NCBI RefSeq assembly: GCF_005576615.1 | Contig: NZ_CP040332.1 | Coordinates: 186,001-250,000 of the forward strand | Direction of reading: 5' to 3' | DNA length: 64,000 nucleotides | Origin: Natrinema versiforme | GTDB taxonomy: Archaea; Halobacteriota; Halobacteria; Halobacteriales; Natrialbaceae | Shown here: one piece after another, positions 1 through 64,000 of the stretch | Layout: every line of letters starts with the position of its first letter | Numbering within the stretch: the first letter of the stretch is position 1 | The notes under the pieces: generated by a model | Told to the model about the DNA's origin: nothing | What the model saw: only the letters and a program-made list of their open reading frames with translations | The model's database searches: none | Translations under genes and position numbers: made by a program

Positions 1-249
1 GTACACCGTCCCACCGTTCTCCTCGACGGCGTTGCGCGTCCGGTGGATGAGCTCCGGGAGGCGTTCTATCGCGTCCTCCTTTATCTCCCGCGCCCTGGTG
101 CGGTTCCGTTCGTGGACGTCCTCCCCGACGGCCTTCACGGCGTCGTACCGGTCGGCGTTGAACAGCCGCGTGTTCGCCTTTATTTCGTCGCCCTCCAATG
201 CTAGCAGCGTGCGGATGCGGTCGGCATCCGTTCGTTGTGAGTCACTCAT
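1..249 (-). CDS. lutB: LutB-like iron-sulfur lactate utilization protein (N-terminal part, cut by window edge)
   Basis: The first 83 codons read on the minus strand from an ATG at 249 and run off the window. The N-terminal segment has the charged helical start and the ENGGTVY stretch seen before the LUD domain of LutB/LldF proteins, which carry LUD and 4Fe-4S ferredoxin domains and oxidise L-lactate together with LutA and LutC. The ATG overlaps the end of the upstream lutC-like gene, so the two are translationally coupled. Only the N-terminus is visible, so the Fe-S cysteines cannot be checked. Confidence 0.75.
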   Translation of the reverse strand, partial: MSDSQRTDADRIRTLLALEGDEIKANTRLFNADRYDAVKAVGEDVHERNRTRAREIKEDAIERLPELIHRTRNAVEENGGTVY

Positions 250-769
250 TGTCCCTGATGATGACGATGTGGACCTCCTCGGGGCCGTGGACGCCCTGCA
301 CGAGTGCGCCCATGTCCCCGGTCGAACTCGGCCCCGTTGCGAGGACGAACGACCGGCGACCGGCCGCGAACTCGGCCCGCAGCCAGTCGAAAGCCTCCGA
401 GAGGTCCGTCCTGATGTCGCTCGCCCTGATCACGACCACGTGCCGTGACGGGTACAGGCCGACGAACTCGTCGCCGTCGGCCCGCGACTCGACGGCGACC
501 GTGCCGAGCGACGCGATCCCCATGCGCGACCCCGTCACGCCGGTCGCCGCCGCCCGGAGCTGTGACGGTGACGGGTCGAGCGTCACTGGGGCGTCCGCGA
601 GCGAGAGGTCGTCGAACGGGAGTTCGGCCCCGACGGCGGGCGCTTCGATCACGTCCGCGAGCGTCGCCCCGAGCTCGTCGGGCGGGACGACCGTCGTCGG
701 GGTGTCCAGGTCTGACAGTGATTGCCGGAACTCCGTCACCGACCCCGTGACCGCCCCTCCTTCAGACAT
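242..769 (-). CDS. lutC: LutC-like LUD domain protein
   Basis: A 175-residue single-domain protein of the LUD (lactate utilization) family. The C-terminal half shows the family pattern of a small-residue strand (FVLATGPSSTGD, about residues 140-151), then GVHGPEEVHIVII, as in LutC. LutC acts with LutA and LutB in oxidation of lactate or related 2-hydroxyacids in the cytoplasm. The stop overlaps the lutB start (242-249). No lutA/glcF-like gene is visible; it may lie outside the window. The pair ends a long leftward cluster of sugar-acid genes, suggesting that a 2- or 3-carbon hydroxyacid is an end product. Family assignment is firm; the substrate is inferred. Confidence 0.8.
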   Translation of the reverse strand: MSEGGAVTGSVTEFRQSLSDLDTPTTVVPPDELGATLADVIEAPAVGAELPFDDLSLADAPVTLDPSPSQLRAAATGVTGSRMGIASLGTVAVESRADGDEFVGLYPSRHVVVIRASDIRTDLSEAFDWLRAEFAAGRRSFVLATGPSSTGDMGALVQGVHGPEEVHIVIIRDNE

Positions 770-865
770 CGTTCCCTCGTTCGGCGCTCGCGGTTCGGTC
801 CATTAGGGGACGACGGCTCGTCCTCGCCGGTCGCGGTGACACCGACATGCTGGTGGAGAGAATGG

Positions 866-1297
866 TTACTCGGCCCCCGTAACCGTGACGACCGGCCGCT
901 CTGTATTCAGGAGGATCGACTGTGTCACGCTGCCGAACAGCGCCTTCCCGGTGGGGGACCGCGACCGCCCGCCGAGGACGAGGTAGCGGGCGTCGACCTC
1001 GTCGGCGTACCCGACGACGGATTTGTTGGGGTTCCCGACCCTGCTGACGACCTCGTGGTCCCCAATGACCTCGTCAAGCCCTGCCGTCGCCTCGGCCGCC
1101 GCGGTCGCCTCGATGGACCCCGAGTCCGTCTCCCGCGTACTGGACTCCCGCTCGACACGTCTCGTGTACTCGGTCTCCTCGATGACGTGGACGAGGTGGA
1201 GTTCGTCGCCGAACGCCCTGGCCAACTCGTCCGCCTGCATCGCGACGTCTCTGGACCCGTCGGAGCCGCTGATGGCTGCCACGATAACCATATTCAT
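866..1297 (-). CDS. Universal stress protein UspA family
   Basis: A 143-residue single Usp domain. The N-terminal strand MVIVAAISGSDGS and the C-terminal ATP-binding signature G-2X-G-9X-G-S/T (GGRSRSPTGKALFGSVTQS, about residues 113-131) are both present, so it is of the ATP-binding type. Longer starts exist up to 1318, but the ATG at 1297 places the first beta strand at the usual distance. It lies between the lut pair and a zinc dehydrogenase on the same strand. UspA-type genes also sit next to the second TRAP system and the Tct system in this window, so these proteins appear to accompany transport loci here. Precise role unknown. Confidence 0.85.
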   Translation of the reverse strand: MNMVIVAAISGSDGSRDVAMQADELARAFGDELHLVHVIEETEYTRRVERESSTRETDSGSIEATAAAEATAGLDEVIGDHEVVSRVGNPNKSVVGYADEVDARYLVLGGRSRSPTGKALFGSVTQSILLNTERPVVTVTGAE

Positions 1298-1350
1298 TGG
1301 GGATAGCCGTTCGAACATAAATGTTCTCCCTCCGAGGCTCGACCCGCTGC

Positions 1351-2376
1351 TCAGTCGACTGAGATCACGCCTTTGACAACGTCCGGCTCCGCGGCCCGCT
1401 CGAACGCGTCACCGATCCGATCGAGCGGGGCCTCGAAGTCGATGATCCCCGCTGCGTCGACGACGCCGCAGTCGAGCATGGATATCGCGGTCGGGTACGT
1501 ATTCGCGAAGCGGTAGCTCCCGCGGACATCCAGCTGCCTGCGGACCAACTCGAACGTGTCGACCGGCACCTCAGCCTCGGGGGCGAGGCCGACGAGCACT
1601 GCGGTGCCGCCGGCCCGCGGCACGTCGAGTGTCGCTTCGATGGCGGGCGGTGCACCGGTCGCCTCTATCGCGGCGTCGACGCCTCCCCCGAACGCCTCCC
1701 GGACCGCCGCGGTCACGTCCGCCTCGCGGCTGTCGACCGCGAGATCGGCCCCGCGGTCCACGGCCCGGTCGAGCTTCGACTCGACGACGTCGACGACCGC
1801 GACATCTCCCGCGCCGGCCGCCCGCGCGGCGTCGGCCGTGAGGAGCCCTATCGGCCCCGCGCCCATGACTAGCACCGAGTCGCCCACGCCTATCTCCGCC
1901 CGGCGGACGGCGTGGACACCGACGCTCAGCGGCTCACAGAGTGCGCCCTCCCGGGTCGGTACCGAGTCGGGGAGGGCATACACGTACTCGGCCGGCCAGG
2001 CGACGTACTCCCGGAACGCGCCGTTCGTCCCGGGCGTCGCCATGAACGCCACGTCCGGACAGAGGTTGTACGCGCCGTGCCGGCAGTGCTCACACTCCCC
2101 GCAGGGGACGCCGGGCTCGACGGTGACTGCGTCGCCGACAGCGAGGCCGTCGACGGCCGCCCCCGTCTCGACGACGGTGCCCGCACTCTCGTGTCCGAGC
2201 ACCAGCGGCTCGTCGACGACGCGGTCGCCCATACGGCCGTGCTCGTACCAGTGGACGTCCGAGCCGCAAATTCCCACGTCGCTCACCTCGACGAGCACCT
2301 CGGACTCGCCGGGCGACGGTCGCTCCCGTTCGCGCAGTTCGAACAGCTTCGCCCCGACGAGCTCCGCCGCTCTCAT
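1351..2376 (-). CDS. Zinc-dependent medium-chain alcohol dehydrogenase (polyol/sugar-acid type)
   Basis: A 341-residue zinc-type MDR. The catalytic zinc site is seen as ICGSDVH (Cys about 37) and GHESAGTVVETG. The four-Cys structural zinc lobe is CGECEHCRHGAYNLC. The Rossmann motif is VMGAGPIGLL. It resembles sorbitol, L-idonate, L-threonine and galactitol dehydrogenases. The frame is open upstream to 2505, but that stretch is basic and unlike the family, so the ATG at 2376 is chosen. It is 168 bp downstream of the UxaA-type genes on the same strand. A role as an NAD(P)-dependent sugar-acid oxidoreductase (for example of an aldonate or keto-uronate) fits the context but is inferred. Confidence 0.85.
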   Translation of the reverse strand: MRAAELVGAKLFELRERERPSPGESEVLVEVSDVGICGSDVHWYEHGRMGDRVVDEPLVLGHESAGTVVETGAAVDGLAVGDAVTVEPGVPCGECEHCRHGAYNLCPDVAFMATPGTNGAFREYVAWPAEYVYALPDSVPTREGALCEPLSVGVHAVRRAEIGVGDSVLVMGAGPIGLLTADAARAAGAGDVAVVDVVESKLDRAVDRGADLAVDSREADVTAAVREAFGGGVDAAIEATGAPPAIEATLDVPRAGGTAVLVGLAPEAEVPVDTFELVRRQLDVRGSYRFANTYPTAISMLDCGVVDAAGIIDFEAPLDRIGDAFERAAEPDVVKGVISVD

Positions 2377-2544
2377 CCCGTCCACCTCAGACGCGCCCGT
2401 GTCCCGTCGCCGCTTCGCCCCGGCCAACCGTGGCTGGCGGAGAAGCGGTCCCCTGACTGCCGTTGCTGTCCCGAACGCTTCGGTACCTGACTCATCGTCA
2501 TACACTCGACGGGCCCGGCTATTAGGCTTTTGGACCCGGCGACC

Positions 2545-3681
2545 TCACAGCGACGGGCCGACCCGGTTTATCGCGAACGCCGTCAGCCCGTGGGCCTCGC
2601 TCGCCGTCCGGCCGCCAGCCGCGACCCGCAAAAGCTCCGACAGCAGTTCGTCGGAGTCGGCAGTGCGGGCGTCGACATCGATGTCGTCGCCAAGCGCTGC
2701 CGCCGTCGTCCCGTCACCGGTCACCTTCAGAATCGGGACGACCGGGTGGCCCGTCGTGATTCCGTCGGCCGTGACGTGGACGACGACGGACGCGCCCGCC
2801 GCCGCGAGCGCGGTCGCGGCCTCCTCGAACCGCGAGGGTGAATCCACCAGCGCCAGCCCCCCGTCGATGGTCGCCCGACCGCCGTAGGGGACGAACTCGG
2901 CTACCTCGGCGTTCCCCCACGTTCCGACCACCTCGTCGAACTCGGCTACCTCGGCGCGGCGGGCGACCCGCTTTGCGTTGCTGGGCCGCCCTGCGTCGCG
3001 GTCACCGGCCGACCGCGTCGCTTCGGCGACCGCCGGACTCGCCGCGCGGTCGGCGGCCGCGTCGCGGTGGGGCACGAGCCGCTCGGTTCCGGCGACGACG
3101 ACGCGCGCGCCAGCGTCGACCAGCGCGTCGACGGTCTTGCCGACGAGCGGGTCCGCCACTTCGCTGCTCGACGGGGACAGGTCCGAACTCACGACGCCGA
3201 CTGTCAGGTCCGCGAGCGCCGCGTCCGTCCGGTCCGCCGCGGCCGCGGCGTCGGCCAGGTTTCCGGTCGCCTCGACGCCCGCGTCGAGCGCCGCCTCGGT
3301 TCCGCCGGCGTCCTGAATGGCCGTCTCGCGGACCGGTACGCCGTGCTCGCCGATCCGCTCGGCAAACGGCCCGCTCTGGAGGTGTTCACAGCCCAGCCCG
3401 ACGACGGTCGCGCCGGTAACGTTCGGGTTGCGGGCGAGGTTCAGAAGCGTCCGCTCGGTCTGCTCGTGGTCGGCCCCGATCTGGCCGCAGCCGTGGTCGT
3501 GCGGGACGCAGACGGCGCGGTCGCTCGCGTCCGCGACCCGCTCGGCGACGACGTGCGAACAGATCACCGACGGCACGACGAGAACCCGGTTCCGCACGCC
3601 GACGCCGCCGTCGTCGCGCCGGTAGGCGTCGAACCGCTCGCCGAGGGCCGCGGGTTCCTCGCGCCCTTCGGGGGACGACAT
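2545..3681 (-). CDS. UxaA/GarD-family dehydratase, large paralogue A (keeps N-terminal Cys motifs)
   Basis: A 378-residue homologue of the C-terminal catalytic part of altronate/galactarate dehydratases (UxaA_C). It keeps the family's first metal-site motifs, PHDHGCG (His 61, Cys 65) and GLGCE (Cys 98). At the place of the usual ECGGSDxxSG loop it has a degenerate Ser-rich stretch, and the GGLTTxExKSLGA segment is missing. The end retains the HVTADGITTGHPVVPILKVTG glycine-rich region. The start at 3681 overlaps the SAF subunit stop (TGATG), so the two are translationally coupled. Longer in-frame starts up to 3756 overlap that gene and are rejected. The protein probably works with the SAF and paralogue B subunits; alone it may be inactive. 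Confidence 0.85.
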   Translation of the reverse strand: MSSPEGREEPAALGERFDAYRRDDGGVGVRNRVLVVPSVICSHVVAERVADASDRAVCVPHDHGCGQIGADHEQTERTLLNLARNPNVTGATVVGLGCEHLQSGPFAERIGEHGVPVRETAIQDAGGTEAALDAGVEATGNLADAAAAADRTDAALADLTVGVVSSDLSPSSSEVADPLVGKTVDALVDAGARVVVAGTERLVPHRDAAADRAASPAVAEATRSAGDRDAGRPSNAKRVARRAEVAEFDEVVGTWGNAEVAEFVPYGGRATIDGGLALVDSPSRFEEAATALAAAGASVVVHVTADGITTGHPVVPILKVTGDGTTAAALGDDIDVDARTADSDELLSELLRVAAGGRTASEAHGLTAFAINRVGPSL

Positions 3682-3995
3682 CAGGCCACCTCCCCGTCCT
3701 CCGCGGCGCGGTCGCCCCGCCCGCGCGTGCTCTCGCAGTTGTGCGTGTGCACCCACTCGCCGGGAGTGATCGGCTCGACCGCCTCGCCAACCGTCTCGCC
3801 GTACTTCACGACGGCGTCGCCCCGCTCCAGGGGCACCAGCGCGACCTTGTGGCCGAACGGGACGGCCTCCGCGAGCTCGACCATCTCGCCGTTGTACGGT
3901 AGCTCCGCGCCTGCTTCCAGGTCATCGATGGCCGTGACGACGTTGTCCGCGTCCGCCATGTGCAGGCCGACCTCGCCGAGGACGGTCCCCTTCAT
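3681..3995 (-). CDS. SAF-domain small subunit of UxaA-type dehydratase
   Basis: A 104-residue protein matching the N-terminal SAF domain that is fused to the catalytic part in bacterial UxaA but separate in many archaea and in SuyA. Visible features are MADADNVVTAIDDL near the N-terminus, GHKVAL in the middle and a C-terminal GEWVHTHNCES, the position of the conserved Val-His-x-His-Asn sequence of the family. It overlaps paralogue B upstream (ATGA at 3992-3995) and paralogue A downstream (3679-3683), so the three genes form one tightly coupled unit. It presumably supplies substrate binding or a domain interface for the dehydratase. Confidence 0.88.
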   Translation of the reverse strand: MKGTVLGEVGLHMADADNVVTAIDDLEAGAELPYNGEMVELAEAVPFGHKVALVPLERGDAVVKYGETVGEAVEPITPGEWVHTHNCESTRGRGDRAAEDGEVA

Positions 3996-5179
3996 GCGTC
4001 CCCCCGGAGCTCCGCCAGTTCGTTCGGCTGCAGTTCGTTGATCGCGAACTCCTCCAGCCGGCGCTGCTCGGCAGCGGTCCGCTCGCCGCTGGCCACGCGC
4101 AACAGCGTCTTATACACCCGGTCGCCAACCGACTCGATCGGCTCGCCGTCGATGACGGTGCTCGCGTCTACGTCCATGTTTGACGCGAGGCGGTCCGCAG
4201 TCTTCGGGTTCCCCGTCACCTTGATCACCGGCGCAAGCGGGTTCCCCGTCGTCGACCCGCGACCCGTCGTGAAGGCGATGACCTGCGCCCCGCCGGCGAC
4301 CTTGCCGACGACGCTCTCGATATCGTACCCTGGCGTGTCCATCAGTACCAGTCCGCCGCCGACCGGGAGGCGCTCGGCGTAGTCGACGATCCCCCGGATC
4401 GGCGTCGTCCCACCCTTCGAAATAGCCCCCAGGCTCTTCTCCTCGATCGTCGTCAGCCCGCCCTCCTGGTTCCCGGGGCTCGGCTGTGCGCCGCGGAGGT
4501 CGACGCCCATCAGCTGTGCCGTCGACTCCCGGCGCTCGACCCGGTCGAGGAGCCGCTCGCGGACATCCGCGTCGGAACAGCGCTCCGCGAGGATGTGTTC
4601 TGCGCCGATGAACTCGGGCGTCTCGGAGAACGTTGCCGTGCCGCCGTCGGCGACCAGCCGATCGCAGGCTGCGCCGACGGCCGGGTTGGCAGCGATCCCG
4701 CTCGTCGCGTCGGAACCGCCACACTCCACGCCGAACACGAGTTCGCTCGCGTCGCGTTCCTCCCGACGCGCGTCGGCGATCCCTGACCAGCACTTCCGCG
4801 TCAGTTCGACGCCTGCATCGAGCGCCGCCTCGGTCCCGCCTGCCTCGCGGATCGAGAGCGTCTCTACGTGGCGGCCGGCCGCTGCGATCCCGTCCGCGAC
4901 CACCTCGGCGTCGACCGTCTCCGGACCCAGACCGACGACGACCGCCGCGCCGACGTTGGGGTTTCGCCCCACGCCGGTCAGCGTTCGCTCTATCTGCTCG
5001 CGCGCGCCGTCCGGAGGGTCGATCCCCATCTGGTGGGGCGTCGCCCGGATGTGCTCACCGGCGCGGTCCGCGATCGCCTCGGCGACCGCCGACGCGGCGA
5101 CCGACGTGGGTATCACTGCGACGTAATTTCGGACCCCGGCGGGGCCGCTGTCCCGTGGGTATCCCTCAAACGTTGCCAT
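3992..5179 (-). CDS. UxaA/GarD-family dehydratase, large paralogue B (keeps GGSD/GGLTT motifs)
   Basis: A 395-residue UxaA_C homologue. It keeps the second half of the catalytic pattern: ECGGSDATSG (Cys 153, about 152-161), SETPEFIGAEH, PSPGNQEGGLTTIEEKSLGA (about 234-252) and FTTGRGSTTGNP. The first metal-site motifs, intact in paralogue A, are altered: PHQMGID replaces the His-Cys motif and GLGPE replaces GLGCE. The ATG at 5179 is chosen over the upstream in-frame start at 5236 because MATFEGYPR matches the usual family N-terminus. It is the first gene of the three-gene dehydratase block, 178 bp downstream of the TRAP permease. The substrate (altronate, galactarate or a related acid) is inferred. 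Confidence 0.86.
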   Translation of the reverse strand: MATFEGYPRDSGPAGVRNYVAVIPTSVAASAVAEAIADRAGEHIRATPHQMGIDPPDGAREQIERTLTGVGRNPNVGAAVVVGLGPETVDAEVVADGIAAAGRHVETLSIREAGGTEAALDAGVELTRKCWSGIADARREERDASELVFGVECGGSDATSGIAANPAVGAACDRLVADGGTATFSETPEFIGAEHILAERCSDADVRERLLDRVERRESTAQLMGVDLRGAQPSPGNQEGGLTTIEEKSLGAISKGGTTPIRGIVDYAERLPVGGGLVLMDTPGYDIESVVGKVAGGAQVIAFTTGRGSTTGNPLAPVIKVTGNPKTADRLASNMDVDASTVIDGEPIESVGDRVYKTLLRVASGERTAAEQRRLEEFAINELQPNELAELRGDA

Positions 5180-5357
5180 AGACAAGTCTCTACGACGTGG
5201 ATAAAAAAGCGTTTCCGTCGGTGCAACCCCGATCATAGGGATCCAGGAGGCACGACTGGCGACTCGAGGACGCGGCCACTCAGATACGCAGTCGGACGAC
5301 CCACCCCGAGACGACGAATGGTGCGAAAGCGACCGCGACCAGGACCCGACGCCGCCG

Positions 5358-6662
5358 TCAGGTGCCTAGCAGCTCGGTCGCCGGATACGTGACGATCTCC
5401 GGGACGAGGATAGTGAGAAGCAATACCAGGAGAATCGGTATGTAGTAGGGTAACACGCCCTTCATCGCCTCCTCCAGGCTCGCGTCGGTTACCTTCTCCA
5501 ACACGAAGAGGATGACGCCGAACGGCGGGGTCAGCAGGCCCAGCATCAGCGTCAGGATCATCACGATGCCGAAGTGGAGCGGGTCAATCCCCGCGACGTC
5601 GAGGATCGGCATGAAGATCGGCACGAGGATTGTGATCGCGGCGATCGTCTCCATGAACGTCCCAACTACCAGCAGGAGCGCGACCAGCAGGAAGATCACG
5701 ACTGACGGGTCGTTCGAGAAGTTCGTGATCGACTCCGCCATCAGGATCGGCAGCTGAAGCTGGAGCGCGACCAGCCCGTACAGCGACGCGATGCCGACGA
5801 TGAATGTCAGCGAGAACGTCTCGACCATTCCGTATTGGAGTTCCTCGAACAGCCCCCGCAGTGAGAGCTCGTTGTAGACGAACATCCCAAGGAGGACGGT
5901 GTAGACGACGGCGATTGCGCCCGCCTCGGTGGCAGTGAACGTCCCGGTGAGGATCCCCCCGATGATGAGGACCGGGGCGAACAGCGGGAACACTGCTTCC
6001 TTCAAGCACTGCCACGCCTCAGAGAGATCGAAGGTGTCCTCCGTCTCGTAACCCCGTAGATAGACGAACAGGAAGACGAGCAACATCAGGAACACGCCGA
6101 TGAGGATCCCCGGGAGGATCCCGCCGAGGAACAGCTGGCCAATCGACTCCTCGGCCAGCACGGCGTAGATGATGATCGGGACGCTCGGGGGAATGATTGG
6201 CCCGATGATTGCCGAGGAGCCGGTAACGCCCAGCGAGATGTCCTTTTCGTACCCCTGGTCGCGCATCGCGGTGTACTCGACGCGACCGAGTCCCGCGGCG
6301 TCCGCGACGGCGAGGCCGGACATCCCCGAGAAGATCATGCTGGCGACGATGTTGACGTGTGCGATGCCGCCCCGGAACTGACCGACGAAGGCGTTCGCCA
6401 GGGCGAAGATCCGCTGTGTCATCCCGATGCGGTTCATCAGCCGCCCTAACAGGAGATAAAACGGGATAGCGAGCAGCGTGAAGCTGTTGAGCCCGTACAG
6501 CAACTGCTGGGCTATCAGCCCGTAGTTGAGGCCGCGCCCGTACGGCGAAACCATTATCACGACGCACGTCGCTCCCATGGCGATCCCGACCGGGACGCCG
6601 AGCGCGTACAGCACCAGCAGCAACCCGAGGAACAGGGCGCCGATAATAAGCAGTTCACTCAT
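5358..6662 (-). CDS. dctM: TRAP transporter large permease DctM (system 1)
   Basis: A 434-residue, very hydrophobic protein with about a dozen membrane segments. It has family motifs for the TRAP-T large subunit: GIPFYLLLGRLMN-type loop, the GMSGLAVADAAGLG segment and GSSAIIGPIIPPSVPIIIYAV. It forms the sodium-coupled channel part of a tripartite transporter with the DctQ and DctP genes upstream. Its start lies inside the end of dctQ (overlap 6655-6662), showing translational coupling. Context points to uptake of a sugar acid or hydroxyacid, not C4-dicarboxylates specifically; the gene name is used at family level. Confidence 0.92.
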   Translation of the reverse strand: MSELLIIGALFLGLLLVLYALGVPVGIAMGATCVVIMVSPYGRGLNYGLIAQQLLYGLNSFTLLAIPFYLLLGRLMNRIGMTQRIFALANAFVGQFRGGIAHVNIVASMIFSGMSGLAVADAAGLGRVEYTAMRDQGYEKDISLGVTGSSAIIGPIIPPSVPIIIYAVLAEESIGQLFLGGILPGILIGVFLMLLVFLFVYLRGYETEDTFDLSEAWQCLKEAVFPLFAPVLIIGGILTGTFTATEAGAIAVVYTVLLGMFVYNELSLRGLFEELQYGMVETFSLTFIVGIASLYGLVALQLQLPILMAESITNFSNDPSVVIFLLVALLLVVGTFMETIAAITILVPIFMPILDVAGIDPLHFGIVMILTLMLGLLTPPFGVILFVLEKVTDASLEEAMKGVLPYYIPILLVLLLTILVPEIVTYPATELLGT

Positions 6663-7221
6663 CGGCTATCCCCTCCTCGAACTGGCCGCTGTCGGTTCCC
6701 TCGGTCCGCATCGCGAGGAGTTCGCGGGCCAGGCCCACGAAATCGATCACTGCGTAGATCAGCATCACTCCAATCCCGATACCGATACCGAGGTAGAGGT
6801 GGCCGGACGTGACGAAGCCGATCCCGCCGATCGACGTCGTCCAATCCTCGACGGTCGTGATGACCGTTCCCTCCAGTGCGATCCAGAGAAAGCCGATAAT
6901 GATCAGTTTCCCGACCACCTGAACCAGGTAGCCGAGCCATGGCTTCCAGTTCGTGAGCCGGTCGAGCAGGAACCGGATCGCGATGTGTTCGTTGTTCCGG
7001 ACGGCGACGGCGGCACCCAGATAGGTCGCGACGATGAGCACGAACCGCGCCGCCGGTTCGGTCCAGTGAAGGAAGCCGAACGTGGGGAGATTCAACAGCC
7101 GAATGAAGACCTGCAGTGTGGTCAAAATGATTGTGATCGTAAACAGCGCCGTCGCGCTGTACAGGACAATCTTATCGAAAAGCCGGTCGCGCTTCAGGTC
7201 AAGCGATTGGTCGATTTCCAT
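6655..7221 (-). CDS. dctQ: TRAP transporter small permease DctQ (system 1)
   Basis: A 188-residue membrane protein with four predicted helices. It has the DctQ family pattern FLHWTEPAARFVLIVATYLGAA followed by VRNNEHIAIRFLLDRL. It lies between dctP (gap 53 bp) and dctM (8-bp overlap). The first 20 residues (MEIDQSLDLKRDRLFDKI) closely match those of the second DctQ at 21670, so the two TRAP systems are related paralogues. It acts in the cell membrane as the accessory subunit of the transporter. Confidence 0.9.
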   Translation of the reverse strand: MEIDQSLDLKRDRLFDKIVLYSATALFTITIILTTLQVFIRLLNLPTFGFLHWTEPAARFVLIVATYLGAAVAVRNNEHIAIRFLLDRLTNWKPWLGYLVQVVGKLIIIGFLWIALEGTVITTVEDWTTSIGGIGFVTSGHLYLGIGIGIGVMLIYAVIDFVGLARELLAMRTEGTDSGQFEEGIADE

Positions 7222-7274
7222 TGTAAATGAAACGGTGGGTGTCTCGGGTGGTTATCTGTACGATTGCCGCCGTC

Positions 7275-8300
7275 TCACATGTTCTGGACGGTTTCCCAGT
7301 CGAAGGCCCACGTGTTCTCGAACAGCTGTTCGACCGCCGGTGCCGCCTCCTCCTGGAACGCCTCTACGTCGACGTCTTCGACAATCTCCATGCCCTCCTC
7401 GGCGAGGCCCTGGATCAGTTCCTCCTCGCGGGACTGTGACTGCTCGGCCGCCGAGGACGTCGCCGATTGGCCGACCTCCATGATCATGTCCTGATAGGTC
7501 TCGTCGATCCCCTGGTAGAACGTATCGTTGATGTAGATGTTCCCATTGGCGATTAGGTGCTCCGTGAGGCTCAGGTGGCTCTGGACCTCGTAAAGGTTGA
7601 AGGAGCTGATCTGCTCCGCCCCGCCCTCGGAGGCGTCTGCGGTTCCCTGTTCAAGCGCGCTGTACAGCTCGTCCAGCGCGACCGGTGTCGGCGACGCACC
7701 CACTTCCTCCCAGATGGCGACCCACGGGTCGAGCTCCGGCAGACGGAGATTGGTCCCGTCGACGTCGCTCGGACTGCGGATCGGTGTGTTGGACGTGAAG
7801 TTCCGCGCGCCGCGGTAGATCTGCTGGCCGATCGGGCGCTGGTCGCCGTTCTCGACGAGCGCGTCGTGGGCCTCTTGCATCTCGTCGCTTTCCAGCACCG
7901 ACAGCAGCTGATCGTAGCCCGAGAGGACGAACGGGCACCCGAAGAACCAGTACTCGGGCGCGAACTGGAAGTACGGGAAGCTGCCCGCGGCGTGAGCCTC
8001 GACGCCGCCTTGGCTAACGACCTCACCGATCTCGTCCTCGGACCCGTACGACCCGCCGGGGCTGATCTCGACGGAGATGTCGCCGTCCGACTCTGACTCG
8101 ATCTCCTCTTTGAACGTTTCCGCGGCCTGCACAAGGATATGGCCGGGTTCGAAGGTGCTTGCGATTGTCATCTCAACGCCGTCGCCGCTGCCGCCGCCGA
8201 GGTCCCCAACCATTGAGCAACCGGCCGTGGCCGCGACTGCGCCTGTACTGAGTCCCTTGACTAACGAACGTCTACTGAGCCATGGATTACCATCTGTCAT
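7275..8300 (-). CDS. dctP: TRAP transporter substrate-binding lipoprotein DctP (system 1)
   Basis: A 341-residue periplasmic-type binding protein. The N-terminus has a twin-arginine motif (SRRSLVKG, residues 9-16), a short hydrophobic stretch and a lipobox ending at Cys 28 (ATAGC). It is therefore a Tat-exported, lipid-anchored protein, as is usual in haloarchaea. The mature part has the DctP-family fold, including GARNFTSNTPIRSPSDVDG and LRLPELDPWVAIWEEVGASPTPV, where the conserved Arg contacts the substrate carboxylate. It captures an organic acid outside the cell for DctQM. It is followed by dctQ 53 bp downstream. Confidence 0.92.
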   Translation of the reverse strand: MTDGNPWLSRRSLVKGLSTGAVAATAGCSMVGDLGGGSGDGVEMTIASTFEPGHILVQAAETFKEEIESESDGDISVEISPGGSYGSEDEIGEVVSQGGVEAHAAGSFPYFQFAPEYWFFGCPFVLSGYDQLLSVLESDEMQEAHDALVENGDQRPIGQQIYRGARNFTSNTPIRSPSDVDGTNLRLPELDPWVAIWEEVGASPTPVALDELYSALEQGTADASEGGAEQISSFNLYEVQSHLSLTEHLIANGNIYINDTFYQGIDETYQDMIMEVGQSATSSAAEQSQSREEELIQGLAEEGMEIVEDVDVEAFQEEAAPAVEQLFENTWAFDWETVQNM

Positions 8301-8320
8301 GGTTACCTATACTGGTTCAT

Positions 8321-8336
8321 CGTTAATTATAAAAAA
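8321..8336 (-). promoter_or_regulatory. TATA box of the TRAP system 1 cluster
   Basis: On the minus strand an AT-rich box (TTTTTTATAATTAACG) is centred about 29 bp before the dctP ATG at 8300. It places transcription start a few bases before the start codon, giving a nearly leaderless mRNA. Confidence 0.6.
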
Positions 8337-8395
8337 CTTTTCCCTAGGGCGAATGTCTCCGGATGTGACCCGGATTCCGAAGCCGTTCACCCGAG

Positions 8396-9184
8396 TTAGG
8401 CACGTTCCTCGTGATACCGCCAGGCGTCGGATGTCCAGCCGCCGTCGGCGCACAGCACTTCGCCGGTGACGTACGTGTCGCCCTGGGCGAGAAAGCCCAC
8501 ACAGTTCGCCATCTCCTGGACCGTGCCGTACCGGGCCATCGGCGTCCGCCGCCGGATGTCGTCATCGGTGTACCCCGCCGACCCCTGGGTCTGATCGGTG
8601 ATGTCGGTCTTGATGAATCCAGGGGCGAGCGCGTTCACGGTGACATCCTCCGTCGCCCACTCGACGGCGAGCGTCCGGGTGAGGTTGATGACGCCCGCCT
8701 TTGCCGCGCAGTACGGCGCTCGCATGTGAAAGCCCATTTCTCCCATCATCGACGCGACGTTGACGATCGACCCGCCGTCGGGCTGTGACAGCATCTGGTG
8801 GCCCGCCGCCTGGCAGCCGATGAACACGCCGGTCAGGTCGACATCTATCACCCGCCGCCAATCGTCGAGATTTATCTCCTCGGCCGGGCCGAGCGTCGTC
8901 ATGCCCGCGTTGTTCACCATCACGTCCAGCGACCCGTAACGGTCGACGGTCGCCTCGACCATCGCCGCCACGTCGTCCTCGTCGCTCACGTCGGCCTGCA
9001 CGGCGACGGCCTCCCCGCCGGTGTCAGTTATCTCGTCGACGACCGCCTCGGCCCGCTCCTCAGAGGAGCGGTAGTTGACCACCACCGACGCTCCCCGGTC
9101 CGCGAGTTCGGTCGCGATGCCGCTGCCGATTCCTCTCGATGCACCCGTGACGATAGCCGCCTCTCCCTCGAACGTATCGCTCAT
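8396..9184 (-). CDS. SDR-family oxidoreductase (possible fructuronate reductase or aldonate dehydrogenase)
   Basis: A 262-residue classical short-chain dehydrogenase. It has TGASRGIG (about 12-19) for NAD(P), VNNAG, and the catalytic Ser and YxxxK within NVASMMGEMGFH and APYCAAKAG. The frame extends to 9208, but the ATG at 9184 gives the usual N-terminus MSDTFEGEAAIVTGAS. It is the first gene of the leftward cluster, 95 bp upstream of dctP. It lies back to back with the mannonate dehydratase-like gene at 9334. That pairing suggests an SDR that interconverts D-fructuronate and D-mannonate, but the reaction is inferred from context. Confidence 0.85.
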   Translation of the reverse strand: MSDTFEGEAAIVTGASRGIGSGIATELADRGASVVVNYRSSEERAEAVVDEITDTGGEAVAVQADVSDEDDVAAMVEATVDRYGSLDVMVNNAGMTTLGPAEEINLDDWRRVIDVDLTGVFIGCQAAGHQMLSQPDGGSIVNVASMMGEMGFHMRAPYCAAKAGVINLTRTLAVEWATEDVTVNALAPGFIKTDITDQTQGSAGYTDDDIRRRTPMARYGTVQEMANCVGFLAQGDTYVTGEVLCADGGWTSDAWRYHEERA

Positions 9185-9302
9185 TCGTGGTCTGTCAAAG
9201 ACTCGCACGGCATGGTATTTCTATCTTCCCCTGTCCGCGCCGTTCCACGTGGTTGCCGACCCGAGCCATCAGCTGTCCGGCAGCAATCTACCCAAAAGAA
9301 AG

Positions 9303-9311
9303 CTATTTATT
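9303..9311 (+). promoter_or_regulatory. TATA box of the uxuA-like gene
   Basis: CTATTTATT is centred 27 bp before the ATG at 9334, so the transcript is probably leaderless. This supports that start over the in-frame upstream start at 9187, which lies before the box and overlaps the divergent SDR. Confidence 0.6.
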
Positions 9312-9333
9312 TGTGGTTCCAGTTCGTGGTCCT

Positions 9334-10293
9334 ATGGTCGACCTAGCGGTAGTCCTACCGCCGCAACCTGACGATAGATGGAAGCTTGCCAAGCAGATGG
9401 GCGTGGACAACGCCGTGGTACACACCCTGGAGATCGGCGACGACAAAACCGACTGGAGCTACCACGAACTCCAGCATCTGAAAAACTGGTACGAGGACGC
9501 CGGGCTGGAGGTCGGCGTCATCGAGGGCAGCGTCCCCCTGACCGACCGCATCAGGCTCGGACTGGAGGGCCGCAACGAGGACATCGCCGAGTTCAAGAAG
9601 TTCATCCGGAACTGCGGGCGCCTTGACATCCCCGTGGTCTGCTACGACTGGATGGTCGGAATCCGGTGGGCGCGGACGGAGGCCCACGTCGAGGCCCGCG
9701 GCGGCTCGCTCGTGACCGCCTACTCCGATGACAGGATGCACCGGAACGGGGCGGAGCAAGCAGTCGACGCCACGCGCGAGCAGATCTGGGAGGCGCTGGA
9801 GTACTTCCTGCGGGAGGTGACCCCCGTCGCGGAGGAAGCCGGGGTGAAACTCGGCCTCCATCCCGATGATCCGCCACGTGCGTCGCTCGGCGGCGTCCCG
9901 CGGATTGTCAACAGCCCCAAGGCGTACCAGCGCGTCCTTGACGCCTACGACAGCGAATACAATGGTATCACGTTCTGCCAGGGGAACTTCGCGGCGATGG
10001 GCGTCGACATCCCCGCAACGATCCGCCGGTTCGGCGACCGAATCAATTTTGTCCACTTCAGGGACGTGGACGGAGACGCCGACGACTTCGTCGAGACGTG
10101 GCACGACGACGGACCGACGGACATGCTCGCGGCGATGGAGGCCTACCAGGACGCCGTCGACGATGACGTGGTGATGCGGCCCGACCACGTCCCGACGATG
10201 GTCGGCGAGGACAACTCGAACCCCGGCTACCACACCAAGGGCCGCCTCTTCGCGGTCGGATACATGCGCGGCCTTCTCGAACGAACCGCATAG
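9334..10293 (+). CDS. Mannonate dehydratase-like protein (UxuA family)
   Basis: A 319-residue TIM-barrel protein of the UxuA family. The four expected metal ligands are visible: His in LGLHPDDPP, Cys in TFCQGNF, His in NFVHFRDV and Asp in MRPDHVPTM. The family dehydrates D-mannonate to 2-keto-3-deoxygluconate using Mn2+ or Fe2+. The frame is open upstream, but the ATG at 9334 sits 27 bp after a TATA box and gives a natural N-terminus (MVDLAVVLPPQ). It is divergent from the SDR and TRAP cluster and followed by an IclR regulator on the same strand. A second family member is at 32392. Confidence 0.88.
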   Translation: MVDLAVVLPPQPDDRWKLAKQMGVDNAVVHTLEIGDDKTDWSYHELQHLKNWYEDAGLEVGVIEGSVPLTDRIRLGLEGRNEDIAEFKKFIRNCGRLDIPVVCYDWMVGIRWARTEAHVEARGGSLVTAYSDDRMHRNGAEQAVDATREQIWEALEYFLREVTPVAEEAGVKLGLHPDDPPRASLGGVPRIVNSPKAYQRVLDAYDSEYNGITFCQGNFAAMGVDIPATIRRFGDRINFVHFRDVDGDADDFVETWHDDGPTDMLAAMEAYQDAVDDDVVMRPDHVPTMVGEDNSNPGYHTKGRLFAVGYMRGLLERTA

Positions 10294-10467
10294 GGCCGCG
10301 CGGCGACCCCGACCGTTCGGACCCCGTGGTGCAGCCATGCTTTTTCGTTCCTGGTCCCGAACAGCCTCGCAACCGGCATACTATAATGATTGTTCGAGTT
10401 GGTCTTGTCCAATAGTGTTGGATGGGTTTCAAAAATAATATTGTGGGGTAGTACGTCATACTCACAC

Positions 10468-11241
10468 ATGGGTAGGAACACGGGAAACAATCCGAACCGA
10501 ATCGGGGCAGTCAAGAATCTCTTCGAGGTGGTCGAGGGGATGGAGGAGTTCGGCGGCTGTGGCGTCCGGGAGTTGGCCGACTACATTGATGTCCCAAAAA
10601 GCACGGTCCACATCTACCTCAAGTCGCTGGAGGATGCCGGATACGTCGTGCAGCGGGACGGCCAGTACCAGCTCAGCCTTCGGTTCCTGCAGGTTGGTGG
10701 TCAGGTCCGGCACAACAACGGGCTCTACCAAGTCGGCCGCAACGAGATTGACGAACTGGCCCAGGAGACGGGCGAGGTCGCGACTATCGGCTGCGAGGAG
10801 TGTGGTTACCGGGTGATGCTGTACCGGACAGAACCGATAGGTGCCATCTTCAACAACGCGCCGACCGGCGAGTACACTCGGATGCACTGGACGGCGCTCG
10901 GCAAGGCGATGCTGTCCCAGCAGTCCGACGAACGAATCGGTGAGATCATCGAGGAGCACGGCCTCCCGCAGGCGACGGAACACACTATCGTCGACCGCGA
11001 TGCGCTCCAGGACGAAATCGAGACCGTCCGGGAGCAGGGGTACGCCATCGAGGACGAAGAGCGCGTCAACGGCGTCAGGTCGGTCGCCGTACCGGTGAGC
11101 AGCGAAGGGGTGACCGCCGACGCCGCCATCTCCGTCGCCGGGCCGAAACACGACTTCGACGAGGATCGCATCGAGAACGAGCTCGTCCCGGAGCTACAGA
11201 ACACCGCGAACGTGATCGAGCTCAAGACGAAACACTACTGA
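10468..11241 (+). CDS. IclR-family transcriptional regulator 1
   Basis: A 257-residue regulator with an N-terminal winged helix-turn-helix (about 8-70; GVRELADYIDVPKSTVHIYLKSLEDAGYV) and a C-terminal IclR effector domain (LGKAMLSQ, EDEERVNGVRSVAVPV). An AT-rich box at 10431-10442 lies about 30 bp before the ATG at 10468, so that start is preferred over one at 10390. It follows the uxuA-like gene and faces the TRAP 1 cluster, so it is the likely local regulator of this locus. The effector is unknown, probably a sugar acid or its keto-deoxy product. Neither palindrome shared by the other loci was seen immediately upstream. Confidence 0.9.
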   Translation: MGRNTGNNPNRIGAVKNLFEVVEGMEEFGGCGVRELADYIDVPKSTVHIYLKSLEDAGYVVQRDGQYQLSLRFLQVGGQVRHNNGLYQVGRNEIDELAQETGEVATIGCEECGYRVMLYRTEPIGAIFNNAPTGEYTRMHWTALGKAMLSQQSDERIGEIIEEHGLPQATEHTIVDRDALQDEIETVREQGYAIEDEERVNGVRSVAVPVSSEGVTADAAISVAGPKHDFDEDRIENELVPELQNTANVIELKTKHY

Positions 11242-11255
11242 TCAGATCCGGCCGC

Positions 11256-11999
11256 TCACGCGGTCGACCCGCCGTCGATGTGGACCACCTCGCCGGTCAG
11301 GTAGTCCGACCGGTCGGCAGCGAGATACGCTGCAAGGCCGCTGATATCCTCCGGCATCCCGAGGCGGCCGGACGGGATCCCCGCCGCGCGCTCCTCGACC
11401 CACGACGGGTCCCGCTCCCTGACGGCCTCGTTCATCGACGTCTTCGTCGTCCCTGGGGCGATCCCGACTACCGAGACCCCATCCGGCCCGTAATCGACCG
11501 CGAGCTGCTGGACCGCGGCGTCGAGGCCGCCCTTGCTTGCACAGTACGTCGGCAGCTCCGGGACGCCGACCGACCCCGCCTCAGACGAGACGTGGATCAA
11601 CGTTCCCTCAGTCTCCATCAGCGAGGGGAGGACGTGCTTGCTGACGCGCAATGCACCGAGGAGGTTCACGTCCACCACCCTCGTCAAGTCCGCCTCGTCT
11701 GCCTCGTGGAGCCGACTCCGGGCGATCGTCCCCGCGCTGTTGACGGCCACGTCTATCGGCCCCAGCGCATCGACGGCCGTCGTCACGGCGTCCGCGACGC
11801 TCGCGTCGTCCCGAACGTCGCACTCGACCGCGACGCAGTCGGTCGGCAGCGACTCGACGAGTGCCTCCAGGTCGCCGACGGAGCGGGCCAGCGCCGCGAC
11901 GTTCGACCCCCGCTCGGCGTACTCCTCGGCGATTTTCTTCCCAATCCCGTGGCTTGCCCCGACGACGAGCGTCGTCTTGTCGTGCAGGTCTTCCGACAT
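11256..11999 (-). CDS. SDR-family oxidoreductase 2
   Basis: A 247-residue classical short-chain dehydrogenase. It has VVGASHGIGKKIAEEYAERG for cofactor binding, VNSAGT, a catalytic Ser in HVSSEAGSVG and YCASKGG as the YxxxK motif. The start at 11999 is used because the upstream extension to 12074 is Pro/Trp-rich and unlike the family. It ends 15 bp from the IclR gene, tail to tail. Probable substrate is a sugar acid or other hydroxyacid; the sequence does not decide which. Confidence 0.85.
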   Translation of the reverse strand: MSEDLHDKTTLVVGASHGIGKKIAEEYAERGSNVAALARSVGDLEALVESLPTDCVAVECDVRDDASVADAVTTAVDALGPIDVAVNSAGTIARSRLHEADEADLTRVVDVNLLGALRVSKHVLPSLMETEGTLIHVSSEAGSVGVPELPTYCASKGGLDAAVQQLAVDYGPDGVSVVGIAPGTTKTSMNEAVRERDPSWVEERAAGIPSGRLGMPEDISGLAAYLAADRSDYLTGEVVHIDGGSTA

Positions 12000-12199
12000 T
12001 ACCTTCGCGTGTGTCCCCCATCCGAATAACTCCTCGGGTGGCCACGGATCCGGCTGCTGAGACGGGGTGTCCAATCATTTTAGACAGGTTTCCATAGGGC
12101 GGTTCGGCGAACGTGACGGCGCTCCGTGGGGAACGTCGACCGCGACCGATTAGTTGGTGTGGCGGACACATTTATCACCCACCCCTCGATCGATGCGGT

Positions 12200-13016
12200 A
12201 TGAACCCGGAGAACGCCGCGAGTCACCTGTCGATACCGGCAGACATGATACTCAAAGCGTGCGGCGACCCGCCCCTGCCCGAGATGGGCGTCATCGAACA
12301 GGTGTGGGAAACGGACCCGGTCCACTCGAGGAGACGGCCGAGACGGTGTGGCAGGCGGTTCACGACCTACCGTTCGAGGGCGTCCCCGACGGCGGCGAGA
12401 TCGTCCTCAGCGATGAGAGCCGCAGAATCTCGAACCTGGCGGCCATCGTCTCGGACGTCGCCGACGCCGCCTCGGCGGCCGGCTACGAGCCTTTCGTATT
12501 CCCCGCGATGGGCAACCACAGCGGCGCGACCGGCGAGGGATAACGGAAGATGTTGAACGAGCTCGGTGTGCCCGAGGACGCCACCGACTATGAGATTCGG
12601 TTGAGCATCGACGTCGTCGAAGTCGGCCGGACCTCGAACCGCGACGTCCCGGTCGTCGACGAAATCGCCATTGTCGAGAACCAGCACGACGACACGGCGT
12701 TTGTCGAGTGCGTCCTACCGAGCAGGTTCCTCGACCGCGAGGCGGAACTTCTTGGAGACGCGTACGACCGTACCCCGACGCTCCGTCGATGGGCTCGATG
12801 TCGTCGTCTTTGACCGGCAGGGCAAGGACATAACGTCACGGGGAGTACGATCCGCAGCGTGCGACTCCCGCCGGTCGTGGAGATGGACCACGCCGGCCTG
12901 GTCGCGGCGCTGTCGACGATAGGCGCCGTCCCGGATGCGGACCGAGTGCTTCGCGCGGACGATACGATGCACCTCCACCGGCTCTACGCCTCCGCCGCGC
13001 CGTCGCTTCTCGACTA
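12200..13016 (+). pseudogene. LarA-like (DUF2088, nickel-pincer type racemase family) pseudogene
   Basis: Several frames together resemble a LarA-family protein. An N-terminal ILKACGDPPLPEMGVIEQVW starts at 12200. A frame change follows, with PAMGNHSGATGEG ending at about 12540, then EIRLSIDVVEVGRTSNRDVPV, then VDGLDVVVFDRQGKDIT and a C-terminal VLRADDTMHLHRLYAS near 12950-13010. These match the order of family landmarks (PAMGxHGGAT, GKDISG, NTLHL end). A stop follows EG at 12541, there are at least two frameshifts, and a large central part with the nickel-pincer-binding region is missing. The family carries out racemisation or epimerisation of 2-hydroxyacids. It is decayed and cannot be functional. 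Confidence 0.6.
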
Positions 13017-13337
13017 GGCCGTTGTTCGAACGCCGTGTGGCAGCCGCGGCAGACCAGATTCCTGGGCGTAGATTCATCGATAACTGGAGGCTACGTAATC
13101 AGTGGGCTTGATGGCCGGCGGTTTCCGGCCTCGAACTGTGGGTGTCCGACGAGTTATTACCCGTCATGGAATCCGGTCTCCGAAGTATTCGACCCGCGGA
13201 GCGTTGTATTACATCCATATAGTTGTAAGATAGAGGAGTCTCGGTGTACAAGACAATTGGACACCAAACACGAGAAACGGATCGGTCCCGGTGGGGAAAG
13301 GAATTTGTGCACGCTCGTCCAGCATCAGGACGCACTC
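13017..13337 (+). other. Intergenic region upstream of 2-hydroxyacid dehydrogenase 1
   Basis: About 320 bp with no convincing gene. It holds one palindrome of the TTACA-N10-TGTAA type at 13209-13228. The open frame running in from 13035 is extra length before the real start at 13338. Confidence 0.5.
13209..13228. promoter_or_regulatory. Palindromic operator-like site, motif 1
   Basis: TTACATCCATATAGTTGTAA has inverted TTACA/TGTAA arms around a CATATAG centre. It is about 110 bp before the dehydrogenase ATG at 13338 and belongs to the six-site motif 1 set in this window. Confidence 0.55.
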
Positions 13338-14309
13338 ATGAGTACCATCGACGTACTGGTCCTTCGAGCCGGAACCCACGGGATGCCGGCGGGAGACTAC
13401 GCGGCCGAACTCCGTGACCGGCTACCGGACCACCGAATCGAGGTAGCGACGACGCCCCAGGAAGAGCGGGCGCTCGCGGTCGAGGCCAGGGTGATCACCT
13501 CGACCCACTTCGACGCCAATCTGCTTGACGACACGCCGGAACTGGAACTGTTCGCTGGCGTCGCTGCGGGGTACGACCACCTGCCGCTCGACGCGCTGGC
13601 CGGGCACGGAGTTGCCGTGACGAACGCCTCAGGGGTCCACGCCCCCAACATCGCCGAACAGGTGCTCGGCTATATTCTCATGTTCGCCCGGGGGTTAGAC
13701 GAGGCCAGGCGACGACAGGAGCGACGCGAGTGGCGACATTACCAGGCCCGCGAGATCAAGGATAGCACCGTCACGATCGTCGGCCTCGGAGCGATCGGCA
13801 AAGCCGTCGCGAACCGGGTCACGGCGTTCGACGTGGACACCATCGGCATACGCTACACGCCCAAGAAGGGCGGCCCGACCGACCGGGTGATCGGGTTCGA
13901 CGACGCGGACTTCCACGACGCGCTGGCCGATACCGACTACTTGGTCGTCGCCACGCCGCTGACGGAGACGACGCGCGGACTGGTCGGTACCGAGGAGTTC
14001 GAGACGCTGCCGCCGGACGCGTACCTCGTCAACGTTGGCCGCGGTCCGATCGTCGACACCGATGCGCTCATCGTCGCCCTCCGGAAGAACGCCATCGGCG
14101 GAGCAGGGCTGGACGTGACGGACCCCGAGCCGCTCCCCCACAATCACCCGCTCTGGCGGTTCGAGAACGTGACCATCACGCCGCACAACGCCGGGCACAG
14201 CCCGGCACACTGGGACCGGCTGGCGGACATCGTCGCTGGGAACGTCCGGCAGCTCGGCGACGGTACAGCCCCCGTTGACCTGGAGAACCTGGTTCGGTCC
14301 CCGGAGTGA
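13338..14309 (+). CDS. D-isomer-specific 2-hydroxyacid dehydrogenase 1
   Basis: A 323-residue NAD(P)-dependent D-2-hydroxyacid dehydrogenase. The nucleotide motif is TIVGLGAIGKAVA (about 145-157). The catalytic set is the Arg of NVGRGPIVD, the Glu of TDPEPLP and the His of ITPHNAG. The ATG at 13338 is preferred; the frame is open 303 bp further upstream but that stretch resembles nothing and contains the operator-like palindrome. It is related to the gene at 18783 (shared SGVH, EQVLGY, EWRHY segments). It reduces a 2-ketoacid or oxidises a D-2-hydroxyacid. The gene precedes the IS graveyard and is the last intact gene before it. Confidence 0.9.
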   Translation: MSTIDVLVLRAGTHGMPAGDYAAELRDRLPDHRIEVATTPQEERALAVEARVITSTHFDANLLDDTPELELFAGVAAGYDHLPLDALAGHGVAVTNASGVHAPNIAEQVLGYILMFARGLDEARRRQERREWRHYQAREIKDSTVTIVGLGAIGKAVANRVTAFDVDTIGIRYTPKKGGPTDRVIGFDDADFHDALADTDYLVVATPLTETTRGLVGTEEFETLPPDAYLVNVGRGPIVDTDALIVALRKNAIGGAGLDVTDPEPLPHNHPLWRFENVTITPHNAGHSPAHWDRLADIVAGNVRQLGDGTAPVDLENLVRSPE

Positions 14310-14587
14310 GCCGCACCCGGACCGCCCTCTCGTCGGGGAACAGCGTCGTAGTTGGCAGCCAACGGGGGCATTCATCACCTGTCCCTGCCGGCGCATGCTC
14401 CGAGAGACTCACGGACCGTTCGGTTTAATTGATTGGGTTTGTCAGGTTTGGCGATTAATTGGAGGTACTGTCTAGTTAAGCCAGATTGAGAAGTAAGCGG
14501 GTCGTAATGTTGATTTGTTTTATGCTTTCAGACCTGCTCAACGAGAGCTATGAGGGGGGCTTAGAAGAATATTGGGAGAACGAGCGG

Positions 14588-15283
14588 GGTGCTGTTTCGT
14601 TAAGTGTGAAAAGTGAGGCGGCACGATTTTGTAATATCCATGCCAAAAATCGACCGCCTTAGCGGGTGTAGCGACTGATCGATTTGAGTGTTGCGGGGGT
14701 GAGAGCGGATGCCCTGCCAGCTACTGGAGCTCGGTATTCGGCTCCATCTTGCATACCTCTCGCTTTCGAATACCGTTCGAGAATTAGAGATGTTCGGTGT
14801 CGAACGCAGTCGAAAGGTAGTCCACGATTGGGTTCACAAGTGCGATCTCCAGCCGGAAGATGACGCGAAGCCAAATCACGTCGCGCTCGATGAGACAGTG
14901 ATTCAACTCGACGAACATCGGTATTGGGTGTACACTGCTGTTGATCCGGAAACGAACAAAATTCTCCATATACTGCTGTATTCGACGACTACGACCGCGT
15001 TGACAGAACGGTTTCTGCAGGAACTCACTGAGAAACATGTCCTCGACGATACCGTGTTTCCCATCGATGGAGCAACACATCTCCAGACTGCACTCCGTCG
15101 CTCTGGACTCCGATTTCGATACGAGGAACATGGAAATTGGACCGCTTCTGAACGTGTCTTTCGTGAGACAAAACAACGAAATTCTTCGTTCTCAAACTGC
15201 TTCAGTCACGCAAAACCATCAACAGCAGAGTCGTGGCTCCAAGCCTTCGCCGTCTGGCAGAATGCTACAAACTAAATACGACC
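14588..15283 (+). mobile_element. IS6-family element nested in the outer IS, with 8-bp target duplication
   Basis: A 696-bp element. Left end GGTGCTGTTTCGTTAAG and right end, read inward, GGTCGTATTTAGTTTG form imperfect terminal inverted repeats. Both sides are flanked by the same 8 bp, ACGAGCGG (14580-14587 and 15284-15291), the target duplication length of IS6 elements. It interrupts the outer transposase between its ENER and TATP codons. The transposase inside is frameshifted, so the element is not autonomous. Confidence 0.85.
14641..15275 (+). pseudogene. IS6-family transposase, N-terminus frameshifted
   Basis: The gene starts as MPKIDRLSGCSD at 14641 and meets a stop where family members have Trp-Ile-Asp. 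Two small frameshifts follow. The rest is open from 14709 to 15275 and carries the DDE domain: VALDETVIQL, FPIDGATHLQTAL and ASERVFRETK. It is related to the transposases at 39261 and in the 43.5-44.2 kb copy. The C-terminus ends LQAFAVWQN, as in relatives. Confidence 0.8.
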
Positions 15284-16129
15284 ACGAGCGGACGGCGACG
15301 CCTGTTAGGGCGTTCGCCGTCCACCTCCACCAAACCGGTTTTTGCTTCAGGAGACAACAATGATTCTTGCTGAATTAGGTGTTGAACGCTCTCACGGAGC
15401 GGTCTGGAACTGGGTTCATCGGCTGGCTGACAGCGGACGCGACCCGCCGACGTCCACGAGAGCGGAGCTCTCGTGCGGCCCATCAGACTTCGCGTTCTGA
15501 GGACGGCATCGCCGTCGCGGGTCGCTGTCGACGAAACCGCTGTCAAGATCAATGGTGAGTGGTCTTGGTTGTACACTGCAATAGACATCGAGTCAAAGTT
15601 GAGTCTTGACGTTGCATTGTTTAGTCGTCATGGGACTGATCCGGCGGCTGCGTTTCTGCAGAAACTCCGCGAGAAACACGGTCTCTCCGATGCTGAGTTT
15701 CTCGTCGATCCATTCGGCTATCGGACTGCCCTCTCTCGAGTCGAACTAAGCGGTCGGGACAACTATACCGACCGATACCTCATCGAAAAGTGGTCTCACA
15801 CCCTCAAAATGTGTATCGACCGCTTCCATAATTCGTGGGTGGGCAGTCGGCCGAGCGTCCGCGAGTGACTTGAACAGTTCGTGCACTACTACCATCAAAG
15901 ACCGCATCAAGCTCTCGACGGAAACGTGCCAATCGAGGAGGTTCAGAACTATACAGTGTCCTCTCCGAGATGGTCTCATAATTCTGGTTCCAAATCCAAT
16001 TAAATAAGATTTTTAATAAAATGGGATTGTTCCGCACGGACACGACACAGAATGATGACGGACCCGTAATGAACCGCCTGCTAGAGAGCGCAGAGACAGT
16101 TCATGTGCTGGACCTATGGACCATCAGTC

Positions 16130-16990
16130 GTCTAAGAATAGATCGAAACGACGGTCAAACGACTCTGAGCAGTACATGAGGATCACTTGAAGACCAATCC
16201 GAGATCAGTTGAGTTCGATAATCGGCAGGAGAAACTCTCTGAAATCAAAGAGAGCAGCACTGAGTACCGGAAGACCTAGCAGTGTTTCGAGACAACTAGC
16301 GACGACGTGCGTCGGAGCGATCTAATCGGATAATTGATATATGGAAAGAAAACTCTCACCGACGAAATCGACGATTTGAGACCGAAGAATACAGTGATAT
16401 TCTCGAACGGCACAAGGAGATCAATAAAATTGATCACCAGGTGTACAAACGTGACGAAATCGAGGCGGAAATTGTGACTATCGAGAACCGACTCAGCGAC
16501 CGCGACGATTTCGAAAACCGTCATGAGGACGTTACCAACGAACTGATCGAGTTCCGAACGTGGACGATCAGATCGAAGCAAATGTAGTTGAAGCATTTAA
16601 TAAATATCTAGAAAATCTCTGTGAGACGCCCGGTTACGGCAACTTCGATCGGATTTAGATAGAACGGTCCACCCGCGAGGGGCACTGAACGGTCTCGCAG
16701 TCATCATTCGCAGCACTGGCGATGTCGCGGCCTATGAGGACACAATCGAGCACCTGAGCAAAGGTAATGAAGTGATTAGCCTCGTATTCGCGTTAGTGAG
16801 GTATATCGTTCACGATGTCTACAAGATGGTTCCGTTCCTACTCCCCGACTCTCTCGAGGCGATCAACTCGGAACGGATCACAGCGCTCATCGTGTACTTC
16901 GGATCATACGTTTCCTAATTTGTCGTCGCGTTGCTGAATGAAGACGTGCAGGTGATCGACGAAGACCACAGCCTCGTCACAAACATCTGA
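16130..16990 (+). pseudogene. Decayed archaeal SMC/Rad50-related ATPase gene (C-terminal half)
   Basis: Several frames give one degraded protein. There is a charged coiled-coil stretch (YSDILERHKEINKIDHQVY, then DEIEAEIVTIENRLSDRDDF, about 16394-16510). Next comes VVEAFNKYLENL with FDRIWIER (about 16585-16670). Last is the ATPase head AAYEDTIEHLSKGNEVISLV, then VPFLLPDSLEAINSERITAL (16727-16915). An in-frame TAA follows at FGSYVS, then FVVALLNEDVQVIDEDH to a stop at 16990. The LLLDSLEAID-type segment is the Walker B/D-loop region of archaea-specific SMC-related proteins. Frameshifts and stops show it is dead; the N-terminal half is absent, probably lost to IS activity. Confidence 0.6.
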
Positions 16991-17117
16991 TCGGCAGAGC
17001 CGCGACTGATGCTGTTTCTGCCAACGCGCTATTCTGACCACGAGACATAGATATATGATAAACTTACTTCCAACTCGTGTAATCACTCTGGTTTCGATAT
17101 CCAGTAGAATAAGGCTT

Positions 17118-17137
17118 TTACAACGGTATGGATGTAA
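17118..17137. promoter_or_regulatory. Palindromic operator-like site, motif 1
   Basis: TTACAACGGTATGGATGTAA, arms TTACA/TGTAA, lies about 380 bp before the MFS gene and 285 bp before a motif 2 site. Confidence 0.5.
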
Positions 17138-17402
17138 ATAGAGTCCTACTGTAGTTGAGAGGGTTCAAGCAGAGAATTGATTCTGATACCTCGTAAAAGA
17201 GGCAAGTGAATTCCCGAGGAGGGAACGACTCTTTTGATTTCCCTATCACAGTCGAACCCCGATTTCTGATTCCGTATTCAGTATGTTACCATCCCCCACT
17301 GTTTCATCCATGGATTAATCATGATTTCACCAATGCTTTATCTATTTTATATGAAAACGAACCTGTTCTCGTAACCTGTCTTACTCACGGGGAGAGTTAC
17401 CC

Positions 17403-17419
17403 GTTCCCCTATCGGGAAC
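17403..17419. promoter_or_regulatory. Palindromic operator-like site, motif 2
   Basis: GTTCCCCTATCGGGAAC is a perfect 6-bp inverted repeat around 5 bp, about 95 bp before the MFS start. It matches the site directly before the IclR gene at 36775 in 16 of 17 positions. Confidence 0.6.
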
Positions 17420-17513
17420 TCTGTCAGCCCTCGGAGCGTTTCGTCTTACCGTATTTGCTCCTAAATCTTCCTCAATCGAAATTCATAGGGTAGTCAAGCC
17501 GAAGGTGGGACAT

Positions 17514-18686
17514 GTGAACTCGCGTCATGCACACCGATCGCTGGCTCTCTGTACGTTAGCCTTCATGGTAACGATGGTCGCGCGACTGGCGATCAGTCCT
17601 CTGGTTCCAGCGATCACTGACGAATTTTCCGTCTCGAACGGTGCTGTCGGCTTAGCATTGTCACTTATGTGGGCGATGTACGCGCTCATGCAGTTTCCAA
17701 GCGGCGTCCTCGGCGAGCGGCTCGGAGAGCGGAAGGTGATTCTGTCCGCGATCGGGCTTACCGGCGTATCGAGTCTCTGTATCGCGATCGCACCGGCATA
17801 CGGTTTCTTCGTGCTCTTCGTCAGTGTTCTCGGCGTCGGCGCCGGCCTCCACTACACGGCCGCGACGACTTTTCTAGCGAAACAGTATGACGACATCGGC
17901 AGTGTAATCGGGATCCACGTCGCTGGAAGTCCAGCTGCGGGGCTTATCGCACCCGCTGCAGCAACGGGAATTGCCGTTCGGTATGGATGGCGGGCCGGAA
18001 TTTTACTCGGAACCGTAATGGCTGTGCCAGTTTTTTTCCTCTTTGCGAGCCGAATTCGGCCGACCAGCCCGGAACGACCCGACGAGCCACTGTGGAACCG
18101 GTTTACGTTCTCGACCGTCAGCGACCTTCTTGCGAAACCGTCTGTCGCTTTCACAACGAGTCTCGCGTTCCTCTGTGCGTTCACATGGCAGGCCACCGCG
18201 TCTTTCTTACCCACTTTCTTTACCGAGGGACAGGAACTCTCACCGGAAATCGCGAGCGGATTGTTTTCTCTGTACTTCCTCGTCCACGGGATAACACAGC
18301 CGGTGCTAGGATCTCTTTCGGATTATGCAGGGAGGAAACCGACTACTGCACTCTCAATGGCTGCGGGGGTAATCGGTTACGGCAGTATACTCGTCGGAGA
18401 TGGCCTCCCCGTCTACGCCATCGGTGTCTCCTCCATTGGTCTCGCTATGAGTTGGGGTGCGCCACTCCAGTCACGGCTCATAGACCTCTTCACAGAAGCC
18501 GATCGTGGCGCAGGATTCGGTCTCGTCCGAACGGTGTACATGGTAACGGGAGCATCTGGTAGCCTGGTCATCGGCCTGCTCGCCGACCTCTACGGCTGGA
18601 CCGTCTCATTCTCACTTCTCGCTGCAATCATGGGAGTGGTCCTCATCGCGCTCGGCAGTAATCGTCTGTTCAAACTCGGTCTCTAA
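17514..18686 (+). CDS. Major facilitator superfamily transporter 1 (organic acid carrier type)
   Basis: A 390-residue carrier with 12 predicted helices, an ACS/OFA-like MFS protein. It has GVLGERLGERKV (loop 2-3 signature), an internal repeat GSLSDYAGRKP and ending segments typical of sialate/hexuronate and organic-anion symporters. The GTG at 17514 is chosen over 17505: it gives the same length (390) and the same N-terminal spacing as the paralogue at 44294. Two operator-like palindromes precede it. It likely imports an organic or sugar acid with protons or sodium; the substrate is not decided by sequence. Confidence 0.85.
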   Translation: MNSRHAHRSLALCTLAFMVTMVARLAISPLVPAITDEFSVSNGAVGLALSLMWAMYALMQFPSGVLGERLGERKVILSAIGLTGVSSLCIAIAPAYGFFVLFVSVLGVGAGLHYTAATTFLAKQYDDIGSVIGIHVAGSPAAGLIAPAAATGIAVRYGWRAGILLGTVMAVPVFFLFASRIRPTSPERPDEPLWNRFTFSTVSDLLAKPSVAFTTSLAFLCAFTWQATASFLPTFFTEGQELSPEIASGLFSLYFLVHGITQPVLGSLSDYAGRKPTTALSMAAGVIGYGSILVGDGLPVYAIGVSSIGLAMSWGAPLQSRLIDLFTEADRGAGFGLVRTVYMVTGASGSLVIGLLADLYGWTVSFSLLAAIMGVVLIALGSNRLFKLGL

Positions 18687-18738
18687 CAGCTCTTGAGGTC
18701 TTCTTCCTCGAAGCACCGTCGACGATGTGTGTGATTTG

Positions 18739-18755
18739 ATTCCCCACTCGGGAAC
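18739..18755. promoter_or_regulatory. Palindromic operator-like site, motif 2, in a convergent gap
   Basis: ATTCCCCACTCGGGAAC lies between the 3' ends of the MFS carrier and a 2-hydroxyacid dehydrogenase. This is an unusual place for an operator. Confidence 0.4.
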
Positions 18756-18782
18756 GGCACTTCATCGGTAGTGAAGAGGACC

Positions 18783-19739
18783 TCACACGATTCGATTACG
18801 CATCTCCTCCCATTTATCAGCGGTGAACCGGTCGTAATTCTCTGCGAAGATCTCCGCACATCGATCCCAGTAGTGAGGCGTCGCACCGGCCATGTGAGGT
18901 GTGATGATTACATTCGAAAGGTTCCAGAGCGGAGAATCGGTGGGGAGGGGCTCCTCGGCCTGTACATCGAGTGCGGCACCGCCGATCTGTCCTTTTCGGA
19001 GGGCGTAGAGAAGTGCGTCTTCGTCGACGACCTTTCCCCGTCCGACGTTGACGAGCACGGCGTCGGGTTTCATCGAATCCAGCGCTCGCCCGTCGATAAG
19101 TCCTTCTGTTTCCGCCGTGAGCGGGCAGGCGATAACGACGTAGTCGGCCTTTCCGACAACCGTTAGCGTCTCGTCGGGACCGTAAACCTCCCGAACGTGC
19201 GATAGCTCCTCTGGGGTTCGTTTCGTTCCGATAGCGGTCATTCCGAGCGCGTCAGTAACCCTCGCAATCTCCTGTCCGATTTCACCGAGCCCGATGATTC
19301 CCACCGTTTTGCCCCGTAGCTCCCCTGCCCGATAGTGGCGCCATTCCCGTGCGTTCTGTCGTCGGATTCCTTCGTGGAGGTTCCGTTCAAATGTGAGCAT
19401 GTATCCGAGCACCTGTTCGGCTATCGGCACCGAATGGACACCGGATGCATTCGTGAGCACGATATCTTCCCGCTGGAGCTGATCGAGATCGTAGCTCCCG
19501 ACGCCAGCACTCAGCGCCTGGACCCAACGGAGTTTCTCCGCCGACTCTAGCAACGTCGAATCGAGTCGACGAGACACGACAATATCTGCCCTCGATATTC
19601 GGTCGAGAGCGTCGTTATAGTCGTTCGCTGTCTCGATTTCGATTGATTCGATGCGATCGCTGATCGCCGACGCGACATCGGACGGCGACCCCTGATGCGG
19701 AACCTGGTGGAGAACTAATACGTTGTGTTCGTTCGTCAT
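18783..19739 (-). CDS. D-isomer-specific 2-hydroxyacid dehydrogenase 2
   Basis: A 318-residue D-2-hydroxyacid dehydrogenase. The NAD motif is GIIGLGEIGQEIA (about 144-156). The catalytic residues are in NVGRGKVVDED (Arg), AEEPLPT (Glu) and ITPHMAG (His). It is related to the protein at 13338 and convergent with MFS carrier 1. It converts a 2-ketoacid and its D-2-hydroxyacid in the cytoplasm. The neighbourhood (carrier, TRAP system, UspA) suggests a role with an imported hydroxyacid. Confidence 0.9.
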   Translation of the reverse strand: MTNEHNVLVLHQVPHQGSPSDVASAISDRIESIEIETANDYNDALDRISRADIVVSRRLDSTLLESAEKLRWVQALSAGVGSYDLDQLQREDIVLTNASGVHSVPIAEQVLGYMLTFERNLHEGIRRQNAREWRHYRAGELRGKTVGIIGLGEIGQEIARVTDALGMTAIGTKRTPEELSHVREVYGPDETLTVVGKADYVVIACPLTAETEGLIDGRALDSMKPDAVLVNVGRGKVVDEDALLYALRKGQIGGAALDVQAEEPLPTDSPLWNLSNVIITPHMAGATPHYWDRCAEIFAENYDRFTADKWEEMRNRIV

Positions 19740-19916
19740 AGGTTATATTGAAGTGCCGTGTCTGTCTCGCTCGCATGCGATACCGTCTCGAGCACTCCAG
19801 GTAGCCTTTTCTGAGTACGACGACAAAATATTTTGGTTCGGTAGGGCTCCCGACAACCCTTCTGTGCGGTTCGTTCAACGCTCCGGTTCGGGCGACTCGC
19901 GTCGACTATCCGCCGG

Positions 19917-20357
19917 TCAGCCGATCAACGACGTCACCGGGCCGTCGAAGTTCAAAAGAACCGACTGAGTGGTGTCCCCGAACAGTACCTTGCCGGTCGG
20001 CGATCGCTTTTCGCCCGCGATAAAGACGTGATCACAGCCCAGTTCGTCGGCCTTCGCTAACACGTCGTCTGGGAGATCTCCGAACAGAACCTCGACCGTG
20101 TACGAGACGTCTTCGCCGAGGACCTCGTCTCCCAGTTCGGCCGTCGCCTCTCTCGCCCGCTTCGTCAGTTCGTCCACACTGTCGACGTCTCCCATGGAAG
20201 TCTGTGCTTTCCGCTGGAGGTCGCGTCCGTACTCCGACTCGTCGATCACGCGAAGGAGCACGAGTTCCGCACCGGAACCGGCAGCCATCTCCCCGGCAAT
20301 TTCAACCAATTCACGCCCTCTATCGGTCGGTTCAGCGATTATCAGCGCTCGGTCCAT
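19917..20357 (-). CDS. Universal stress protein UspA family 2
   Basis: A 146-residue Usp domain. It opens MDRALIIAEPTDRG, has DHVFIAGEKRSPTGKVLFGD as the G-2X-G-9X-G type nucleotide-binding end, and closes VLLNFDGPVTSLIG. It is divergent from TRAP system 2 (250 bp). It resembles the protein at 58296 more than the one at 866: both have SPxGKVLF and a LNFDG/LKFDG end. Role in the locus unknown. Confidence 0.85.
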   Translation of the reverse strand: MDRALIIAEPTDRGRELVEIAGEMAAGSGAELVLLRVIDESEYGRDLQRKAQTSMGDVDSVDELTKRAREATAELGDEVLGEDVSYTVEVLFGDLPDDVLAKADELGCDHVFIAGEKRSPTGKVLFGDTTQSVLLNFDGPVTSLIG

Positions 20358-20570
20358 ATCAACTCCTTGTTCGTAATCCCATAAACAATTTGTGTCCCGT
20401 GGGACCTATTCGGTATCGGCAACGCGGAACTCGCGCTCAATCGGGTCCGCAGGTAGCATTCGAACTAGCCAGTTTCTCCCGAAACCGGATATTCGTCTGC
20501 ATAGTTCGCCTTCACACGTACATTTCTATAAAAATAATATTGCATAATGGTCGTAATATTCTCTGCTGTC

Positions 20571-20583
20571 CAAAAACTATAAG
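20571..20583 (+). promoter_or_regulatory. TATA box of TRAP system 2
   Basis: AAAAACTATAAGT is centred about 33 bp before the ATG at 20610. It gives a short leader and supports that start over the GTG at 20583, which lies inside the box. Confidence 0.5.
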
Positions 20584-20609
20584 TGACATCACCAATACCG
20601 TCGATCTGT

Positions 20610-21623
20610 ATGAGTTTGGATAACATCCAGCGCAGGACAGTGCTCAAGAGGTCGGTGCTCGGTGCGGGGGTAGTCGGACTCAGCTCGCTTGCGGGTTGCA
20701 TCGGTGGCGGCAACGGCGGTGGTGGAAACACGATCACAATCGCGAGTTCGTACGAGTCGGACCACGTGACGGTACAGGCCGCCGATCGGTTCAAGGAGAT
20801 TGTCGAAGATGAGGCCGATGAGCTCACAGTCGAAGTCGTTCCCGGGGGGTCCTACGGTGGAGAGGGTGAAATCGCCGAACAGGTCAGGGAAGGAGCGATC
20901 CAGGCGCACGCAGACTCACGGTGGCCGTTCACACAGTACGCTCCCGAATACGAGTTCGTCAACATCCCGATCGTCTTCGACGACTTCGAACACCTGACCC
21001 GCGTTACCGAGAGCGAGGAGTTCCAGCCTGGTCTGGAACAGATCATCTCTGAGGGCAACCAACGAATGATCGGACAGTGGATCGACCGTGGGCTTCGACA
21101 CTTTACCTCTAATGAACCGGTCCGGGAACCGGCGGACGTTGAGGGAGTCGACCTCCGGCTGCCACCGTTAGACAACTGGGTCGCGATCTGGGAAGAGATC
21201 GGTGCCAATCCCACTACGGTCGCCCTCGACGAACTGTACAGCGCACTCCAGACTGGCACGGTCGGCGCTTCGGAGGGGGACATCCCACAGATCCACTCGT
21301 TCAACCTGAACGAAGTCCAGGATTACCTGAGCTACACTGGCCACCACGTTCAGGTCGGCGCGCTGTACATGAACGAGGACTTCTATCAGGGTCTCGATGA
21401 ATCCCATCAGGATCTCGTCGACGAAGCATCGAATCAAGCGACCCAAGAAATCTCTGAGAGCGTTCGGGATCAGATCAGTGAGATGGAGTCCGAACTCCAA
21501 GAGGGCGGAATGGAACTCATCGAAGACGTCAATCGAGAAGCGTTCAAGGACGCTGCCAGGCCAGTCGTCGAAAGTATGTTCGATGATTTCGCCGGTTCGT
21601 TAGATCAATGGCAAAGTATATAA
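20610..21623 (+). CDS. dctP: TRAP transporter substrate-binding lipoprotein DctP (system 2)
   Basis: A 337-residue binding protein with a twin-arginine motif (QRRTVLKRS, about 6-14) and a lipobox (SLAGC, about residues 27-31), so Tat-exported and lipid-anchored. The mature domain follows DctP1 closely, including GLRHFTSNEPVREPADVEG and LRLPPLDNWVAIWEEIGANP. The similar binding-site regions suggest the two TRAP systems import related acids. It starts the dctPQM operon (46 bp to dctQ). Confidence 0.92.
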   Translation: MSLDNIQRRTVLKRSVLGAGVVGLSSLAGCIGGGNGGGGNTITIASSYESDHVTVQAADRFKEIVEDEADELTVEVVPGGSYGGEGEIAEQVREGAIQAHADSRWPFTQYAPEYEFVNIPIVFDDFEHLTRVTESEEFQPGLEQIISEGNQRMIGQWIDRGLRHFTSNEPVREPADVEGVDLRLPPLDNWVAIWEEIGANPTTVALDELYSALQTGTVGASEGDIPQIHSFNLNEVQDYLSYTGHHVQVGALYMNEDFYQGLDESHQDLVDEASNQATQEISESVRDQISEMESELQEGGMELIEDVNREAFKDAARPVVESMFDDFAGSLDQWQSI

Positions 21624-21669
21624 GAAAAATTCAATAAGATAGAATACGAACGAACCCAACCAGTTTATT

Positions 21670-22215
21670 ATGGAAATTGACCAATCATTAGGGCTACGTC
21701 GAGAGTCACTGGTAGATCGTCTCGCCCTAGCGATAGCCGTCACTTTCTTTTTGGTGACTGTGGTGCTAGTAACGGTACAGGTAGTCCTTCGTCTGATAGA
21801 TCTATCAGTGACACTGGCGTGGACGGAACCGGCGGCCAGACTGGCCCTCGTGATCGGGACCTACTTCGGTGCGGCCGTCGCATCCCGGAATAACGAACAT
21901 ATAAGCATGGATATCGTGCTTCGGAAACTCGAGGAGAAGTATCCGAGAGTGAAAGCCGTCTTCGATCTCCTCGTTCGATTCATCGTCATTATCACGCTTT
22001 CTATCGTCGTGTTCGGACTGCTCCAGGGCGCACAGAGCTCGTGGAACAGTAACTGGGCGGACATCGATGCCGTGAACATCGGAATGGTGTATCTCGCGAT
22101 CGGTCTCGGGCTCACGTGGATGTTAGGGTACGAGCTATTCAAACTCAAAGAGTTGCTCTCCACGGTCTCGTTCGACCGAAAGACTCCACTCGAGGTGATT
22201 CAGAATGATAAGTAG
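21670..22215 (+). CDS. dctQ: TRAP transporter small permease DctQ (system 2)
   Basis: A 181-residue membrane protein with four predicted helices and the family pattern LAWTEPAARLALVIGTYFGAA followed by SRNNEHISMDIVLRKLEE. The N-terminus MEIDQSLGLRRESLVDRL is nearly the same as that of DctQ1. The next gene starts 93 bp downstream. Confidence 0.9.
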   Translation: MEIDQSLGLRRESLVDRLALAIAVTFFLVTVVLVTVQVVLRLIDLSVTLAWTEPAARLALVIGTYFGAAVASRNNEHISMDIVLRKLEEKYPRVKAVFDLLVRFIVIITLSIVVFGLLQGAQSSWNSNWADIDAVNIGMVYLAIGLGLTWMLGYELFKLKELLSTVSFDRKTPLEVIQNDK

Positions 22216-22308
22216 AAGTTCGACGCAGAGAGCGATATCGACCGTCGGAGTCTCACCCGTGAGAAGACGCGAAACGCTGACGGGTACCGCTGAGGAGGAA
22301 AGAGCGAA

Positions 22309-23622
22309 ATGATTACGATTCCGCTCCTCGACCCGGTGGTACTCGCAGTGTTGTTCCTCGGCATTCTGTTAGTACTGTACGGGATTGGGACGCCGATCGC
22401 GATTGCGATGCTCGCGACCAGTATCATTATGATGGCGCTCCCAACGGGGATCAATTTCAACTCGGTCATCATCAATAGCCGGCTGTTTAACGGAATCAAC
22501 AGCTTCGGTATGCTCGCGTTCCCATTCTACGTGTTACTTGGTCGGTTGATGAACACGAGCGGAATGACTGAGCGGTTGTTCGACTTCGCGTCCGCACTTG
22601 TCAGTCAGTTCCGAGGCGGGATCGTCTACGTTAACATCCTGGCCAGTATCATCTTCGCGGGAATGTCCGGCCTAGCTCTCGCCGACGCGGCAGGTCTCGG
22701 TCGCATTGAGTACGCGGTGATGCGCGATCACGGGTACGACAAAGATATCGCGATCGGGGTCACGGGATCCTCGTCGATGATTGGACCGATTATCCCACCT
22801 AGCGTTCCGATCATCCTCTATGCGATTCTGGCGGAACAATCGATTGGACAGTTGTTCCTCGGCGGAATCTTACCCGGACTCCTTCTGGGACTGCTGTTGA
22901 TGGTATTCGTGACCGTCATCATCTTCAAGCGGGGATACGAACGCGGCGATCCGTTCTCGCTGACACAAGTGATGTCGACGTTTAAAGAGGCGATACTGGC
23001 GATTTTCATTCCGGTACTCATAATCGGTGGTATCCTCGGCGGCTACTTCACGGCGACAGAGGCCGGTGCGATAGCGGTGGTATACGTCACGGTTCTGGCC
23101 TGCGTATTCGGCGAACTGAACCTGGGTGACTTTCTGGACGAGGCCCGAGACAGCATGGTCGAGACGTTCTCGCTCACCTTCATTATCGCATCGGCAACGG
23201 TCTACGGGTTGGTCGCCCTGCAACTTCGATTGCCGATGCTGCTCACGGACTGGGTGACATCCGTCTCGACCGACCCGACGACGGTCCTGTTTCTCATCTG
23301 CGCCCTGCTCCTCGTGATCGGGACCTTCATGAGCGTCACCGCTTCGATCACGATTCTCACGCCGTTGTTGATCCCAGTGATCGAGACCGTCGGAATCGAT
23401 CCGATTCACTTCGGGATCGTGATGGTGTTCACGCTGATGATCGGCGTCGTCACCCCGCCGTTCGGAGCGATCCTCTTCGTCCTCGAGAAAGTGACTGACG
23501 CGTCCCTTGAAGAGGTCATCCGCTCGATCATCCCCTACTACATTCCAATGGTCCTCGCAGTAATCATTCTCATCCTATTCCCTGAACTGGTCACGTATAT
23601 CCCGAACAACATCATGGGATAG
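22309..23622 (+). CDS. dctM: TRAP transporter large permease DctM (system 2)
   Basis: A 437-residue TRAP-T large subunit with about twelve helices. It has FPFYVLLGRLMN, GMSGLALADAAGLG, GSSSMIGPIIPPSVPIILYAI and the C-terminal GIVMVFTLMIGVVTPPFGAILF. It is closely related to DctM1 at 5358. It is the transport channel of the second tripartite system; 208 bp follow before the convergent Ldh2-type gene. Confidence 0.92.
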   Translation: MITIPLLDPVVLAVLFLGILLVLYGIGTPIAIAMLATSIIMMALPTGINFNSVIINSRLFNGINSFGMLAFPFYVLLGRLMNTSGMTERLFDFASALVSQFRGGIVYVNILASIIFAGMSGLALADAAGLGRIEYAVMRDHGYDKDIAIGVTGSSSMIGPIIPPSVPIILYAILAEQSIGQLFLGGILPGLLLGLLLMVFVTVIIFKRGYERGDPFSLTQVMSTFKEAILAIFIPVLIIGGILGGYFTATEAGAIAVVYVTVLACVFGELNLGDFLDEARDSMVETFSLTFIIASATVYGLVALQLRLPMLLTDWVTSVSTDPTTVLFLICALLLVIGTFMSVTASITILTPLLIPVIETVGIDPIHFGIVMVFTLMIGVVTPPFGAILFVLEKVTDASLEEVIRSIIPYYIPMVLAVIILILFPELVTYIPNNIMG

Positions 23623-23830
23623 GGAGCCATACCCTTCTCTCCGGAGACGCTGAGCGACCGACCCGGCCAGCCGCGGATATCCGTCACCGAGATGGTGGCC
23701 GCGAGTGAGCCGAGAGAACCAGCGATGGCGGGACCGTCCTCAGACTTCACTGACGCTCCGACGGAGAAAATTCATTTCCCGTTCTCGATTACGAGCGGAG
23801 TTAAACGACGGGTATAGTCGGACTAAGCCG

Positions 23831-24901
23831 TTAGCGAAACGCCGGTGGAAGCGCGTCCTCGACGTCACGGTCGGTCGCGACCGTTTCCAAGTTGTCCGCC
23901 ACTGCGTCTTCTATCGGAATCCCCTGATCACGGCGCTCTCGAGCGGTTCGGTGCTCCGGTTCTCCGGGGAGAATCACCTCACCGTCGTCGGCGATCGGTT
24001 CCGCCGACCGAAGGTACTCGATCAGCGCTTCGACCCGAATACTGATCGCTTCCCGGGTAGTAAACACCGATGGGTCGATCGCGAGGAACGCCGCTCCGTT
24101 ACCAGCCCAGTCCTGTGATTCTTTGGTGGAAACGGGACCGTCGCCGACGAGCGATGCGAACAACTCAGCCATGATGGCGAGCCCGAATCCCTTGTGTCCG
24201 GATTCCGTCCCGCCAAGCGGCAGGAGAGCTCCTACTTGGTCTTCGAAATCAGCGGCGTATTCGACCGGTTCGCCCGACTCTGTGATCGTCCACGCCGGCG
24301 GGAGCGTCTCCCCCGATCCGTCCCGTTCTATGATCTTTCCGTGGGCGACCTGGCTAGTCGCCCCGTCGTAGAGCAGATTGAAATCGAGAGCGTCGAACGT
24401 CGGCACGGCGAAGGTAATCGGATTCGTGCCTAAGCGTCTGTCCGCGGTCCCAGGCGGTGCTATCCGCTGGGCCCCGCCCTGAAGGTTGACCCACGAGGAG
24501 AAGAGCAATCCCTCGTCAGCGATCCGATCCGCCCACTCACCGATGCGACCGAGGTGGCCCGAGTTACGGATACCGACGACGCCGACGCCATGCTCGTTCG
24601 TAGTCTCGAGTAGCAGTTCGACGGCTCGGCGACCGGTCACTTGCCCGAACGCGCCGCTTCCGTCGATCTGGTGAAACAGTCCCGTCTGTTCAATGCTCGG
24701 CATCGCCGTCGGGTCGACCGTACCGGCGGCGATCTGATCAGCGTAGTATGGAAGCCGCACCACACCGTGCGAGGAGTGACCGACTAAGTCCGACGACACG
24801 AGCGAACGAGCGACGGTTTCCGCGATTTCAGGGGTCGCACCGGACGCCTCAATCGTGGCTCGAGCGAACGATTCGAGTGAATCTGGTTCAACAGTGAGCA
24901 T
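23831..24901 (-). CDS. Ldh_2 family NAD(P)-dependent dehydrogenase (malate/L-lactate/ureidoglycolate type)
   Basis: A 356-residue member of the Ldh_2 (MDH2/LDH2) family, which is unrelated in fold to classical LDH. Motifs in order are the catalytic His region SSHGVVRLPYY, GIRNSGHLGRIGEWAD, GTNPITFAVP, DGATSQVAHGK and GHKGFGLAIMAEL. Members reduce 2-ketoacids or oxidise (S)-2-hydroxyacids such as L-malate, L-sulfolactate, 2,3-diketogulonate and ureidoglycolate. A TATA-like box (TATAATTAA on the minus strand near 24930) precedes the ATG at 24901. It is divergent from the DHDPS-like gene. The substrate is probably a 2-ketoacid produced in this locus. Confidence 0.85.
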   Translation of the reverse strand: MLTVEPDSLESFARATIEASGATPEIAETVARSLVSSDLVGHSSHGVVRLPYYADQIAAGTVDPTAMPSIEQTGLFHQIDGSGAFGQVTGRRAVELLLETTNEHGVGVVGIRNSGHLGRIGEWADRIADEGLLFSSWVNLQGGAQRIAPPGTADRRLGTNPITFAVPTFDALDFNLLYDGATSQVAHGKIIERDGSGETLPPAWTITESGEPVEYAADFEDQVGALLPLGGTESGHKGFGLAIMAELFASLVGDGPVSTKESQDWAGNGAAFLAIDPSVFTTREAISIRVEALIEYLRSAEPIADDGEVILPGEPEHRTARERRDQGIPIEDAVADNLETVATDRDVEDALPPAFR

Positions 24902-25078
24902 CCGTCTTGTCCAATCAATCGGAGAGTATTAATTATACCGCCGCGCTCCGATAGCGTCCACAAATATAGAGATTAAAATAGCGTTTTAGTATGTTGATCT
25001 ATAGTAAGGGGTCCAGAGAAGAGGACTCAACACGCGTGCTGGCCCCTTTTCACGGCTGTCGATCGGACGATCCTACCA

Positions 25079-25090
25079 AATATTTATAAT
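25079..25090 (+). promoter_or_regulatory. TATA box supporting the GTG start of DHDPS-like gene 1
   Basis: AATATTTATAAT is centred 28 bp before the GTG at 25113. The transcript is therefore leaderless and begins at the GTG. Confidence 0.6.
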
Positions 25091-25112
25091 CCGGCCTTCC
25101 GAACCACTGTCT

Positions 25113-26054
25113 GTGCCGTATCAACAGCTTAAGTCCGACCTCCGAGGTGTCGCCTTTACAAATCCGACACCGTTCGACGAGGATGGAGACGAAATTCGAC
25201 ACGACGAACTGGCCGAAAACATTGATCACATCGTAGACGCCGGCGGATCGCTGGTGATTCCGTGTGGCAATACGGGCGAGTACTACTCGTTGACGAACGA
25301 CGAACGAGTGGCAGTCGTCGAGACCACAGTCGATGCAGTCGATGATCAGGGGTCCGTCGTCGGTGGCGTCGGCGGCAGTACGAAAACGGCGATCGAACTG
25401 ACGAACGCCTACGAAGCCGTCGGCGCCGATGCGGTGATGATCATGCATCCGGTACACACGTATCAGCACCAGCGCGGGCTCATCGACTACTATCGCGAGA
25501 TCATCGAATCGACCGACCTCGGCGTGGTGATCTACAAGCGAGGGCCGGAGGTCACGCTCGATCTGATTCGGGAACTCGCGACCTACGAGAACGTAGTCGG
25601 CGTTAAATACGCCGTCAACGACATCAACGGGTTCTCGAAGGCCGTCTCGACAACGGACGCAGACATCGTCTGGTCAAACGGGATCGCGGAACGGTTCGCA
25701 CCGTCATTTGCAATCGAAGGGGCGGAAGGGCTCACGACCGGGATCGGGAACTTCCTCCCCGAGGAAGTACTCGCGGTGATGGACGCGATCAGGGACGAAG
25801 ACTGGGAGCGAGTTCGTTCGCTGCGAGACTGTTTGCGCCCGTACGAGGACCTGCGAGAAGAGACCGGGAAGGACAACGACCTCGATGCGGCCAATAACGT
25901 GCCCGTCGTCAAATACGGAATGGAACTGGCCGGTCTCTACGGCGGCCCGATCCGCGAACCGATCGTGGAGCTAACCGAAGACGACAAACAGCGTGCCGAG
26001 CGCTACTACAGGAGCGTAAAAGACGAAATCGACAGCGGAATCGTCGCCCGCTGA
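25113..26054 (+). CDS. Dihydrodipicolinate synthase/KDG aldolase-family protein 1 (possible 5-dehydro-4-deoxyglucarate dehydratase)
   Basis: A 313-residue class I aldolase/dehydratase. The pyruvate-carboxylate motif GNTGEYYSLT (about 50-59), the Tyr of VVIYKRGP and the Schiff-base Lys of VVGVKYAVND are present, so it is catalytically complete. Related enzymes include KDG aldolase and 5-keto-4-deoxyglucarate dehydratase (decarboxylating to 2,5-dioxopentanoate). The latter fits neighbouring enolase dehydratases and the aldehyde dehydrogenase at 37588. The start codon is GTG, supported by the TATA box. Its paralogue lies 334 bp downstream. Confidence 0.85.
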   Translation: MPYQQLKSDLRGVAFTNPTPFDEDGDEIRHDELAENIDHIVDAGGSLVIPCGNTGEYYSLTNDERVAVVETTVDAVDDQGSVVGGVGGSTKTAIELTNAYEAVGADAVMIMHPVHTYQHQRGLIDYYREIIESTDLGVVIYKRGPEVTLDLIRELATYENVVGVKYAVNDINGFSKAVSTTDADIVWSNGIAERFAPSFAIEGAEGLTTGIGNFLPEEVLAVMDAIRDEDWERVRSLRDCLRPYEDLREETGKDNDLDAANNVPVVKYGMELAGLYGGPIREPIVELTEDDKQRAERYYRSVKDEIDSGIVAR

Positions 26055-26388
26055 TAGTCCGATCGGTCGGGTCCAAGCGAGCGCGGAAGTCGTGGCGAGC
26101 GGACGATCGTGTGCCTGAAAGACTGCTACCGCCGCATGCCATCCGTGTGAGTTACCGCGACCCGTTAGCACGCAGTCTGCGGACTTCGGCCGAAGACCGG
26201 CCTCAAGAATCATTTGACGCCGGTCTCGAACGATCTAAATCGGGTGAAAGCGGAAATCCGGAAAGAGACCGGCTGTTACCGAGCAGGGCAAGCGACGGAG
26301 ACGGCAAACAAACCCCGAATATCGGACGGGACGAGAACGCTCTTTGTTGCCGATGGGTTTATGCGGATTGACGAGACAAACGATCAAC
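26055..26388 (+). other. Intergenic region between the two DHDPS-like genes
   Basis: About 330 bp with no gene that I can support and no copy of the recurring palindromes. Open frames here are short and arginine-rich. Confidence 0.5.
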
Positions 26389-27327
26389 ATGGCATTGTCA
26401 GCCAGTCAGGTGCAGGAGCACCTTCGAGGAGTAGCGGCGGGTCTTCTCACACCATTGAACGGTGAGTTAGAGATCGAGCACGGAAAGCTCAGTGAAAACG
26501 CCGAAACACTCTATCAAGAGGGGATCAGAACGTTCCTCGCGACCGCGAACATAAGCGAATATCATTCCCTCTCGCAGAGAGAGCGAATCGACGCCGCGGA
26601 GACGGCGGTCGATGCTCTCCCCGAGGACACCTGCGTGCTCGCCGGCGTCGGCGGAAGCACGAGCAACGCCACCGAACTCATCCGTGAATACGAGCGGATC
26701 GGCGTCGACGCCATGATGATCATGCCGCCGGATCACACCTACCTTCACGAAGAGGGGTTGCTGGAGTATTACCGCAAACTCGCTGCAGCTACTGATCGGC
26801 CACTCGTACCGTACGTCCGCGGCTTCGATCCCTCGATCGAATATCTCGGCAAACTCACGCGGGTCGACGGTATCGTCGGAATCAAATACGCGCTTCCGGA
26901 TGCCGTGAAGTTGGGTGCTGGCGTTGCAGCCGGTGACGACGATGTCGTGTGGGTCAACGGCCTCGCCGAACCGTTCGCGGTCGCGTTCTGGGCCGAAGGG
27001 GCGGAAGGGTTCTCTGCCGGTGTGAGCAACTTCCGCCCGGAGGTCGGCCTCGAGCTGTTCGATGCCCTGACGAACGGGGAGTGGGAACGGGCTCGGGAAC
27101 TGCGGAACATCTGTCTCCCGTATCAAAACTTCCGTGACCAGACCGGGACGGAAAACGAGATTCCGGGGGCGATCAGTATTCCGGCCGTCAAAAAAGGACT
27201 CGAGCTCGCCGGACTCCACGGCGGCGAAGTCCGCGAGCCGATTCGCTCTCTCTCGGAGGAGGACGAGCGACGCGCCGAAGAGCTGTACGGCGAACTCGAC
27301 GACGATATCGCTCGCCTCGTCGAGTAA
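26389..27327 (+). CDS. Dihydrodipicolinate synthase-family protein 2 with altered TGE motif
   Basis: A 312-residue paralogue of the gene at 25113, with the same length and the same ending (KKGLELAGLHGGEVREPI). The Tyr (PYVRGFDP) and Schiff-base Lys (IVGIKYALPD) are kept, but the usual G-N-T-G-E motif reads ANISEY. The Thr that binds the pyruvyl carboxylate and relays protons is therefore lost. It may have a different substrate or support protein 1. The ATG at 26389 is preferred to 26344 by comparison with protein 1. It is followed 158 bp later by a ThDP enzyme. Confidence 0.82.
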   Translation: MALSASQVQEHLRGVAAGLLTPLNGELEIEHGKLSENAETLYQEGIRTFLATANISEYHSLSQRERIDAAETAVDALPEDTCVLAGVGGSTSNATELIREYERIGVDAMMIMPPDHTYLHEEGLLEYYRKLAAATDRPLVPYVRGFDPSIEYLGKLTRVDGIVGIKYALPDAVKLGAGVAAGDDDVVWVNGLAEPFAVAFWAEGAEGFSAGVSNFRPEVGLELFDALTNGEWERARELRNICLPYQNFRDQTGTENEIPGAISIPAVKKGLELAGLHGGEVREPIRSLSEEDERRAEELYGELDDDIARLVE

Positions 27328-27485
27328 AGACGGTTCGGTTCGAACGGGACAGCGCGGAAGCGACCGAGACGAGTTTTTCGACCGCGAACGCCGAGGCGTT
27401 TCGAGTCGATCGGTTGCGGACGGAGTTACGAGGACACCGACCGACCGCCCGAAAGCTTTAGCAGTCTGAAATAGCATGGGAAGAT

Positions 27486-29129
27486 ATGACGGTTGGAAGC
27501 GCAATAATCGATTGTCTCGTCGATGAAGGGATCACGACGCTGTTCGGAATTCCGGGGAAGCAAACGCTACCGATGAACGAGGCAGTCAGCGACCGAGACG
27601 ATGTCGAGTTCGTGATGGCGCGCCACGAGACGGTCGTTTCCCACAACGCGTGGGGATACGCGGAGTCGAGCAGTGAGATGGCTGCAACCGTGGTCATCCC
27701 CGGCCCGGGGGACATGAACGCGATGAACGGGCTGAAGAACGCGCTCAACGACTGTACGCCGCTGATCCATATTTCGGTCGAAACGGAACCGGAGGTCCGC
27801 GGCGGCGACGGCATTCACGAGACGCCGCCCGACACGTACGACAACGTCGTCAAGGAGAACGTACTCGTCGAGACGCCACAGAGTACGATCGCGGAACTCC
27901 GACGCGCGATCCGGATCGCCAGGACTCCGCCGAAGGGTCCCGTTCGAATCGGCGTTCCGAAGAACTTCCTCCCGAGGGCGGTCGAACTGGCCGCGGCCGG
28001 TGAGATCGAGCCCGCCGAGGCCCCCGCGGCTCCCGACGAGAAGGTATCGGAAGCGGCGTCGCTGCTCGCCGACGCCGATGCACCCGTCATCGTCGCCGGC
28101 GGCGGTGTTCGAGCCGCGGCGGCGTCGGCCGACCTCCGAGACGTCGCCGAGCGACTCGACGCGCCGGTTGTGACGACGTACAAGGGAAAGGGAACGTTCC
28201 CGGAGGACCATCCCCTCTCGGCGGGCGTTCTCTGTGGCGGATCGAGCGCGGAACTGCGGGCGCTGCTGGGAGACGCCGACGCCGCGCTCGGCGTCGGCAC
28301 CGACTTCGACGCCGTGAGTACGAGCAAGTGGGCCGTGGATCTCCCCGAATCGATCGTTCACGTGACGCTCGACGCCTCCGACATCGGCACCAGCTACGAC
28401 CCGGCGGTGAGTATCGCGGCGGACGCCGCGCGGACGCTCGCTGCGCTCGACGACTCGTTGGCCGATCACACGGTCTCGAGCGGGTCGGGGGTCGATCGCG
28501 CGCGATCGGTCCGCGAGTCCGATCGGAATCGAATAGCCGAGCTCTTGGAGACGGACGAAGCGCCGCTCCCGTCCGTCGCCGCGCTCGACGCCATCCGTAC
28601 GGCAGCGCCGAGAGACGCTATCGTAACGGCGGACGCCGGTGGGTCGCGCGTCTGGACCGTTGTGACGTTCCCCGCGTACGGTCCCAGGAACTACGTCAAC
28701 CCCGGCTCGTGGGCGACGATGGGGACCGGACTCCCGTCGGCGATCGGTGCCCGCGCCGCGAATCCTGATCGGCCGGTACTCACCATCGTCGGCGACGGCG
28801 GATTGATGATGAGCGTCCACGAACTCCATACGCTCGTCGACGAGGGTATCGACGTCACCGTCGTCGTCCTCAACAACAGCGACTACGCCATCATCTCCGA
28901 AGAGGCCGAACGCAGTTATCGGATGTCCACGAGCGAGTACGGCTGGACCGACGCGCCCCTCGACTTCCAGACGATCGCCCGGGGTATCGGTCTCGAGGCG
29001 CACGCTGCCGAGACGCCGGCGCAACTCAAGTCGGCCGTCGCCGACGCGCTCGAGAGCGACGGCCCGACCCTCATCGAAGTCCCGACCGACCCGACCGAGC
29101 CGCAGGCCGGCGTTCACATGACGGACTGA
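27486..29129 (+). CDS. Thiamine diphosphate-dependent enzyme (acetolactate synthase/2-ketoacid decarboxylase family)
   Basis: A 547-residue three-domain ThDP enzyme. The N-terminal PYR domain carries the activating Glu in ARHETVVSHNAWGYA (about 42-56), then a middle domain. The C-terminal PP domain has the ThDP motif GDGGLMMSVHELHTLVDEG ending in LNNSDYA. Relatives include acetolactate synthase, benzoylformate decarboxylase and sulfopyruvate decarboxylase. The PYR domain has the catalytic Glu but FAD-specific features were not recognised, so a 2-ketoacid decarboxylase or carboligase role is more likely than branched-chain synthesis. It follows the DHDPS-like pair and may act on their ketoacid product. 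Confidence 0.82.
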   Translation: MTVGSAIIDCLVDEGITTLFGIPGKQTLPMNEAVSDRDDVEFVMARHETVVSHNAWGYAESSSEMAATVVIPGPGDMNAMNGLKNALNDCTPLIHISVETEPEVRGGDGIHETPPDTYDNVVKENVLVETPQSTIAELRRAIRIARTPPKGPVRIGVPKNFLPRAVELAAAGEIEPAEAPAAPDEKVSEAASLLADADAPVIVAGGGVRAAAASADLRDVAERLDAPVVTTYKGKGTFPEDHPLSAGVLCGGSSAELRALLGDADAALGVGTDFDAVSTSKWAVDLPESIVHVTLDASDIGTSYDPAVSIAADAARTLAALDDSLADHTVSSGSGVDRARSVRESDRNRIAELLETDEAPLPSVAALDAIRTAAPRDAIVTADAGGSRVWTVVTFPAYGPRNYVNPGSWATMGTGLPSAIGARAANPDRPVLTIVGDGGLMMSVHELHTLVDEGIDVTVVVLNNSDYAIISEEAERSYRMSTSEYGWTDAPLDFQTIARGIGLEAHAAETPAQLKSAVADALESDGPTLIEVPTDPTEPQAGVHMTD

Positions 29130-29247
29130 CCGTTCTGCAGCATCGGCAGGGAACTGAACGGACCGTCGAACGGTCCAGAGGCTGCATTCGGTTGTCGTGG
29201 TTCGTGGAGTTATTTCAGTTCGTTCGATTACACGTTCCGCGATTCCT

Positions 29248-29264
29248 GTTCCCCACTGAGGAAC
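29248..29264. promoter_or_regulatory. Operator-like site, motif 2
   Basis: GTTCCCCACTGAGGAAC: GTTCC/GGAAC arms with 7 bp between. Confidence 0.5.
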
Positions 29265-29363
29265 ACCGAGTGGTGCTTCGATTGCTGATCCGGCTCGATT
29301 CCGGGAGAATCGGTCAGCCGACGGGATCGGGGAGCCGGTTCGGTCGCACTGCGATCACGATTG

Positions 29364-29380
29364 ATTCCCGATAGGGGAAC
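29364..29380. promoter_or_regulatory. Operator-like site, motif 2
   Basis: ATTCCCGATAGGGGAAC, TTCCC/GGGAA arms, lies 17 bp before the motif 1 site. Confidence 0.55.
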
Positions 29381-29397
29381 GGTGGCCAGCCATGAAC

Positions 29398-29417
29398 TTA
29401 CAAACGTATAGATGTAA
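29398..29417. promoter_or_regulatory. Operator-like site, motif 1
   Basis: TTACAAACGTATAGATGTAA, TTACA/TGTAA arms around a CGTATAG centre. Confidence 0.55.
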
Positions 29418-29527
29418 ACCAAGGGCAAACAGCTCTCGATCTACAATGGTACCGTTGTATATTCGTAGACACGATGGCCACCGTACCACCGGGTCATCCG
29501 ACGAGAGCGCAGCCCCTATGCCATATT

Positions 29528-29544
29528 ATTCCCCTATAGGGAAC
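29528..29544. promoter_or_regulatory. Operator-like site, motif 2
   Basis: ATTCCCCTATAGGGAAC is close to the site before the IclR gene at 36775. It lies 160 bp before the enolase-family gene. Confidence 0.55.
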
Positions 29545-29706
29545 GAAATGGGTCCCGTCTCGGTCCGAGACCGCGATGGGGTTTGATCAGCGATGGCGAT
29601 AGCCGTCGTCAGACAACGGATTACCACTTGCAGAGACATTCGTCCACGACGCCCTCTCGTGAAGGGGAGGAACAGGCTTATCAATTGAGACGAAGAGATC
29701 GGTACC

Positions 29707-30939
29707 ATGTACTCCGACTTCGCCGATCGGTTGGCGACGACCATGTGGCAGGACTTCGATCGCACGCCGTCACGAGAAGACAATCCCGCCGAAATTACTG
29801 ATGTTTCCACCGTCGTTGTCGACGGCAATTTCCCGTGGACGATCGTAACGGTCGAAACTGATACCGGTGTGACCGGGGTCGGCGAAGCGTATCCGTCACC
29901 GGGAGTCCACGAGGTGATCACGGACTATTTCGAGCCCGTCCTGCGGGGAGAGAACCCGCTGGACGTCGAACGACTGTACAACCTCATGCGGGCCAGTCTC
30001 TCCGGTCGAGGGTCCCAGCAGGGGATCGGGACCATTGCGATCAGCGGTATTGAACTCGCGCTCTGGGATACCGCCGGAAAGCTCCTCGATCAGCCGGTCT
30101 ATCAACTCCTGGGCGGGAAGATGCGGGACGAGGTTCGGATGTACGCCGACTGCCACGGCGGAGAGGGAATGGTCGCGGCCGCCCGCAACGACCAACGAAC
30201 CGAGACCTACGAAGCGGAGGCGTATGCGCGTTCGGCGCGCGACGCGGTCGACGACGGCTACGAAATCGTGAAGTTCGATCTCGACGTGCCGTCCGGCCGA
30301 GACATCGACACCCTCTCTCGTCACCTCGACAAACCGGAACTGGAACACAAGCGGCGCCTCGTCGAGGCCGTCACCGACGAAGTCGGCGACGAGGCCGAAG
30401 TCACGGTCGACCTCCACTGGAACCTCAGCGTCGAGGCGGCCGAACGGCTCTGTGCGATCCTCGAACCGTACGACCTCGCGTGGATCGAAGACCCGATCCC
30501 GCCGGAGAACGAGTCGGCGATGACGAGGTTGAACCGGAGCGTCGATCAACAACTGCTCACCGGCGAGAATCGCTACGGCCGACACGGGTTCCGCGACCTC
30601 GTCGAACGGCAATCGGTCGCCTTCGTCGCACCCGATATCCCGAAGACGGGCGGTATCGCCGAGACGAAGAAAATCGCCGAACTCGCGGAAACGTCCTACA
30701 TGACGCTCGCTCCGCACAACATCGGGAGCCCCGTCGCAACGATGGCGGGCGTCCACGTCGGCGCGTCGGTCCCGAACTTCCTCGGGCTGGAGTTTCACGC
30801 CCGCGACGTTCCGTGGTGGGACGACCTGGTCGACACCGATGAACCGCTCATTCGGAACGGATATATCGACGTTCCGGACGATCCCGGGCTCGGCATCGAA
30901 CTCGACTGGGATGTCGTCGAGACCCACCGCAAGCGATAG
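29707..30939 (+). CDS. Enolase-superfamily dehydratase 1 (mandelate racemase/galactonate dehydratase type)
   Basis: A 410-residue MR/MLE-type protein. An N-terminal capping domain (to about 130) with GVGEAYPSPG precedes the barrel. The barrel has an acid-base Lys in IVKFDLDVP, metal ligands in VDLHWN (Asp), WIEDPIPP (Glu) and TGENRYG (Glu), and a His in LAPHNIGSP. This is the pattern of D-galactonate- and aldonate-type dehydratases, which convert the acid to a 2-keto-3-deoxy acid with Mg2+. It is first in a run of sugar-acid genes to 35 kb and has four operator-like palindromes upstream. Exact substrate unknown. Confidence 0.88.
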   Translation: MYSDFADRLATTMWQDFDRTPSREDNPAEITDVSTVVVDGNFPWTIVTVETDTGVTGVGEAYPSPGVHEVITDYFEPVLRGENPLDVERLYNLMRASLSGRGSQQGIGTIAISGIELALWDTAGKLLDQPVYQLLGGKMRDEVRMYADCHGGEGMVAAARNDQRTETYEAEAYARSARDAVDDGYEIVKFDLDVPSGRDIDTLSRHLDKPELEHKRRLVEAVTDEVGDEAEVTVDLHWNLSVEAAERLCAILEPYDLAWIEDPIPPENESAMTRLNRSVDQQLLTGENRYGRHGFRDLVERQSVAFVAPDIPKTGGIAETKKIAELAETSYMTLAPHNIGSPVATMAGVHVGASVPNFLGLEFHARDVPWWDDLVDTDEPLIRNGYIDVPDDPGLGIELDWDVVETHRKR

Positions 30940-31017
30940 TCACACGCCGAGAGATGCCGGACGAGGTCGAGCAAACGACAGAAGATATATGTCACCACAT
31001 ATCACATCGGAGAACGA

Positions 31018-32184
31018 ATGCCACCGACTATTACGCGCATCGAATCGATAGAGTTCGCGTACGAACTGACCGACGTCGGATACAGTCCGAACGGCTTTAG
31101 CGTCGTCTACGAACCGGGGTCCTCGACCGAGCGACGGTTGTTCGCACTCCGCATTCACACGGACGAGGGGATCACCGGCGAGTACGTCGGTGGGAACTCG
31201 CCCGCGGCCGCACAGATAAACATGGTCGCCGACTACCTGATCGGCGAAAATCCGCTCGAGCGTGAGCGCCACTGGAGCGCGATGAAACGCGCCCTGCGAA
31301 AGTACGACTGGATGGGACTGGGGCCGCTGGATATCGCGCTCTGGGATTTCGCCGGAAAGTACCGAAACGCTCCGATCCACGAGCTACTCGGAACGTACCG
31401 CGAATCGTTTCCCGGCTACGCCTCGACGTATCAGGGAGACAAGAACGGTGGCCTGGATTCTCCGGCGGCGTTCGCCGATTTCGCCGAGGAGTGTCTCGAG
31501 ATGGGGTATCCGGCGTTCAAGATACACGATTGGGGCGGCAACTGGACCGACCCAGCGGAGACGGCCGAGGCGGTCAGGGCGGTCGGGGACAGGGTCGGCG
31601 ACCGGATGGACCTGATGCTCGACCCCGCCTGCGAGCCGTCGACTTTCGCCGACGCGCTGAAGATGGGGAAGGCCTGCGACGACGCGAACTTCCTCTGGTA
31701 CGAGGATCCGTACCGCGACGGCGGCGTTTCGCAGCACGCTCATCGGAAACTCAGACAGAAACTCGAGACACCGCTGCTACAGACGGAACACGTCCGAGGC
31801 GTGGAACCGCACGCGGACTTCGTCGCTGCCGAGGCGACCGATTTCGTCCGCGCCGACCCCGAATACGATGGGGGAATTACCGGTGCGATGAAGATCGCTC
31901 GCATCGCCGAGGGGTTTGGCCTGGACGTGGAATACCACGCGCCCGGCCCCGCCCACCGGCAGTGCCTCGCGGCGACGCGAAACAGCAACTACTACGAGGT
32001 CGCGTTGGTTCATCCGGACTGTCAGAATACCCAGCCGCCGGTGTACGCGAACGGTTACTCCGACTCGATCGATACGATCGACGGCGACGGCTTCGTTACC
32101 GTTCCGGACGGACCGGGGCTCGGAGTCGAATACGATTGGGACGAGATCCTCTCGCGCGAAACCGGACGACGAGTGTACGAATAG
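31018..32184 (+). CDS. Enolase-superfamily dehydratase 2
   Basis: A 388-residue enolase-superfamily protein, distinct from its neighbours. Barrel motifs are FKIHDWG (Lys-x-His), LMLDPACEP (Asp ligand), LWYEDPY (Glu ligand), LQTEHVRG (Glu ligand) and DVEYHAPGPAHRQ (His). The Lys-x-His pair and the second His suggest a different stereochemistry from enzyme 1. A TATA-like GATATATG lies at 30983-30990, about 30 bp before the ATG. It follows enzyme 1 by 78 bp on the same strand. Likely a sugar-acid dehydratase or epimerase of unknown substrate. Confidence 0.85.
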   Translation: MPPTITRIESIEFAYELTDVGYSPNGFSVVYEPGSSTERRLFALRIHTDEGITGEYVGGNSPAAAQINMVADYLIGENPLERERHWSAMKRALRKYDWMGLGPLDIALWDFAGKYRNAPIHELLGTYRESFPGYASTYQGDKNGGLDSPAAFADFAEECLEMGYPAFKIHDWGGNWTDPAETAEAVRAVGDRVGDRMDLMLDPACEPSTFADALKMGKACDDANFLWYEDPYRDGGVSQHAHRKLRQKLETPLLQTEHVRGVEPHADFVAAEATDFVRADPEYDGGITGAMKIARIAEGFGLDVEYHAPGPAHRQCLAATRNSNYYEVALVHPDCQNTQPPVYANGYSDSIDTIDGDGFVTVPDGPGLGVEYDWDEILSRETGRRVYE

Positions 32185-32391
32185 GTTCCTATCGGGACGG
32201 ACCGGTAATTCGGGGACAACCGTCGTGTAGACGCCCGGAAGGACACTGGATTCGAGACCCGGGACCGGTCAGTGGGGCTCGTCCCTGAATTACCGGACCG
32301 GCGCGAATTGCACGGTCACGACGGCAATCTCCCCGTCGTGGGATGAGTATGCTCCCGAAAAGCTTTAGGTCGCCTGTGAGTGGTACGACGT

Positions 32392-33465
32392 ATGAGCACT
32401 GAAGAGCGTCTGGGAGACGTTCGAGTCGGTGTCCGAACACGATCCCTTTCGGAGTCGCGGTTACAGTACGTCCGTCAGCTCGGTGCGACGGACATCTTCG
32501 TCGACCACGCCGATACGGAAGAAGAGCCCGACGCGTTCAACGATCGCGACGGATCCGATACCATCGCGGTCGGCCCGGATCAGATCCCGTCAGTCAGCGA
32601 ACTGACTGCCGCCCGCGAACGGGTGGAAGACGCCGGACTCTCGTTGACCGGCGTTCACTCGCTCCCGTACTCGATGTACGGCGATATCATGTTCGACCGA
32701 GACGGGGCGGACGAAGCGATCGACCAGATCTCGACGCTCATCCGGAACCTCGGGGAAGCGGACATTCCGATACTGGGGTATCAGTGGAACCCCCGGAGCG
32801 TCGTTCCCATGCGGACATCCCCGGTCGAAATCCGCGGCGAGGCCGAGGGAACCGCGTTCGACCTGGACGAACTCGACGACCCGCACGAGCTCGCACCGGG
32901 CCTCGACCGAGAGTACACCGAAGAGGAGTTCTGGGACAATTACCGGTACTTCCTTGAGTCGGTGCTCCCGGTCGCGGAGGAGGCCGGGGTCGACCTCGCC
33001 CTCCATCCGGTAGACCCGCCGGTTCTCGAATCCCTCGCTGGCATTCCGCGGTTGTTCCGCAGCGTCGAGAACTTCGAACGGGGAATGGAACTCGTCCCGA
33101 GCGATAACCACGGGTTGAAGCTCTGTCTCGGATGCTTCTCTCAGATGGGAGAAGACATCACTGACGTAATCCAGCGGTTCGGTAAGCGGGATCAGATCGT
33201 CTTCGTCCACTTCCGCGACGTCGTCGGAACGGTACCGGAGTTCCACGAAACGTTCGTCGATAGCGGGAACTTCGATCCAGCCGAAGCCGTTCGAGCGCTC
33301 AACGACATCGGCTTCGAGGGAGCAGTCCTTCCGGATCACGTTCCGGAGATGGTCGGCGACGATGACTGGCGACACCGCGCTCGCGGGTTCACCGTCGGAT
33401 ATCTCCGCGGCGTCATCGATACGGTTCGATCCGAACGGATTGGGCAGAGAGCCGAGACGGAGTAA
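32392..33465 (+). CDS. Mannonate dehydratase-like protein 2 (UxuA family)
   Basis: A 357-residue UxuA-family TIM barrel. Expected metal ligands are kept: His in ALHPVDPP, Cys in KLCLGCFSQ, His in FVHFRDV and Asp in VLPDHVPEM. The usual HPDDP reads HPVDP, whereas the paralogue at 9334 keeps HPDDP. It has an N-terminal extension and an extra acidic loop (about 165-185). A TATA-like AGCTTTAGG lies about 30 bp before the ATG at 32392. It sits between two enolase-type dehydratases, so it may act on another epimer of the same sugar acids, or as an epimerase. Confidence 0.83.
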   Translation: MSTEERLGDVRVGVRTRSLSESRLQYVRQLGATDIFVDHADTEEEPDAFNDRDGSDTIAVGPDQIPSVSELTAARERVEDAGLSLTGVHSLPYSMYGDIMFDRDGADEAIDQISTLIRNLGEADIPILGYQWNPRSVVPMRTSPVEIRGEAEGTAFDLDELDDPHELAPGLDREYTEEEFWDNYRYFLESVLPVAEEAGVDLALHPVDPPVLESLAGIPRLFRSVENFERGMELVPSDNHGLKLCLGCFSQMGEDITDVIQRFGKRDQIVFVHFRDVVGTVPEFHETFVDSGNFDPAEAVRALNDIGFEGAVLPDHVPEMVGDDDWRHRARGFTVGYLRGVIDTVRSERIGQRAETE

Positions 33466-33648
33466 TACCAAGCACATCTGGACGGTCCGGTCGACCAGCA
33501 CGGCTCGCGGCAGCGTCCGGAAGCGAAACCGTCAAAGAACTCGAGATGTGGCGACTTACGTCCCATCGGTCGAATACGCGTACGGCGCAGGTGCGACAAT
33601 TGCCGTACCAAACTTTATTAGATATCGTGCAGTGTATTGACACTACCC

Positions 33649-33750
33649 ATGGCATGCCCTCGATGTGACGTGAGTCAGAATAGGCCGTACGAACACCCCC
33701 AGTACCAGTGTGACGAGTGCGGTTACGTCCCGGTGCAGGGTGCAGATTAA
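33649..33750 (+). CDS. 33-residue zinc-ribbon microprotein
   Basis: A tiny acidic protein that opens MACPRCDVSQ and has two CxxC pairs, CPRC at residues 3-6 and CDEC at residues 21-24. They would bind one zinc as a rubredoxin-like knuckle pair. A TATA-like ACTTTATTAGA is centred about 33 bp before the ATG, so the gene has its own promoter. It lies between the UxuA-like and third enolase-family genes on the same strand. Small zinc-finger proteins of this kind are common in haloarchaea and several affect regulation or metabolism; this one's role is unknown. Confidence 0.7.
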   Translation: MACPRCDVSQNRPYEHPQYQCDECGYVPVQGAD

Positions 33751-33823
33751 ATCAGTGATACGTCCAACGATTACGTTGGTGAAACCCCACTACATCACGC
33801 CGCTATGCGGAGAAATGATCCGT

Positions 33824-33835
33824 AACTATTTAATA
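33824..33835 (+). promoter_or_regulatory. TATA box that decides the start of enolase-family gene 3
   Basis: AACTATTTAATA ends directly before an in-frame ATG at 33837. Transcription should start near 33857, so the second ATG at 33858 is the leaderless start. Confidence 0.6.
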
Positions 33836-33857
33836 GATGTCCGAAGGTGTGTCACGT

Positions 33858-35102
33858 ATGGACATCGCCCATGTAGATAGCTATGCATTATCATCGCCGA
33901 TCGATCCACCGCAAGACCGCTCGTTCCACGGCGGCACCCGACGGTTGAACAAGCGAGACGTCGTTCTCGTCGTTCTGGAAACGCGTGACGGGGAACAGGG
34001 ATTCGCTACCGCTGGTGCGAGTAGCTCCGCGATGCGCGAGTACTTCGAAGGCGACTCACAGGGAACGTTCGCCGACGTTCTCGGTGGTACCGTCGCCGAC
34101 GCGCTCGAGGGAGAGACGATCACCGAGGTGACCGACGCCCACGATCTGATCTCCGATACGAACCTTCCGGCACACCTCCAGACGGAGGCGATCTCGGCGG
34201 TCGACGTCGCATTGTGGGACCTCCGAGGAAAGGAACTTGGCACGCCCGTTTACGACCTGCTCACCGACGAATACGAGACGGAGCCGGCTGAGGAAATGCC
34301 GCTCTACGCCAGCGGCGGGATGTACATGGAGCCCGAAGGCTACGTCGAGCAAGCCGAGGTCCTCGAGGAGGAGGGGTTCTTCGGCTACAAGTATCGTCCC
34401 GGGATCGGACCGGACGGGGATCGGCGGACGGTCGAGCAGCTCGCCGCGGCGACCGACGAGATGGCGTTCATGCTCGACGTCCACACGTGGTGGAAGCTCC
34501 GGAGCTCGTACGGGGACGATACCGTTCAGAATCTCGTCGAACACGCTGCACGTGAAGGTGCGTTCTGGATCGAAGAACCGGTGGAGCCGGACGATCACGA
34601 GGGGTATACCTCATTAGCGGAGCACGGTGCACCGCTCGCGGGCGGCGAAAGCAAAGAGTCCCCGTCCGGGCTCGTCGAACTGGGAGAGACCGGTGCCGTC
34701 GACTTCCTTCAGGGCGACGTGCGGCATCACGAGGGGTTCTCGGGTTGTCGTCCTGCGATCGAGTTCTGTCGCGGTCGTGACGTCGAGTTCGTTCCCCATA
34801 ACTTCGGCACGTGGCTCGGACTGATCGCCAACGCCCATCTCGTCGCCGCAGCCCCGGAAGTGCGGCTGCTGGAGTATCCGGTCTTCGAAAACGATCCGAC
34901 GATTGACGGTCGACCCGATCCCGGCATGTATCCGTTCGAGCTCGCGTTCGATATTATCGACGGCGAACCGGACATCGATAACGGGATGCTGACCGTACCG
35001 GACGGACCCGGCCTCGGAGTCGATGTGAACCTCGACGTGATCCGGGACTACCCGTTCGCCGACGGACCGTGGACGGAGTTCCACTACGACGAGGACGAGT
35101 AA
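33858..35102 (+). CDS. Enolase-superfamily dehydratase 3 (glucarate/fuconate-like)
   Basis: A 414-residue enolase-superfamily protein. Motifs are YKYRPGIGPDG (Lys in the KxR position), MLDVHTWW (Asp ligand), WIEEPVEPDD (Glu ligand), AGGESKESP (Glu ligand) and VPHNFGTWLG (His). The KYRPG and HNFG pattern resembles MR-group sugar-acid dehydratases. The start is placed at 33858, where MDIAHVDSYALSSPI matches the family's first strand and the promoter requires it; 33837 is an alternative in frame. It is the third dehydratase of this class within 5.4 kb. Confidence 0.85.
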   Translation: MDIAHVDSYALSSPIDPPQDRSFHGGTRRLNKRDVVLVVLETRDGEQGFATAGASSSAMREYFEGDSQGTFADVLGGTVADALEGETITEVTDAHDLISDTNLPAHLQTEAISAVDVALWDLRGKELGTPVYDLLTDEYETEPAEEMPLYASGGMYMEPEGYVEQAEVLEEEGFFGYKYRPGIGPDGDRRTVEQLAAATDEMAFMLDVHTWWKLRSSYGDDTVQNLVEHAAREGAFWIEEPVEPDDHEGYTSLAEHGAPLAGGESKESPSGLVELGETGAVDFLQGDVRHHEGFSGCRPAIEFCRGRDVEFVPHNFGTWLGLIANAHLVAAAPEVRLLEYPVFENDPTIDGRPDPGMYPFELAFDIIDGEPDIDNGMLTVPDGPGLGVDVNLDVIRDYPFADGPWTEFHYDEDE

Positions 35103-35149
35103 CCGCCTCGAGGCGGCGGCGGTCAAACCGAAGGCTGTCGACTACTGGC

Positions 35150-36349
35150 CTACAGTTCTTCGCGGACCTGCTCGGCAACGTGCTCACCGAACGGAAGGGA
35201 ACACGTCAGCCCAGGTGAGACGGCGTTGAGCACGTGGAGGGAGCGTGGTCCGTCTTGGACCATCGGATCCTTCACCAGTTCGCCGTTTCCGTCGACGAGC
35301 TGAGCGCGTACACCGGCGTAACTGCGGACGAAATCCTGAGCGCGCGCCTCGGGGACGAGGTTCCGGGAGGCCTCGACGAACGCCTTCTTTTTGTATGATT
35401 TGTTCAACTCCTCCCACGCGACCTTCATCATTTTCGGCTCCATCATCAGCTTCCAAAACCCGCCGTAGCTGAGCACGTCGCGAAGTTCGCCGAGATCGAA
35501 CTCCGTATTCCGGTACGCCTCACGAGCGAACGCGAGCACTGCATTGGGACCGACGATGACCTTTCCGTCGGTTCGGCGCGTATAGTGGACGCCGAGAAAC
35601 GGCAATTCGGGGTCCGGCGTCGGATATATCATCGTGTTACAGAGGTGCCGGCGTTCGGGAACGAGTTCGTAGTAGTCGCCTCGGAAGGGGATAATCTGGT
35701 ACCCCGTTCCCACTCCGACTTCCGCGGCGAGCTTGTCGGCATAGAGACCGGCCGCGTTAACGAAGTAGTCGCCGTTGATCGCTCCCTTATCGGTCCGGAC
35801 CCGGACGTCGGAGGACGAGGCGGACACCGATTCCACGGTATGCCCCATGTAGAAGTCGACACCGGCGTTCTTGGCCTCTTTGGCGAGTTCATAGACGTAC
35901 TGCTGGGAATCGACGGACGCGGCCTCCGGACAGTACAATGCGGCGCGACCCTGCGCGTGAGGCTCGCGCTCCTCAAGCTCTTCCGAGCCGATGATTTCGG
36001 TCTCGACTCCATTGGCGTCGGCCTGTTGCTGAATCGACGATAGCCGGCGCTCTTCGGCGGCGGTAGTAGCGACGACGACGACGCCGAACTCCCGAAGGGG
36101 GATATCTCGTTCGTTCGCGTACGCTTTCATCCGAGTCGTCCCTTCGGTAGCGAACCGCGCCTTCGTGGACCCCGGTTCATAGTTGAAACCGGGGTGAAGA
36201 ACACCGGAGTTCCGCCCGCTTTGATGTGCGGCGAGCCGGTGTTCCTTTTCGACCAGAGCGATGTCCAGTTCGCGGTCTTCCGCGAGATGTTTCGCGGTCG
36301 AACAGCCGACACAGCCGCCGCCGACGATAACGATATCGTACTTGGGCAT
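35150..36349 (-). CDS. lhgO: L-2-hydroxyglutarate oxidase-like FAD protein (LhgO)
   Basis: A 399-residue FAD oxidoreductase of the DAO/LhgO group. The N-terminal dinucleotide motif is VIVGGGCVGCSTAKHL, followed by the LhgO-type SGRNSGVLHPGFNYEPGS and, near the C-terminus, SYAGVRAQLVD and NAVSPGLTCSLPFGE. LhgO oxidises L-2-hydroxyglutarate to 2-oxoglutarate and feeds electrons to the membrane quinone pool. 2-Oxoglutarate is also the proposed end product of the oxidative uronate route here. The gene is divergent from IclR 2; a motif 1 site at 36534 and a motif 2 site at 36724 lie between them. Confidence 0.87.
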   Translation of the reverse strand: MPKYDIVIVGGGCVGCSTAKHLAEDRELDIALVEKEHRLAAHQSGRNSGVLHPGFNYEPGSTKARFATEGTTRMKAYANERDIPLREFGVVVVATTAAEERRLSSIQQQADANGVETEIIGSEELEEREPHAQGRAALYCPEAASVDSQQYVYELAKEAKNAGVDFYMGHTVESVSASSSDVRVRTDKGAINGDYFVNAAGLYADKLAAEVGVGTGYQIIPFRGDYYELVPERRHLCNTMIYPTPDPELPFLGVHYTRRTDGKVIVGPNAVLAFAREAYRNTEFDLGELRDVLSYGGFWKLMMEPKMMKVAWEELNKSYKKKAFVEASRNLVPEARAQDFVRSYAGVRAQLVDGNGELVKDPMVQDGPRSLHVLNAVSPGLTCSLPFGEHVAEQVREEL

Positions 36350-36533
36350 ACCACACGATTGCCGTTCTAAGTAGTAAAACTGACGACTGTCTCGCGATAG
36401 GCAATCCGTGACTCGTACAGCTCGAATTCGGCGCGAATAGTTTCGGATGCCGCTCCGGAAACGCGCCCACCGTTTCTGGACGCACCCCTCTCCCTACCGG
36501 CGATGATCGGTCTAGTTCCCGTCTACCGAATGC

Positions 36534-36553
36534 GTACAACCATATGATTGTAA
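36534..36553. promoter_or_regulatory. Operator-like site, motif 1
   Basis: GTACAACCATATGATTGTAA lies between divergent lhgO and iclR genes, 185 bp before lhgO. Confidence 0.6.
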
Positions 36554-36723
36554 TTTATTCTCGAGGGCGCGGGTAAGTATTACGCCAAGCAGGGATTTGT
36601 GAGATCAGATAGCGGCGATAAGTATCGTTGCTGAGAACGGGCGAATGATCCGGAGAAATCCGCGCTCATGCCTAATCTCGAGCGGGAATACGAGGTCCCA
36701 GTGGGTCCGTGTCAGCCCGAGAA

Positions 36724-36740
36724 GTTCCCCTACCGGGAAC
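36724..36740. promoter_or_regulatory. Operator-like site, motif 2, next to the IclR 2 TATA box
   Basis: GTTCCCCTACCGGGAAC is a perfect inverted repeat. It ends exactly where the TATA-like GATTTATATG (36741-36750) begins. The ATG is at 36775. A protein bound here would control the regulator's own promoter. Confidence 0.7.
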
Positions 36741-36774
36741 AGATTTATATGAATGAACCACAATCATTGTTAGT

Positions 36775-37548
36775 ATGGCAAACGTTCCCAACGAACGCCC
36801 CGGACGCAGGATACGGTCGGTGGAAATAGCGTTCACCATCCTCAAAACGATCCGAAAGCGGGATCGGATCACCGTCACGGAACTGGCGAACGAGCTCGGC
36901 CATTCGAAAAGCACCGTTCACAGCCACCTCCGAACGCTCGAGGATCAGGAGATCATCGTCCGTGAGGGGAACGGATACCGGTTGGGACTGCAGATCCTCG
37001 ATATGGCCAACGACGTCCGAGAGCAGGCGTGTAACTACAACGTCATCGTCGAGAAGGTCGACGAACTGGCGAACGAAACGGGAGAGATTGCTCAGTTCGG
37101 GCTCGAAGAGCACGGTCAGTTAGCGTATCTGTACAAAGCGAGGGGGGAGCACGCAGTCGAGACGGCGTCGCGTATCGGTCAGAAACAACCGATCTACTCG
37201 ACATCGCTTGGAAAGGCCATCCTCGCACACCTGCCGTCCGACCGGACCGAAGAAATCGTCTCCACTGCCGAATTCACGCCGCGCGGTCCGAACACGATTA
37301 CGAACGAACGGGAACTCTACGAGAATCTCGAGACGATCGCCGAGCGGGGCTATGCGATCGATGACGAAGAGAACATCGAGGGGCTCCGATGCGTCGCCGC
37401 TCCGATCAAAAACGACGAGATAATACACGGGGCCATCAGCGTCACTGGACCGGCCAGTCGAATCACCGACGAGCGCCTGCACGGCGAAATCGCCGAAAGT
37501 GTTCAACGGGCCGCGAACGTGATCGAACTCAACACGAAATTTTCCTAG
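36775..37548 (+). CDS. IclR-family transcriptional regulator 2 (candidate reader of motif 2)
   Basis: A 257-residue IclR protein. The winged helix-turn-helix is at about 15-75 (ITVTELANELGHSKSTVHSHLRTLEDQEIIV). The effector domain has TSLGKAILAHLPSD and DDEENIEGLRCVAAPI. It is leaderless, with its TATA box touching the palindrome at 36724. That palindrome recurs before the MFS carrier and three times before the enolase-family operon, so this regulator is the best candidate to bind it and to control the 17-39 kb regulon. This is inference. It is convergent with the aldehyde dehydrogenase gene. Confidence 0.9.
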   Translation: MANVPNERPGRRIRSVEIAFTILKTIRKRDRITVTELANELGHSKSTVHSHLRTLEDQEIIVREGNGYRLGLQILDMANDVREQACNYNVIVEKVDELANETGEIAQFGLEEHGQLAYLYKARGEHAVETASRIGQKQPIYSTSLGKAILAHLPSDRTEEIVSTAEFTPRGPNTITNERELYENLETIAERGYAIDDEENIEGLRCVAAPIKNDEIIHGAISVTGPASRITDERLHGEIAESVQRAANVIELNTKFS

Positions 37549-37587
37549 GGGAAACCGGATTTTCGGACCGATACCCGGTCACAGTCG

Positions 37588-39039
37588 TCAGTAATTCATA
37601 TACACCGTCTTCGTCGCGGTAAAGAAGTCGAGACCCGCGTCACCTTGCTCGCGATACGTGTTCGTCGACGAGTCCTTGTATCCGCCGAAGGGAACGTGGA
37701 GTTCGAGCCCGGTCGTCTTCTCGTTGACCTTCGCGACGCCCGCTTCCACCGCATCGACGAAGCGGTTCGCTTCGGTGAGATCCTGCGTCACGATGCTCGC
37801 CGAGAGCCCGTAATCGACGTCGTTCGCGACCGCGACCGCCTCCTCGAAGTCGCTGACCTTCACTACGGCGAGAACCGGTCCGAACACCTCCTCCTGTGCG
37901 ATTCGCATCTCGCTTTCGACCTCGGTAACGACGGTCGGTTCGACGAAGAACCCACCGTCGTACTCGTCGCCGGTGCATTCGTTGCCACCGGTCTGCAGAG
38001 TCGCGCCGTCGTCGCGAGCGATGTCGACGTACTCGAGCGTCGAATCGAGTTCACCGCGACTGACGTGTGGACCCATGTCCGGATCATTCAGTCCGGGCCC
38101 GATCTCGAGCGACTCCGCGTAGTCGGTGATCGCCTCGACGAATTCGTCGTATACGTCCTCGTGGACGATCGCGCGGGAACAGGCGGTACAGGACTGACCA
38201 GTCGTTCCGAACGCCCCGACGCCGACGATATCGACGGCGCTGTCGATGTCGGCGCTGGGCATGACGACCGTAGGGTTCTTGCCGCCCATTTCGCACTGGA
38301 CTCGCTTCAGGTCGTCCGCTGCTGACTGCGCGACCGCCGTGCCGACCGACGTGCTTCCGGTGAACGAGACGCCGTCGATCTCATCGTGGGCAGCCAGGGG
38401 CGCACCGACCTCACTTCCGGATCCCGTGACGAGATTCGCGACTCCGGACGGGAGTCCGGCCTTGTCGAGACATTCGAAAATGATTCGAGTCATGCTCGGC
38501 GCCTGCGAAGCCGGCTTGATGACGACCGTGTTTCCGGCCGCAAGCGCAGGGGCCAGTTTCCAGGCAGGAATCGCGATCGGGTAATTCCACGGTGTGATGA
38601 GTCCAACGGTGCCGAGCGGTTCTCGCTTCGTGTACAGTTCGGAGGCCGGCGCGCTTGATGCCTTCGACGTTCCGCCGAGGTCGCGGGATTTCTCCGCGTA
38701 ATAACGGAAGATGTCGATCGCGCGCTGGACTTCGCCGGCGGCCTCGCTCCGAGTCTTGCCCTCCTCTCGGACGAGCGTTTCCGTTGCCTCGTCCTTGCGT
38801 ACGGCCAGTGCCTCGCCCGTATCCCTGAGAATTCGACCGCGCTCCGGCCCAGGAGTACCGGCCCAGTCGCCCTGAGTGGCGACCGCCGTTTCGATCGCGT
38901 CTTCGACATCCGCCTCCGTTGAGGCCTGATAGGTCCCGATGACTTCGTCGGTATCTGCAGGATTTCGAACGTCGAACGTGTCTCCGCGTTCCGATTCGGT
39001 CCACTGTCCGCCAACGTAATTCGTGTACTCTGTCGGCAT
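37588..39039 (-). CDS. NAD(P)-dependent aldehyde dehydrogenase (candidate 2,5-dioxopentanoate dehydrogenase)
   Basis: A 483-residue ALDH. It has the WNYPIAIPAWKLAPALAAGN cofactor segment, GSTSVGTAVAQ (Rossmann turn), EMGGKNPTVV (general-base Glu) and GQSCTACSR (catalytic Cys), then EEVFGPVLAV and the C-terminal PFGGYKDS. The PFGGxKxSS ending is typical of succinate-semialdehyde and 2-oxoglutarate-semialdehyde dehydrogenases. With DHDPS-like and enolase-like enzymes nearby it fits the last step to 2-oxoglutarate. It is convergent with IclR 2 (39 bp gap). The exact substrate is inferred from context. Confidence 0.87.
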   Translation of the reverse strand: MPTEYTNYVGGQWTESERGDTFDVRNPADTDEVIGTYQASTEADVEDAIETAVATQGDWAGTPGPERGRILRDTGEALAVRKDEATETLVREEGKTRSEAAGEVQRAIDIFRYYAEKSRDLGGTSKASSAPASELYTKREPLGTVGLITPWNYPIAIPAWKLAPALAAGNTVVIKPASQAPSMTRIIFECLDKAGLPSGVANLVTGSGSEVGAPLAAHDEIDGVSFTGSTSVGTAVAQSAADDLKRVQCEMGGKNPTVVMPSADIDSAVDIVGVGAFGTTGQSCTACSRAIVHEDVYDEFVEAITDYAESLEIGPGLNDPDMGPHVSRGELDSTLEYVDIARDDGATLQTGGNECTGDEYDGGFFVEPTVVTEVESEMRIAQEEVFGPVLAVVKVSDFEEAVAVANDVDYGLSASIVTQDLTEANRFVDAVEAGVAKVNEKTTGLELHVPFGGYKDSSTNTYREQGDAGLDFFTATKTVYMNY

Positions 39040-39184
39040 TCCACTCGCGGATTATCGCTTCTAATATACGGGAATTGGGGTACCGGCTAACATTCGGAAG
39101 AAATAATCGGCGGTCGAGCGAAATAGACTCCGGAGTCACCCACTGCACCCTACCTCTCGTATCCCGACTTCCGGTCATGATGTT

Positions 39185-39198
39185 ATCTGAACAATGGC
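39185..39198 (-). repeat. Solo IS6 terminal repeat beside an IS6 element
   Basis: ATCTGAACAATGGC is a second copy of the right terminal repeat, placed directly before the left end of the IS6 copy at 39208. Together they form an inverted repeat around GCGGTGAC. It is probably the remains of a deleted neighbouring copy. Confidence 0.55.
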
Positions 39199-39207
39199 GC
39201 GGTGACG

Positions 39208-39859
39208 GGCGCTGTTCAGATACGGTCTGAAAAGCGAGGCGGTCAGAATTCTAGGTGTCCATGCCAGAACTCAGCCGCCTCAACGGCTCTAGTAGCGGCA
39301 TTCAATTAGATTTTGTGGAGCGCGAGGCGACACCGCGCGAACTGATGCGACTGAGTATCCAGCTCCATCTGGCCGGATTATCACTTTCGGATACTGTTTC
39401 TGCCTTAGAGAGATTCGGTGTCGAACGGGCAAGATCGACGATCCATAATTGGGTGCAAAAAGCCGATTTACAGCTGGCAGCTGGCAAACAGCCGGATCAC
39501 GTTGCGCTCGACGAAACCGTGATCCAACTCGACGATCAACGCTACTGGCTGTACGCTGCTATCGATCCCAAAACACACGAATTCCGCCACGTCAAGCTCT
39601 ATTCAACGCGTACAACCGCACTCACTGAGATGTTTCTCGTCGATTCAGCACCCTGGCTCAAAGCTGCACTCCATCATCTTAGGCTCCGATTTCGATACGA
39701 AAAACATGGAAATCGGAACGCTGTCGAACGTCTCTTCCAAGAGATAAAGCGACGTACCTCCCAGTTTGGAAACTGTTTCAGAAACGCCAATCCAGCAACT
39801 GCTGAAACATGGTTGCAGAGCTACGCATACTGCTGGAACCAGCTAATCTGAACAATGCC
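39208..39859 (+). mobile_element. IS6-family element, internally shortened
   Basis: About 652 bp with terminal repeats GGCGCTGTTCAGAT (left) and, read inward, GGCATTGTTCAGAT (right). The flanking 8-mers differ (CGGTGACG and ACTTCGAG), so a simple target duplication is absent. The right end cuts into the HEPN-type gene of a nucleotidyltransferase pair. The element is about 45 bp shorter than the copy at 14588 because of an in-frame deletion in the transposase. Confidence 0.85.
39261..39851 (+). CDS. IS6-family transposase with in-frame internal deletion
   Basis: A 196-residue transposase, open throughout. It has an N-terminal helix-turn-helix (LHLAGLSLSDTVSALERFGV), then DDE residues in VALDETVIQL, FLVDSAPWL and AVERLFQEIKRR. 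Compared with the copy at 14709, about 15 residues (FL...ELxEKHxxDDxVF) between the first and second catalytic Asp are missing. The joint sits at a TGTTTCTC sequence that would have occurred twice, so the deletion probably arose by slippage or recombination. The shortened DDE spacing suggests an inactive or weak enzyme. Confidence 0.8.
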   Translation: MPELSRLNGSSSGIQLDFVEREATPRELMRLSIQLHLAGLSLSDTVSALERFGVERARSTIHNWVQKADLQLAAGKQPDHVALDETVIQLDDQRYWLYAAIDPKTHEFRHVKLYSTRTTALTEMFLVDSAPWLKAALHHLRLRFRYEKHGNRNAVERLFQEIKRRTSQFGNCFRNANPATAETWLQSYAYCWNQLI

Positions 39860-40020
39860 ACTTCGAGGAGGCGACACGCTTTCGTCAGCTGTGTCTTCCA
39901 GTCTGCGTCGGCACTAATTCCGTGTTCGAACTCTGTCCGACCTCGTCCGACCATCTCAAAGGCGTCCTGTGCACGCTCGAGTGCAGTGAGGACAGCAGTT
40001 GGATCTGAGCCGTTACTCAT
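39860..40020 (-). pseudogene. HEPN-like partner of a nucleotidyltransferase, truncated by IS6
   Basis: The frame begins at ATG 40020, overlapping the nucleotidyltransferase stop (ATGAGTAA). It reads MSNGSDPTAVLTALERAQDA and then FEHGISADADWKTQLTKACR before running into the IS6 end after about 53 residues. The position directly after an MNT-type nucleotidyltransferase and the helical start fit a HEPN/DUF86-like RNase toxin. The catalytic RxxxxH region would lie beyond the insertion, so the toxin must be inactive. Confidence 0.55.
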
Positions 40021-40708
40021 CGTCGCCTGCCTCCTCCATAAGGAGGTTTTCGACGGTTTCGAAGTCACTCGTCTTGTAGACCGGAATTCCCGAAATAACG
40101 ATTTCCCGAATGTTCTCAGTGTAGGCTGGAATCGCCTGGACGGCCTCAACGTCGATATCGTACGCATATCGGTCACCATCGAATTCCATTTCTTCGAGGT
40201 CGCGTGCGATGGTGTTCGCCTCTCGTTGGCTTTCAGCCCGCCCAGAGCGAGTGAGTACCCAGAGATCGATATCACTTCGTCGGTCAGCCTCGCCCCGAGC
40301 CACACTCCCATAGAGGATGATGCCGACCACATCGGTGATGTTCTCACGGAGCTCCGTAACCGCGGCTTTGACGGGTTGGTGATACTCTGGTTGGGGAATC
40401 CGGAGGATCGGATCGTCTGGAATTGACAGACGCTGTCTGTTGATCTGGACGAGTCGCTGATTGCTTTCGGGCGATTCGACGACCAGGTCGTTCGCGCTGA
40501 GAACGTTCACTGCCCGCCGGGCGGACTGGTGTGAGTGACCGATCTGTGTCGCGAGTTCTCGCAGTGAGAAGTCGCTGAATCGGTGATTTGTTAAAAAGAG
40601 CAGGACGTCGCTCGTCGCCTTATGTTTGAACAAAGTCGGATCTAAAGGGGGTATTGAAAGAGAAATAGCTGCCCCAGACGAATTCGTACTATCCGTCTCG
40701 CGGTTCAT
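40013..40708 (-). CDS. HTH-nucleotidyltransferase (MNT-type antitoxin candidate)
   Basis: A 231-residue two-domain protein. An N-terminal winged helix (SDVLLFLTNHRFSDFSLREL, then GHSHQSARRAVNVL) is joined to a minimal nucleotidyltransferase with GSVARGEADRRSDIDLWVL, the GSx10-14DxD catalytic motif. A TATA-like TTTTTATAGTAG on the minus strand near 40733 puts the transcript start at about 40707. The ATG at 40708 is therefore preferred to 40720. In MNT/HEPN systems this protein neutralises the HEPN RNase by nucleotidylation. Here the HEPN gene is broken, leaving an orphan antitoxin. Confidence 0.8.
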   Translation of the reverse strand: MNRETDSTNSSGAAISLSIPPLDPTLFKHKATSDVLLFLTNHRFSDFSLRELATQIGHSHQSARRAVNVLSANDLVVESPESNQRLVQINRQRLSIPDDPILRIPQPEYHQPVKAAVTELRENITDVVGIILYGSVARGEADRRSDIDLWVLTRSGRAESQREANTIARDLEEMEFDGDRYAYDIDVEAVQAIPAYTENIREIVISGIPVYKTSDFETVENLLMEEAGDDE

Positions 40709-40808
40709 ATGCCGTATCATGGACCACTACTATAAAAACATTATACGTGATTCGGAATAGGCCTAAATATTCATCTGGCAGCAATGGACGTGTGGAGAAC
40801 GAGGTCCG

Positions 40809-41348
40809 TCACCTCCGGGCCCCGCCACGTTCGGTCCCTGGGGCTAGGAAGTCCCACTCTCGGATAGCAAAACCCACAATTTCGATTCGCCGCTGGAGCT
40901 GTTCCCACTCACGCGCAACCTCTCGGCGACGGTCCTCTTCGGTGACGTCGAGTACCTGGTCAGCGATCGTCCCGCGAAGTTGGTTCGGTGACTCGACATC
41001 AAACTCGTCCTTCCATCCTCGGATCTGAGCGTTCATCTCGGTGAGCCGTTGGGTGAGGTCTTCGACGGTGTGGTCGCTGTCCCGAAGGCGTATAGCCTCC
41101 TTAATCGCTTGACGACGATAATCGGGGAAGTATGTCGTGTGGTCCCCGGTGTCGTTACGGTGGAGGATGCCGTCGTCGACGAGCCGTTCGAGGACGCGCT
41201 TAGTCGGCTCGTGTGACCAGTCCGCTTCAGAGACGATCCAGTTTGCTGTCCGCGGCTCTGAAACCTGCCGGGCGACCATTCGTACCCGGTCTTCACCCGT
41301 GGGTTGGTGTTCTATCGGGTCCTCGGAGCTCGATTCACCTCCAGTCAT
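40809..41348 (-). CDS. Haloarchaeal winged-helix transcriptional regulator (DUF7342-like)
   Basis: A 179-residue protein with an N-terminal winged helix (VSEPRTANWIVSEADWSHEP, then ERLVDDGILHR). It continues into a helical C-terminal part rich in Arg/Glu that looks like a dimerising coiled coil (LTQRLTEMNAQIRGWKDEF). A TATA-like CCTATATTAC on the minus strand lies about 28 bp before the ATG at 41348. It lies upstream of the nucleotidyltransferase on the same strand with 89 bp between. Such regulators are frequent on haloarchaeal plasmids and islands; the target is unknown. Confidence 0.7.
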   Translation of the reverse strand: MTGGESSSEDPIEHQPTGEDRVRMVARQVSEPRTANWIVSEADWSHEPTKRVLERLVDDGILHRNDTGDHTTYFPDYRRQAIKEAIRLRDSDHTVEDLTQRLTEMNAQIRGWKDEFDVESPNQLRGTIADQVLDVTEEDRRREVAREWEQLQRRIEIVGFAIREWDFLAPGTERGGARR

Positions 41349-41868
41349 AGAACACCGTTCGTACTTTGTCGTAATATAGGAAAGGCATCTGGTCTAGCAC
41401 GAAAACGGCCCTCGCCATCTCTACGGACTCGACTGAGGCGCCTAGAGAAATCTCGAACCCCGTTCTTGGCGGCTCTACCCCGGCAAGCGGCGTTGTGAGG
41501 GGGTTGTAGCATTAGTGCTTCACCGACAGCGTCGGGGTACTTCAAAGTGGCCGTGATTATTGGCATAATCATGACCAGCAGTGCAGTTAGAGAATTATTC
41601 GATATTCAGTGGTTAGAGGAGTGCTAGAGCGGATTTCTATGCTATTAGATTTTTATATATCATATTCCGCTATACAGAATGGCTTTCCTGAAGTGCACAA
41701 CTTCGGGATGTGGATTGCTACAAACCACTAGCCTACTAACTTTCGACCCACGGGAAGATAACCGCCACGCCGATACGGTCGCGATAAGACCGTCGACCAC
41801 TCTGCTACCAGGCGTGCAAAACGATGACGTGAGCAGAAAGTATTTGCACTTGACACGTTGTTATCCGG
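41349..41868. other. Intergenic region before the lipoprotein fragment
   Basis: About 520 bp without a convincing gene. It contains a perfect 7-bp inverted repeat TGATTAT-TGGC-ATAATCA at 41554-41571 and an AT-rich stretch at 41641-41675. A short open frame at 41679 has no recognisable features. Confidence 0.45.
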
Positions 41869-42218
41869 ATGATGCCCTCCAGACATCGCACCCTCGTGTC
41901 TCTCGCAACTGGCCTTTGTGCCGCGTTCGCCGGGTGTAGTATGGATCCGACCGGCGTCCTGCAGATGTCTGATGCCACGACGGATGAGATCCTCAAACCA
42001 GCGACGTTCGACGTCCGCTCAAACGATGGAGGGAATGATGACGGGATCGACGAAATGCGCGAACTCGTCGCTGAGGTCCTCGAAACTGGATCGGCAACTG
42101 CGTCGGGCGAGCATCCGCCGCTCCACGTTACGTACCCGATTCGCTTCGAAGACGAGGTGGTCGCACTCGACCGAGCCGAACTAACCACCGAAACGGGCAA
42201 TAATTATCACCTCCTGCT
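41869..42218 (+). pseudogene. Haloarchaeal lipoprotein, N-terminal fragment
   Basis: The frame starts ATG ATG and has a signal peptide with lipobox FAGC (Cys about 24), followed by an acidic domain with GVLQMSDATTDEILKPATFD and HPPLHVTYPIRFEDEVVALD. After about residue 117 the sequence switches to the antisense of an ArdC-like gene. The open frame continuing to 42711 is read-through of that joint, not protein-like sequence. The fragment is about 115 residues of a presumably longer surface lipoprotein, cut by a deletion or recombination. Confidence 0.5.
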
Positions 42219-42855
42219 CGAAAGTGAAGGAGGGCGTGCGCGTACTCGTGGATCAGCGTCCGTGCGAGATCAGCATCGTTCCTTTTTCGAAAACTATCTG
42301 AACCATCACACCGAGTTCGTCAGCGGTCTCAGTCAACTGGGCGACGAGGTCGCCGGCGTCACCAGTCGCTTCCGTCTCGAGGCCGGGGAGCGGCTCGCCC
42401 TCGGTCTGGGAGACATCGAACACCGGCGCGGACTTGAACCCGACAAGGCCTTTCGACCACTCCTCAGGTGGTGTCTCATTGTAGTCACACTTGGTATCAT
42501 CGTGATAACTCGGCGAATTCTCGCATTCCAGGCACTGCTTCGTGATGATCGGTGCCCAGATCCAGATGGCCGACTCGCCTTCTTGGACGTGGCGGTCGAA
42601 CTCTTCCTGCCACGTCTGGTAGCCTGCAACGCGGGTTGCCTCAGGACACTGGCGCTTAATGAGGAGCGTATTTCGATACGAGTCGTCATGGAAGCGACTC
42701 TGGATGTTTAGCCGTTCCTGGAACTCTGCGCTGGCCTGCGCGTCGTCGATGCCGTCGACGAGCTCATCGATCCATTGTTCGATGGTGCTGTTCATCTCGT
42801 CCGATCGCGTGTCGGTCTGATCGAAGGAGACTGACGAATCACTGGTCGTAGCCAT
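42219..42855 (-). pseudogene. ArdC-like antirestriction/ssDNA-binding protein, frameshifted and truncated
   Basis: An intact frame from ATG 42855 carries the ArdC N-terminal ssDNA-binding domain: FHDDSYRNTLLIKRQCPEAT, then GYQTWQEEFDRHVQEGESAI. A stop occurs at 42253. The following 40 bp in another frame read DLARTLIHEYAHALLHF, the HExxH zincin motif of the ArdC metallopeptidase domain. A frameshift has therefore separated the two domains, and the rest is lost at the joint with the lipoprotein fragment near 42219. ArdC-type genes travel on plasmids and protect incoming DNA, so this marks plasmid ancestry. Confidence 0.7.
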
Positions 42856-42940
42856 TGTGTTCACCGAATCGAGTTCACGGCGAGTGCGTCAGTTCAGGAC
42901 GCCACACCCCTCAGGGGCATACAAAAACTTGCGGCGGGGG

Positions 42941-43286
42941 TCACCAAAGGACTGCTTTCTCGCCAGCGAAGCCGACCGTGACAAGGTACTCGAGGAACTC
43001 GTCGAATCGCTCGACATCGCTGGGCGTATCGGTCGTAAGATGACGCGCCCATTCGATGGCCCACGGAAAGCGAATCCGTTCCGCCCTTGCCGTGAATGTA
43101 CCACCAGCGAGTCGCTTTGAGAACGACCAGCAGATTCGTTGGTGGGTGCTCGCCAACAAGCCCACGGGTGATCGACTCGATTTCGTCGGGGGCATCGGTG
43201 GGATCAACGACACCTGTTTGCGTGTTCGCGATATCCACCGGAATGTTGCCGATTGAAACGTTGTCGGTACTCTGTTGTTGACTCAC
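42941..43286 (-). pseudogene. Small plasmid-type hypothetical protein, frameshifted
   Basis: It starts GTG at 43286 (MSQQQSTDNVSIGNIPVDIA) and reads well to WWYIHGKGG. A frameshift near 43080 is needed to continue as ERIRFPWAIEWARHLTTDTP and FDEFLEYLVTVGFAGEKAVL, ending at 42941. Function not recognised. It sits directly before the ArdC-like pseudogene on the same strand, as expected for a plasmid gene string. Confidence 0.4.
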
Positions 43287-43534
43287 AGGAAGTCACCTCT
43301 GGTGGAGGATCTCGATGGAGCCCTCGCCCTCTCTTCGGCACGAAAAACGTGGGACTCTACTCTTTGGTACAGGGGATGACCTTCGACTGCTGAATGGATC
43401 TCTTGGACTTGGTCGTCAGTGAGGTCATCGAACGTGGCTTCCAGAAAGGTCCGGGTTTCGTTACGCGTGTAGAGGTTGAGATGGATTTCCTCGACATCGG
43501 TATCCTGAGAGATCGAGATTTGGCCTGCGGTGAC
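43283..43534 (-). pseudogene. C-terminal fragment of an AAA/STAND-like ATPase, cut by IS6
   Basis: The fragment reads VEEIHLNLYTRNETRTFLEA, then FDDLTDDQVQEIHSAVEGHP. This resembles the lid and winged-helix region of NACHT/AAA-type ATPases (L-x-L, EFL, GHPL). The upstream part has been replaced by the IS6 copy ending at 43535 and is not found beyond it. The end overlaps the start of the next frame (TGA within GTGA). Family assignment is tentative. Confidence 0.4.
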
Positions 43535-44231
43535 CATCGTGTTCAGATAAGCTGGTTCCATGCAAAGGCGAACAATCTAAGCCACTGATCAGCAGTTTCT
43601 GCGTAGGCGTTGCTAAAGCAGTTTGAGATGGATGAAGTTCGACGTTTTATCTCACGAAAGATACGTTCGACACTGTTCCGATTTCCATGTCGTTCGTATC
43701 TGAAATCGAGGCCATGTCGTTGACAGGCATAGTTCAGTGATTTATCTCCATCGACGAGAAACACCGCATCATAGATGTCATGTTTCTTGCGTAATTCCGT
43801 GAAGAATCCACTAGCGATAACCTTATTTCTAGTCGGTTCAAGCTTTGTATAGAGCGATTCTTTGACTCTGGATCGACAGCTGCGTACAGCCAATACTGTT
43901 CATCGCTGAGCCGGATCACCGTCTCGTCAACTGCGACGTGATCCGGAGTTCGACAGGAATTGGGCTGTAAATTTGCCTTGTGAACCTAGTTATGAACAGT
44001 CGACCGAGCCCGTTCAACACCGGATATATCGATAATTCGAACAGTATTCGAAAGCGAGAGTCCAGCAAGATGGAGCTGGATACTGAGCTTCATCAACAGC
44101 CGCGGTGTTGCCTCGCGCTCCACAAAATCCAAGTCAATCTGGCCGATACTAGAACTGAGGCGTGCGTTTTCGGGCATGGATCACTTTGAAAACGCTACGT
44201 CTCACTCCTTCAACCTTATCTGAACATCACC
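43535..44231 (-). mobile_element. IS6-family element, decayed, minus orientation
   Basis: About 697 bp with matching ends (TGTTCAGATAAG inward from both sides). The transposase is broken into MPENARLSSSIGQIDLDFVE (from 44177 to a stop near 43989), a damaged first-Asp region around 43900, and an open C-terminal part 43543-43840 with FLVDGDKSLNYA and VERIFREIKRR. The left flank GCGGTGAC equals the 8-mer beside the IS6 end at 39199. No direct repeat flanks the copy itself. Confidence 0.8.
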
Positions 44232-44293
44232 AAATTCACACAGCTAATTACATAACAGCGATGCGATCAGCGTGTAATCCGTTTCAGTGACTG

Positions 44294-45466
44294 CTATAGG
44301 TCCAACCCGAACAGTGAGTTGAGGGCGAGGAGCCCGAGTCCGACTCCCAGTAACGCGATGAGAACGGCGAACGAGATCGCCCAGCCGTAGCGGTCGGCGA
44401 CCAGCCCGGTGACGACCGAACCCGTCGATGCGACGATCATGTACACCGTCCGGATGAAGCCGAATCCGACGCCGCGTTCGTCGCCGGAAAGATGATCCAT
44501 GAACCGTGGCATTACAGCAGCGCCCCACCCCATACTCAGTCCGAGCAAGACGATGCTGAGCGCGATCAGAGCGAATCGGGTCGTCGCAACAAGTAGCCCA
44601 AGCGCAGCGATTCCCGAGAGCAGGCAGAGCGCCGTCGCGCTATCGCGTCCATATCGGTCAGAGAGCGACCCGACACCGATCTGCAGAACTCCCTGAACGA
44701 GAAAGTACGCGGCGAAAAGCGTTCCCGCAACCGTTGGCGAGTAGTCCTGGTACTGAATGAGAAACGTTGGCAAGAACGACGCGATTCCTTGCCACGTGAA
44801 GTCACAGATGATGGCTACGAGGACAGTGAACGAAATCGTCGGTCTCGAGAGGATCTCGAGCAGCGGCACCAACTTCAATTTCTCACGGATCCGCTGGTTT
44901 GGATAGCGGGGTTCCGTCGGTCGAATATACCGGAAGAAGAGGACGAACACGGGTATCGAGATGACCGTCGTTAGACCGAGCGCGAGTCGCCAGCCATAGG
45001 TAGCGGCGATCCAGGTGACGACGACCGGCGTGACGAGTCCCGCGGCAGGTGCACCGCTATTGTGGATGCCGACCGCCGTTCCCAGATCGGTATACGTCCG
45101 CGTCAGCAGCGTCGTCGCGACACTGTAGTGGAGCCCAGCCGCCGCACCGAGTAACACGGTTCCGACGAAGAAGATCGCGAAGTGCGGTGCGACCACTAGA
45201 CAGAGACCGAACACTCCCGTTCCACCCACGGAAACGAGGATGACGAGGCGCTCGCCGTACCGATCGGCAAGTAATCCGCTCGGAAACTGCGTCAGGGCGT
45301 ACGCCAGCCACATACCCGTCAGAGCGGTCCCGACGACGGCGTTCGATACGCCGAGTTCGGCGGTTATGTCTGGAACGACGGGGCTGATCGCGAGCCGGCC
45401 CGCCATCGTCACGAAGAACGCGACCGTACACAGACTGAGAACGGTGTTTCGATAGGACCAGTTCAT
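44294..45466 (-). CDS. Major facilitator superfamily transporter 2 (paralogue of carrier 1)
   Basis: A 390-residue carrier with 12 predicted helices, the same length as the protein at 17514 and with matching segments throughout: LAISPVVPDITAE, FPSGLLADRYGERLV, LLGAAAGLHYSVATTLL, FTWQGIASFLPTF, GFIRTVYM. It likely has a related organic or sugar acid substrate. It starts at ATG 45466 and lies 63 bp from an IS6 end. No copy of motif 1 or 2 is seen before it, unlike its paralogue. Confidence 0.87.
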   Translation of the reverse strand: MNWSYRNTVLSLCTVAFFVTMAGRLAISPVVPDITAELGVSNAVVGTALTGMWLAYALTQFPSGLLADRYGERLVILVSVGGTGVFGLCLVVAPHFAIFFVGTVLLGAAAGLHYSVATTLLTRTYTDLGTAVGIHNSGAPAAGLVTPVVVTWIAATYGWRLALGLTTVISIPVFVLFFRYIRPTEPRYPNQRIREKLKLVPLLEILSRPTISFTVLVAIICDFTWQGIASFLPTFLIQYQDYSPTVAGTLFAAYFLVQGVLQIGVGSLSDRYGRDSATALCLLSGIAALGLLVATTRFALIALSIVLLGLSMGWGAAVMPRFMDHLSGDERGVGFGFIRTVYMIVASTGSVVTGLVADRYGWAISFAVLIALLGVGLGLLALNSLFGLDL

Positions 45467-45919
45467 ACGAAGCGAACGTCAGAGCTACCGTCGGTTTCGA
45501 TGGCTCGTTGCAGGACTCGTCGCCGGATTCCGCCACCAGTTTCGAGGAAAGCGCGACCGTGACTGAAAACGCGGCCGCTTGTTGGAGATCTGAGAGACGA
45601 AGCACTTCGCATACTACCTAATACCGGACTCGGCGCACGCTTTCTGCGCTCATTGTGCGTTCCTGAACCGGTTCTGGTTGCGGAGATACTGCATAGTTGG
45701 ATCTCTGCATGACCGCGCTATCTATTCGTAATCCGTATTGGACTCTCTCTTAGGTTACTATAAATATTCTGGATCTACGACACATTCGTCCCGATCCGCC
45801 CGGTACCGCTCTCATCCGGCCCGGCGACATCACCCGGTAGCGACTGGGGTGGTGGGTGTATCGACCGGTTCACGGAGTATGGGACCCCTGACGAACGGAC
45901 CGTCTTGAGGCCGTCTGTC
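45467..45919. other. Intergenic region between MFS carrier 2 and the Cys-rich small gene
   Basis: About 450 bp with no gene I can support. An AT-rich TTACTATAAATATTC lies at 45755-45769. None of the recurring palindromes is present. Confidence 0.45.
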
Positions 45920-46102
45920 TCACTCGTGCCAGGGACAGTTGTCGATCGGATACGTTTCGTACACCGGACAGACGTCGCTGAACTGCCGCATGAATACGCT
46001 GATCAGGATTTCGTGTTCTCTGTACGTGCACGTGTTTCGGTCAGGGTATATGTGCGGACAGTCGAAGCACTCGTCATCGTGGGTCGGATCAGATTCGACC
46101 AT
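45920..46102 (-). CDS. Small Cys-rich acidic protein
   Basis: A 60-residue protein beginning MVESDPTHDDECFDCPHIYP, with five Cys: C12, C15, C24, C45 and C55. The frame is open to 46177 with other ATGs at 46147. The order CxxC, C, C, C plus His residues suggests a zinc or Fe-S site. It lies 184 bp downstream of the FAD oxidoreductase on the same strand and may be its partner, but no family was recognised. Confidence 0.5.
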   Translation of the reverse strand: MVESDPTHDDECFDCPHIYPDRNTCTYREHEILISVFMRQFSDVCPVYETYPIDNCPWHE

Positions 46103-46286
46103 ACTTCCGGATTTCACACCCAGCGAGGAGATAGCTTTCGCGAACATGTTTTCCCGTCCCGAAACTCGAACGCTCACTCAAGTTCTCGGGATGTGCGCCC
46201 CGACGCATGCAGGTCGCGACGAAACGCGAACAGCCCAGACTTAGTAGTCCGCTGCACAGCGTTCTACCGCACGAGGGACACGGTGA

Positions 46287-47696
46287 TTACGGTTTCGTGT
46301 CTGCTGCGGCGTACTCCGCTGCGTTCTCGGCCGCAATTATACCCGTTACGAGGCTCTGTCCGAGACCGCTCTGGTAGGTGCGGTTGCTCACGTTCCCCAC
46401 GTCGACCCCCGCTGCGAATAGTCCGGGGATCGAATTTGAGTACATCTCGTCCGTTTCGAGTGGCGTGTATCCCGCATCGAAGTTCGCCGCCGAGTTACTT
46501 TGTCGAAGGACCCGCATATCCGAATCGACATCCAGGCCTCCCGTCGTAAACGTGATCGCGGGTTGGACTTCGACCGCGTAGAACGGCGGCGTCTCGATCG
46601 TGTACTGGTTGTCCGACCGCGGGGGATCTAATAGGTGCGCCTCGTCCTCTCGAATGGCCTCGTTGTACGATCGAATGGTCTCGACCGTTTGCCTCCCGTT
46701 GCCACCCCAGTCGGTAATCGTCTCCCCCAATTCGTCCAGGGTCGCACACTCCGCGACGCGTCCGTCCATCTCCCTAGCGAGTTCGACGTCTTCCCCAGCG
46801 TGACCGGCCAACGACGGACTGTCGTAGACGTCCTGGTCTAGAATGTAGTACGCGCGACCGCCCGCGTCTTTTATCGTGTCCTGCGGAAGCGCTTCTTCGA
46901 TCTCGGAGTCTGTTTCGTCAGCGAAACGGTTTCCGTCGACGCCGAGCGCGAGCGCCATCGGACCGTAGTACTGTGCCGCCTCTCGGAAGTCACTCGCCGA
47001 TATCGATGCAGGCGGTGCCGGGAGGTTGTGTCCGTAGAACTTACTCATCCCCTTCGTGGTCTTCGCACCGATGTCTACTGCCGCTTCGAGTCCATCCCCC
47101 GTGCTCCACGGGTTCGCTCGCAGCCAGAGGTTCTCGGTGTGTTCTGTGATGAACTGCTCGACCAGCCGCTCGTTGCCCTGGAACCCGCCGGTCGCCAGCA
47201 CGACCGCTTCGGTTTCGATCTTGAGCGGTTCGTTGTCGGAGCCCATGGCGACAACGCTCTCGATCTTCCCATCACGAGTACGCAGTTCGCTCACCGGGGT
47301 ACCGAGCCGGATCTCGCTCTCGTTATCCTCGACGATGTCGACCATTCGACTCGTGAACGCCTCCGGTTCAATCTTCTTGCCACTCCCGGGGATGTCGGAG
47401 GGGATGGGGTCAAGCTCCACGCCTAACTCCTCGAGCCACTCGTGTCCGTCCTCGATCGATTCGACGATGAGTTCCTGCAACACGGGATCGCCGTTCGGGA
47501 TGTCCGCTCGAACTTCCTCGATCGAGTCGTACGCCCACACTTCTCCCCCTGAGAGATACATCGAACCGCCGGCTCTCGTTCCCTTCTCCAGCACGATCAC
47601 GTCCGCGCCACATTGCTGTGCCCTCACTGCCGTGACCAGCCCAGCCATACCGGCACCGGCAATGACGATATCAGCTTCTGTGTCTCGTATGCTCAC
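46287..47696 (-). CDS. FAD-dependent oxidoreductase of the fumarate reductase/3-ketosteroid dehydrogenase type
   Basis: A 469-residue FAD_binding_2 protein. The N-terminal motif ADIVIAGAGMAGLVTAVRA and GTRAGGSMYLSGGEVW bind FAD, and VVLATGGFQGNERLV is the second nucleotide strand. The C-terminus has GLFAAGVDVGNVSNRTYQSG and GQSLVTGIIAAENAAEYA. The start is taken as GTG 47696; a TTG at 47705 is in frame. There is no signal peptide and no heme domain, so it is cytoplasmic. It could reduce or form a double bond next to a carbonyl in an organic acid. It is followed by a Cys-rich small gene and preceded by an RraA-like gene. Confidence 0.83.
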   Translation of the reverse strand: MSIRDTEADIVIAGAGMAGLVTAVRAQQCGADVIVLEKGTRAGGSMYLSGGEVWAYDSIEEVRADIPNGDPVLQELIVESIEDGHEWLEELGVELDPIPSDIPGSGKKIEPEAFTSRMVDIVEDNESEIRLGTPVSELRTRDGKIESVVAMGSDNEPLKIETEAVVLATGGFQGNERLVEQFITEHTENLWLRANPWSTGDGLEAAVDIGAKTTKGMSKFYGHNLPAPPASISASDFREAAQYYGPMALALGVDGNRFADETDSEIEEALPQDTIKDAGGRAYYILDQDVYDSPSLAGHAGEDVELAREMDGRVAECATLDELGETITDWGGNGRQTVETIRSYNEAIREDEAHLLDPPRSDNQYTIETPPFYAVEVQPAITFTTGGLDVDSDMRVLRQSNSAANFDAGYTPLETDEMYSNSIPGLFAAGVDVGNVSNRTYQSGLGQSLVTGIIAAENAAEYAAADTKP

Positions 47697-47984
47697 ACAC
47701 CTCAAATCGGATCCATGCGCAATAAGTTTTCCTCCACTCGGTCTCAGTTCCGCCGATAGAAATCGTGATCGCTGTGCGAGAAATAGCGCGAGCTCCCGTT
47801 CGAAGCGGGTTCAAGTGGCGGATCGGTTCCGAAACGTTATCGGGAACACGTTCGATCGAGACTGCTACGATTCTCACGCCGCTCGTCCGGTCGGCGGTTC
47901 GATGGGGCCGATACTCTCATCGGTGGTTCGGTGCCGAACTGTGGGCGAATCAAAGCGCACCGTCCGTCTATTGGTGACGCCGTA

Positions 47985-48674
47985 CTACTGGACCGAATCC
48001 TCGGGACCGACGACATCCATCTCCTCGTATAACTCGTTATAACCGCTAATTTCGAAGAGGTACTCTCCGGCCTCGGCCCGCTCCCGGAGATCGCTTTCGG
48101 CGGTGAGTTTCTCCTTAGAATCTTCGAGCACACGTTCGGCGCTGTCCGCCGGCACCGCCGTCACACCCTCGTCGTCTCCCACCACGATGTCGCCCGGTTT
48201 GATGCTGACATCTCCGCAGGAGACGGTGACGTTGATCGATCCGGGGTCCTGTTTGAGCGGCCCCTGGGGATGAACGCCACGCGCGTAGACAGGGAATTCC
48301 ATTTCTTCGATGTCCCGCCGATCTCGGATCGCGCCGTCAATGACGATTCCGGCGAGACCCTGTGCTTTACACGATGCACACATGAGTTCGCCGAGATGTC
48401 CTGTCTCGAGGTACCCGTTGGCATCGATGACGAGGACGTCTCCCGGTTTCGCCATTGTAATCGCTTTGTGAATGATGAGGTTATCTCCCGGAGCAGCTTT
48501 CACGGTCACTGCGCTTCCCGCCATTTCGGCGCCCTCGTAAATCGGTTTGATTCCGGAATCCATCGCAAAACCGACGTTACCAGTGACGTCCGACACGATA
48601 GAGCTCGGGATGCCCTCGAATTCCGAAACAATATCGCGATCTACCCGCTCCTCGAGCGGTTCTACCGTATGCAT
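47985..48674 (-). CDS. RraA/HMG-aldolase family protein
   Basis: A 229-residue RraA-like protein. Central motifs are GDVLVIDANGY, GHLGELMCASCKAQGLAG and VIDGAIRDRRDIEE, where the Gly-Glu-Leu and Arg-Asp residues bind metal and pyruvate. In this family HMG/CHA aldolases and oxaloacetate decarboxylases coexist with RNase E regulators. Archaea lack RNase E, so an aldolase or decarboxylase of a 4-hydroxy-2-ketoacid is more likely. It is upstream of the FAD oxidoreductase on the same strand (288 bp gap). Confidence 0.83.
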   Translation of the reverse strand: MHTVEPLEERVDRDIVSEFEGIPSSIVSDVTGNVGFAMDSGIKPIYEGAEMAGSAVTVKAAPGDNLIIHKAITMAKPGDVLVIDANGYLETGHLGELMCASCKAQGLAGIVIDGAIRDRRDIEEMEFPVYARGVHPQGPLKQDPGSINVTVSCGDVSIKPGDIVVGDDEGVTAVPADSAERVLEDSKEKLTAESDLRERAEAGEYLFEISGYNELYEEMDVVGPEDSVQ

Positions 48675-48832
48675 ATAGGCAAAATCTGAACGGAAAGCCC
48701 TTAATCTATCGGTTCACCATCGACGAGCCACTCACGGACTGTATGGGAAGTATCGATCCCTTCGGAAGTCGTGAACGCAGTTCTTGTCGGACAATCGGAC
48801 GAATCGCTGGCATCACACAGCCTGAAACGCGG

Positions 48833-48853
48833 CAGGTATAGTAGCCACTGAAA
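48833..48853 (-). repeat. AGTGGCTACTATA element, copy 1
   Basis: The minus strand reads TTTCAGTGGCTACTATACCT. It differs from the copy at 61852 in two positions over the 21-bp span. Confidence 0.5.
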
Positions 48854-48890
48854 GCCCATGCATACCTATTGCACGACGGGTTGTGATCGG

Positions 48891-48915
48891 TATGTAATTC
48901 GTTTTCTACTATAGG
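48891..48915 (+). repeat. AGTGGCTACTATA element, shortened copy 2
   Basis: TATGTAATTCGTTTTCTACT, followed by ATAGG. It matches the copy at 50978 except for a loss of five bases (AGTGG). Confidence 0.45.
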
Positions 48916-49023
48916 ATCACCGATTCCGTCGTGAACGTGACTTGGCTCTCGAGCTTCCGGAAGCTGGTCAAACGGGTTGGTGACGATTTCGACTGATCCC
49001 GTTATTCGGCTATCGCATTCGGG

Positions 49024-49953
49024 TTACTGATTTGGGGTATTAGCTTCTTCGTCAACGTTCGGCGGTCCCTCCCACTCCGACGCGTCGTCTTTCGGATCGT
49101 AGTCGATGACAGCCTTCGCGTGCTCGAGATCGAACCAGCGTGCCTTGTTGTTACTGACGGCGTAGAACACGTCGAACGTAACCGAGTCGTTTTCGAGGCA
49201 ACACTCCAGCATGTGTGCGAAGTCGCGCTGTGAGGTCCAGCTCGCGTGCATTCGCTTGACCATCTCCTGATACTCGTCGCTTCCTCGTTCCCACGAGCCC
49301 GTCTGCGACTGGTCCCACACTTCGTCCTCCGATCCGAGTTCGTGCTCCCGGCTGCGATCGACTCCCCGTTCGGCGTCGCCGTAGGGGTGATCGTACTCCT
49401 TCGTTCGAACGCTGGAAATACGGAGGCCGAACGCCTGCGAGAGGGGCCCGTCGCGTCTGACGGCCGACCGGGCGATGTTCTCCGCGAATACTTTCGTGGC
49501 GCCGTAATAGCTGTCCGGTTTAGGGAGGTCCTTGTGATCGAGCCTGAGCGGATCGTACTCACTGGGGTAGTCCTCCTCGAAGAGTTCGGGCGAATGATCC
49601 TCTTCGTAGAGACCCATGACTCGCATCGACGAGGCGAAAATCAGCTTTTCGACGCCGGCGTCCTCCATCGCCTGGATCACGTTGTACGTGCCGACGATGT
49701 TCGGTTCGATTACTTCCTCGAACTCGGCACCGGCATCCGATTGAGCGGCCAGATGGATGACTGCATCTTGGCCGTCAAATGCCGGCCGAATCTCGTCGTA
49801 GTCCGCGATGTCCGCGACGACGGTTTCGTAATCGGGGTGGTCCTGCATATCGAGAAGGGTGAATTCATATTTATCCTTCTCGACGAGATGCTCTAAAATC
49901 GCTTCCCCTGCTTCACCATACGGTCCCGTAACGAGTACATTTTGCTTGCTCAT
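49024..49953 (-). CDS. NAD-dependent epimerase/dehydratase-family protein (candidate uronate dehydrogenase)
   Basis: A 309-residue extended SDR. The cofactor motif is VLVTGPYGEAGEAILEHL (about 6-23). It then has VIHLAAQSDAG, a catalytic Ser in FASSMRVMG, and SYYGATK as YxxxK. The short length, the DIADYDEIRPAFDG segment and the SMRVMG loop resemble uronate dehydrogenases, which oxidise glucuronate or galacturonate to the aldaro-lactone. A TATA-like GTTTTAAG lies about 30 bp before the ATG at 49953. If correct it would feed the enolase/DHDPS/ALDH enzymes of the 25-39 kb island. A sugar-nucleotide epimerase is the main alternative. Confidence 0.75.
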   Translation of the reverse strand: MSKQNVLVTGPYGEAGEAILEHLVEKDKYEFTLLDMQDHPDYETVVADIADYDEIRPAFDGQDAVIHLAAQSDAGAEFEEVIEPNIVGTYNVIQAMEDAGVEKLIFASSMRVMGLYEEDHSPELFEEDYPSEYDPLRLDHKDLPKPDSYYGATKVFAENIARSAVRRDGPLSQAFGLRISSVRTKEYDHPYGDAERGVDRSREHELGSEDEVWDQSQTGSWERGSDEYQEMVKRMHASWTSQRDFAHMLECCLENDSVTFDVFYAVSNNKARWFDLEHAKAVIDYDPKDDASEWEGPPNVDEEANTPNQ

Positions 49954-50067
49954 CTTCGATCGAGAGTATACAGGACTAGTACTTAAAACATTCTGTCAGC
50001 TGGCCTGGTGCTGGCAAAAAGCTCCGGTATCATCGGAATCAAAATTACCCTGCTCATTTACACGCCC

Positions 50068-50742
50068 ATGCCACTCGATTTCGAGTCGTTCACCCTGGCA
50101 GCAGCGACGGCGGACCTCGCCGAGGAACCGGACGCCCGCGAACACGCCGACGCGGTCGAATTTCGGATGGATCTTGCGGATTCTCCAGTCGCTGCATTCG
50201 AGGAGTACGACGGCGAACTTCCGCTCATCGCCACGAATCGTGCCGAGTGGGAGGGCGGCGAGGCGTCGAACGAAGGCCGTATCGACGCGTTGGAGACAGC
50301 AGTCGGTTATGACGCGGTCGAGGCAGTCGATATCGAACTCGCGTCGCTGAACGAAGGCGACGGCCGCGACCTCCTCAACGCGGCGGCCGATCACGACGTC
50401 TCCGTCATCGTCTCGACCCACGACTTTGAGGAGACCCCCTCGAAAGCGGAACTGGATCGGCTGCTCACGGAAGCGAGAGAATACGGCGACGTGGCCAAAC
50501 TCGCCGTCACGGCCCACGACCCCGATGATACGCTCGCCCTCCTAGAGACGACTCGTCGACACGCAGCGCAGGGAGATCCGGTTGCCACCATGTCGATGGG
50601 GCCGGTCGGCGGTCACACCCGCGCAGTGGCCGTCGTGTACGGTTCGCGTATCGGATACGCACCGGTCGACCCAGAAAAGGCGACTGCACCTGGCCAGTAT
50701 GATGTCGAGACGCTCCGACAGCTCGTCGAACAGCTCTCCTGA
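50068..50742 (+). CDS. aroD: Type I 3-dehydroquinate dehydratase
   Basis: A 224-residue type I dehydroquinase. It has VEFRMDLAD, VIVSTHDFEETPS with the catalytic His, DVAKLAVTAHD with the Schiff-base Lys, and MGPVGGHTRAVAVVYGSRI followed by the Gln of ATAPGQ. It interconverts 3-dehydroquinate and 3-dehydroshikimate in the shikimate pathway or in quinate breakdown. The ATG at 50068 is used; the frame extends to 50008. It is alone here, without aroE or aroC, but two archaeal shikimate-kinase-like genes lie 11-13 kb away. It may be a second, catabolic copy. Confidence 0.9.
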   Translation: MPLDFESFTLAAATADLAEEPDAREHADAVEFRMDLADSPVAAFEEYDGELPLIATNRAEWEGGEASNEGRIDALETAVGYDAVEAVDIELASLNEGDGRDLLNAAADHDVSVIVSTHDFEETPSKAELDRLLTEAREYGDVAKLAVTAHDPDDTLALLETTRRHAAQGDPVATMSMGPVGGHTRAVAVVYGSRIGYAPVDPEKATAPGQYDVETLRQLVEQLS

Positions 50743-50977
50743 TCGACGTTTCTCCCGATCGATCGGACGAAAGATCCGTCACGGACGGGAAACAGGCAAA
50801 TAGGATCCCACTCGTCCTCACCGACATCTCTCGAACGCTCGACCGCCAAGCAGCGAATCCTTCGACACGGTGGCGGACAGTCCGAAAACGGACTGCGGAC
50901 GCGTTGCTGTCGAACCGTAACGCTATCGGTGCCACTGAACGTCACTGCATACCTGATCGTACGGCCGCGTTTCGATT

Positions 50978-51005
50978 TATGTAACTCATTTTAGTGGCTA
51001 CTATA
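50978..51005 (+). repeat. AGTGGCTACTATA element, copy 3
   Basis: TATGTAACTCATTTTAGTGG followed by CTACTATA. It is the full-length relative of the shortened copy at 48891. Confidence 0.5.
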
Positions 51006-51390
51006 ACTCGCCGACGTGCACGTCGCGGGCGGATCCTTCTCGTTCGAGAAAGAGAATCGAATGCCACCGAGTGGTGCGATCGTCGACCTTCAGCTGAACT
51101 ACACGTGGTCTCAGCCTCGTGCACTCGCGGTCGGTCACGAATGTGGATTGTTGAACGCAGCGGTGAGCGCTGTGAACCCGCTCAAGCGGGTCCACTCGCT
51201 CGGACGGTGGCTCCTTCGGCGCATCAGGGTGTCTCAACGGATGAACTGACCAGTCTCTCAGACCGTCTTACCTTCGGCGACGGAACCTCCGCAATCCTGG
51301 GCGAAAGAGACACTGACGCGTGACCGGACTGCGTCGCAGCGGCTATCGTCACTCACGTAGGGATAGGTTCAATATCGTTGAATCGAGGCA

Positions 51391-51410
51391 TCACAAACAT
51401 ATGATTGTAA
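51391..51410. promoter_or_regulatory. Operator-like site, motif 1
   Basis: TCACAAACATATGATTGTAA, centred on CATATG. Confidence 0.5.
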
Positions 51411-51545
51411 ACGATGGTGACTATAATGGAGAATCAGAGAATCTACCCGCGAATCGGAGCGTTACCTCTGAACGTGTGGGATCTCGAGGTTGCCCTGGTG
51501 GGACAATCACCTAAGTACTGTCTTCAAGAATGTGGAATTCGTGTC

Positions 51546-51565
51546 TTACGTCCATATGGATGTAA
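51546..51565. promoter_or_regulatory. Operator-like site, motif 1 (most symmetric copy)
   Basis: TTACGTCCATATGGATGTAA is an almost perfect 20-bp palindrome, one mismatch between arms. Confidence 0.6.
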
Positions 51566-51644
51566 AGATACTATCGTGAGTGGTCTCAGCGTGATCGATC
51601 AAACGGAAACAAGGGAAAGAACACCTTTTTTCGAATATGGTGAT

Positions 51645-52427
51645 TTATCTGTCCTCGTATTGCTTGATTTTGAGCTCGATAATGTTCTTCTTGTCGGACA
51701 GTGCCGGCGCAAACTCCTCTTCAATACGTTCGGAATCGATACGGCTACGCGGGCCGCTAATACAGATCGCACCGATCGCTTCGTTTTCTCCCGACAGTAT
51801 CGGGGACGCTACCGCACAGACGCCGGAGAAGTCTTCCCCGCGATTTATCGCGTAGCCTCGCTCCCGGACCACTTCGAGATCTTCTTCCAATGCATCACGC
51901 TCCGTGATCGTATTCGTCGTCAACTGTGGCATTCCGCGTTTTTCGATAGCTCGATCGATCTCCTCCGTGGAGAGATGGGCGAGAATCGCTTTTCCCATCG
52001 CGGTCGAATGGAGGTGGAGGTGCGAGCCGAGCGGCGATTTGTCGTCGATTGACTTGGAGCTCTCGGACTTATACAGTTGCACCAGATAGCCGTCCTCCAT
52101 AGTCCCGATATTGGCGATCTCTCCCGTCTTCTCCTGGAGATCGTCGATCTCCGTCTTCGACACCTGGAAGAGCGTCATCTGATCCCGTAACTCTCCGCCA
52201 GTACGCAGGAATCGGAGGCCACACCGATACTCGTTATCTTCCTTGATCACGTAGCCGTTCTCCACGAGCGTAGAGAGGTGGATGTGAGCCGTGCTCATCG
52301 GCATTCCGAAATCAGTGGCGATCTCGGTGAGCGTGGCCGAATCCCCTTCTCGGAGATATTCGATTATATCGAACGCCTGATCGACGCTCTTTAGCCGCCG
52401 ACCCTCGTCCACTTTCTCATCTCCCAT
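51645..52427 (-). CDS. IclR-family transcriptional regulator 3
   Basis: A 260-residue IclR protein. The winged helix-turn-helix is at about 12-72 (ATLTEIATDFGMPMSTAHIHLSTLVENGYV). The effector domain has HSTAMGKAILAHLSTEEID and GEDFSGVCAVASPI. It is closer in layout to regulator 1 (shared LRFLxxGGxxR and FQVxxxEIDxL segments) than to regulator 2. A TATA-like GTTTAATAG lies near 52456, so it is leaderless from ATG 52427. It sits between aroD and an MBL-fold gene. Two motif 1 palindromes lie 80-255 bp beyond its 3' end, so it is one candidate reader of motif 1. Confidence 0.9.
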   Translation of the reverse strand: MGDEKVDEGRRLKSVDQAFDIIEYLREGDSATLTEIATDFGMPMSTAHIHLSTLVENGYVIKEDNEYRCGLRFLRTGGELRDQMTLFQVSKTEIDDLQEKTGEIANIGTMEDGYLVQLYKSESSKSIDDKSPLGSHLHLHSTAMGKAILAHLSTEEIDRAIEKRGMPQLTTNTITERDALEEDLEVVRERGYAINRGEDFSGVCAVASPILSGENEAIGAICISGPRSRIDSERIEEEFAPALSDKKNIIELKIKQYEDR

Positions 52428-52605
52428 GTATCATCCGTACTCGTAGGAGCTATTAAACACTTGGAATGATTTCGACTATTTTGAACCGAAAGTGAGATGC
52501 GTTCACACTTGAGGTCGGCGGGCATACACAGAAAACCGCTAAATCAGTACCGTTCGATGGGGCTACCGTTAGTTTTATTTGGCACGATTGACCATCTGTG
52601 CCCGT

Positions 52606-53250
52606 ATGAGTCTGCAATCGGTCATCAACGATATCTACGCGATTCAGTTCGAACATGTCCGTACGTATGTCCTCGAGAACCAGCCGGAAGGGACGATCAC
52701 CCTCATCGATACGGCGTTCGAGGAGAACGGTGAGGAACTCGTCGAGACAATCGAAAACGAGTTCGGCTCGATCGACCGCGTTATCATCACCCATGGAGAC
52801 CACGGTCACCACGGCGGCCTAGACCACGTGATGGAGGCGTTCGATCCCGAACTTGTTGCCGCGGACAACGAGTCGAAGCTCCACGAGGCGATCGACTACG
52901 AACCGGATGTGCGCTTCGAAGACGACGACGTCTTGGACGGAAACATCCGTGTCATCCAGATCCCCGGTCACACCGATGCCACGTCCGCCCTGCTCCTCCA
53001 AGATCGAGACATCCTCATTTCAGGAGACGCCCTAGACGGCGCAGATCGAGCCGGGTTACCGGAGGGATATCTCCTTCCGCCACCGGCGTTGTTCAACGAG
53101 GATCACGAGGCCGCAGAGATCAACCTCTATGATCTACTCCAGTACGACTTCGACACCGTGCTCGTGTTCCACGGTTCCAACGTCTTCGAGAATCCGAAGC
53201 AGAAATTGGACGACTTCCTGGTCGAACGCGAGTGGGATCCGCGACCGTAA
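52606..53250 (+). CDS. Metallo-beta-lactamase-fold hydrolase with altered metal motif
   Basis: A 214-residue MBL-fold protein. The metal-binding loop reads ITHGDHGHHGGLD (about 64-76). Compared with the usual THxHxDHxGG it resembles the THxDxxHxGG variant, with Gly where the second Asp normally is. Later ligands are visible: His in IPGHTDATSALL, Asp in ISGDALDG and His in VLVFHGSNV. A TATA-like AGTTTTATT lies about 30 bp before the ATG at 52606. It is divergent from IclR 3, which may regulate it. Probable hydrolase of a thioester or lactone; a lactonase would suit the uronate route. Confidence 0.78.
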   Translation: MSLQSVINDIYAIQFEHVRTYVLENQPEGTITLIDTAFEENGEELVETIENEFGSIDRVIITHGDHGHHGGLDHVMEAFDPELVAADNESKLHEAIDYEPDVRFEDDDVLDGNIRVIQIPGHTDATSALLLQDRDILISGDALDGADRAGLPEGYLLPPPALFNEDHEAAEINLYDLLQYDFDTVLVFHGSNVFENPKQKLDDFLVEREWDPRP

Positions 53251-53270
53251 CCCGCTGCACGAATATTCTC

Positions 53271-53325
53271 TCACCGGGATTCCAACTGATCTGTCCTTCA
53301 GACGGCCGTTATCCCGCTAGACCAC
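53271..53325 (-). other. tRNA-like relic
   Basis: The minus strand reads GTGGTCTAGCGGGATAACGG, then CCGTCTGAAGGACAGATCAG and TTGGAATCCCGGTGA. A D-arm (GGTC/GGCC), a five-bp anticodon-like stem GTCTG/CAGAT with a 5-nt loop and a T-loop-like TTGGAATC can be seen. The loop is too short, the T-stem does not pair and no acceptor stem is found. It may be the remains of a tRNA or of an integration site; chance is possible. Confidence 0.3.
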
Positions 53326-53489
53326 AGCTTTCGTCACTATGGGCGCGACGTTCCTCGAGAACCAACTTTGTCACTACTGTTTTCATCTGGAATGAAGATA
53401 GGACTGATACCGTACTCTCGAACTCGCGGGGAGCGTTCCACGTGCCGGTATCGGTACTGTTATGGCCAATCCCGGTTGCCCTAACTGTA

Positions 53490-54642
53490 ATGGAGACGCG
53501 ATACGACTGGACAGCGATCATCTTCCTGTTCGTCGTGGCTGAAGCGATCACGATGCAGATGCGTGGCCCGCTTCTGACGAGCTTTCAGACGTCGTTCAGC
53601 CTCTCGGAAGGATAACTTGGACTGATCAGTCCGGCCGCGACGATCGGTTTCCTCCTCGCTATTCTGGCGGTCGGTTTCAAGACTGGACAGATGAACCTCA
53701 AGCGGTTACTGCTGATCGGTGCTATCGGCACGGCGGTGAGCACGTTCCTCGTGAGCCAAGCGTTCTCCTTTCCAATCTTGCTCGTATTACTGTTTTTCCA
53801 GGGCGCGACAGCTGGGATCTTTCGTGCAATTGATCGTCCTGTACTGAGCCACCTTTTTCCGGTTAACCGCGGAGAGGTATTCAACACGTATACTGCCGTT
53901 TGGGCCATCGGAGCGGCTTCCGAACCGATTTTCGTAAACGGGATGCTGTCGATCGGGGACTGGCGGATAGCCTATCTCGTCCTGGCAGTCGCGTTCATCG
54001 CACCGTTTGCGTTGTTGATTTCGATGGATCGACCGGACCAGTTAGATAACGAGGAACGCCTCTCGCTGACCTCGTTATGGGACGTGCTGAAGCGACCCGC
54101 GGTCTTCAGTATGGCTCTCGGCCTGATGGCATCTGGTGCGATAGAGGGCGTTATATTCACGTGGCTCCCGTACTACGCAACACGGCATTTTCCGACCGCG
54201 ACGGCGAATCTTCTCCTCTCCGTGCACCTCGCTTCCTATATCCCCGGCCGCATGCTGTCCGGATACTTGGCCGGGAGAGTTCGGTATCTGTTGTTGCTAT
54301 TCGTCCTTGTGGGCAGTACGATACCCGCCTACGCCGCCTTTCTTCTGACTACCGGACGAGTAATGGTGGCGAGCGTCGCCGTCGTAGGGTTTCTGATGGC
54401 GGGAGTGTTTCCGACACTGTTCGCCTTTGGCGTCGAATCCACGCCGGAATATAGCGGACCCGTAAACGCTATCGCGACGGCCGTGAATTTCGCAGGCATT
54501 TCGATCTCTCCCCCTCCTCGTGGGGATCCTCGCCAGTACTTTCGGAATCGAGATCGCCATGTCGCTTCCGCTCCTGTTGTTGGCGGTACTGCTCGTCGAG
54601 ATTCTCGCTGTGACCCGTTCCAACGTCGCAAATCACACTTAA
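53490..54642 (+). pseudogene. MFS transporter pseudogene (stop codon plus frameshift)
   Basis: A 12-helix carrier reads METRYDWTAIIFLFVVAEAI from 53490. At 53612 a TAA interrupts FSLSEG/LGLISPAA where a Gln codon would be expected. The frame continues to about 54500 with QGATAGIFRAIDRPVLSHLF and SGYLAGRVRYLLLL. An extra C in a run of five (near 54511) shifts the frame; without it the end reads SPLLVGILASTFGIEIAMSL and closes at 54642. The two lesions together mark a pseudogene, although the C run alone could be a sequencing error. It resembles organic-anion MFS symporters and precedes the Tct system. Confidence 0.8.
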
Positions 54643-54858
54643 AGCGTCCCGGAATGATGACTGGTTGACCGAAGATCGCAGAGCCAATCCGCGCGGTTTC
54701 GCTCCATCTTTTATGCGGGTCGGCGAATAGCGAACCGACGCGACAGTAGACGGACGAAGTGATATTTGAGGATCACCTCTATGACAGTAGTAAAATACGC
54801 TTCGTCAGACTATGCGCAATAAACTATATATATAATAAACTCAAATAGGTGATTGGAT

Positions 54859-55875
54859 ATGCGAGACAATAGCAATGGTCCATCATCAAACAGTGGCATG
54901 AATAGACGTGATTTCGCGAAGGGGATCGGTGTAACGGGCGCCGTCGGACTTGCAGGCTGTATCGGTGATCTATCCGGGGATAACGGCGGCGAATGGCCGT
55001 CTCAACAGGTTGAAATCGTGTCACCGTGGGCCGCTGGAGGGAGTGCCGACCAAACTTCCAGAGCAATCGCCGACGCCGGTGAACGGCTCTCCGATGTCGC
55101 CTGGGTCGTTAGCAATCAGACCGGTGGATCCGGCTCCGTTGGGATGAACGCGGCCGCCAACGCCACTCCAAACGGACACACGATCGGCCTCGCAGCGGGC
55201 GAAATCTGCATGTTCCAGCACCTCGGAATCTCCGATCTCGGACCGGACTCGATCAAACCGATCATGCAGTACACCGTGACGCCGTCAACCGTTACCGTCC
55301 ACGAGGACTCCGGGTGGGACACCCTTGAGGACTTCGTCTCGTACGCGGAGGACAACAGCGTCACGATGTCGAACTCCGGTACTGGAGGAACGTATCACAT
55401 CGCGGGCGCCGGATTCGCGTTGGAAGCCGGAATTGATGGCAACGTCGAGCACGTTCCGTACGACGGCGGTGACCCGGCTATCACGGCAGTCGTAAACGGC
55501 GAAGCGGACGTGACCGCATCGGGCGCGCCCGAAGTCGCACCGCAGGTGAACGACGGACCACTCGAGTGTCTCGGTGTGATGGCCGATAGCGAGCACTCCG
55601 CACTCCCGGACGTCCCCACCCTCGCCGATGAGGGCTACGATCTACAGCTGGGGTCGTGGTTGGCCAACTTCGTTTCCACGGATGTCGACGACGAAACGTA
55701 CGAGCAAATCGTCGAAACGTGGGAAGAGATCTACGAAGACGACGATTTCGTCAGTTTCATGGAGGACGGCGGCTACGAAATGAAGCAACGCACGGGCGAC
55801 GAGTTGGATGAATTTATGAGCACCCAGTACGAGAAGTACGGAGAGATCATCTCGGAACTCGGTCTGGACGGATAA
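54859..55875 (+). CDS. tctC: Tripartite tricarboxylate transporter substrate-binding lipoprotein TctC
   Basis: A 338-residue Bug/TctC-type binding protein. The start at 54859 leads into a twin-arginine motif (NRRDFAKGIG, about 16-25) and a lipobox LAGC (Cys about 35). The mature part begins QVEIVSPWAAGGSADQTSRA, the conserved carboxylate-binding loop, and has SNQTGGSGSVGMNAAANATP. It is exported by Tat and anchored to lipid, and binds an organic acid (citrate-like, aromatic or sugar acid). A TATA-like ACTATATATATAATAA (54824-54839) precedes it. It is followed by tctB and tctA. Confidence 0.9.
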   Translation: MRDNSNGPSSNSGMNRRDFAKGIGVTGAVGLAGCIGDLSGDNGGEWPSQQVEIVSPWAAGGSADQTSRAIADAGERLSDVAWVVSNQTGGSGSVGMNAAANATPNGHTIGLAAGEICMFQHLGISDLGPDSIKPIMQYTVTPSTVTVHEDSGWDTLEDFVSYAEDNSVTMSNSGTGGTYHIAGAGFALEAGIDGNVEHVPYDGGDPAITAVVNGEADVTASGAPEVAPQVNDGPLECLGVMADSEHSALPDVPTLADEGYDLQLGSWLANFVSTDVDDETYEQIVETWEEIYEDDDFVSFMEDGGYEMKQRTGDELDEFMSTQYEKYGEIISELGLDG

Positions 55876-56112
55876 CTTTCGGACCGAGGATGAGTACTTG
55901 TGTTCATCCTCTTCATACCAGTGAGAACCGACACGCTCGCCGGGGTTCCGGTTTTAAATGAGGATTTTAACCGACGGATTTACAACCCCGCATTCGGCAT
56001 ACGTATGTATGAAGTTTCCAGATGATAATAATGAAACTACGCAGCTGTGTTCAGTGCAGGTTGACCGTCGTCAGTAAGGGTCCGGAACGTAGCAACCACT
56101 CCAATACAAAAA

Positions 56113-56598
56113 ATGAATATTAAGCAAAACCCAATCACGAAAAATCCGATCGCCGTCGGGTTCATACTCCTGTCCCTGTTCGTCATCAATACCGCACAGG
56201 GATTCCCCGATAGGGGACAAGTCGGAGCTGGATTTTTCCCCATCTTTCTCAGCGTCAGCATAATCGTATTCTCGATCGCCGTCATCATTCGAGACGAAGA
56301 GATGGAGCCAGGATTCGATATCGATCGGTCGGGGTTGAAGTCAGTTCTCTTGGTCTTTGGCCTCTTGGTCACGTATCTCGTCGCGCTCCCGGTACTCGGG
56401 TTCTTAGTCGCATCGATACTCTTTCTCTTCGCTATCTCGTACTACTCGGGTCTTACCTCGAAACCGCTCCTCATCCCGTTTGCAGTCGGTAGCCCGCTCG
56501 TTCTCTATTACATCTTCGACGTCATATTCCTCATTCGACTTCCGAAGGGCATTATTCCCATTTCGAACCTTCTCCCGAACATTCCACTGGTGATCTAA
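56113..56598 (+). CDS. tctB: Tripartite tricarboxylate transporter small permease TctB
   Basis: A 161-residue membrane protein with four predicted helices. It has the TctB pattern of a first helix followed by a short amphipathic loop ending GFPDRGQVGAGFFPIFLS. It stops one base before the tctA ATG, so the two are translationally coupled. It lies 238 bp after tctC. It acts in the cell membrane as the accessory subunit. Confidence 0.87.
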   Translation: MNIKQNPITKNPIAVGFILLSLFVINTAQGFPDRGQVGAGFFPIFLSVSIIVFSIAVIIRDEEMEPGFDIDRSGLKSVLLVFGLLVTYLVALPVLGFLVASILFLFAISYYSGLTSKPLLIPFAVGSPLVLYYIFDVIFLIRLPKGIIPISNLLPNIPLVI

Positions 56599-58089
56599 AT
56601 GATTGATGCACTACTCACGGCGTTGCAGACCGTTTTGCAACCACTGCCGCTATTCTTGATTCTCGCCGGCATTCTCACCGGTATCATCATGGGATCGATT
56701 CCGGGAATGACGGCGACGATGACGATTGCCGTCCTCCTCTCATTTACGTTCGGGATGGATCCCGGGAATGGAATGATGTTACTGCTCGGGGTCTACGGCG
56801 GTGCAGTCTTCGCCGGATCGATTCCCGCGATTCTCATTCGAACGCCGGGGACGCCGGCAGCGGCGGCGACGATTTTCGATGGCTACCCGCTATCGCAGAA
56901 GGGCGAGGCTGGCCGAGCGATTCGGATCAGCGTCATTTCCTCGTTTATCGGCGGCATGATAAGCGTCTTCGCGTTGATTTTCCTCTCACCCGTGATCGCG
57001 GATTTCGCCCTAGAATTCAGATCGCCCGAATTTTTCGCCCTCGCACTGTTTGGACTGACGATAATTGCGAGCGTCAGCGGAAACTCGGTGGCCAAGGGGA
57101 TGATCTCGGGACTGATGGGGATGCTCCTCGCGACCATCGGTCTCGACCCGATCACGGCACATCAGCGATTCACGTACGATATCCCGCAACTGTACCAAGG
57201 CGTCGAATTTATCGCTGTGATGATCGGCCTGTTCGGGATCGCCGAAGGACTCCATAGGTACTCCGAGGGAATCACGACTAACCGGCAGGTTGAACAGGAG
57301 ATAAACGGCTATCTGCCCTCTCTCAGCGATGTGAAATCGGTCCTCCCGATTTCGCTGGGAACGGGTGTCCTCGGGACGTTAGTCGGCTCCATCCCAGGCG
57401 CTGGCGGCGACATCGCTTCGTTCCTCACGTACAACGAAGCGAAACGATGGTTCGACTCCGATAAAAACCCGTTCGGTGAAGGGAACATTCTGGGCGTCGC
57501 CTCGGCCGAATCTGGGAACAATGCGAGTACCGGTGGTGCGCTAGTCCCGACGTTCACGCTCGGTATCCCCGGTGACACGGTGTCGGCCGTTCTCATCGGT
57601 GCGCTACTCATCCACAACATTCAGCCCGGTCCCGAGCTCTACACCGACCACATGGATCTGCTCTACACGATATTCGTCGGGTTCGGTGTGATCTACGTTC
57701 TCATCCTTATACTCGGTCTGGCTGGCGTCCACTACTGGGTTCGGATTATTAGCATTCCGTCTCACTATCTGTGGCCGGGGATCCTAGTACTCTGTGTCAT
57801 CGGATCGATCGCCCTGCGATCCGCAGTGTTCGACGCATGGGTGATGCTCATCGCCGGTATCGTCGGCTTTCTACTCCGCCAGCGGGCATATCCGCTGGCT
57901 CCGATGGTGCTCGGCCTCATTCTCGGTCCGATCGCCGAGACGAACTTCCGACGATCTCTGACGATCTCGGATGGGTCGTATATGATCTTCCTCGAGAGCC
58001 ACATCGCGCTCTTCTTCTTGATGCTCTGTGCGCTCGCTCTGGCGAGACCAGCGTACCAGAGTATGAGCGGGTTCACCGACTCGTCCTGA
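56599..58089 (+). CDS. tctA: Tripartite tricarboxylate transporter large permease TctA
   Basis: A 496-residue TctA protein. It has family motifs GIIMGSIPGMTATMTIAVLL near the N-terminus, GGAVFAGSIPAILIRTPGTP, the second repeat LVGSIPGAGGDIASFLTYNE and GIPGDTVSAVLIGALL. The duplicated SIPG loops line the transport path. Together with TctB and TctC it imports an organic acid. The substrate is not decided by sequence. The gene directly abuts tctB. Confidence 0.93.
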   Translation: MIDALLTALQTVLQPLPLFLILAGILTGIIMGSIPGMTATMTIAVLLSFTFGMDPGNGMMLLLGVYGGAVFAGSIPAILIRTPGTPAAAATIFDGYPLSQKGEAGRAIRISVISSFIGGMISVFALIFLSPVIADFALEFRSPEFFALALFGLTIIASVSGNSVAKGMISGLMGMLLATIGLDPITAHQRFTYDIPQLYQGVEFIAVMIGLFGIAEGLHRYSEGITTNRQVEQEINGYLPSLSDVKSVLPISLGTGVLGTLVGSIPGAGGDIASFLTYNEAKRWFDSDKNPFGEGNILGVASAESGNNASTGGALVPTFTLGIPGDTVSAVLIGALLIHNIQPGPELYTDHMDLLYTIFVGFGVIYVLILILGLAGVHYWVRIISIPSHYLWPGILVLCVIGSIALRSAVFDAWVMLIAGIVGFLLRQRAYPLAPMVLGLILGPIAETNFRRSLTISDGSYMIFLESHIALFFLMLCALALARPAYQSMSGFTDSS

Positions 58090-58295
58090 TCGTTCCCACT
58101 CGTCGGCCTGGTTATTGATTCGCGATTGTAACGGTGTACCGATAATCTACTCGTTCCACTCGGCTGCCGGCACTGATTTGGTCGATCCGCGAAGGGAGCG
58201 AAACGCCGACAGAAAACAACAGGCCGAGGAAACCCCTGTCTCACCTATCGGGCTGTTCAGGGAAGATTTTTGTAGCTTCGGATGATACTTATCGT

Positions 58296-58739
58296 ATGGA
58301 TGTTGCATTAGTCGCAATACTGGGAGAGAAAGTCGATACCCGATTGTTGAATTTAGCAAATCAGTTTGCAACGGGAACCGAGACCGAGATCGTCGTCTGT
58401 AAATTCATTAATGAAGAGAACTATCAAAACGATGTTAAGGAGGCATCGAGGAAGGGCCACCAAGCACCGAGTTCCGAGTCGATCAAAGAGGAAGCGGAGA
58501 AGACGGCACGCGAGGCCGCGGAACGCGTTTTTGATGCGGATGTCAATTACTCGGCACGCGGTGCCGTCGGGCCGCTCCCCAAAGAGGTTCTCGAGACCGC
58601 GGCTGACCTCTCCTGTGATCACCTCTTCATCACCGCGAAGCGCCGATCGCCCGCCGGAAAAGTGCTCTTCCGCGACGCGGCGCAATCTCTCATGCTCAAG
58701 TTCGACGGATCCGTGACCGTGAACTTTAATCACGAGTGA
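58296..58739 (+). CDS. Universal stress protein UspA family 3
   Basis: A 147-residue Usp domain. It opens MDVALVAILGEKVDTRLL, has DHLFITAKRRSPAGKVLFRD, in which the usual first Gly of the ATP-binding signature is Ala-Lys, and ends MLKFDGSVTVNF. It is downstream of tctA on the same strand. An AT-rich GATTTTTGTA is centred about 27 bp before its ATG, so it can be transcribed on its own. Similar in sequence to the protein at 19917. Confidence 0.85.
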   Translation: MDVALVAILGEKVDTRLLNLANQFATGTETEIVVCKFINEENYQNDVKEASRKGHQAPSSESIKEEAEKTAREAAERVFDADVNYSARGAVGPLPKEVLETAADLSCDHLFITAKRRSPAGKVLFRDAAQSLMLKFDGSVTVNFNHE

Positions 58740-58804
58740 ATCGTTTGACCAACTGACGCAGCCATACATGTCGCTATCGTGAGACCCGGGTACATCAGCT
58801 ACCA

Positions 58805-59824
58805 ATGAAAGCAATCATTCAAACAGACGAGCGAGAACTGTCCGTACAGGATGTCGAACAACCGACCATCACGAACGAGCAGGTCCTCATCGAAGTGACG
58901 CATGCTGGGTTGTGCGGCAGTGACGTGCATGCATACCTTCAGAAGGGCTTTGATTGGGTAAAGATGCCCCGTATCATGGGTCACGAGTATACCGGTGAAG
59001 TAGTCGAGACTGGAACTGATGTCTCGAACGTCGAAGTCGGTGCGCAGGTCGTCGAAAAACCGATTCATACATGTGGCCGTTGCTTCCAGTGCCAGCAGGG
59101 ACTCGAGAATATCTGTCAGGACACAGTGAAGCGGGGGTTCGAAACCGACGGCGGATTCGCGGAGTATGTCGCCGTCGACGCGGACTACGTGAAAGAGATT
59201 CCCGAGACGATCCCGTCCAGACACGCGGCGATAACGGAACCATTGAGCGTCTCTACCCGCGCTGTCTACGATCGTTCCTCAGTGAAACCGGGGAACACTG
59301 TCCTCGTCCAGGGTCCCGGTCCGATCGGAATACTGTGTGCGTCCCTCCTCGATTCGATGGGGACGGAAGTGATCGCGACGGGCTTAGCAAACGACACGAA
59401 GTGCCGATTGCCGGCCTTGGAATTGCTCGGAATCGAGACGCTCAATATCGAATCCGACTCCGTGCGCGACTATGTGGACGAAACGACAGATGGGCTAGGC
59501 GTTGACGCCGTGTTCGATACGACGGGTCACAAGAGCGGACTCGAGTCGGCAACGGAATACGTGCGAAAGGGCGGAGAAATCATCGAGGTCGGTATTCCCT
59601 CCGAACCGAGCGAGATAGAGACGGCTCCGCTAGTCAGAGGGGAAATCAATATCAAAACGTCGTACAGTGCGCTGTGGTCGAACTTCGAGCAGTCTATACG
59701 CGTCCTTGAGAACGCTAGTCTCGACCTCGACGAACTCATCACAATCTACAACATCGACTCTGCTGAGAACGCATTTGAGGACGCCCACAGCGGAGAAGTG
59801 TGCAAACCCGTCTTTGTGTTCTGA
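58805..59824 (+). CDS. Zinc-dependent medium-chain alcohol dehydrogenase 2
   Basis: A 339-residue zinc MDR. The catalytic zinc site is in GLCGSDVHAY and MGHEYTGEVVETG. The structural zinc lobe is CGRCFQCQQGLENIC. The Rossmann motif is VQGPGPIGILCASLL. It resembles threonine, sorbitol and L-gulonate or quinate-type dehydrogenases. It shares the fold with the gene at 1351 but is only distantly similar. It is 66 bp downstream of uspA on the Tct strand, so it may oxidise the alcohol group of the imported acid; the substrate is unknown. Confidence 0.85.
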   Translation: MKAIIQTDERELSVQDVEQPTITNEQVLIEVTHAGLCGSDVHAYLQKGFDWVKMPRIMGHEYTGEVVETGTDVSNVEVGAQVVEKPIHTCGRCFQCQQGLENICQDTVKRGFETDGGFAEYVAVDADYVKEIPETIPSRHAAITEPLSVSTRAVYDRSSVKPGNTVLVQGPGPIGILCASLLDSMGTEVIATGLANDTKCRLPALELLGIETLNIESDSVRDYVDETTDGLGVDAVFDTTGHKSGLESATEYVRKGGEIIEVGIPSEPSEIETAPLVRGEINIKTSYSALWSNFEQSIRVLENASLDLDELITIYNIDSAENAFEDAHSGEVCKPVFVF

Positions 59825-60149
59825 TCGAGCATGACCTGTCGGATGATCAGTGTGTGTGTGTCAATACGGCGGCGCTCCGAAACGGAAGCGAATACTTGCG
59901 CCCGTACAGGTTTGTGTGGCTCGAACGGAGAGTGGTGTTTGAAAGGCGACTGCAGAGACTGACTCTAACGGCGAGGCGTTCCGTCAGCTGTCGTGGCCAC
60001 CAACAATTACTCTATAGCCTTCCTACAGTCTGTAATTCTCGCTCACGGTGTGCTTTGAACCGCGCTGCTGTCGTGGGATCGATGTAAGATCCGTTTAGTT
60101 GGCGCTATAGATGGCAATTCCCGTCGGGAATATCTCGACGAGGCCGGAA
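59825..60149. other. Intergenic region between ADH 2 and homoserine dehydrogenase
   Basis: About 325 bp in a convergent gap. No gene, palindrome or recurring element recognised; a GTGTGTGTGTG run lies near 59850. Confidence 0.45.
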
Positions 60150-61103
60150 CTACGATTCTTCTCGCTCTAACCGCCGCACGTCAGAGAGAACTGCACTCGC
60201 GGTTTCAGGCCCACCTGCGCCTTGACCGGAGAGGTTTAGCGTACCGGAATGTTCCGTTTCTAACTGAACGGTGTTGACCGTCCCGGACACGGCGAGTGAA
60301 CTGTTCTTGGTGACGAGTCGTGGCCCGACACGAATCGTCCCCTCGGTGGAAACCTCTCCGAGGAGCCGAATGGTTCGGTCGTCCTGTGCGGTGACCTCGA
60401 GTGCGCTCCCAGGTAAGCTTTCGATTCCGTTTACTTCCGCGTCGGCGAGCGTATAATCACCGTCTTTGAGAACGTTTGCAAGGATGACACATTTCAGCGC
60501 CGTGTCCGTCCCCTGGACGTCGAAGGACGGATCGGCCTCGGCGACACCGAGATCTTGGGCTTCTGCCAGAATGTGCTCGTAATCGAGTCCTTCGGTTCCC
60601 ATCCGACTCAGGATGAAGTTCGCCGTTCCGTTGAGAACGCCGCGAACGGAGGTCACCTCGCCGCTGTGATCCGCAATCGTAGACAGGACGGGGATAGCGC
60701 CGCCAACAGTGGCCTCGAATAGCATCGTCCCGTCGCTACTCCGTTCGATTTCGCGCAGTTCGGCGTATCGCTGTGCGACTGGGCCTTTATTCGCGAGCAC
60801 GGCGTGACGGTCGCGTTCGAGCGCAGTTCGGACGTGCGAGAATCCGGGCTCGGCGTCATCGAGCGTCGTCGGCGTCGCTTCGATTAGCACGTCGTAGTTC
60901 GCCGCGAGTGCGTCCTCGATCGCCTCGCTACCAACCTGGTCTCGATAGCTTTTGCGAGAGAGCGCTTTCTCGACGGCAATGCCATCCGCGTCTACCGCAG
61001 CACTTGTCGAATCTGCAATAGCAACGATCTCGTGATCGTCTTTGCTCGCGAGTTTCAGGACCGATTCTCCAACTGCGCCGACGCCGAATACTGCGAGTTT
61101 CAT
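60150..61103 (-). CDS. hom: Homoserine dehydrogenase-family protein
   Basis: A 317-residue homoserine dehydrogenase without an ACT tail. The cofactor motif is MKLAVFGVGAVGESVLKLA. It has the NKGPVA segment, then FEATVGGAIPVLSTI, GVLNGTANFILSRM, and the catalytic region EADPSFDVQGTDTALKCVIL with the key Asp and Lys. It reduces aspartate semialdehyde to homoserine. The ATG overlaps the stop of the ACT-domain gene upstream (ATGA, 61100-61103), so the regulatory domain is encoded separately. In this catabolic setting a related substrate cannot be excluded. Confidence 0.85.
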   Translation of the reverse strand: MKLAVFGVGAVGESVLKLASKDDHEIVAIADSTSAAVDADGIAVEKALSRKSYRDQVGSEAIEDALAANYDVLIEATPTTLDDAEPGFSHVRTALERDRHAVLANKGPVAQRYAELREIERSSDGTMLFEATVGGAIPVLSTIADHSGEVTSVRGVLNGTANFILSRMGTEGLDYEHILAEAQDLGVAEADPSFDVQGTDTALKCVILANVLKDGDYTLADAEVNGIESLPGSALEVTAQDDRTIRLLGEVSTEGTIRVGPRLVTKNSSLAVSGTVNTVQLETEHSGTLNLSGQGAGGPETASAVLSDVRRLEREES

Positions 61104-61630
61104 TGGTCTTCCTCCATTGCCGGTTCGATGAGTTGTAGGTCTTTCTCGTCGGCGATCGACCGAATGGCTTTGAGGATCTGTTCCGAATCTCCTTCCCGTG
61201 CAGATAGCCGCAATTGCGCGCTCGAAATGTCCCCCTTTTCCAGTGGCGTGGAAAGAGCGATATCGGTGATCGATGCACCGCCGCTCTCTTGGATCCGCTG
61301 TAGCGTATCAGATAAATCGGTATCGACGAGATGGCCTACGAGAACCACCCTCAACTCCCCCTTGTATTGATCTGATCCCGCTTCGATGACATTAACACCG
61401 GCGGATCGAAGTGAATCGACGATAGATGTAAACTGGGTCGGAGTTGCTTCCATATCGACCTCGACAGGAATGTGTCCTCGAGGCGTAATATTCCCTCGCT
61501 CATGGAAAATAGACAGTAAATTACCTCCCTTATTTGAAATAGGTCGGAGTGCTCGTAACAACTCCCCTGGCTTATCAGCGAGTTCAAGACGAAGCGTATA
61601 TGGGCTAACCTCATTTTCGGTATCACTCAT
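61100..61630 (-). CDS. ACT-domain amino-acid-binding protein, partner of homoserine dehydrogenase
   Basis: A 176-residue protein with two ACT domains. The first begins LRLELADKPGELLRALRPIS; the second, less clear, covers GELRVVLVGHLVD to SSAQLRLSARE. ACT domains bind amino acids and control linked enzymes. The stop overlaps the hom start, so both are made together and the protein probably acts as the feedback subunit. ATG 61630 is used; a TTG at 61636 is in frame. Confidence 0.82.
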   Translation of the reverse strand: MSDTENEVSPYTLRLELADKPGELLRALRPISNKGGNLLSIFHERGNITPRGHIPVEVDMEATPTQFTSIVDSLRSAGVNVIEAGSDQYKGELRVVLVGHLVDTDLSDTLQRIQESGGASITDIALSTPLEKGDISSAQLRLSAREGDSEQILKAIRSIADEKDLQLIEPAMEEDQ

Positions 61631-61636
61631 CGACAA

Positions 61637-62018
61637 ACACCTGATCTATCGTTCACAGACCTAATACTACTATGCGGAAGGTGTACGTTCTGATGCCCAC
61701 AAATATTGCCTTTTCTAACTACGGCTACACTATATCTATTTTATGAAGATTAGTATAATGTTAACTTTAATCATATGTGTGAATATTATAGTAACAACTG
61801 AAACCCTTCCCGCCGATTGCACGATAGCTGTGCGATCGGGTGTACAGTGACTTCCAGTGGCTACTATACCAGATCCGTTCGGCGGAGACCATCGTTTTCC
61901 ATCGGCAGGGGTCTGAAGTGAGTATCGAGGTTGTTCCCACCGGTATCGGCTGCCCATGTGTGGGCAAAACACTCACGAACCGCTACCCCTTTATATTTGC
62001 TTTTCATACTGGCCGGCA
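61637..62018. other. Divergent regulatory region between ACT/hom and the shikimate-kinase-like gene
   Basis: About 380 bp, AT-rich at 61730-61790. It contains the AGTGGCTACTATA element at 61852-61872 and a TATA-like CTTTATATTTG at 61989-61999, about 25 bp before the ATG at 62019. Confidence 0.55.
61852..61872 (+). repeat. AGTGGCTACTATA element, copy 4
   Basis: TTCCAGTGGCTACTATACCA, then G. It lies about 150 bp before the shikimate-kinase-like start. Confidence 0.5.
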
Positions 62019-62978
62019 ATGAAGGGCCACGCCGCTGCTCCCGCTGCGGGAACAATACTCTGTGCTTTTGCGACAGGATACGGGGCTGCATTCGGTATCG
62101 ACAAATACGGCACTGCAACCGTGGAACTCGATGATTCCGGGGATATTTATGGGGAAGTAGCGGATAAGCCAGACATGGATACACGTCTCATCGAGCGATG
62201 CGTCGAACGATGTGTGGAGCGGTTCGGAGATAACGAAGGCGGTGTCGTTCGAACTGATAGCGATATTCCAATGGCCGCCGGCCTCAAATCATCGAGCGTC
62301 GTCGCGAATGCGGCGGTGTTAGCGACGTTAGACGCTCTCGATGTCTCTATCATAGACACGACTGATCAAAATGCCATGTATAGCGATGGAGGTCAACGAC
62401 TCATTTCCGGTCAGGATGGGACTGTTGACGATCTCGAGCAGGACGGACAGGCAGTCTCGCTCCTGACAGCGACTCGCATCGGTGTCGAAGCAGCACGCGA
62501 TGCGAACGTGACGACGACGGGGGCATTCGACGATGCAACGGCGTCGATGTTCGGTGGTGTGACAGTTACGGATAATTTAGAGGACGAACTCATTACGAGG
62601 GATACCGTCGATTGGGATGTTCTCGTCTGGACTCCCCCCAAGCAAGCGTTCAGTTCCGAAGTTGATCACGACCGCTGTAAGCAACTCGCTCCGCTCGCGG
62701 ACGAAATTCTCGACCTCGTCTCGAGAGAAAAATACCAGGATGCAATGATGATCAACGGGTTCGGGTTCTGTTCGGCACTTCGATTCACCTGTGAACCGAT
62801 CGTCGAGGCGCTTCCTGCGACGAAGGGCGTTTCACTGTCTGGTTCGGGTCCAAGTTTCGTCGCTGTTGGAAAACGGGACGACCTTGAAGAGGTGAAAGAA
62901 AAATGGGAACTTCGGGAAGGATCAGTTTGGTTTACGAAAACTGTCGAGAGGGGAGCGCATATTCTCGATAGCGCATGA
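62019..62978 (+). CDS. aroK: Archaeal GHMP-type shikimate kinase-like protein 1
   Basis: A 319-residue GHMP kinase. It starts MKGHAAAPAAGTILCAFATG, and has the ATP loop SDIPMAAGLKSSSVVANAAV (about 84-103), then TGAFDDATASMFGGV and SLSGSGPSFVAVG. These mark archaeal shikimate kinases, which replace bacterial AroK. About 30 extra residues (around 111-141, with a DGGQRLISGQDG stretch) lie between the ATP-loop helix and the TRIGVEAARDA helix. It is therefore longer than the usual 280-290. It is leaderless after the TATA at 61989. It may be a paralogue with another hydroxyacid substrate. Confidence 0.8.
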   Translation: MKGHAAAPAAGTILCAFATGYGAAFGIDKYGTATVELDDSGDIYGEVADKPDMDTRLIERCVERCVERFGDNEGGVVRTDSDIPMAAGLKSSSVVANAAVLATLDALDVSIIDTTDQNAMYSDGGQRLISGQDGTVDDLEQDGQAVSLLTATRIGVEAARDANVTTTGAFDDATASMFGGVTVTDNLEDELITRDTVDWDVLVWTPPKQAFSSEVDHDRCKQLAPLADEILDLVSREKYQDAMMINGFGFCSALRFTCEPIVEALPATKGVSLSGSGPSFVAVGKRDDLEEVKEKWELREGSVWFTKTVERGAHILDSA

Positions 62979-62982
62979 GGAG

Positions 62983-63285
62983 TTAGTCGGTCGTTCCGGG
63001 GTTGAAACAGCCAGCTGATGGAATGTCGTTTTTCAGTTCGTCGAGGCGGGCATCGGCCCACGTTCCGTTGTACCACAGCTTCCTGTGGAGACCGTGTTTG
63101 CCACGGGGAGTACTACAGTCAGGACAGAGCTTCAGATGCGGATAGAAATCGACCTCTCCGGTCCATCCACAGTTAGCACATTCGTGATGCCTGTGGAACA
63201 CTTCTTCGTCATCGTAATATACCCGAATCAGTTGTCCCTCCTTATCGCGGATCACTTTCTCCTCCTCCTCGTTATGGTACTGCAT
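62983..63285 (-). CDS. Small zinc-binding protein
   Basis: A 100-residue protein with one zinc-ribbon: HHECANCGWTGEVDF and LKLCPDCSTPRG, two CxxC pairs about 20 residues apart, after a charged N-terminus (MQYHNEEEEKVIRDKEGQ). Family not recognised. It lies between the two shikimate-kinase-like genes, tail to tail with the first (4 bp). Confidence 0.65.
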   Translation of the reverse strand: MQYHNEEEEKVIRDKEGQLIRVYYDDEEVFHRHHECANCGWTGEVDFYPHLKLCPDCSTPRGKHGLHRKLWYNGTWADARLDELKNDIPSAGCFNPGTTD

Positions 63286-63531
63286 TGTTTCATATTACGC
63301 CAGATACCACAATAAATCGTTTGGTGTGTAATCCAATAGGTATTCATTCGATCCGATGAGGAGACAAATATTAGATAGTGTACTATATAACTAGCAGCTA
63401 ACTGATTCCCCGGATACTAACGGACTCCGCGCGATTATTTCCGTAGCGGCATGACAGTGAACGATTCGTTCGGAAAGCGCGCCACCGATGGTACAGCCTT
63501 GCTCACTTGCGTCTCAGTCGGCCACAGTTCA

Positions 63532-64000
63532 TCAAACGATTTGCGCCCCATCACGTACTGCTGCCGTCTCCACAACAGATCCTTTGCGGAGTTCCCAATA
63601 CTGTCGGACCTTCTCTAACGTGCTCGTTTTCCCGACCGCAATATAACTTGGTCCCGTTCCAGAGACAGTAACGCCGTTCGTGAGCGGAAGCGCCTCGACG
63701 ATCGGTTGGCTGGGGAATCGGAGCGCGGAGCTAAAGGCGAACCCGTTGAGCATCATCGCATCCGTGTATCTCTCCTTTTGGATCAGTTCGAGAATTTGGT
63801 CCGCGATAATCGTTAACCGTTTGCAACGTTCGTAGTCTATCTCCCCACTCATTAGCTTTGCAGGAAGCCAAACGAGGACGTCCCACTCCGCTTGATCGCG
63901 TTGAATAATCTCATTCTCGATATTATCCGTAACAGTAATTCCCCCGAATAGCGAGGCCGTTGCACTGTCGAACGTACTCGGTATAATAACGTCCGAATCT
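63532..64000 (-). CDS. Archaeal GHMP-type shikimate kinase-like protein 2 (C-terminal part, cut by window edge)
   Basis: The frame runs from the window edge to a stop at 63532. It starts within FDSATASLFGGITVTDN and continues with RDQAEWDVLVWLPAK, SALRFPSQPIVEALPLTNGV and VSGTGPSYIAVGK. It is closely related to the C-terminal half of protein 1 at 62019 (shared DNxExExIxRD, WDVLVW, DAMMxNGFxF). The two are on opposite strands, so they may come from an inverted duplication. The start lies outside the window. Confidence 0.82.
   Translation of the reverse strand, partial: DSDVIIPSTFDSATASLFGGITVTDNIENEIIQRDQAEWDVLVWLPAKLMSGEIDYERCKRLTIIADQILELIQKERYTDAMMLNGFAFSSALRFPSQPIVEALPLTNGVTVSGTGPSYIAVGKTSTLEKVRQYWELRKGSVVETAAVRDGAQIV

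Follow-up and report, generated by a model that had tools for sequence, protein, structure and literature searches.

A palindrome abutting the TATA box as the predicted operator of an IclR-family regulator of haloarchaea

The 17-base palindrome GTTCCC-N5-GGGAAC (motif 2) was analysed in a 64,000-nucleotide stretch of DNA from Natrinema versiforme, referred to here as the window, and in related genomes. Motif 2 is very probably the operator of IclR2, an IclR-family regulator encoded in the window, which would repress its own gene from a site beside the TATA box and control a dehydratase operon and an MFS transporter gene from sites further upstream, with a second palindrome, motif 1, serving a separate co-regulator. 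The evidence for the operator consists of the sites, their conservation, their position, their linkage to iclR2 and their covariation with the recognition helix; from it we infer binding by IclR2, the sign of regulation, the effector and the binder of motif 1.

The iclR2 gene (36775–37548, forward strand) encodes a protein of 257 amino acids with HTH_IclR and IclR_C domains. The Pfam profiles PF09339 and PF01614 gave 43.0 bits (cut-off 22) and 130.2 bits (cut-off 24), and with relatives in the PDB such as 1mkm they make the IclR family assignment clear; the scores for the NCBIfam equivalogs BhcR (152.5 of 350), KdgR (130 of 275) and PcaR (126.3 of 284.75) were below their cut-offs. The palindrome GTTCCCCTACCGGGAAC (36724–36740), the predicted proximal operator, is followed by AGA and then by TTTATATG, and the ATG at 36775 lies 34 bp away. 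The TATA box was assigned from the sequence as TTTATA (36744–36749, forward strand), and downstream of the palindrome only TTAT forms a strongly conserved block. The original prediction placed the end of the palindrome exactly at the TATA box, which is off by 3 nucleotides, and the gap at 36741–36743 is the expected position of the BRE.

With up to two mismatches allowed, motif 2 has 13 matches in the window, where shuffled sequence would give 3.7. The form RTTCCC-N5-GGGAAY occurs six times in the complete genome (4.67 Mb, 5 contigs), and all six sites lie on the contig of the window within 19.5 kb (window positions 17210, 17403, 18739, 29364, 29528 and 36724), a crowding with a probability of about 1e-12 under uniform placement. 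The reversed pattern, used as a control, gave 0 matches genome-wide. The six coordinates originally given for motif 2 were all correct, but the exact sequence GTTCCC-N5-GGGAAC stands only at 17403 and 36724; the sites at 18739, 29364 and 29528 start with ATTCCC, and that at 29248 (GTTCCCCACTGAGGAAC) has one arm mismatch. Two copies had been overlooked, one at 17210–17226 (ATTCCCGAGGAGGGAAC) and a weak distal one upstream of iclR2 at 36515–36531 (GTTCCCGTCTACCGAAT). The PWM scores, which are partly circular because the matrix was trained on some of the scored sites, were 16.6 and 12.7 for these two, 23.0 for the exact consensus GTTCCCCTATCGGGAAC before the MFS transporter gene (17403–17419), 20.8 for the site at 18739–18755, and 23.5, 19.1 and 18.8 for the sites at 29248–29264, 29364–29380 and 29528–29544, which precede enoA by 443, 327 and 163 bp; the fixed position of the operator is independent of this training. 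Some strong sites stand at places where a promoter would not be expected, namely the one at 18739–18755, which lies between convergent genes, and those at 8449 and 8959 of locus L070 (genome G008), downstream of enoC. These may be left over from rearrangements or may serve a transcript that is not annotated.

Orthologues of iclR2, 60–76% identical, were found in about ten haloarchaeal genera, the further ones being Haloterrigena, Natrialba, Halovivax, Halopenitus, Natronoglomus, Halomicroarcula, Halocatena, Haloarcula, Halogranum and others. Autoregulation through the site at 36724 had been proposed, with conservation before orthologous genes chosen beforehand as its check, and the proposal was borne out: motif 2 stands at the same place relative to TATA before 22 of 23 orthologues, with diverged flanks. 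The mean information across the 23 was 1.19 bits per column in the palindrome compared to 0.15 in the 30-bp upstream flank, giving a consensus of GTTCCC....GGGGAACA...TTAT. As these orthologues share ancestry, nominal p-values make them look more independent than they are. The palindrome lies 34 bp before the ATG in all six relatives with 70–76% identical regulators, and its distance from TATA is constant even in orthologues with a more distant ATG. The Natronoglomus orthologue has lost the left half-site. Many orthologues have a distal motif-2 site 150–410 bp upstream, and the palindrome also precedes a second iclR2 copy in genome G011 and a frame-interrupted copy in G015. The latter (G015:C1:22164-22933) is broken into two overlapping pieces in different frames, with the palindrome (at −34 bp) and the sites at enoC retained. 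Paralogues of iclR2 carry other palindromes or none at the pre-TATA position, and motif 2 was absent from the closest non-orthologues (L033–L036, 45–51% identity). Motif 2 travels with iclR2 orthologues across genera despite changing neighbours.

Other haloarchaeal IclR genes, intended at first to serve as a negative control, proved to bear palindromes of the motif-2 class. A weak first test for perfect 6-bp inverted repeats found them before 11 of 38 IclR genes and 7 of 38 controls. The exact pattern RTTY-N9-RAAY (17 bp) within 85 bp of the start was present at 24 of the 38 IclR genes compared to 12 of 266 control windows; because this consensus was chosen after viewing the first set, it was retested on a fresh class-wide sample that includes a few iclR2 relatives (L162, L166), where it was found at 29 of 65 IclR genes compared to 11 of 321 control windows (3.4%). 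Most of these sites lie at −46 to −59, just before TATA. Their inner bases vary by regulator, with GTTCC accompanying the helix HSKST, GTTTG accompanying RSKG and GTTCA accompanying many PKS helices. Among 39 redundancy-reduced pairs, covariation with z > 5 linked helix residue 46 to position 4 of the site and helix residue 50 to position 6 (256 combinations tested, 0 of 500 permutations). In two IclR proteins, L033 and L081, a similar recognition helix goes with a site that is degenerate or of another sequence. Covariation of this kind is expected where an operator is recognised by the product of its own gene, and together with the class-wide pre-TATA palindromes it marks motif 2 as the predicted operator of one IclR subgroup.

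The survey also brought out further palindromes. The RSKG-helix genes L034, L035, L154 and L184 carry GTTTG-N7-CAAAC, which in L034 and L035 is doubled before TATA, the two palindromes overlapping or lying side by side. At L122, L135, L138, L145, L150 and L171 the pre-TATA position is taken by a second operator-like class, TCCGG-N5-7-CCGGA (e.g. GTCCGGTATTATCGGAC). In the host, the paralogues L020 (G000:C2 near 1858900) and L007 (G000:C4 near 370500) carry, at about −45, the palindromes GTTCCATATAGCGGAAC and GTTCCCCTAGAAAGAAC; being related, these could allow cross-talk with IclR2.

The operon behind the three upstream sites begins with enoA (29707–30939), an enolase-superfamily sugar-acid dehydratase with MR_MLE_N/C domains that is galactonate dehydratase-like, below the NCBIfam cut-off. 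It is followed by enoB (31018–32184; Pfam and NCBIfam profiles), a gene for a UxuA-like protein of the mannonate dehydratase family (32380–33465; PF03786), which is a frequent neighbour of iclR2 in relatives, and enoC (33837–35102), with enoB and enoC also encoding enolase-superfamily dehydratases and all four genes on the forward strand. The region also encodes two aldolase/dehydratase proteins of the DHDPS family, a TRAP transporter, hydroxyacid dehydrogenases and a 2,5-dioxovalerate dehydrogenase (NCBIfam NF052305, above cut-off), and as judged from sequence the gene set fits a sugar-acid pathway to 2-oxoglutarate. The triplet of motif-2 copies originally noted before the operon was confirmed, and three also precede the orthologous enoB of genome G022 (89% identical to window 31018–32184), where enoC follows 2.7 kb on and the contig differs from that of iclR2. 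Two sites precede enoC in G013 and G015. In the scan of relatives, for which a Markov null gives 2 matches per Mb at a score of at least 15, strong sites also stood close to a gene for a TPP enzyme in G025, G021 and G011. Orthologues of enoC occur in 6 of 61 genomes, all 6 of which have iclR2 (p = 5e-7 across the 61 genomes and 6e-5 within the genus). Comparable sites were absent from 11 other enoA and 12 other enoB orthologues outside these clusters. Assignment of targets by pairwise identity alone failed; where a genome lacks iclR2, its enoA orthologues have no sites, and the sites are therefore not a property of the enzyme genes.

The MFS transporter gene (17505–18686, forward strand; PF07690) is a probable further target, with motif-2 sites at −102 and −295. 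Sites of this type were not found before its 77% identical orthologue in G013, so the link may be specific to this genome. Before the gene, a stretch of about 1.2 kb (15900–17100) contains no convincing genes, appears by eye A+T-richer than its surroundings and may be degraded coding sequence.

If iclR2 is transcribed from a leaderless start at its ATG, the operator would span about −51 to −35 and abut or overlap the BRE. A dimer bound there would exclude TFB and TBP from the promoter, which makes negative autoregulation the likelier mode; a repressor site overlapping BRE/TATA is known to block TFB/TBP (PMC6085418). From sites 100–460 bp upstream, IclR2 would also regulate the enoA-enoB-uxuA-enoC operon and the MFS transporter gene, most likely as an activator with a sugar-acid-derived ligand. 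Activation of the operon is likelier because its sites, 163–443 bp upstream, are too far away to block the promoter, and it is also likelier by analogy with XacR, GacR, RhcR and MscR (PMC11519228, PMC6995148). A model in which the DNA loops with fixed helical phasing was discarded, since the spacings of motif 2 (93, 116, 153–155, 164, 167, 173, 193, 198, 222 and 363 bp) share no phase.

The closest comparison is with XacR (HVO_B0040) of Haloferax volcanii, a haloarchaeal IclR-family protein of xylose and arabinose catabolism that activates its own pathway and negatively regulates its own synthesis (PMC6995148). Its pathway likewise has a dehydratase and a 2,5-dioxovalerate (alpha-ketoglutarate semialdehyde) dehydrogenase, although the pathway genes are not those of the iclR2 region. 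The xacR promoter has a semi-palindromic negative element (PMC6085418) that is reported to cover the WW (−10) motif downstream of TATA, while the iclR2 palindrome abuts BRE/TATA from upstream. GacR, RhcR and MscR of Haloferax and Haloarcula are haloarchaeal IclR activators of sugar catabolism, and MscR is encoded in the cluster under its control (PMC11519228). In bacteria, the operator of IclR group 1 is a 17–18 bp palindrome, GKTYCRYW3-4RYGRAMC, and its members, such as GenR of Corynebacterium glutamicum (ATTCC-N7-GGAAT), combine autoregulation with control of adjacent operons (PMC8222616). Motif 2 is likewise a 17-bp palindrome with GTTC...GAAC ends, almost the same as the GenR site, and its consensus from the 23 orthologues (GTTCCC....GGGGAAC) fits all ten outer positions of the group 1 operator, with position 6 and its mirror (C/G, not purine) as misfits. 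It differs in that its copies lie 90–460 bp apart rather than as 18–22 bp tandems, and in being locked to an archaeal TATA box. TrmB VNG1451C of Halobacterium activates or represses according to where its site lies with respect to BRE/TATA (PMC4158304), but this protein belongs to another family and its motif, TACT-N7-8-GAGTA, is neither motif 1 nor motif 2.

Motif 1 is also palindromic, TACA-N4-TA-N4-TGTA, and has the form TACA-N4-TAT-N3-TGTA in the window, where it starts at 13210, 17119, 29399, 29442, 36535, 51392 and 51547. Copies precede the MFS transporter gene (TACAACGGTATGGATGTA, 17119–17136), the enoA operon (TACAAACGTATAGATGTA, 29399–29416, with a second copy at 29442–29459) and iclR2 (TACAACCATATGATTGTA, 36535–36552), where orthologues often have a pair about 36 bp apart. 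Its co-occurrence with motif 2, as originally noted, holds in the window and extends to relatives: with up to one mismatch, 30 of 40 motif-2 clusters have a motif 1 no more than 450 bp away, compared to 3% of background windows, and it was found in 3 of 179 other gene upstream regions. Of 66 other IclR loci, 38 carry motif 1 irrespective of the operator there, compared to 1 of 27 unrelated loci. Across 116 genomes of Halobacteria it occurs 579 times compared to 75 for the reversed pattern, and its count follows the number of IclR genes (Spearman 0.65, and 0.85 in the family of the host; partial rank correlation 0.42 after genome size), with a mean of 0.6 copies in IclR-free genomes compared to 10.2 in those with ten or more IclR genes. 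Genomes rich in motif 1 include G099, G148, G127 and G142. TrmB was ruled out as its binder, as the TrmB motif differs.

This association of motif 1 with IclR loci and IclR gene number, and the two half-site arrangements shown by bacterial IclR proteins (PMC8222616), would agree with motifs 1 and 2 being two binding modes of one IclR protein. We consider that doubtful, as exact motif 1 is absent from the IclR-rich genomes G113 (16 IclR genes), G081 (10) and G041 (8), which speaks more for a separate factor than for a site intrinsic to IclR, and a single motif-1 sequence is kept by regulators with very different recognition helices. Motif 1 most likely binds a separate co-regulator common to many IclR-controlled operons. 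A broader reading, in which every haloarchaeal IclR regulon combines its own TATA-locked 17-bp palindrome with motif 1 read by one global co-regulator, is held tentatively, and we lean slightly against it; there the helix would set the inner bases of the palindrome, motif 1 would often stand in tandem about 36 bp apart and the co-regulator would gate all the operons.

The reading of motif 2 itself also has competitors. IclR2 bound just upstream of the BRE might recruit TFB and TBP to its own promoter as Ptr2 or TFB-RF1 do, and archaeal activator sites are indeed found upstream of BRE/TATA (PMC4158304, PMC6737238). Such autoactivation appears unlikely, for the right half-site lies within 3 nucleotides of TATA, which would make the dimer and TFB rivals for the BRE, and autorepression, as reported for XacR, is the usual IclR mode. 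The replicon holds several IclR genes, and one of their products, e.g. IclR1 (encoded at 10468), might bind motif 2 and control both iclR2 and the operon; this is very improbable given that motif 2 follows iclR2 orthologues across genera, that site and recognition helix covary and that motif 2 is absent from the upstream region of IclR1 itself. Isolated exact copies whose spacers are rich in G+C do occur in many genomes without iclR2, as chance palindromes in G+C-rich DNA would, but for the sites described here the genome-wide count, the clustering and the conserved position refute chance, to which we give next to no weight. Motif 2 as the IclR2 operator is therefore the preferred reading.

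To our knowledge, few archaeal IclR operators have been mapped. Autoregulation by an IclR protein is of a known kind, predicted here in a variant geometry, and what goes beyond routine is a class-wide set of TATA-locked operators with a readable helix code and a constant partner element. From the position of the palindromes and the covariation between helix and bases, one could predict operators for many haloarchaeal IclR proteins that are still uncharacterised, and the constant presence of motif 1 points to a factor shared by the sugar and sugar-acid regulons of haloarchaea. Should these readings be confirmed, it would become possible to assign pathway genes to their regulators and to build orthogonal inducible promoters.

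What the first reader, a model, noticed from the sequence alone, without database searches (positions are those of the whole stretch)
33649..33750. 33-residue zinc microprotein with its own promoter inside the sugar-acid operon
Two CxxC pairs, a TATA box at the right distance and position between a UxuA-like and an enolase-like gene. Very small zinc proteins in haloarchaea are often missed and can regulate metabolism.
Basis: partly seen in the sequence, partly recalled or inferred. Interest (0 to 1): 0.5.

Follow-up and report, generated by a model that had tools for sequence, protein, structure and literature searches.

The report
Hidden 33-residue zinc microprotein gene
A tiny, apparently unannotated zinc-finger-type protein gene in a salt-loving archaeon is real, conserved and carries its own conserved control switch, which makes the unknown job of such microproteins easier to test.

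Summary
The ORF at 33649-33750 (MACPRCDVSQNRPYEHPQYQCDECGYVPVQGAD) is a real gene. Relatives with the same start, four cysteines and (nearly always) a G-A/S-D end occur in other haloarchaea. In one close pair dN is 0.03 and dS 1.35. Synteny holds: a genome of another family has UxuA-like - microprotein - MR_MLE, and two genomes of the same genus have it beside the orthologue of one of these genes.

New feature: a conserved operator, TTCGACNNTTGTCGTA, just upstream of the TATA box (window 33592-33607). It is at -57..-52 in 13 of 21 non-redundant loci against 0.3-0.6 in shuffles, and in 2 of 2 named loci found later. Similar operators precede 12 of 22 small TrmB/IclR-like winged-helix genes examined.

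It is a gene cluster, not an operon, and the microprotein is optional: it lies beside 2 of 30 UxuA and 2 of 20 MR_MLE loci, the window included in both. By motif it is a CPxCG zinc-finger microprotein like Brz; no Pfam or NCBIfam model reaches its cut-off. Relatives carry no listed gene in nine plasmid records. Best reading: a small Brz-like regulator of adjacent catabolic genes; zinc binding and regulation are untested.

The parts
33649..33750 (+). 33-aa microprotein gene, C4 zinc-finger type (CxxC-N14-CxxC), C-terminal G-A-D
   Evidence: conserved start, four Cys, G31-A/S32-D33; synonymous excess
33614..33620 (+). TATA-like element TTTATTA of the microprotein gene
   Evidence: sequence; similar element at the same place in the closest homologues
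33592..33607 (+). conserved palindromic operator (TGCGACAATTGCCGTA; consensus TTCGACNNTTGTCGTA), 12 of 14 defined positions
   Evidence: positional conservation in 13 of 21 non-redundant upstream regions and in 2 of 2 later ones
33624..33629 (+). possible third half-site (ATCGTG) downstream of the TATA element, 22 nt after the upstream half-site
   Evidence: by eye on the upstream regions; not tested statistically
32392..33465 (+). UxuA-like (mannonate dehydratase family) neighbour upstream
   Evidence: PF03786 159.6 bits; below the NCBIfam cut-offs; orthologues
33858..35102 (+). MR_MLE/enolase-superfamily sugar-acid dehydratase-like neighbour downstream, own TATA-like TATTTAATAG at 33827-33836
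   Evidence: PF13378/PF02746; no NCBIfam cut-off reached
36775..37548 (+). IclR-family regulator of the same cluster
   Evidence: PF01614 130.2 bits
37588..39039 (-). aldehyde dehydrogenase-type gene; its 83% identical orthologue lies in the microprotein locus L034 and a homologue in L080

Best explanation
The ORF is a genuine, separately transcribed gene for a single-domain C4 zinc-finger microprotein. It belongs to a haloarchaeal family of 31-35-residue proteins that nearly always end in G-A/S-D. Its promoter is switched by a transcription factor that binds the palindrome TTCGACNNTTGTCGTA directly upstream of the TATA box. The factor is most likely a winged-helix protein of the small TrmB/IclR-like family, whose own genes often carry a similar operator. 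Once made, the microprotein most likely acts as a Brz-like local regulator that tunes transcription of adjacent catabolic genes, here the UxuA/MR_MLE sugar-acid cluster. Shown: gene reality, conservation, operator, synteny. Inferred: zinc binding, identity of the operator-binding factor, and action on neighbouring genes.
For: Homologues with the same start and stop. Synonymous excess: G023:C1 versus G002 dN 0.03, dS 1.35; window versus the four other subgroup A copies pN 0.26-0.34 while pS is 0.74-0.92. Operator at a fixed distance in 13 of 21 loci, against 0.33 in 2000 letter shuffles and 0.55 in 1000 first-order Markov shuffles, maximum 4 in both; and in 2 of 2 further named loci found later by protein search. 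Of 40 exact operator matches in 391 genomes, 10 (three of them near-identical) lie about 50 nt upstream of a two-CxxC small ORF. Similar operator (at least 11 of 14) upstream of 12 of 22 winged-helix relatives examined, four of them near-identical, against 0.4 (maximum 3) in 100 Markov shuffles; one is in the window's own genome. Synteny UxuA - microprotein - MR_MLE in G363 of another family, UxuA neighbour in G023, MR_MLE neighbour in G002. Many relatives sit in sugar, sugar-acid or betaine-type catabolic clusters. Precedent: Brz, a small zinc-finger protein beside bop needed for high bop and crtB1 transcripts (PMC2253796: abstract, Results section on the family, and Discussion read).
Against: The microprotein is not beside most UxuA (28 of 30) and MR_MLE (18 of 20) loci held, so the pathway can do without it. 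IclR proximity (11 of 31 loci with near-duplicates) is not specific: on the window's replicon a random point already has about a 23% chance of an IclR gene within 5 kb. 8 of 21 loci, all three of subgroup B among them, lack the canonical operator. CGAC/GTCG-rich words are common in these genomes: with one mismatch the palindrome core is no more frequent than chance in the window (16 against 13.5 expected) or than its reversed control in the genome (26 against 29); 30 of the 40 exact matches are not before such a small ORF. Recent Haloterrigena copies show no synonymous excess (dN 0.08, dS 0.05) and one copy (G054) is broken. AlphaFold gave only a low-confidence model (mean pLDDT 64.4). No expression, binding or phenotype data exist here. 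In H. volcanii 5 of 14 tested C(P)XCG microproteins held no zinc (PMC11241148 abstract).
Confidence: 0.5

Rival explanations
1. A real zinc microprotein that is a response gene rather than a regulator: it buffers or delivers zinc, or assists a metalloenzyme, and is switched on by the operator-binding factor together with other genes.
For: Enzymes of metal-dependent families (MR_MLE, UxuA, Rieske oxygenase, Zn- and Fe-dehydrogenases) and a CobW-type GTPase are among the neighbours. The operator also precedes genes that look, by eye from their sequences, like HMG-CoA synthase, malate dehydrogenase and malic enzyme.
Against: Neighbouring enzymes differ from locus to locus and several are not metal-dependent by family (ALDH, IclR clusters); no metallochaperone family reached its cut-off for the microproteins scanned.
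Confidence: 0.25
2. A free-standing TFIIB-zinc-ribbon-like adaptor that binds RNA polymerase or TFB and acts generally, not on the neighbouring genes in particular.
For: PF08271 (TFIIB zinc-binding): 30.1 bits against a cut-off of 29 for the G098 relative, 27.9 and 24.3 for two 35-aa relatives, 18.0 for the window protein. The profile search in solved structures lists a TFIIB ribbon, 1pft, but at E 0.18.
Against: The window protein is below the cut-off and its closest type of relative (MRCNSC...) has no Pfam match at E 0.01. Zinc ribbons of unrelated function give similar scores: ribosomal eL43 scores higher than TFIIB.
Confidence: 0.12
3. The ORF is a by-product: the conserved element is the operator/promoter for a regulatory RNA, or the ORF is the debris of a transposase zinc ribbon.
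For: Zn_ribbon_IS1595 is the top Pfam name by E-value (1.3e-4, 22.3 bits, cut-off 25.4). Untranslated small RNAs are reported in H. volcanii (title of PMC12482152, search listing only).
Against: Strong synonymous excess and conserved start, cysteines and stop; the adjacent genes of the window locus are not transposases.
Confidence: 0.04

Closest known systems
Brz (OE3104F) of Halobacterium salinarum, bacteriorhodopsin-regulating zinc finger protein (PMC2253796)
   Same: Small CPxCG-related zinc-finger protein encoded directly upstream of, and in the same orientation as, a target gene; an imperfect inverted repeat overlaps its promoter region (Discussion read).
   Different: No sequence comparison was made; Brz has at least 52 residues (mutants C11S, H52F) with His in its second pattern; here 33 residues, four Cys, and a different gene cluster.
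C(P)XCG zinc-finger microproteins of Haloferax volcanii, such as HVO_0649, HVO_2753, HVO_0758 (PMC6562870 passages; PMC11241148 abstract, section 2.1, figures and tables)
   Same: Under 70 aa, two CxxC(G) motifs. H. volcanii has 5 annotated C(P)XCG proteins of 30-40 aa and 94 in all (Table 1).
   Different: No NCBIfam HVO_ model reaches its cut-off (HVO_0649 14.3 bits against 70 for the window protein; HVO_A0556 13.8 against 65 for a 35-aa relative). The 33-residue family, its operator and its cluster association are not in the passages read. Whether one of the five 30-40-aa H. volcanii proteins is a relative was not tested.
TFIIB/TFB N-terminal zinc ribbon (PF08271)
   Same: Similar CxxC...CxxCG spacing; one relative (G098/L044) exceeds the Pfam cut-off.
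   Different: The window protein does not (18.0 against 29); only the ribbon is present, no core domain.
IclR-regulated catabolic clusters of haloarchaea (XacR, GacR, RhcR, MscR; PMC11519228 passages)
   Same: IclR genes lie in several of the clusters that carry the microprotein.
   Different: Whether an IclR protein binds this palindrome is unknown; no binding motif was given in the passages read.

Membership tests
CPxCG-related small zinc-finger proteins (definition of PMC2253796, section read) | Two Cys/His patterns 7-40 residues apart, at least one CPxCG-like (CPxCG, CPxCx or CxxCG) | tested here: met
   CPRC-D (CPxCx) and CDEC-G (CxxCG), 14 residues between them
CPxCG-related small zinc-finger proteins | Very small protein (under 70 or 100 aa), single domain | tested here: met
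   33 aa with conserved start and stop
CPxCG-related small zinc-finger proteins | Binds one zinc ion | not testable with these tools
   Needs purified peptide; 5 of 14 tested H. volcanii members were zinc-free (PMC11241148 abstract)
Brz-like regulators of adjacent genes | Encoded directly beside the target gene, in the same orientation | tested here: inconclusive
   True in the window (UxuA and MR_MLE on the same strand), but in G363 MR_MLE is convergent and in L042-L044 of subgroup B the nearest large gene is divergent; the target is unknown
Brz-like regulators of adjacent genes | Deletion changes transcription of neighbours | not testable with these tools
   needs a wet experiment
Brz (orthology) | Sequence relationship to Brz | not tested
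   Brz sequence was not retrieved
HVO_0649 family (NF041911) | Score at least 70 bits | tested here: not met
   14.3 bits
Zn_Ribbon_TF, TFIIB (PF08271) | Score at least 29 bits | tested here: not met
   Window 18.0 bits; relative G098 30.1 bits
Zn_ribbon_IS1595 (PF12760) | Score at least 25.4 bits | tested here: not met
   22.3 bits

The most novel reading that the evidence does not exclude
Operator plus 31-35-residue TFIIB-ribbon-like microprotein is a portable regulatory cassette of haloarchaea: a winged-helix sensor controls the cassette, and the free zinc ribbon competes with or recruits TFB/RNA polymerase at neighbouring catabolic promoters, so that one class of sensor drives many unrelated pathways through local microproteins.
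Probability: 0.1. Interest if true: 0.8.

Novelty: new member of a known kind. Interest (0 to 1): 0.5.

Why it matters
What archaeal zinc microproteins do is largely unknown beyond Brz and some deletion phenotypes in H. volcanii. Here an apparently unannotated family comes with a conserved operator, a candidate class of upstream regulators and repeated placement in catabolic clusters, including named organisms on sequenced plasmids (Haloferax mediterranei, Haloterrigena turkmenica, Natrinema sp. SYSU A 869, Haloarcula pelagica, Halocatena marina). This turns the general question into a two-gene, one-promoter experiment. It also suggests that annotation misses conserved genes of 31-35 codons.

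Tried and rejected
Longer TTG start at 33637: rejected, not conserved. Operator as a genome-wide regulon of the window's organism: only two exact CGACNNTTGYCGTA sites in the genome, and by eye no TATA-like element follows the second; with up to one mismatch 26 sites against 29 for the reversed control, and in the window the core with one mismatch is at chance (16 against 13.5). In one search the exact pattern had 40 matches against 5 for the reversed control, but that control contains GC where the pattern contains CG, so in CpG-rich genomes it understates chance. Operator shared by the UxuA, MR_MLE, ALDH or IclR promoters of the cluster: not evident by eye in window, L033, L034 and L080, apart from a wider-spaced inverted repeat before UxuA (see Noticed in passing). 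IclR proximity as proof of control: rejected as non-specific because IclR genes are dense on the window's replicon. Relatives in viral contigs: 92 pattern matches, none confirmed. The scan of genome contigs confirmed 3 loci. CsmR and OxsR motifs do not match this palindrome (PMC13286277, PMC9426492 passages); no XacR or GfcR binding motif was found in the passages and listings seen. AlphaFold model too uncertain to search with, so no fold search was run.

Rows dropped and slips: 9 of 30 upstream regions (L043, L076, L081, L087, L089, L090, L091, L095, L099) were dropped as near-duplicates before the 13-of-21 count. Of the 30 loci printed only 4 (L002, L003, L004, L031) belong to the 33-residue family; that call read minus-strand loci in the wrong orientation, mended. 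Of the 30 winged-helix loci held after, 22 were examined; L229, L232 and L240-L245 were left out. The consensus used was read from the same sequences it scores; the position scan in that call, the Markov control and the two later loci are the controls; a third locus, L248, is the same place as L098 and is not counted. My notebook says 11 of 40 and about 6 for the control; recounting gives 10 and 5, used here.

Full report
What is there. The window lies on a 414-kb contig of a haloarchaeal genome (G000:C4:186001-250000). At 33649-33750 lies a 33-codon ORF with CPRC and CDEC pairs 14 residues apart. The window holds one ORF of 25-60 aa with two CxxC pairs; 60 Markov shuffles gave a mean of 0.1, and none with the CPxC/CxxCG flavour.

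It is a gene. In the 125 genomes of the family, 8 had a match at E 0.001 or better. Six of them carry true 33-residue relatives: the window's own, G002, G023 (three copies), G053, G056 and G098; the other two are a TFB-like protein (G027) and a longer paralogue (G018). A profile of eight members (invariant M1, C3, C6, P13, C21, C24, G25, G31, A32, D33) found a further intact 33-mer in G363, of another family, a broken one in G054, and 31- and 35-residue variants in several families. The C-terminal G-A/S-D has exceptions: G201 lacks it and Halocatena marina has G-V-D. At weaker scores the profile reaches many other zinc ribbons, so the tally of 243 of 391 genomes at E 0.01 must not be read as family members. 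Between G023:C1 and G002 there are 12 synonymous and 2 non-synonymous differences (dN 0.03, dS 1.35); window against the other four subgroup A copies pN is 0.26-0.34 with pS 0.74-0.92. Against this, the very young Haloterrigena copies show dN about equal to dS on very few changes, and one copy is broken, so some copies may be decaying.

Public records. At the places of the relatives no gene is listed in nine plasmid records: NZ_CP082247, NZ_CP082248, NZ_CP069192, NC_013745, NZ_CP039140, NZ_CP110252, NZ_CP109982, NZ_CP083667 and NZ_CP126162. The gene table of that collection is incomplete by its own description, so this is suggestive, not proof, of missing annotation.

Promoter. The microprotein has its own TATA-like element at 33614-33620. 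Directly upstream lies a palindrome, TGCGACAATTGCCGTA at 33592-33607. Among 21 non-redundant upstream regions (9 near-duplicates of 30 removed) 13 score at least 9 of 14 against TTCGACNNTTGTCGTA at -57..-52. Letter shuffles gave a mean of 0.33 (2000 trials), first-order Markov shuffles 0.55 (1000 trials), maximum 4 in both; other offsets gave at most 2 except the two bins that contain the peak. The eight without it include all three of subgroup B, which share a different conserved stretch (TCATTTA[GT]CAC) there. Two loci found later by protein similarity (Halocatena marina, Haloarcula pelagica) both have it, 13 of 14, at -54 and -53. A third half-site seems to follow the TATA element; I did not test it. 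Conversely, the exact pattern TCGACNNTTGTCGTA occurs 40 times in 391 genomes against 5 for its reversed control, a control that understates chance in CpG-rich genomes. Ten of these 40 lie about 50 nt upstream of a small two-CxxC ORF (L131, L132, L139, L140, L141, L144, L145, L158, L160, L161; L139-L141 near-identical). Others lie upstream of small winged-helix genes (for the L136 protein TrmB 25.1 bits against a cut-off of 25.6, HTH_IclR 22.6 against 22) or of what look by eye like enzymes of central metabolism. Of 22 winged-helix relatives examined, 12 have an operator of at least 11 of 14 within the 260 nt upstream, four of them near-identical, against 0.4 (maximum 3) in 100 Markov shuffles; one is in the window's own genome (G000:C2:2472359). 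These proteins are therefore the first candidates for the operator-binding factor; this is inference.

Surroundings. The window copy lies between a UxuA-like and an MR_MLE gene. G363 has the same UxuA-like - microprotein - MR_MLE order (MR_MLE convergent) with ALDH and IclR next to it; G023 has it downstream of the UxuA orthologue (82% identical); G002 has it downstream of the MR_MLE orthologue (83%), both about 0.67 kb away. The fifth subgroup A copy (G023:C1) lies between replication and SMC genes. Subgroup B copies lie next to Rieske-type oxygenases (PF00848 over its cut-off; best NCBIfam name glycine betaine monooxygenase, 77.7 bits against a cut-off of 670), the Haloterrigena ones also with IclR, ADH and ALDH genes. 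The 31-35-residue variants lie near L-rhamnonate genes (Haloarcula pelagica, Halocatena marina), gdhB/kdgK/eda/MR_MLE (Haloferax mediterranei), GH43/GH3/arabinofuranosidase, FAA-hydrolase, HpcH aldolase or acetamidase genes, while a few lie near genes that look unrelated or of DNA metabolism (L086, L097, L099, by eye). In 31 loci, near-duplicates included, there was an IclR gene in 11 and an ALDH gene in 8. IclR proximity is weak evidence: the chance for a random point is about 4% genome-wide but about 23% on the window's replicon.

Not an obligatory part of the pathway. UxuA-like homologues at E 1e-60 or better occur in 81 of 391 genomes; among the 30 best loci held, 2 have the microprotein within about 1.5 kb (window, G363). 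Of the 20 best MR_MLE loci held from the 125 genomes of the family, 2 have it (window, G002). So it is an add-on, consistent with a regulator that is gained and lost.

What it works like, and what it is. By the published definition (PMC2253796) it is a CPxCG-related small zinc-finger protein. In what I read, the member with a shown role in transcription is Brz, which lies directly upstream of bop and whose loss lowers bop and crtB1 transcripts; its authors also note an imperfect inverted repeat at the brz promoter. That is the model I adopt. No Pfam or NCBIfam model reaches its cut-off for the window protein; the nearest informative resemblance is the TFIIB zinc ribbon, where one relative passes the cut-off. 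Zinc is unproven: in H. volcanii 5 of 14 tested C(P)XCG proteins were zinc-free (PMC11241148 abstract). The structure model was poor.

Literature. Eight searches of the held library did not list a paper that I could recognise, from titles, abstract starts and the passages opened, as being on this family or this palindrome; most subscription papers are not in it, and I did not read supplements.

Noticed in passing
L136, L126, L134, L138, L159, L217-L222, L224, L230, L231, L234, L238: Small (about 75-95 aa) TrmB/IclR-like winged-helix genes often carry the palindrome or a close variant (such as TTCGACGATTGTTGTA), in several followed by TTTTATTATCGTCGA, suggesting an autoregulated haloarchaeal regulator family; no NCBIfam cut-off reached for the two scanned.
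   Followed up: partly
L127, L146, L164, L110: The same palindrome or a one-mismatch form lies upstream of genes that look by eye like HMG-CoA synthase, malate dehydrogenase and malic enzyme, hinting at a wider metabolic regulon.
   Followed up: no
window 32317-32340: A wider-spaced inverted repeat of the same half-sites, CACGAC-N12-GTCGTG, lies upstream of the TATA-like element of the UxuA-like gene; not seen by eye before its orthologues.
   Followed up: no
G000:C2:1878623-1878712 and L006-L014, L017, L018, L021, L022, L025, L026, L028, L069, L070: A related, longer (about 41-46 aa) zinc microprotein mostly ending in G-A-D is present in many genomes of the genus; no Pfam or NCBIfam cut-off reached for the two scanned.
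   Followed up: partly
window 35150-36349 (-): FAD oxidoreductase that exceeds the NCBIfam cut-off for L-2-hydroxyglutarate oxidase (421.7 against 299 bits) within a sugar-acid cluster.
   Followed up: no
window 5358-6662, 9187-10293, 22309-23622, 25113-26054, 29707-32184: Further sugar-acid type genes around the finding: a distant homologue (36%) of the UxuA-like protein, two homologues of a TRAP large permease, a dihydrodipicolinate synthase-family homologue and two more MR_MLE-type genes.
   Followed up: no
L081 (G054:C57, about 235003): A broken copy of the microprotein gene beside a betaine-type cluster (Rieske, IclR, ADH, CobW-type genes open), suggesting that the gene can be lost without losing the cluster.
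   Followed up: no
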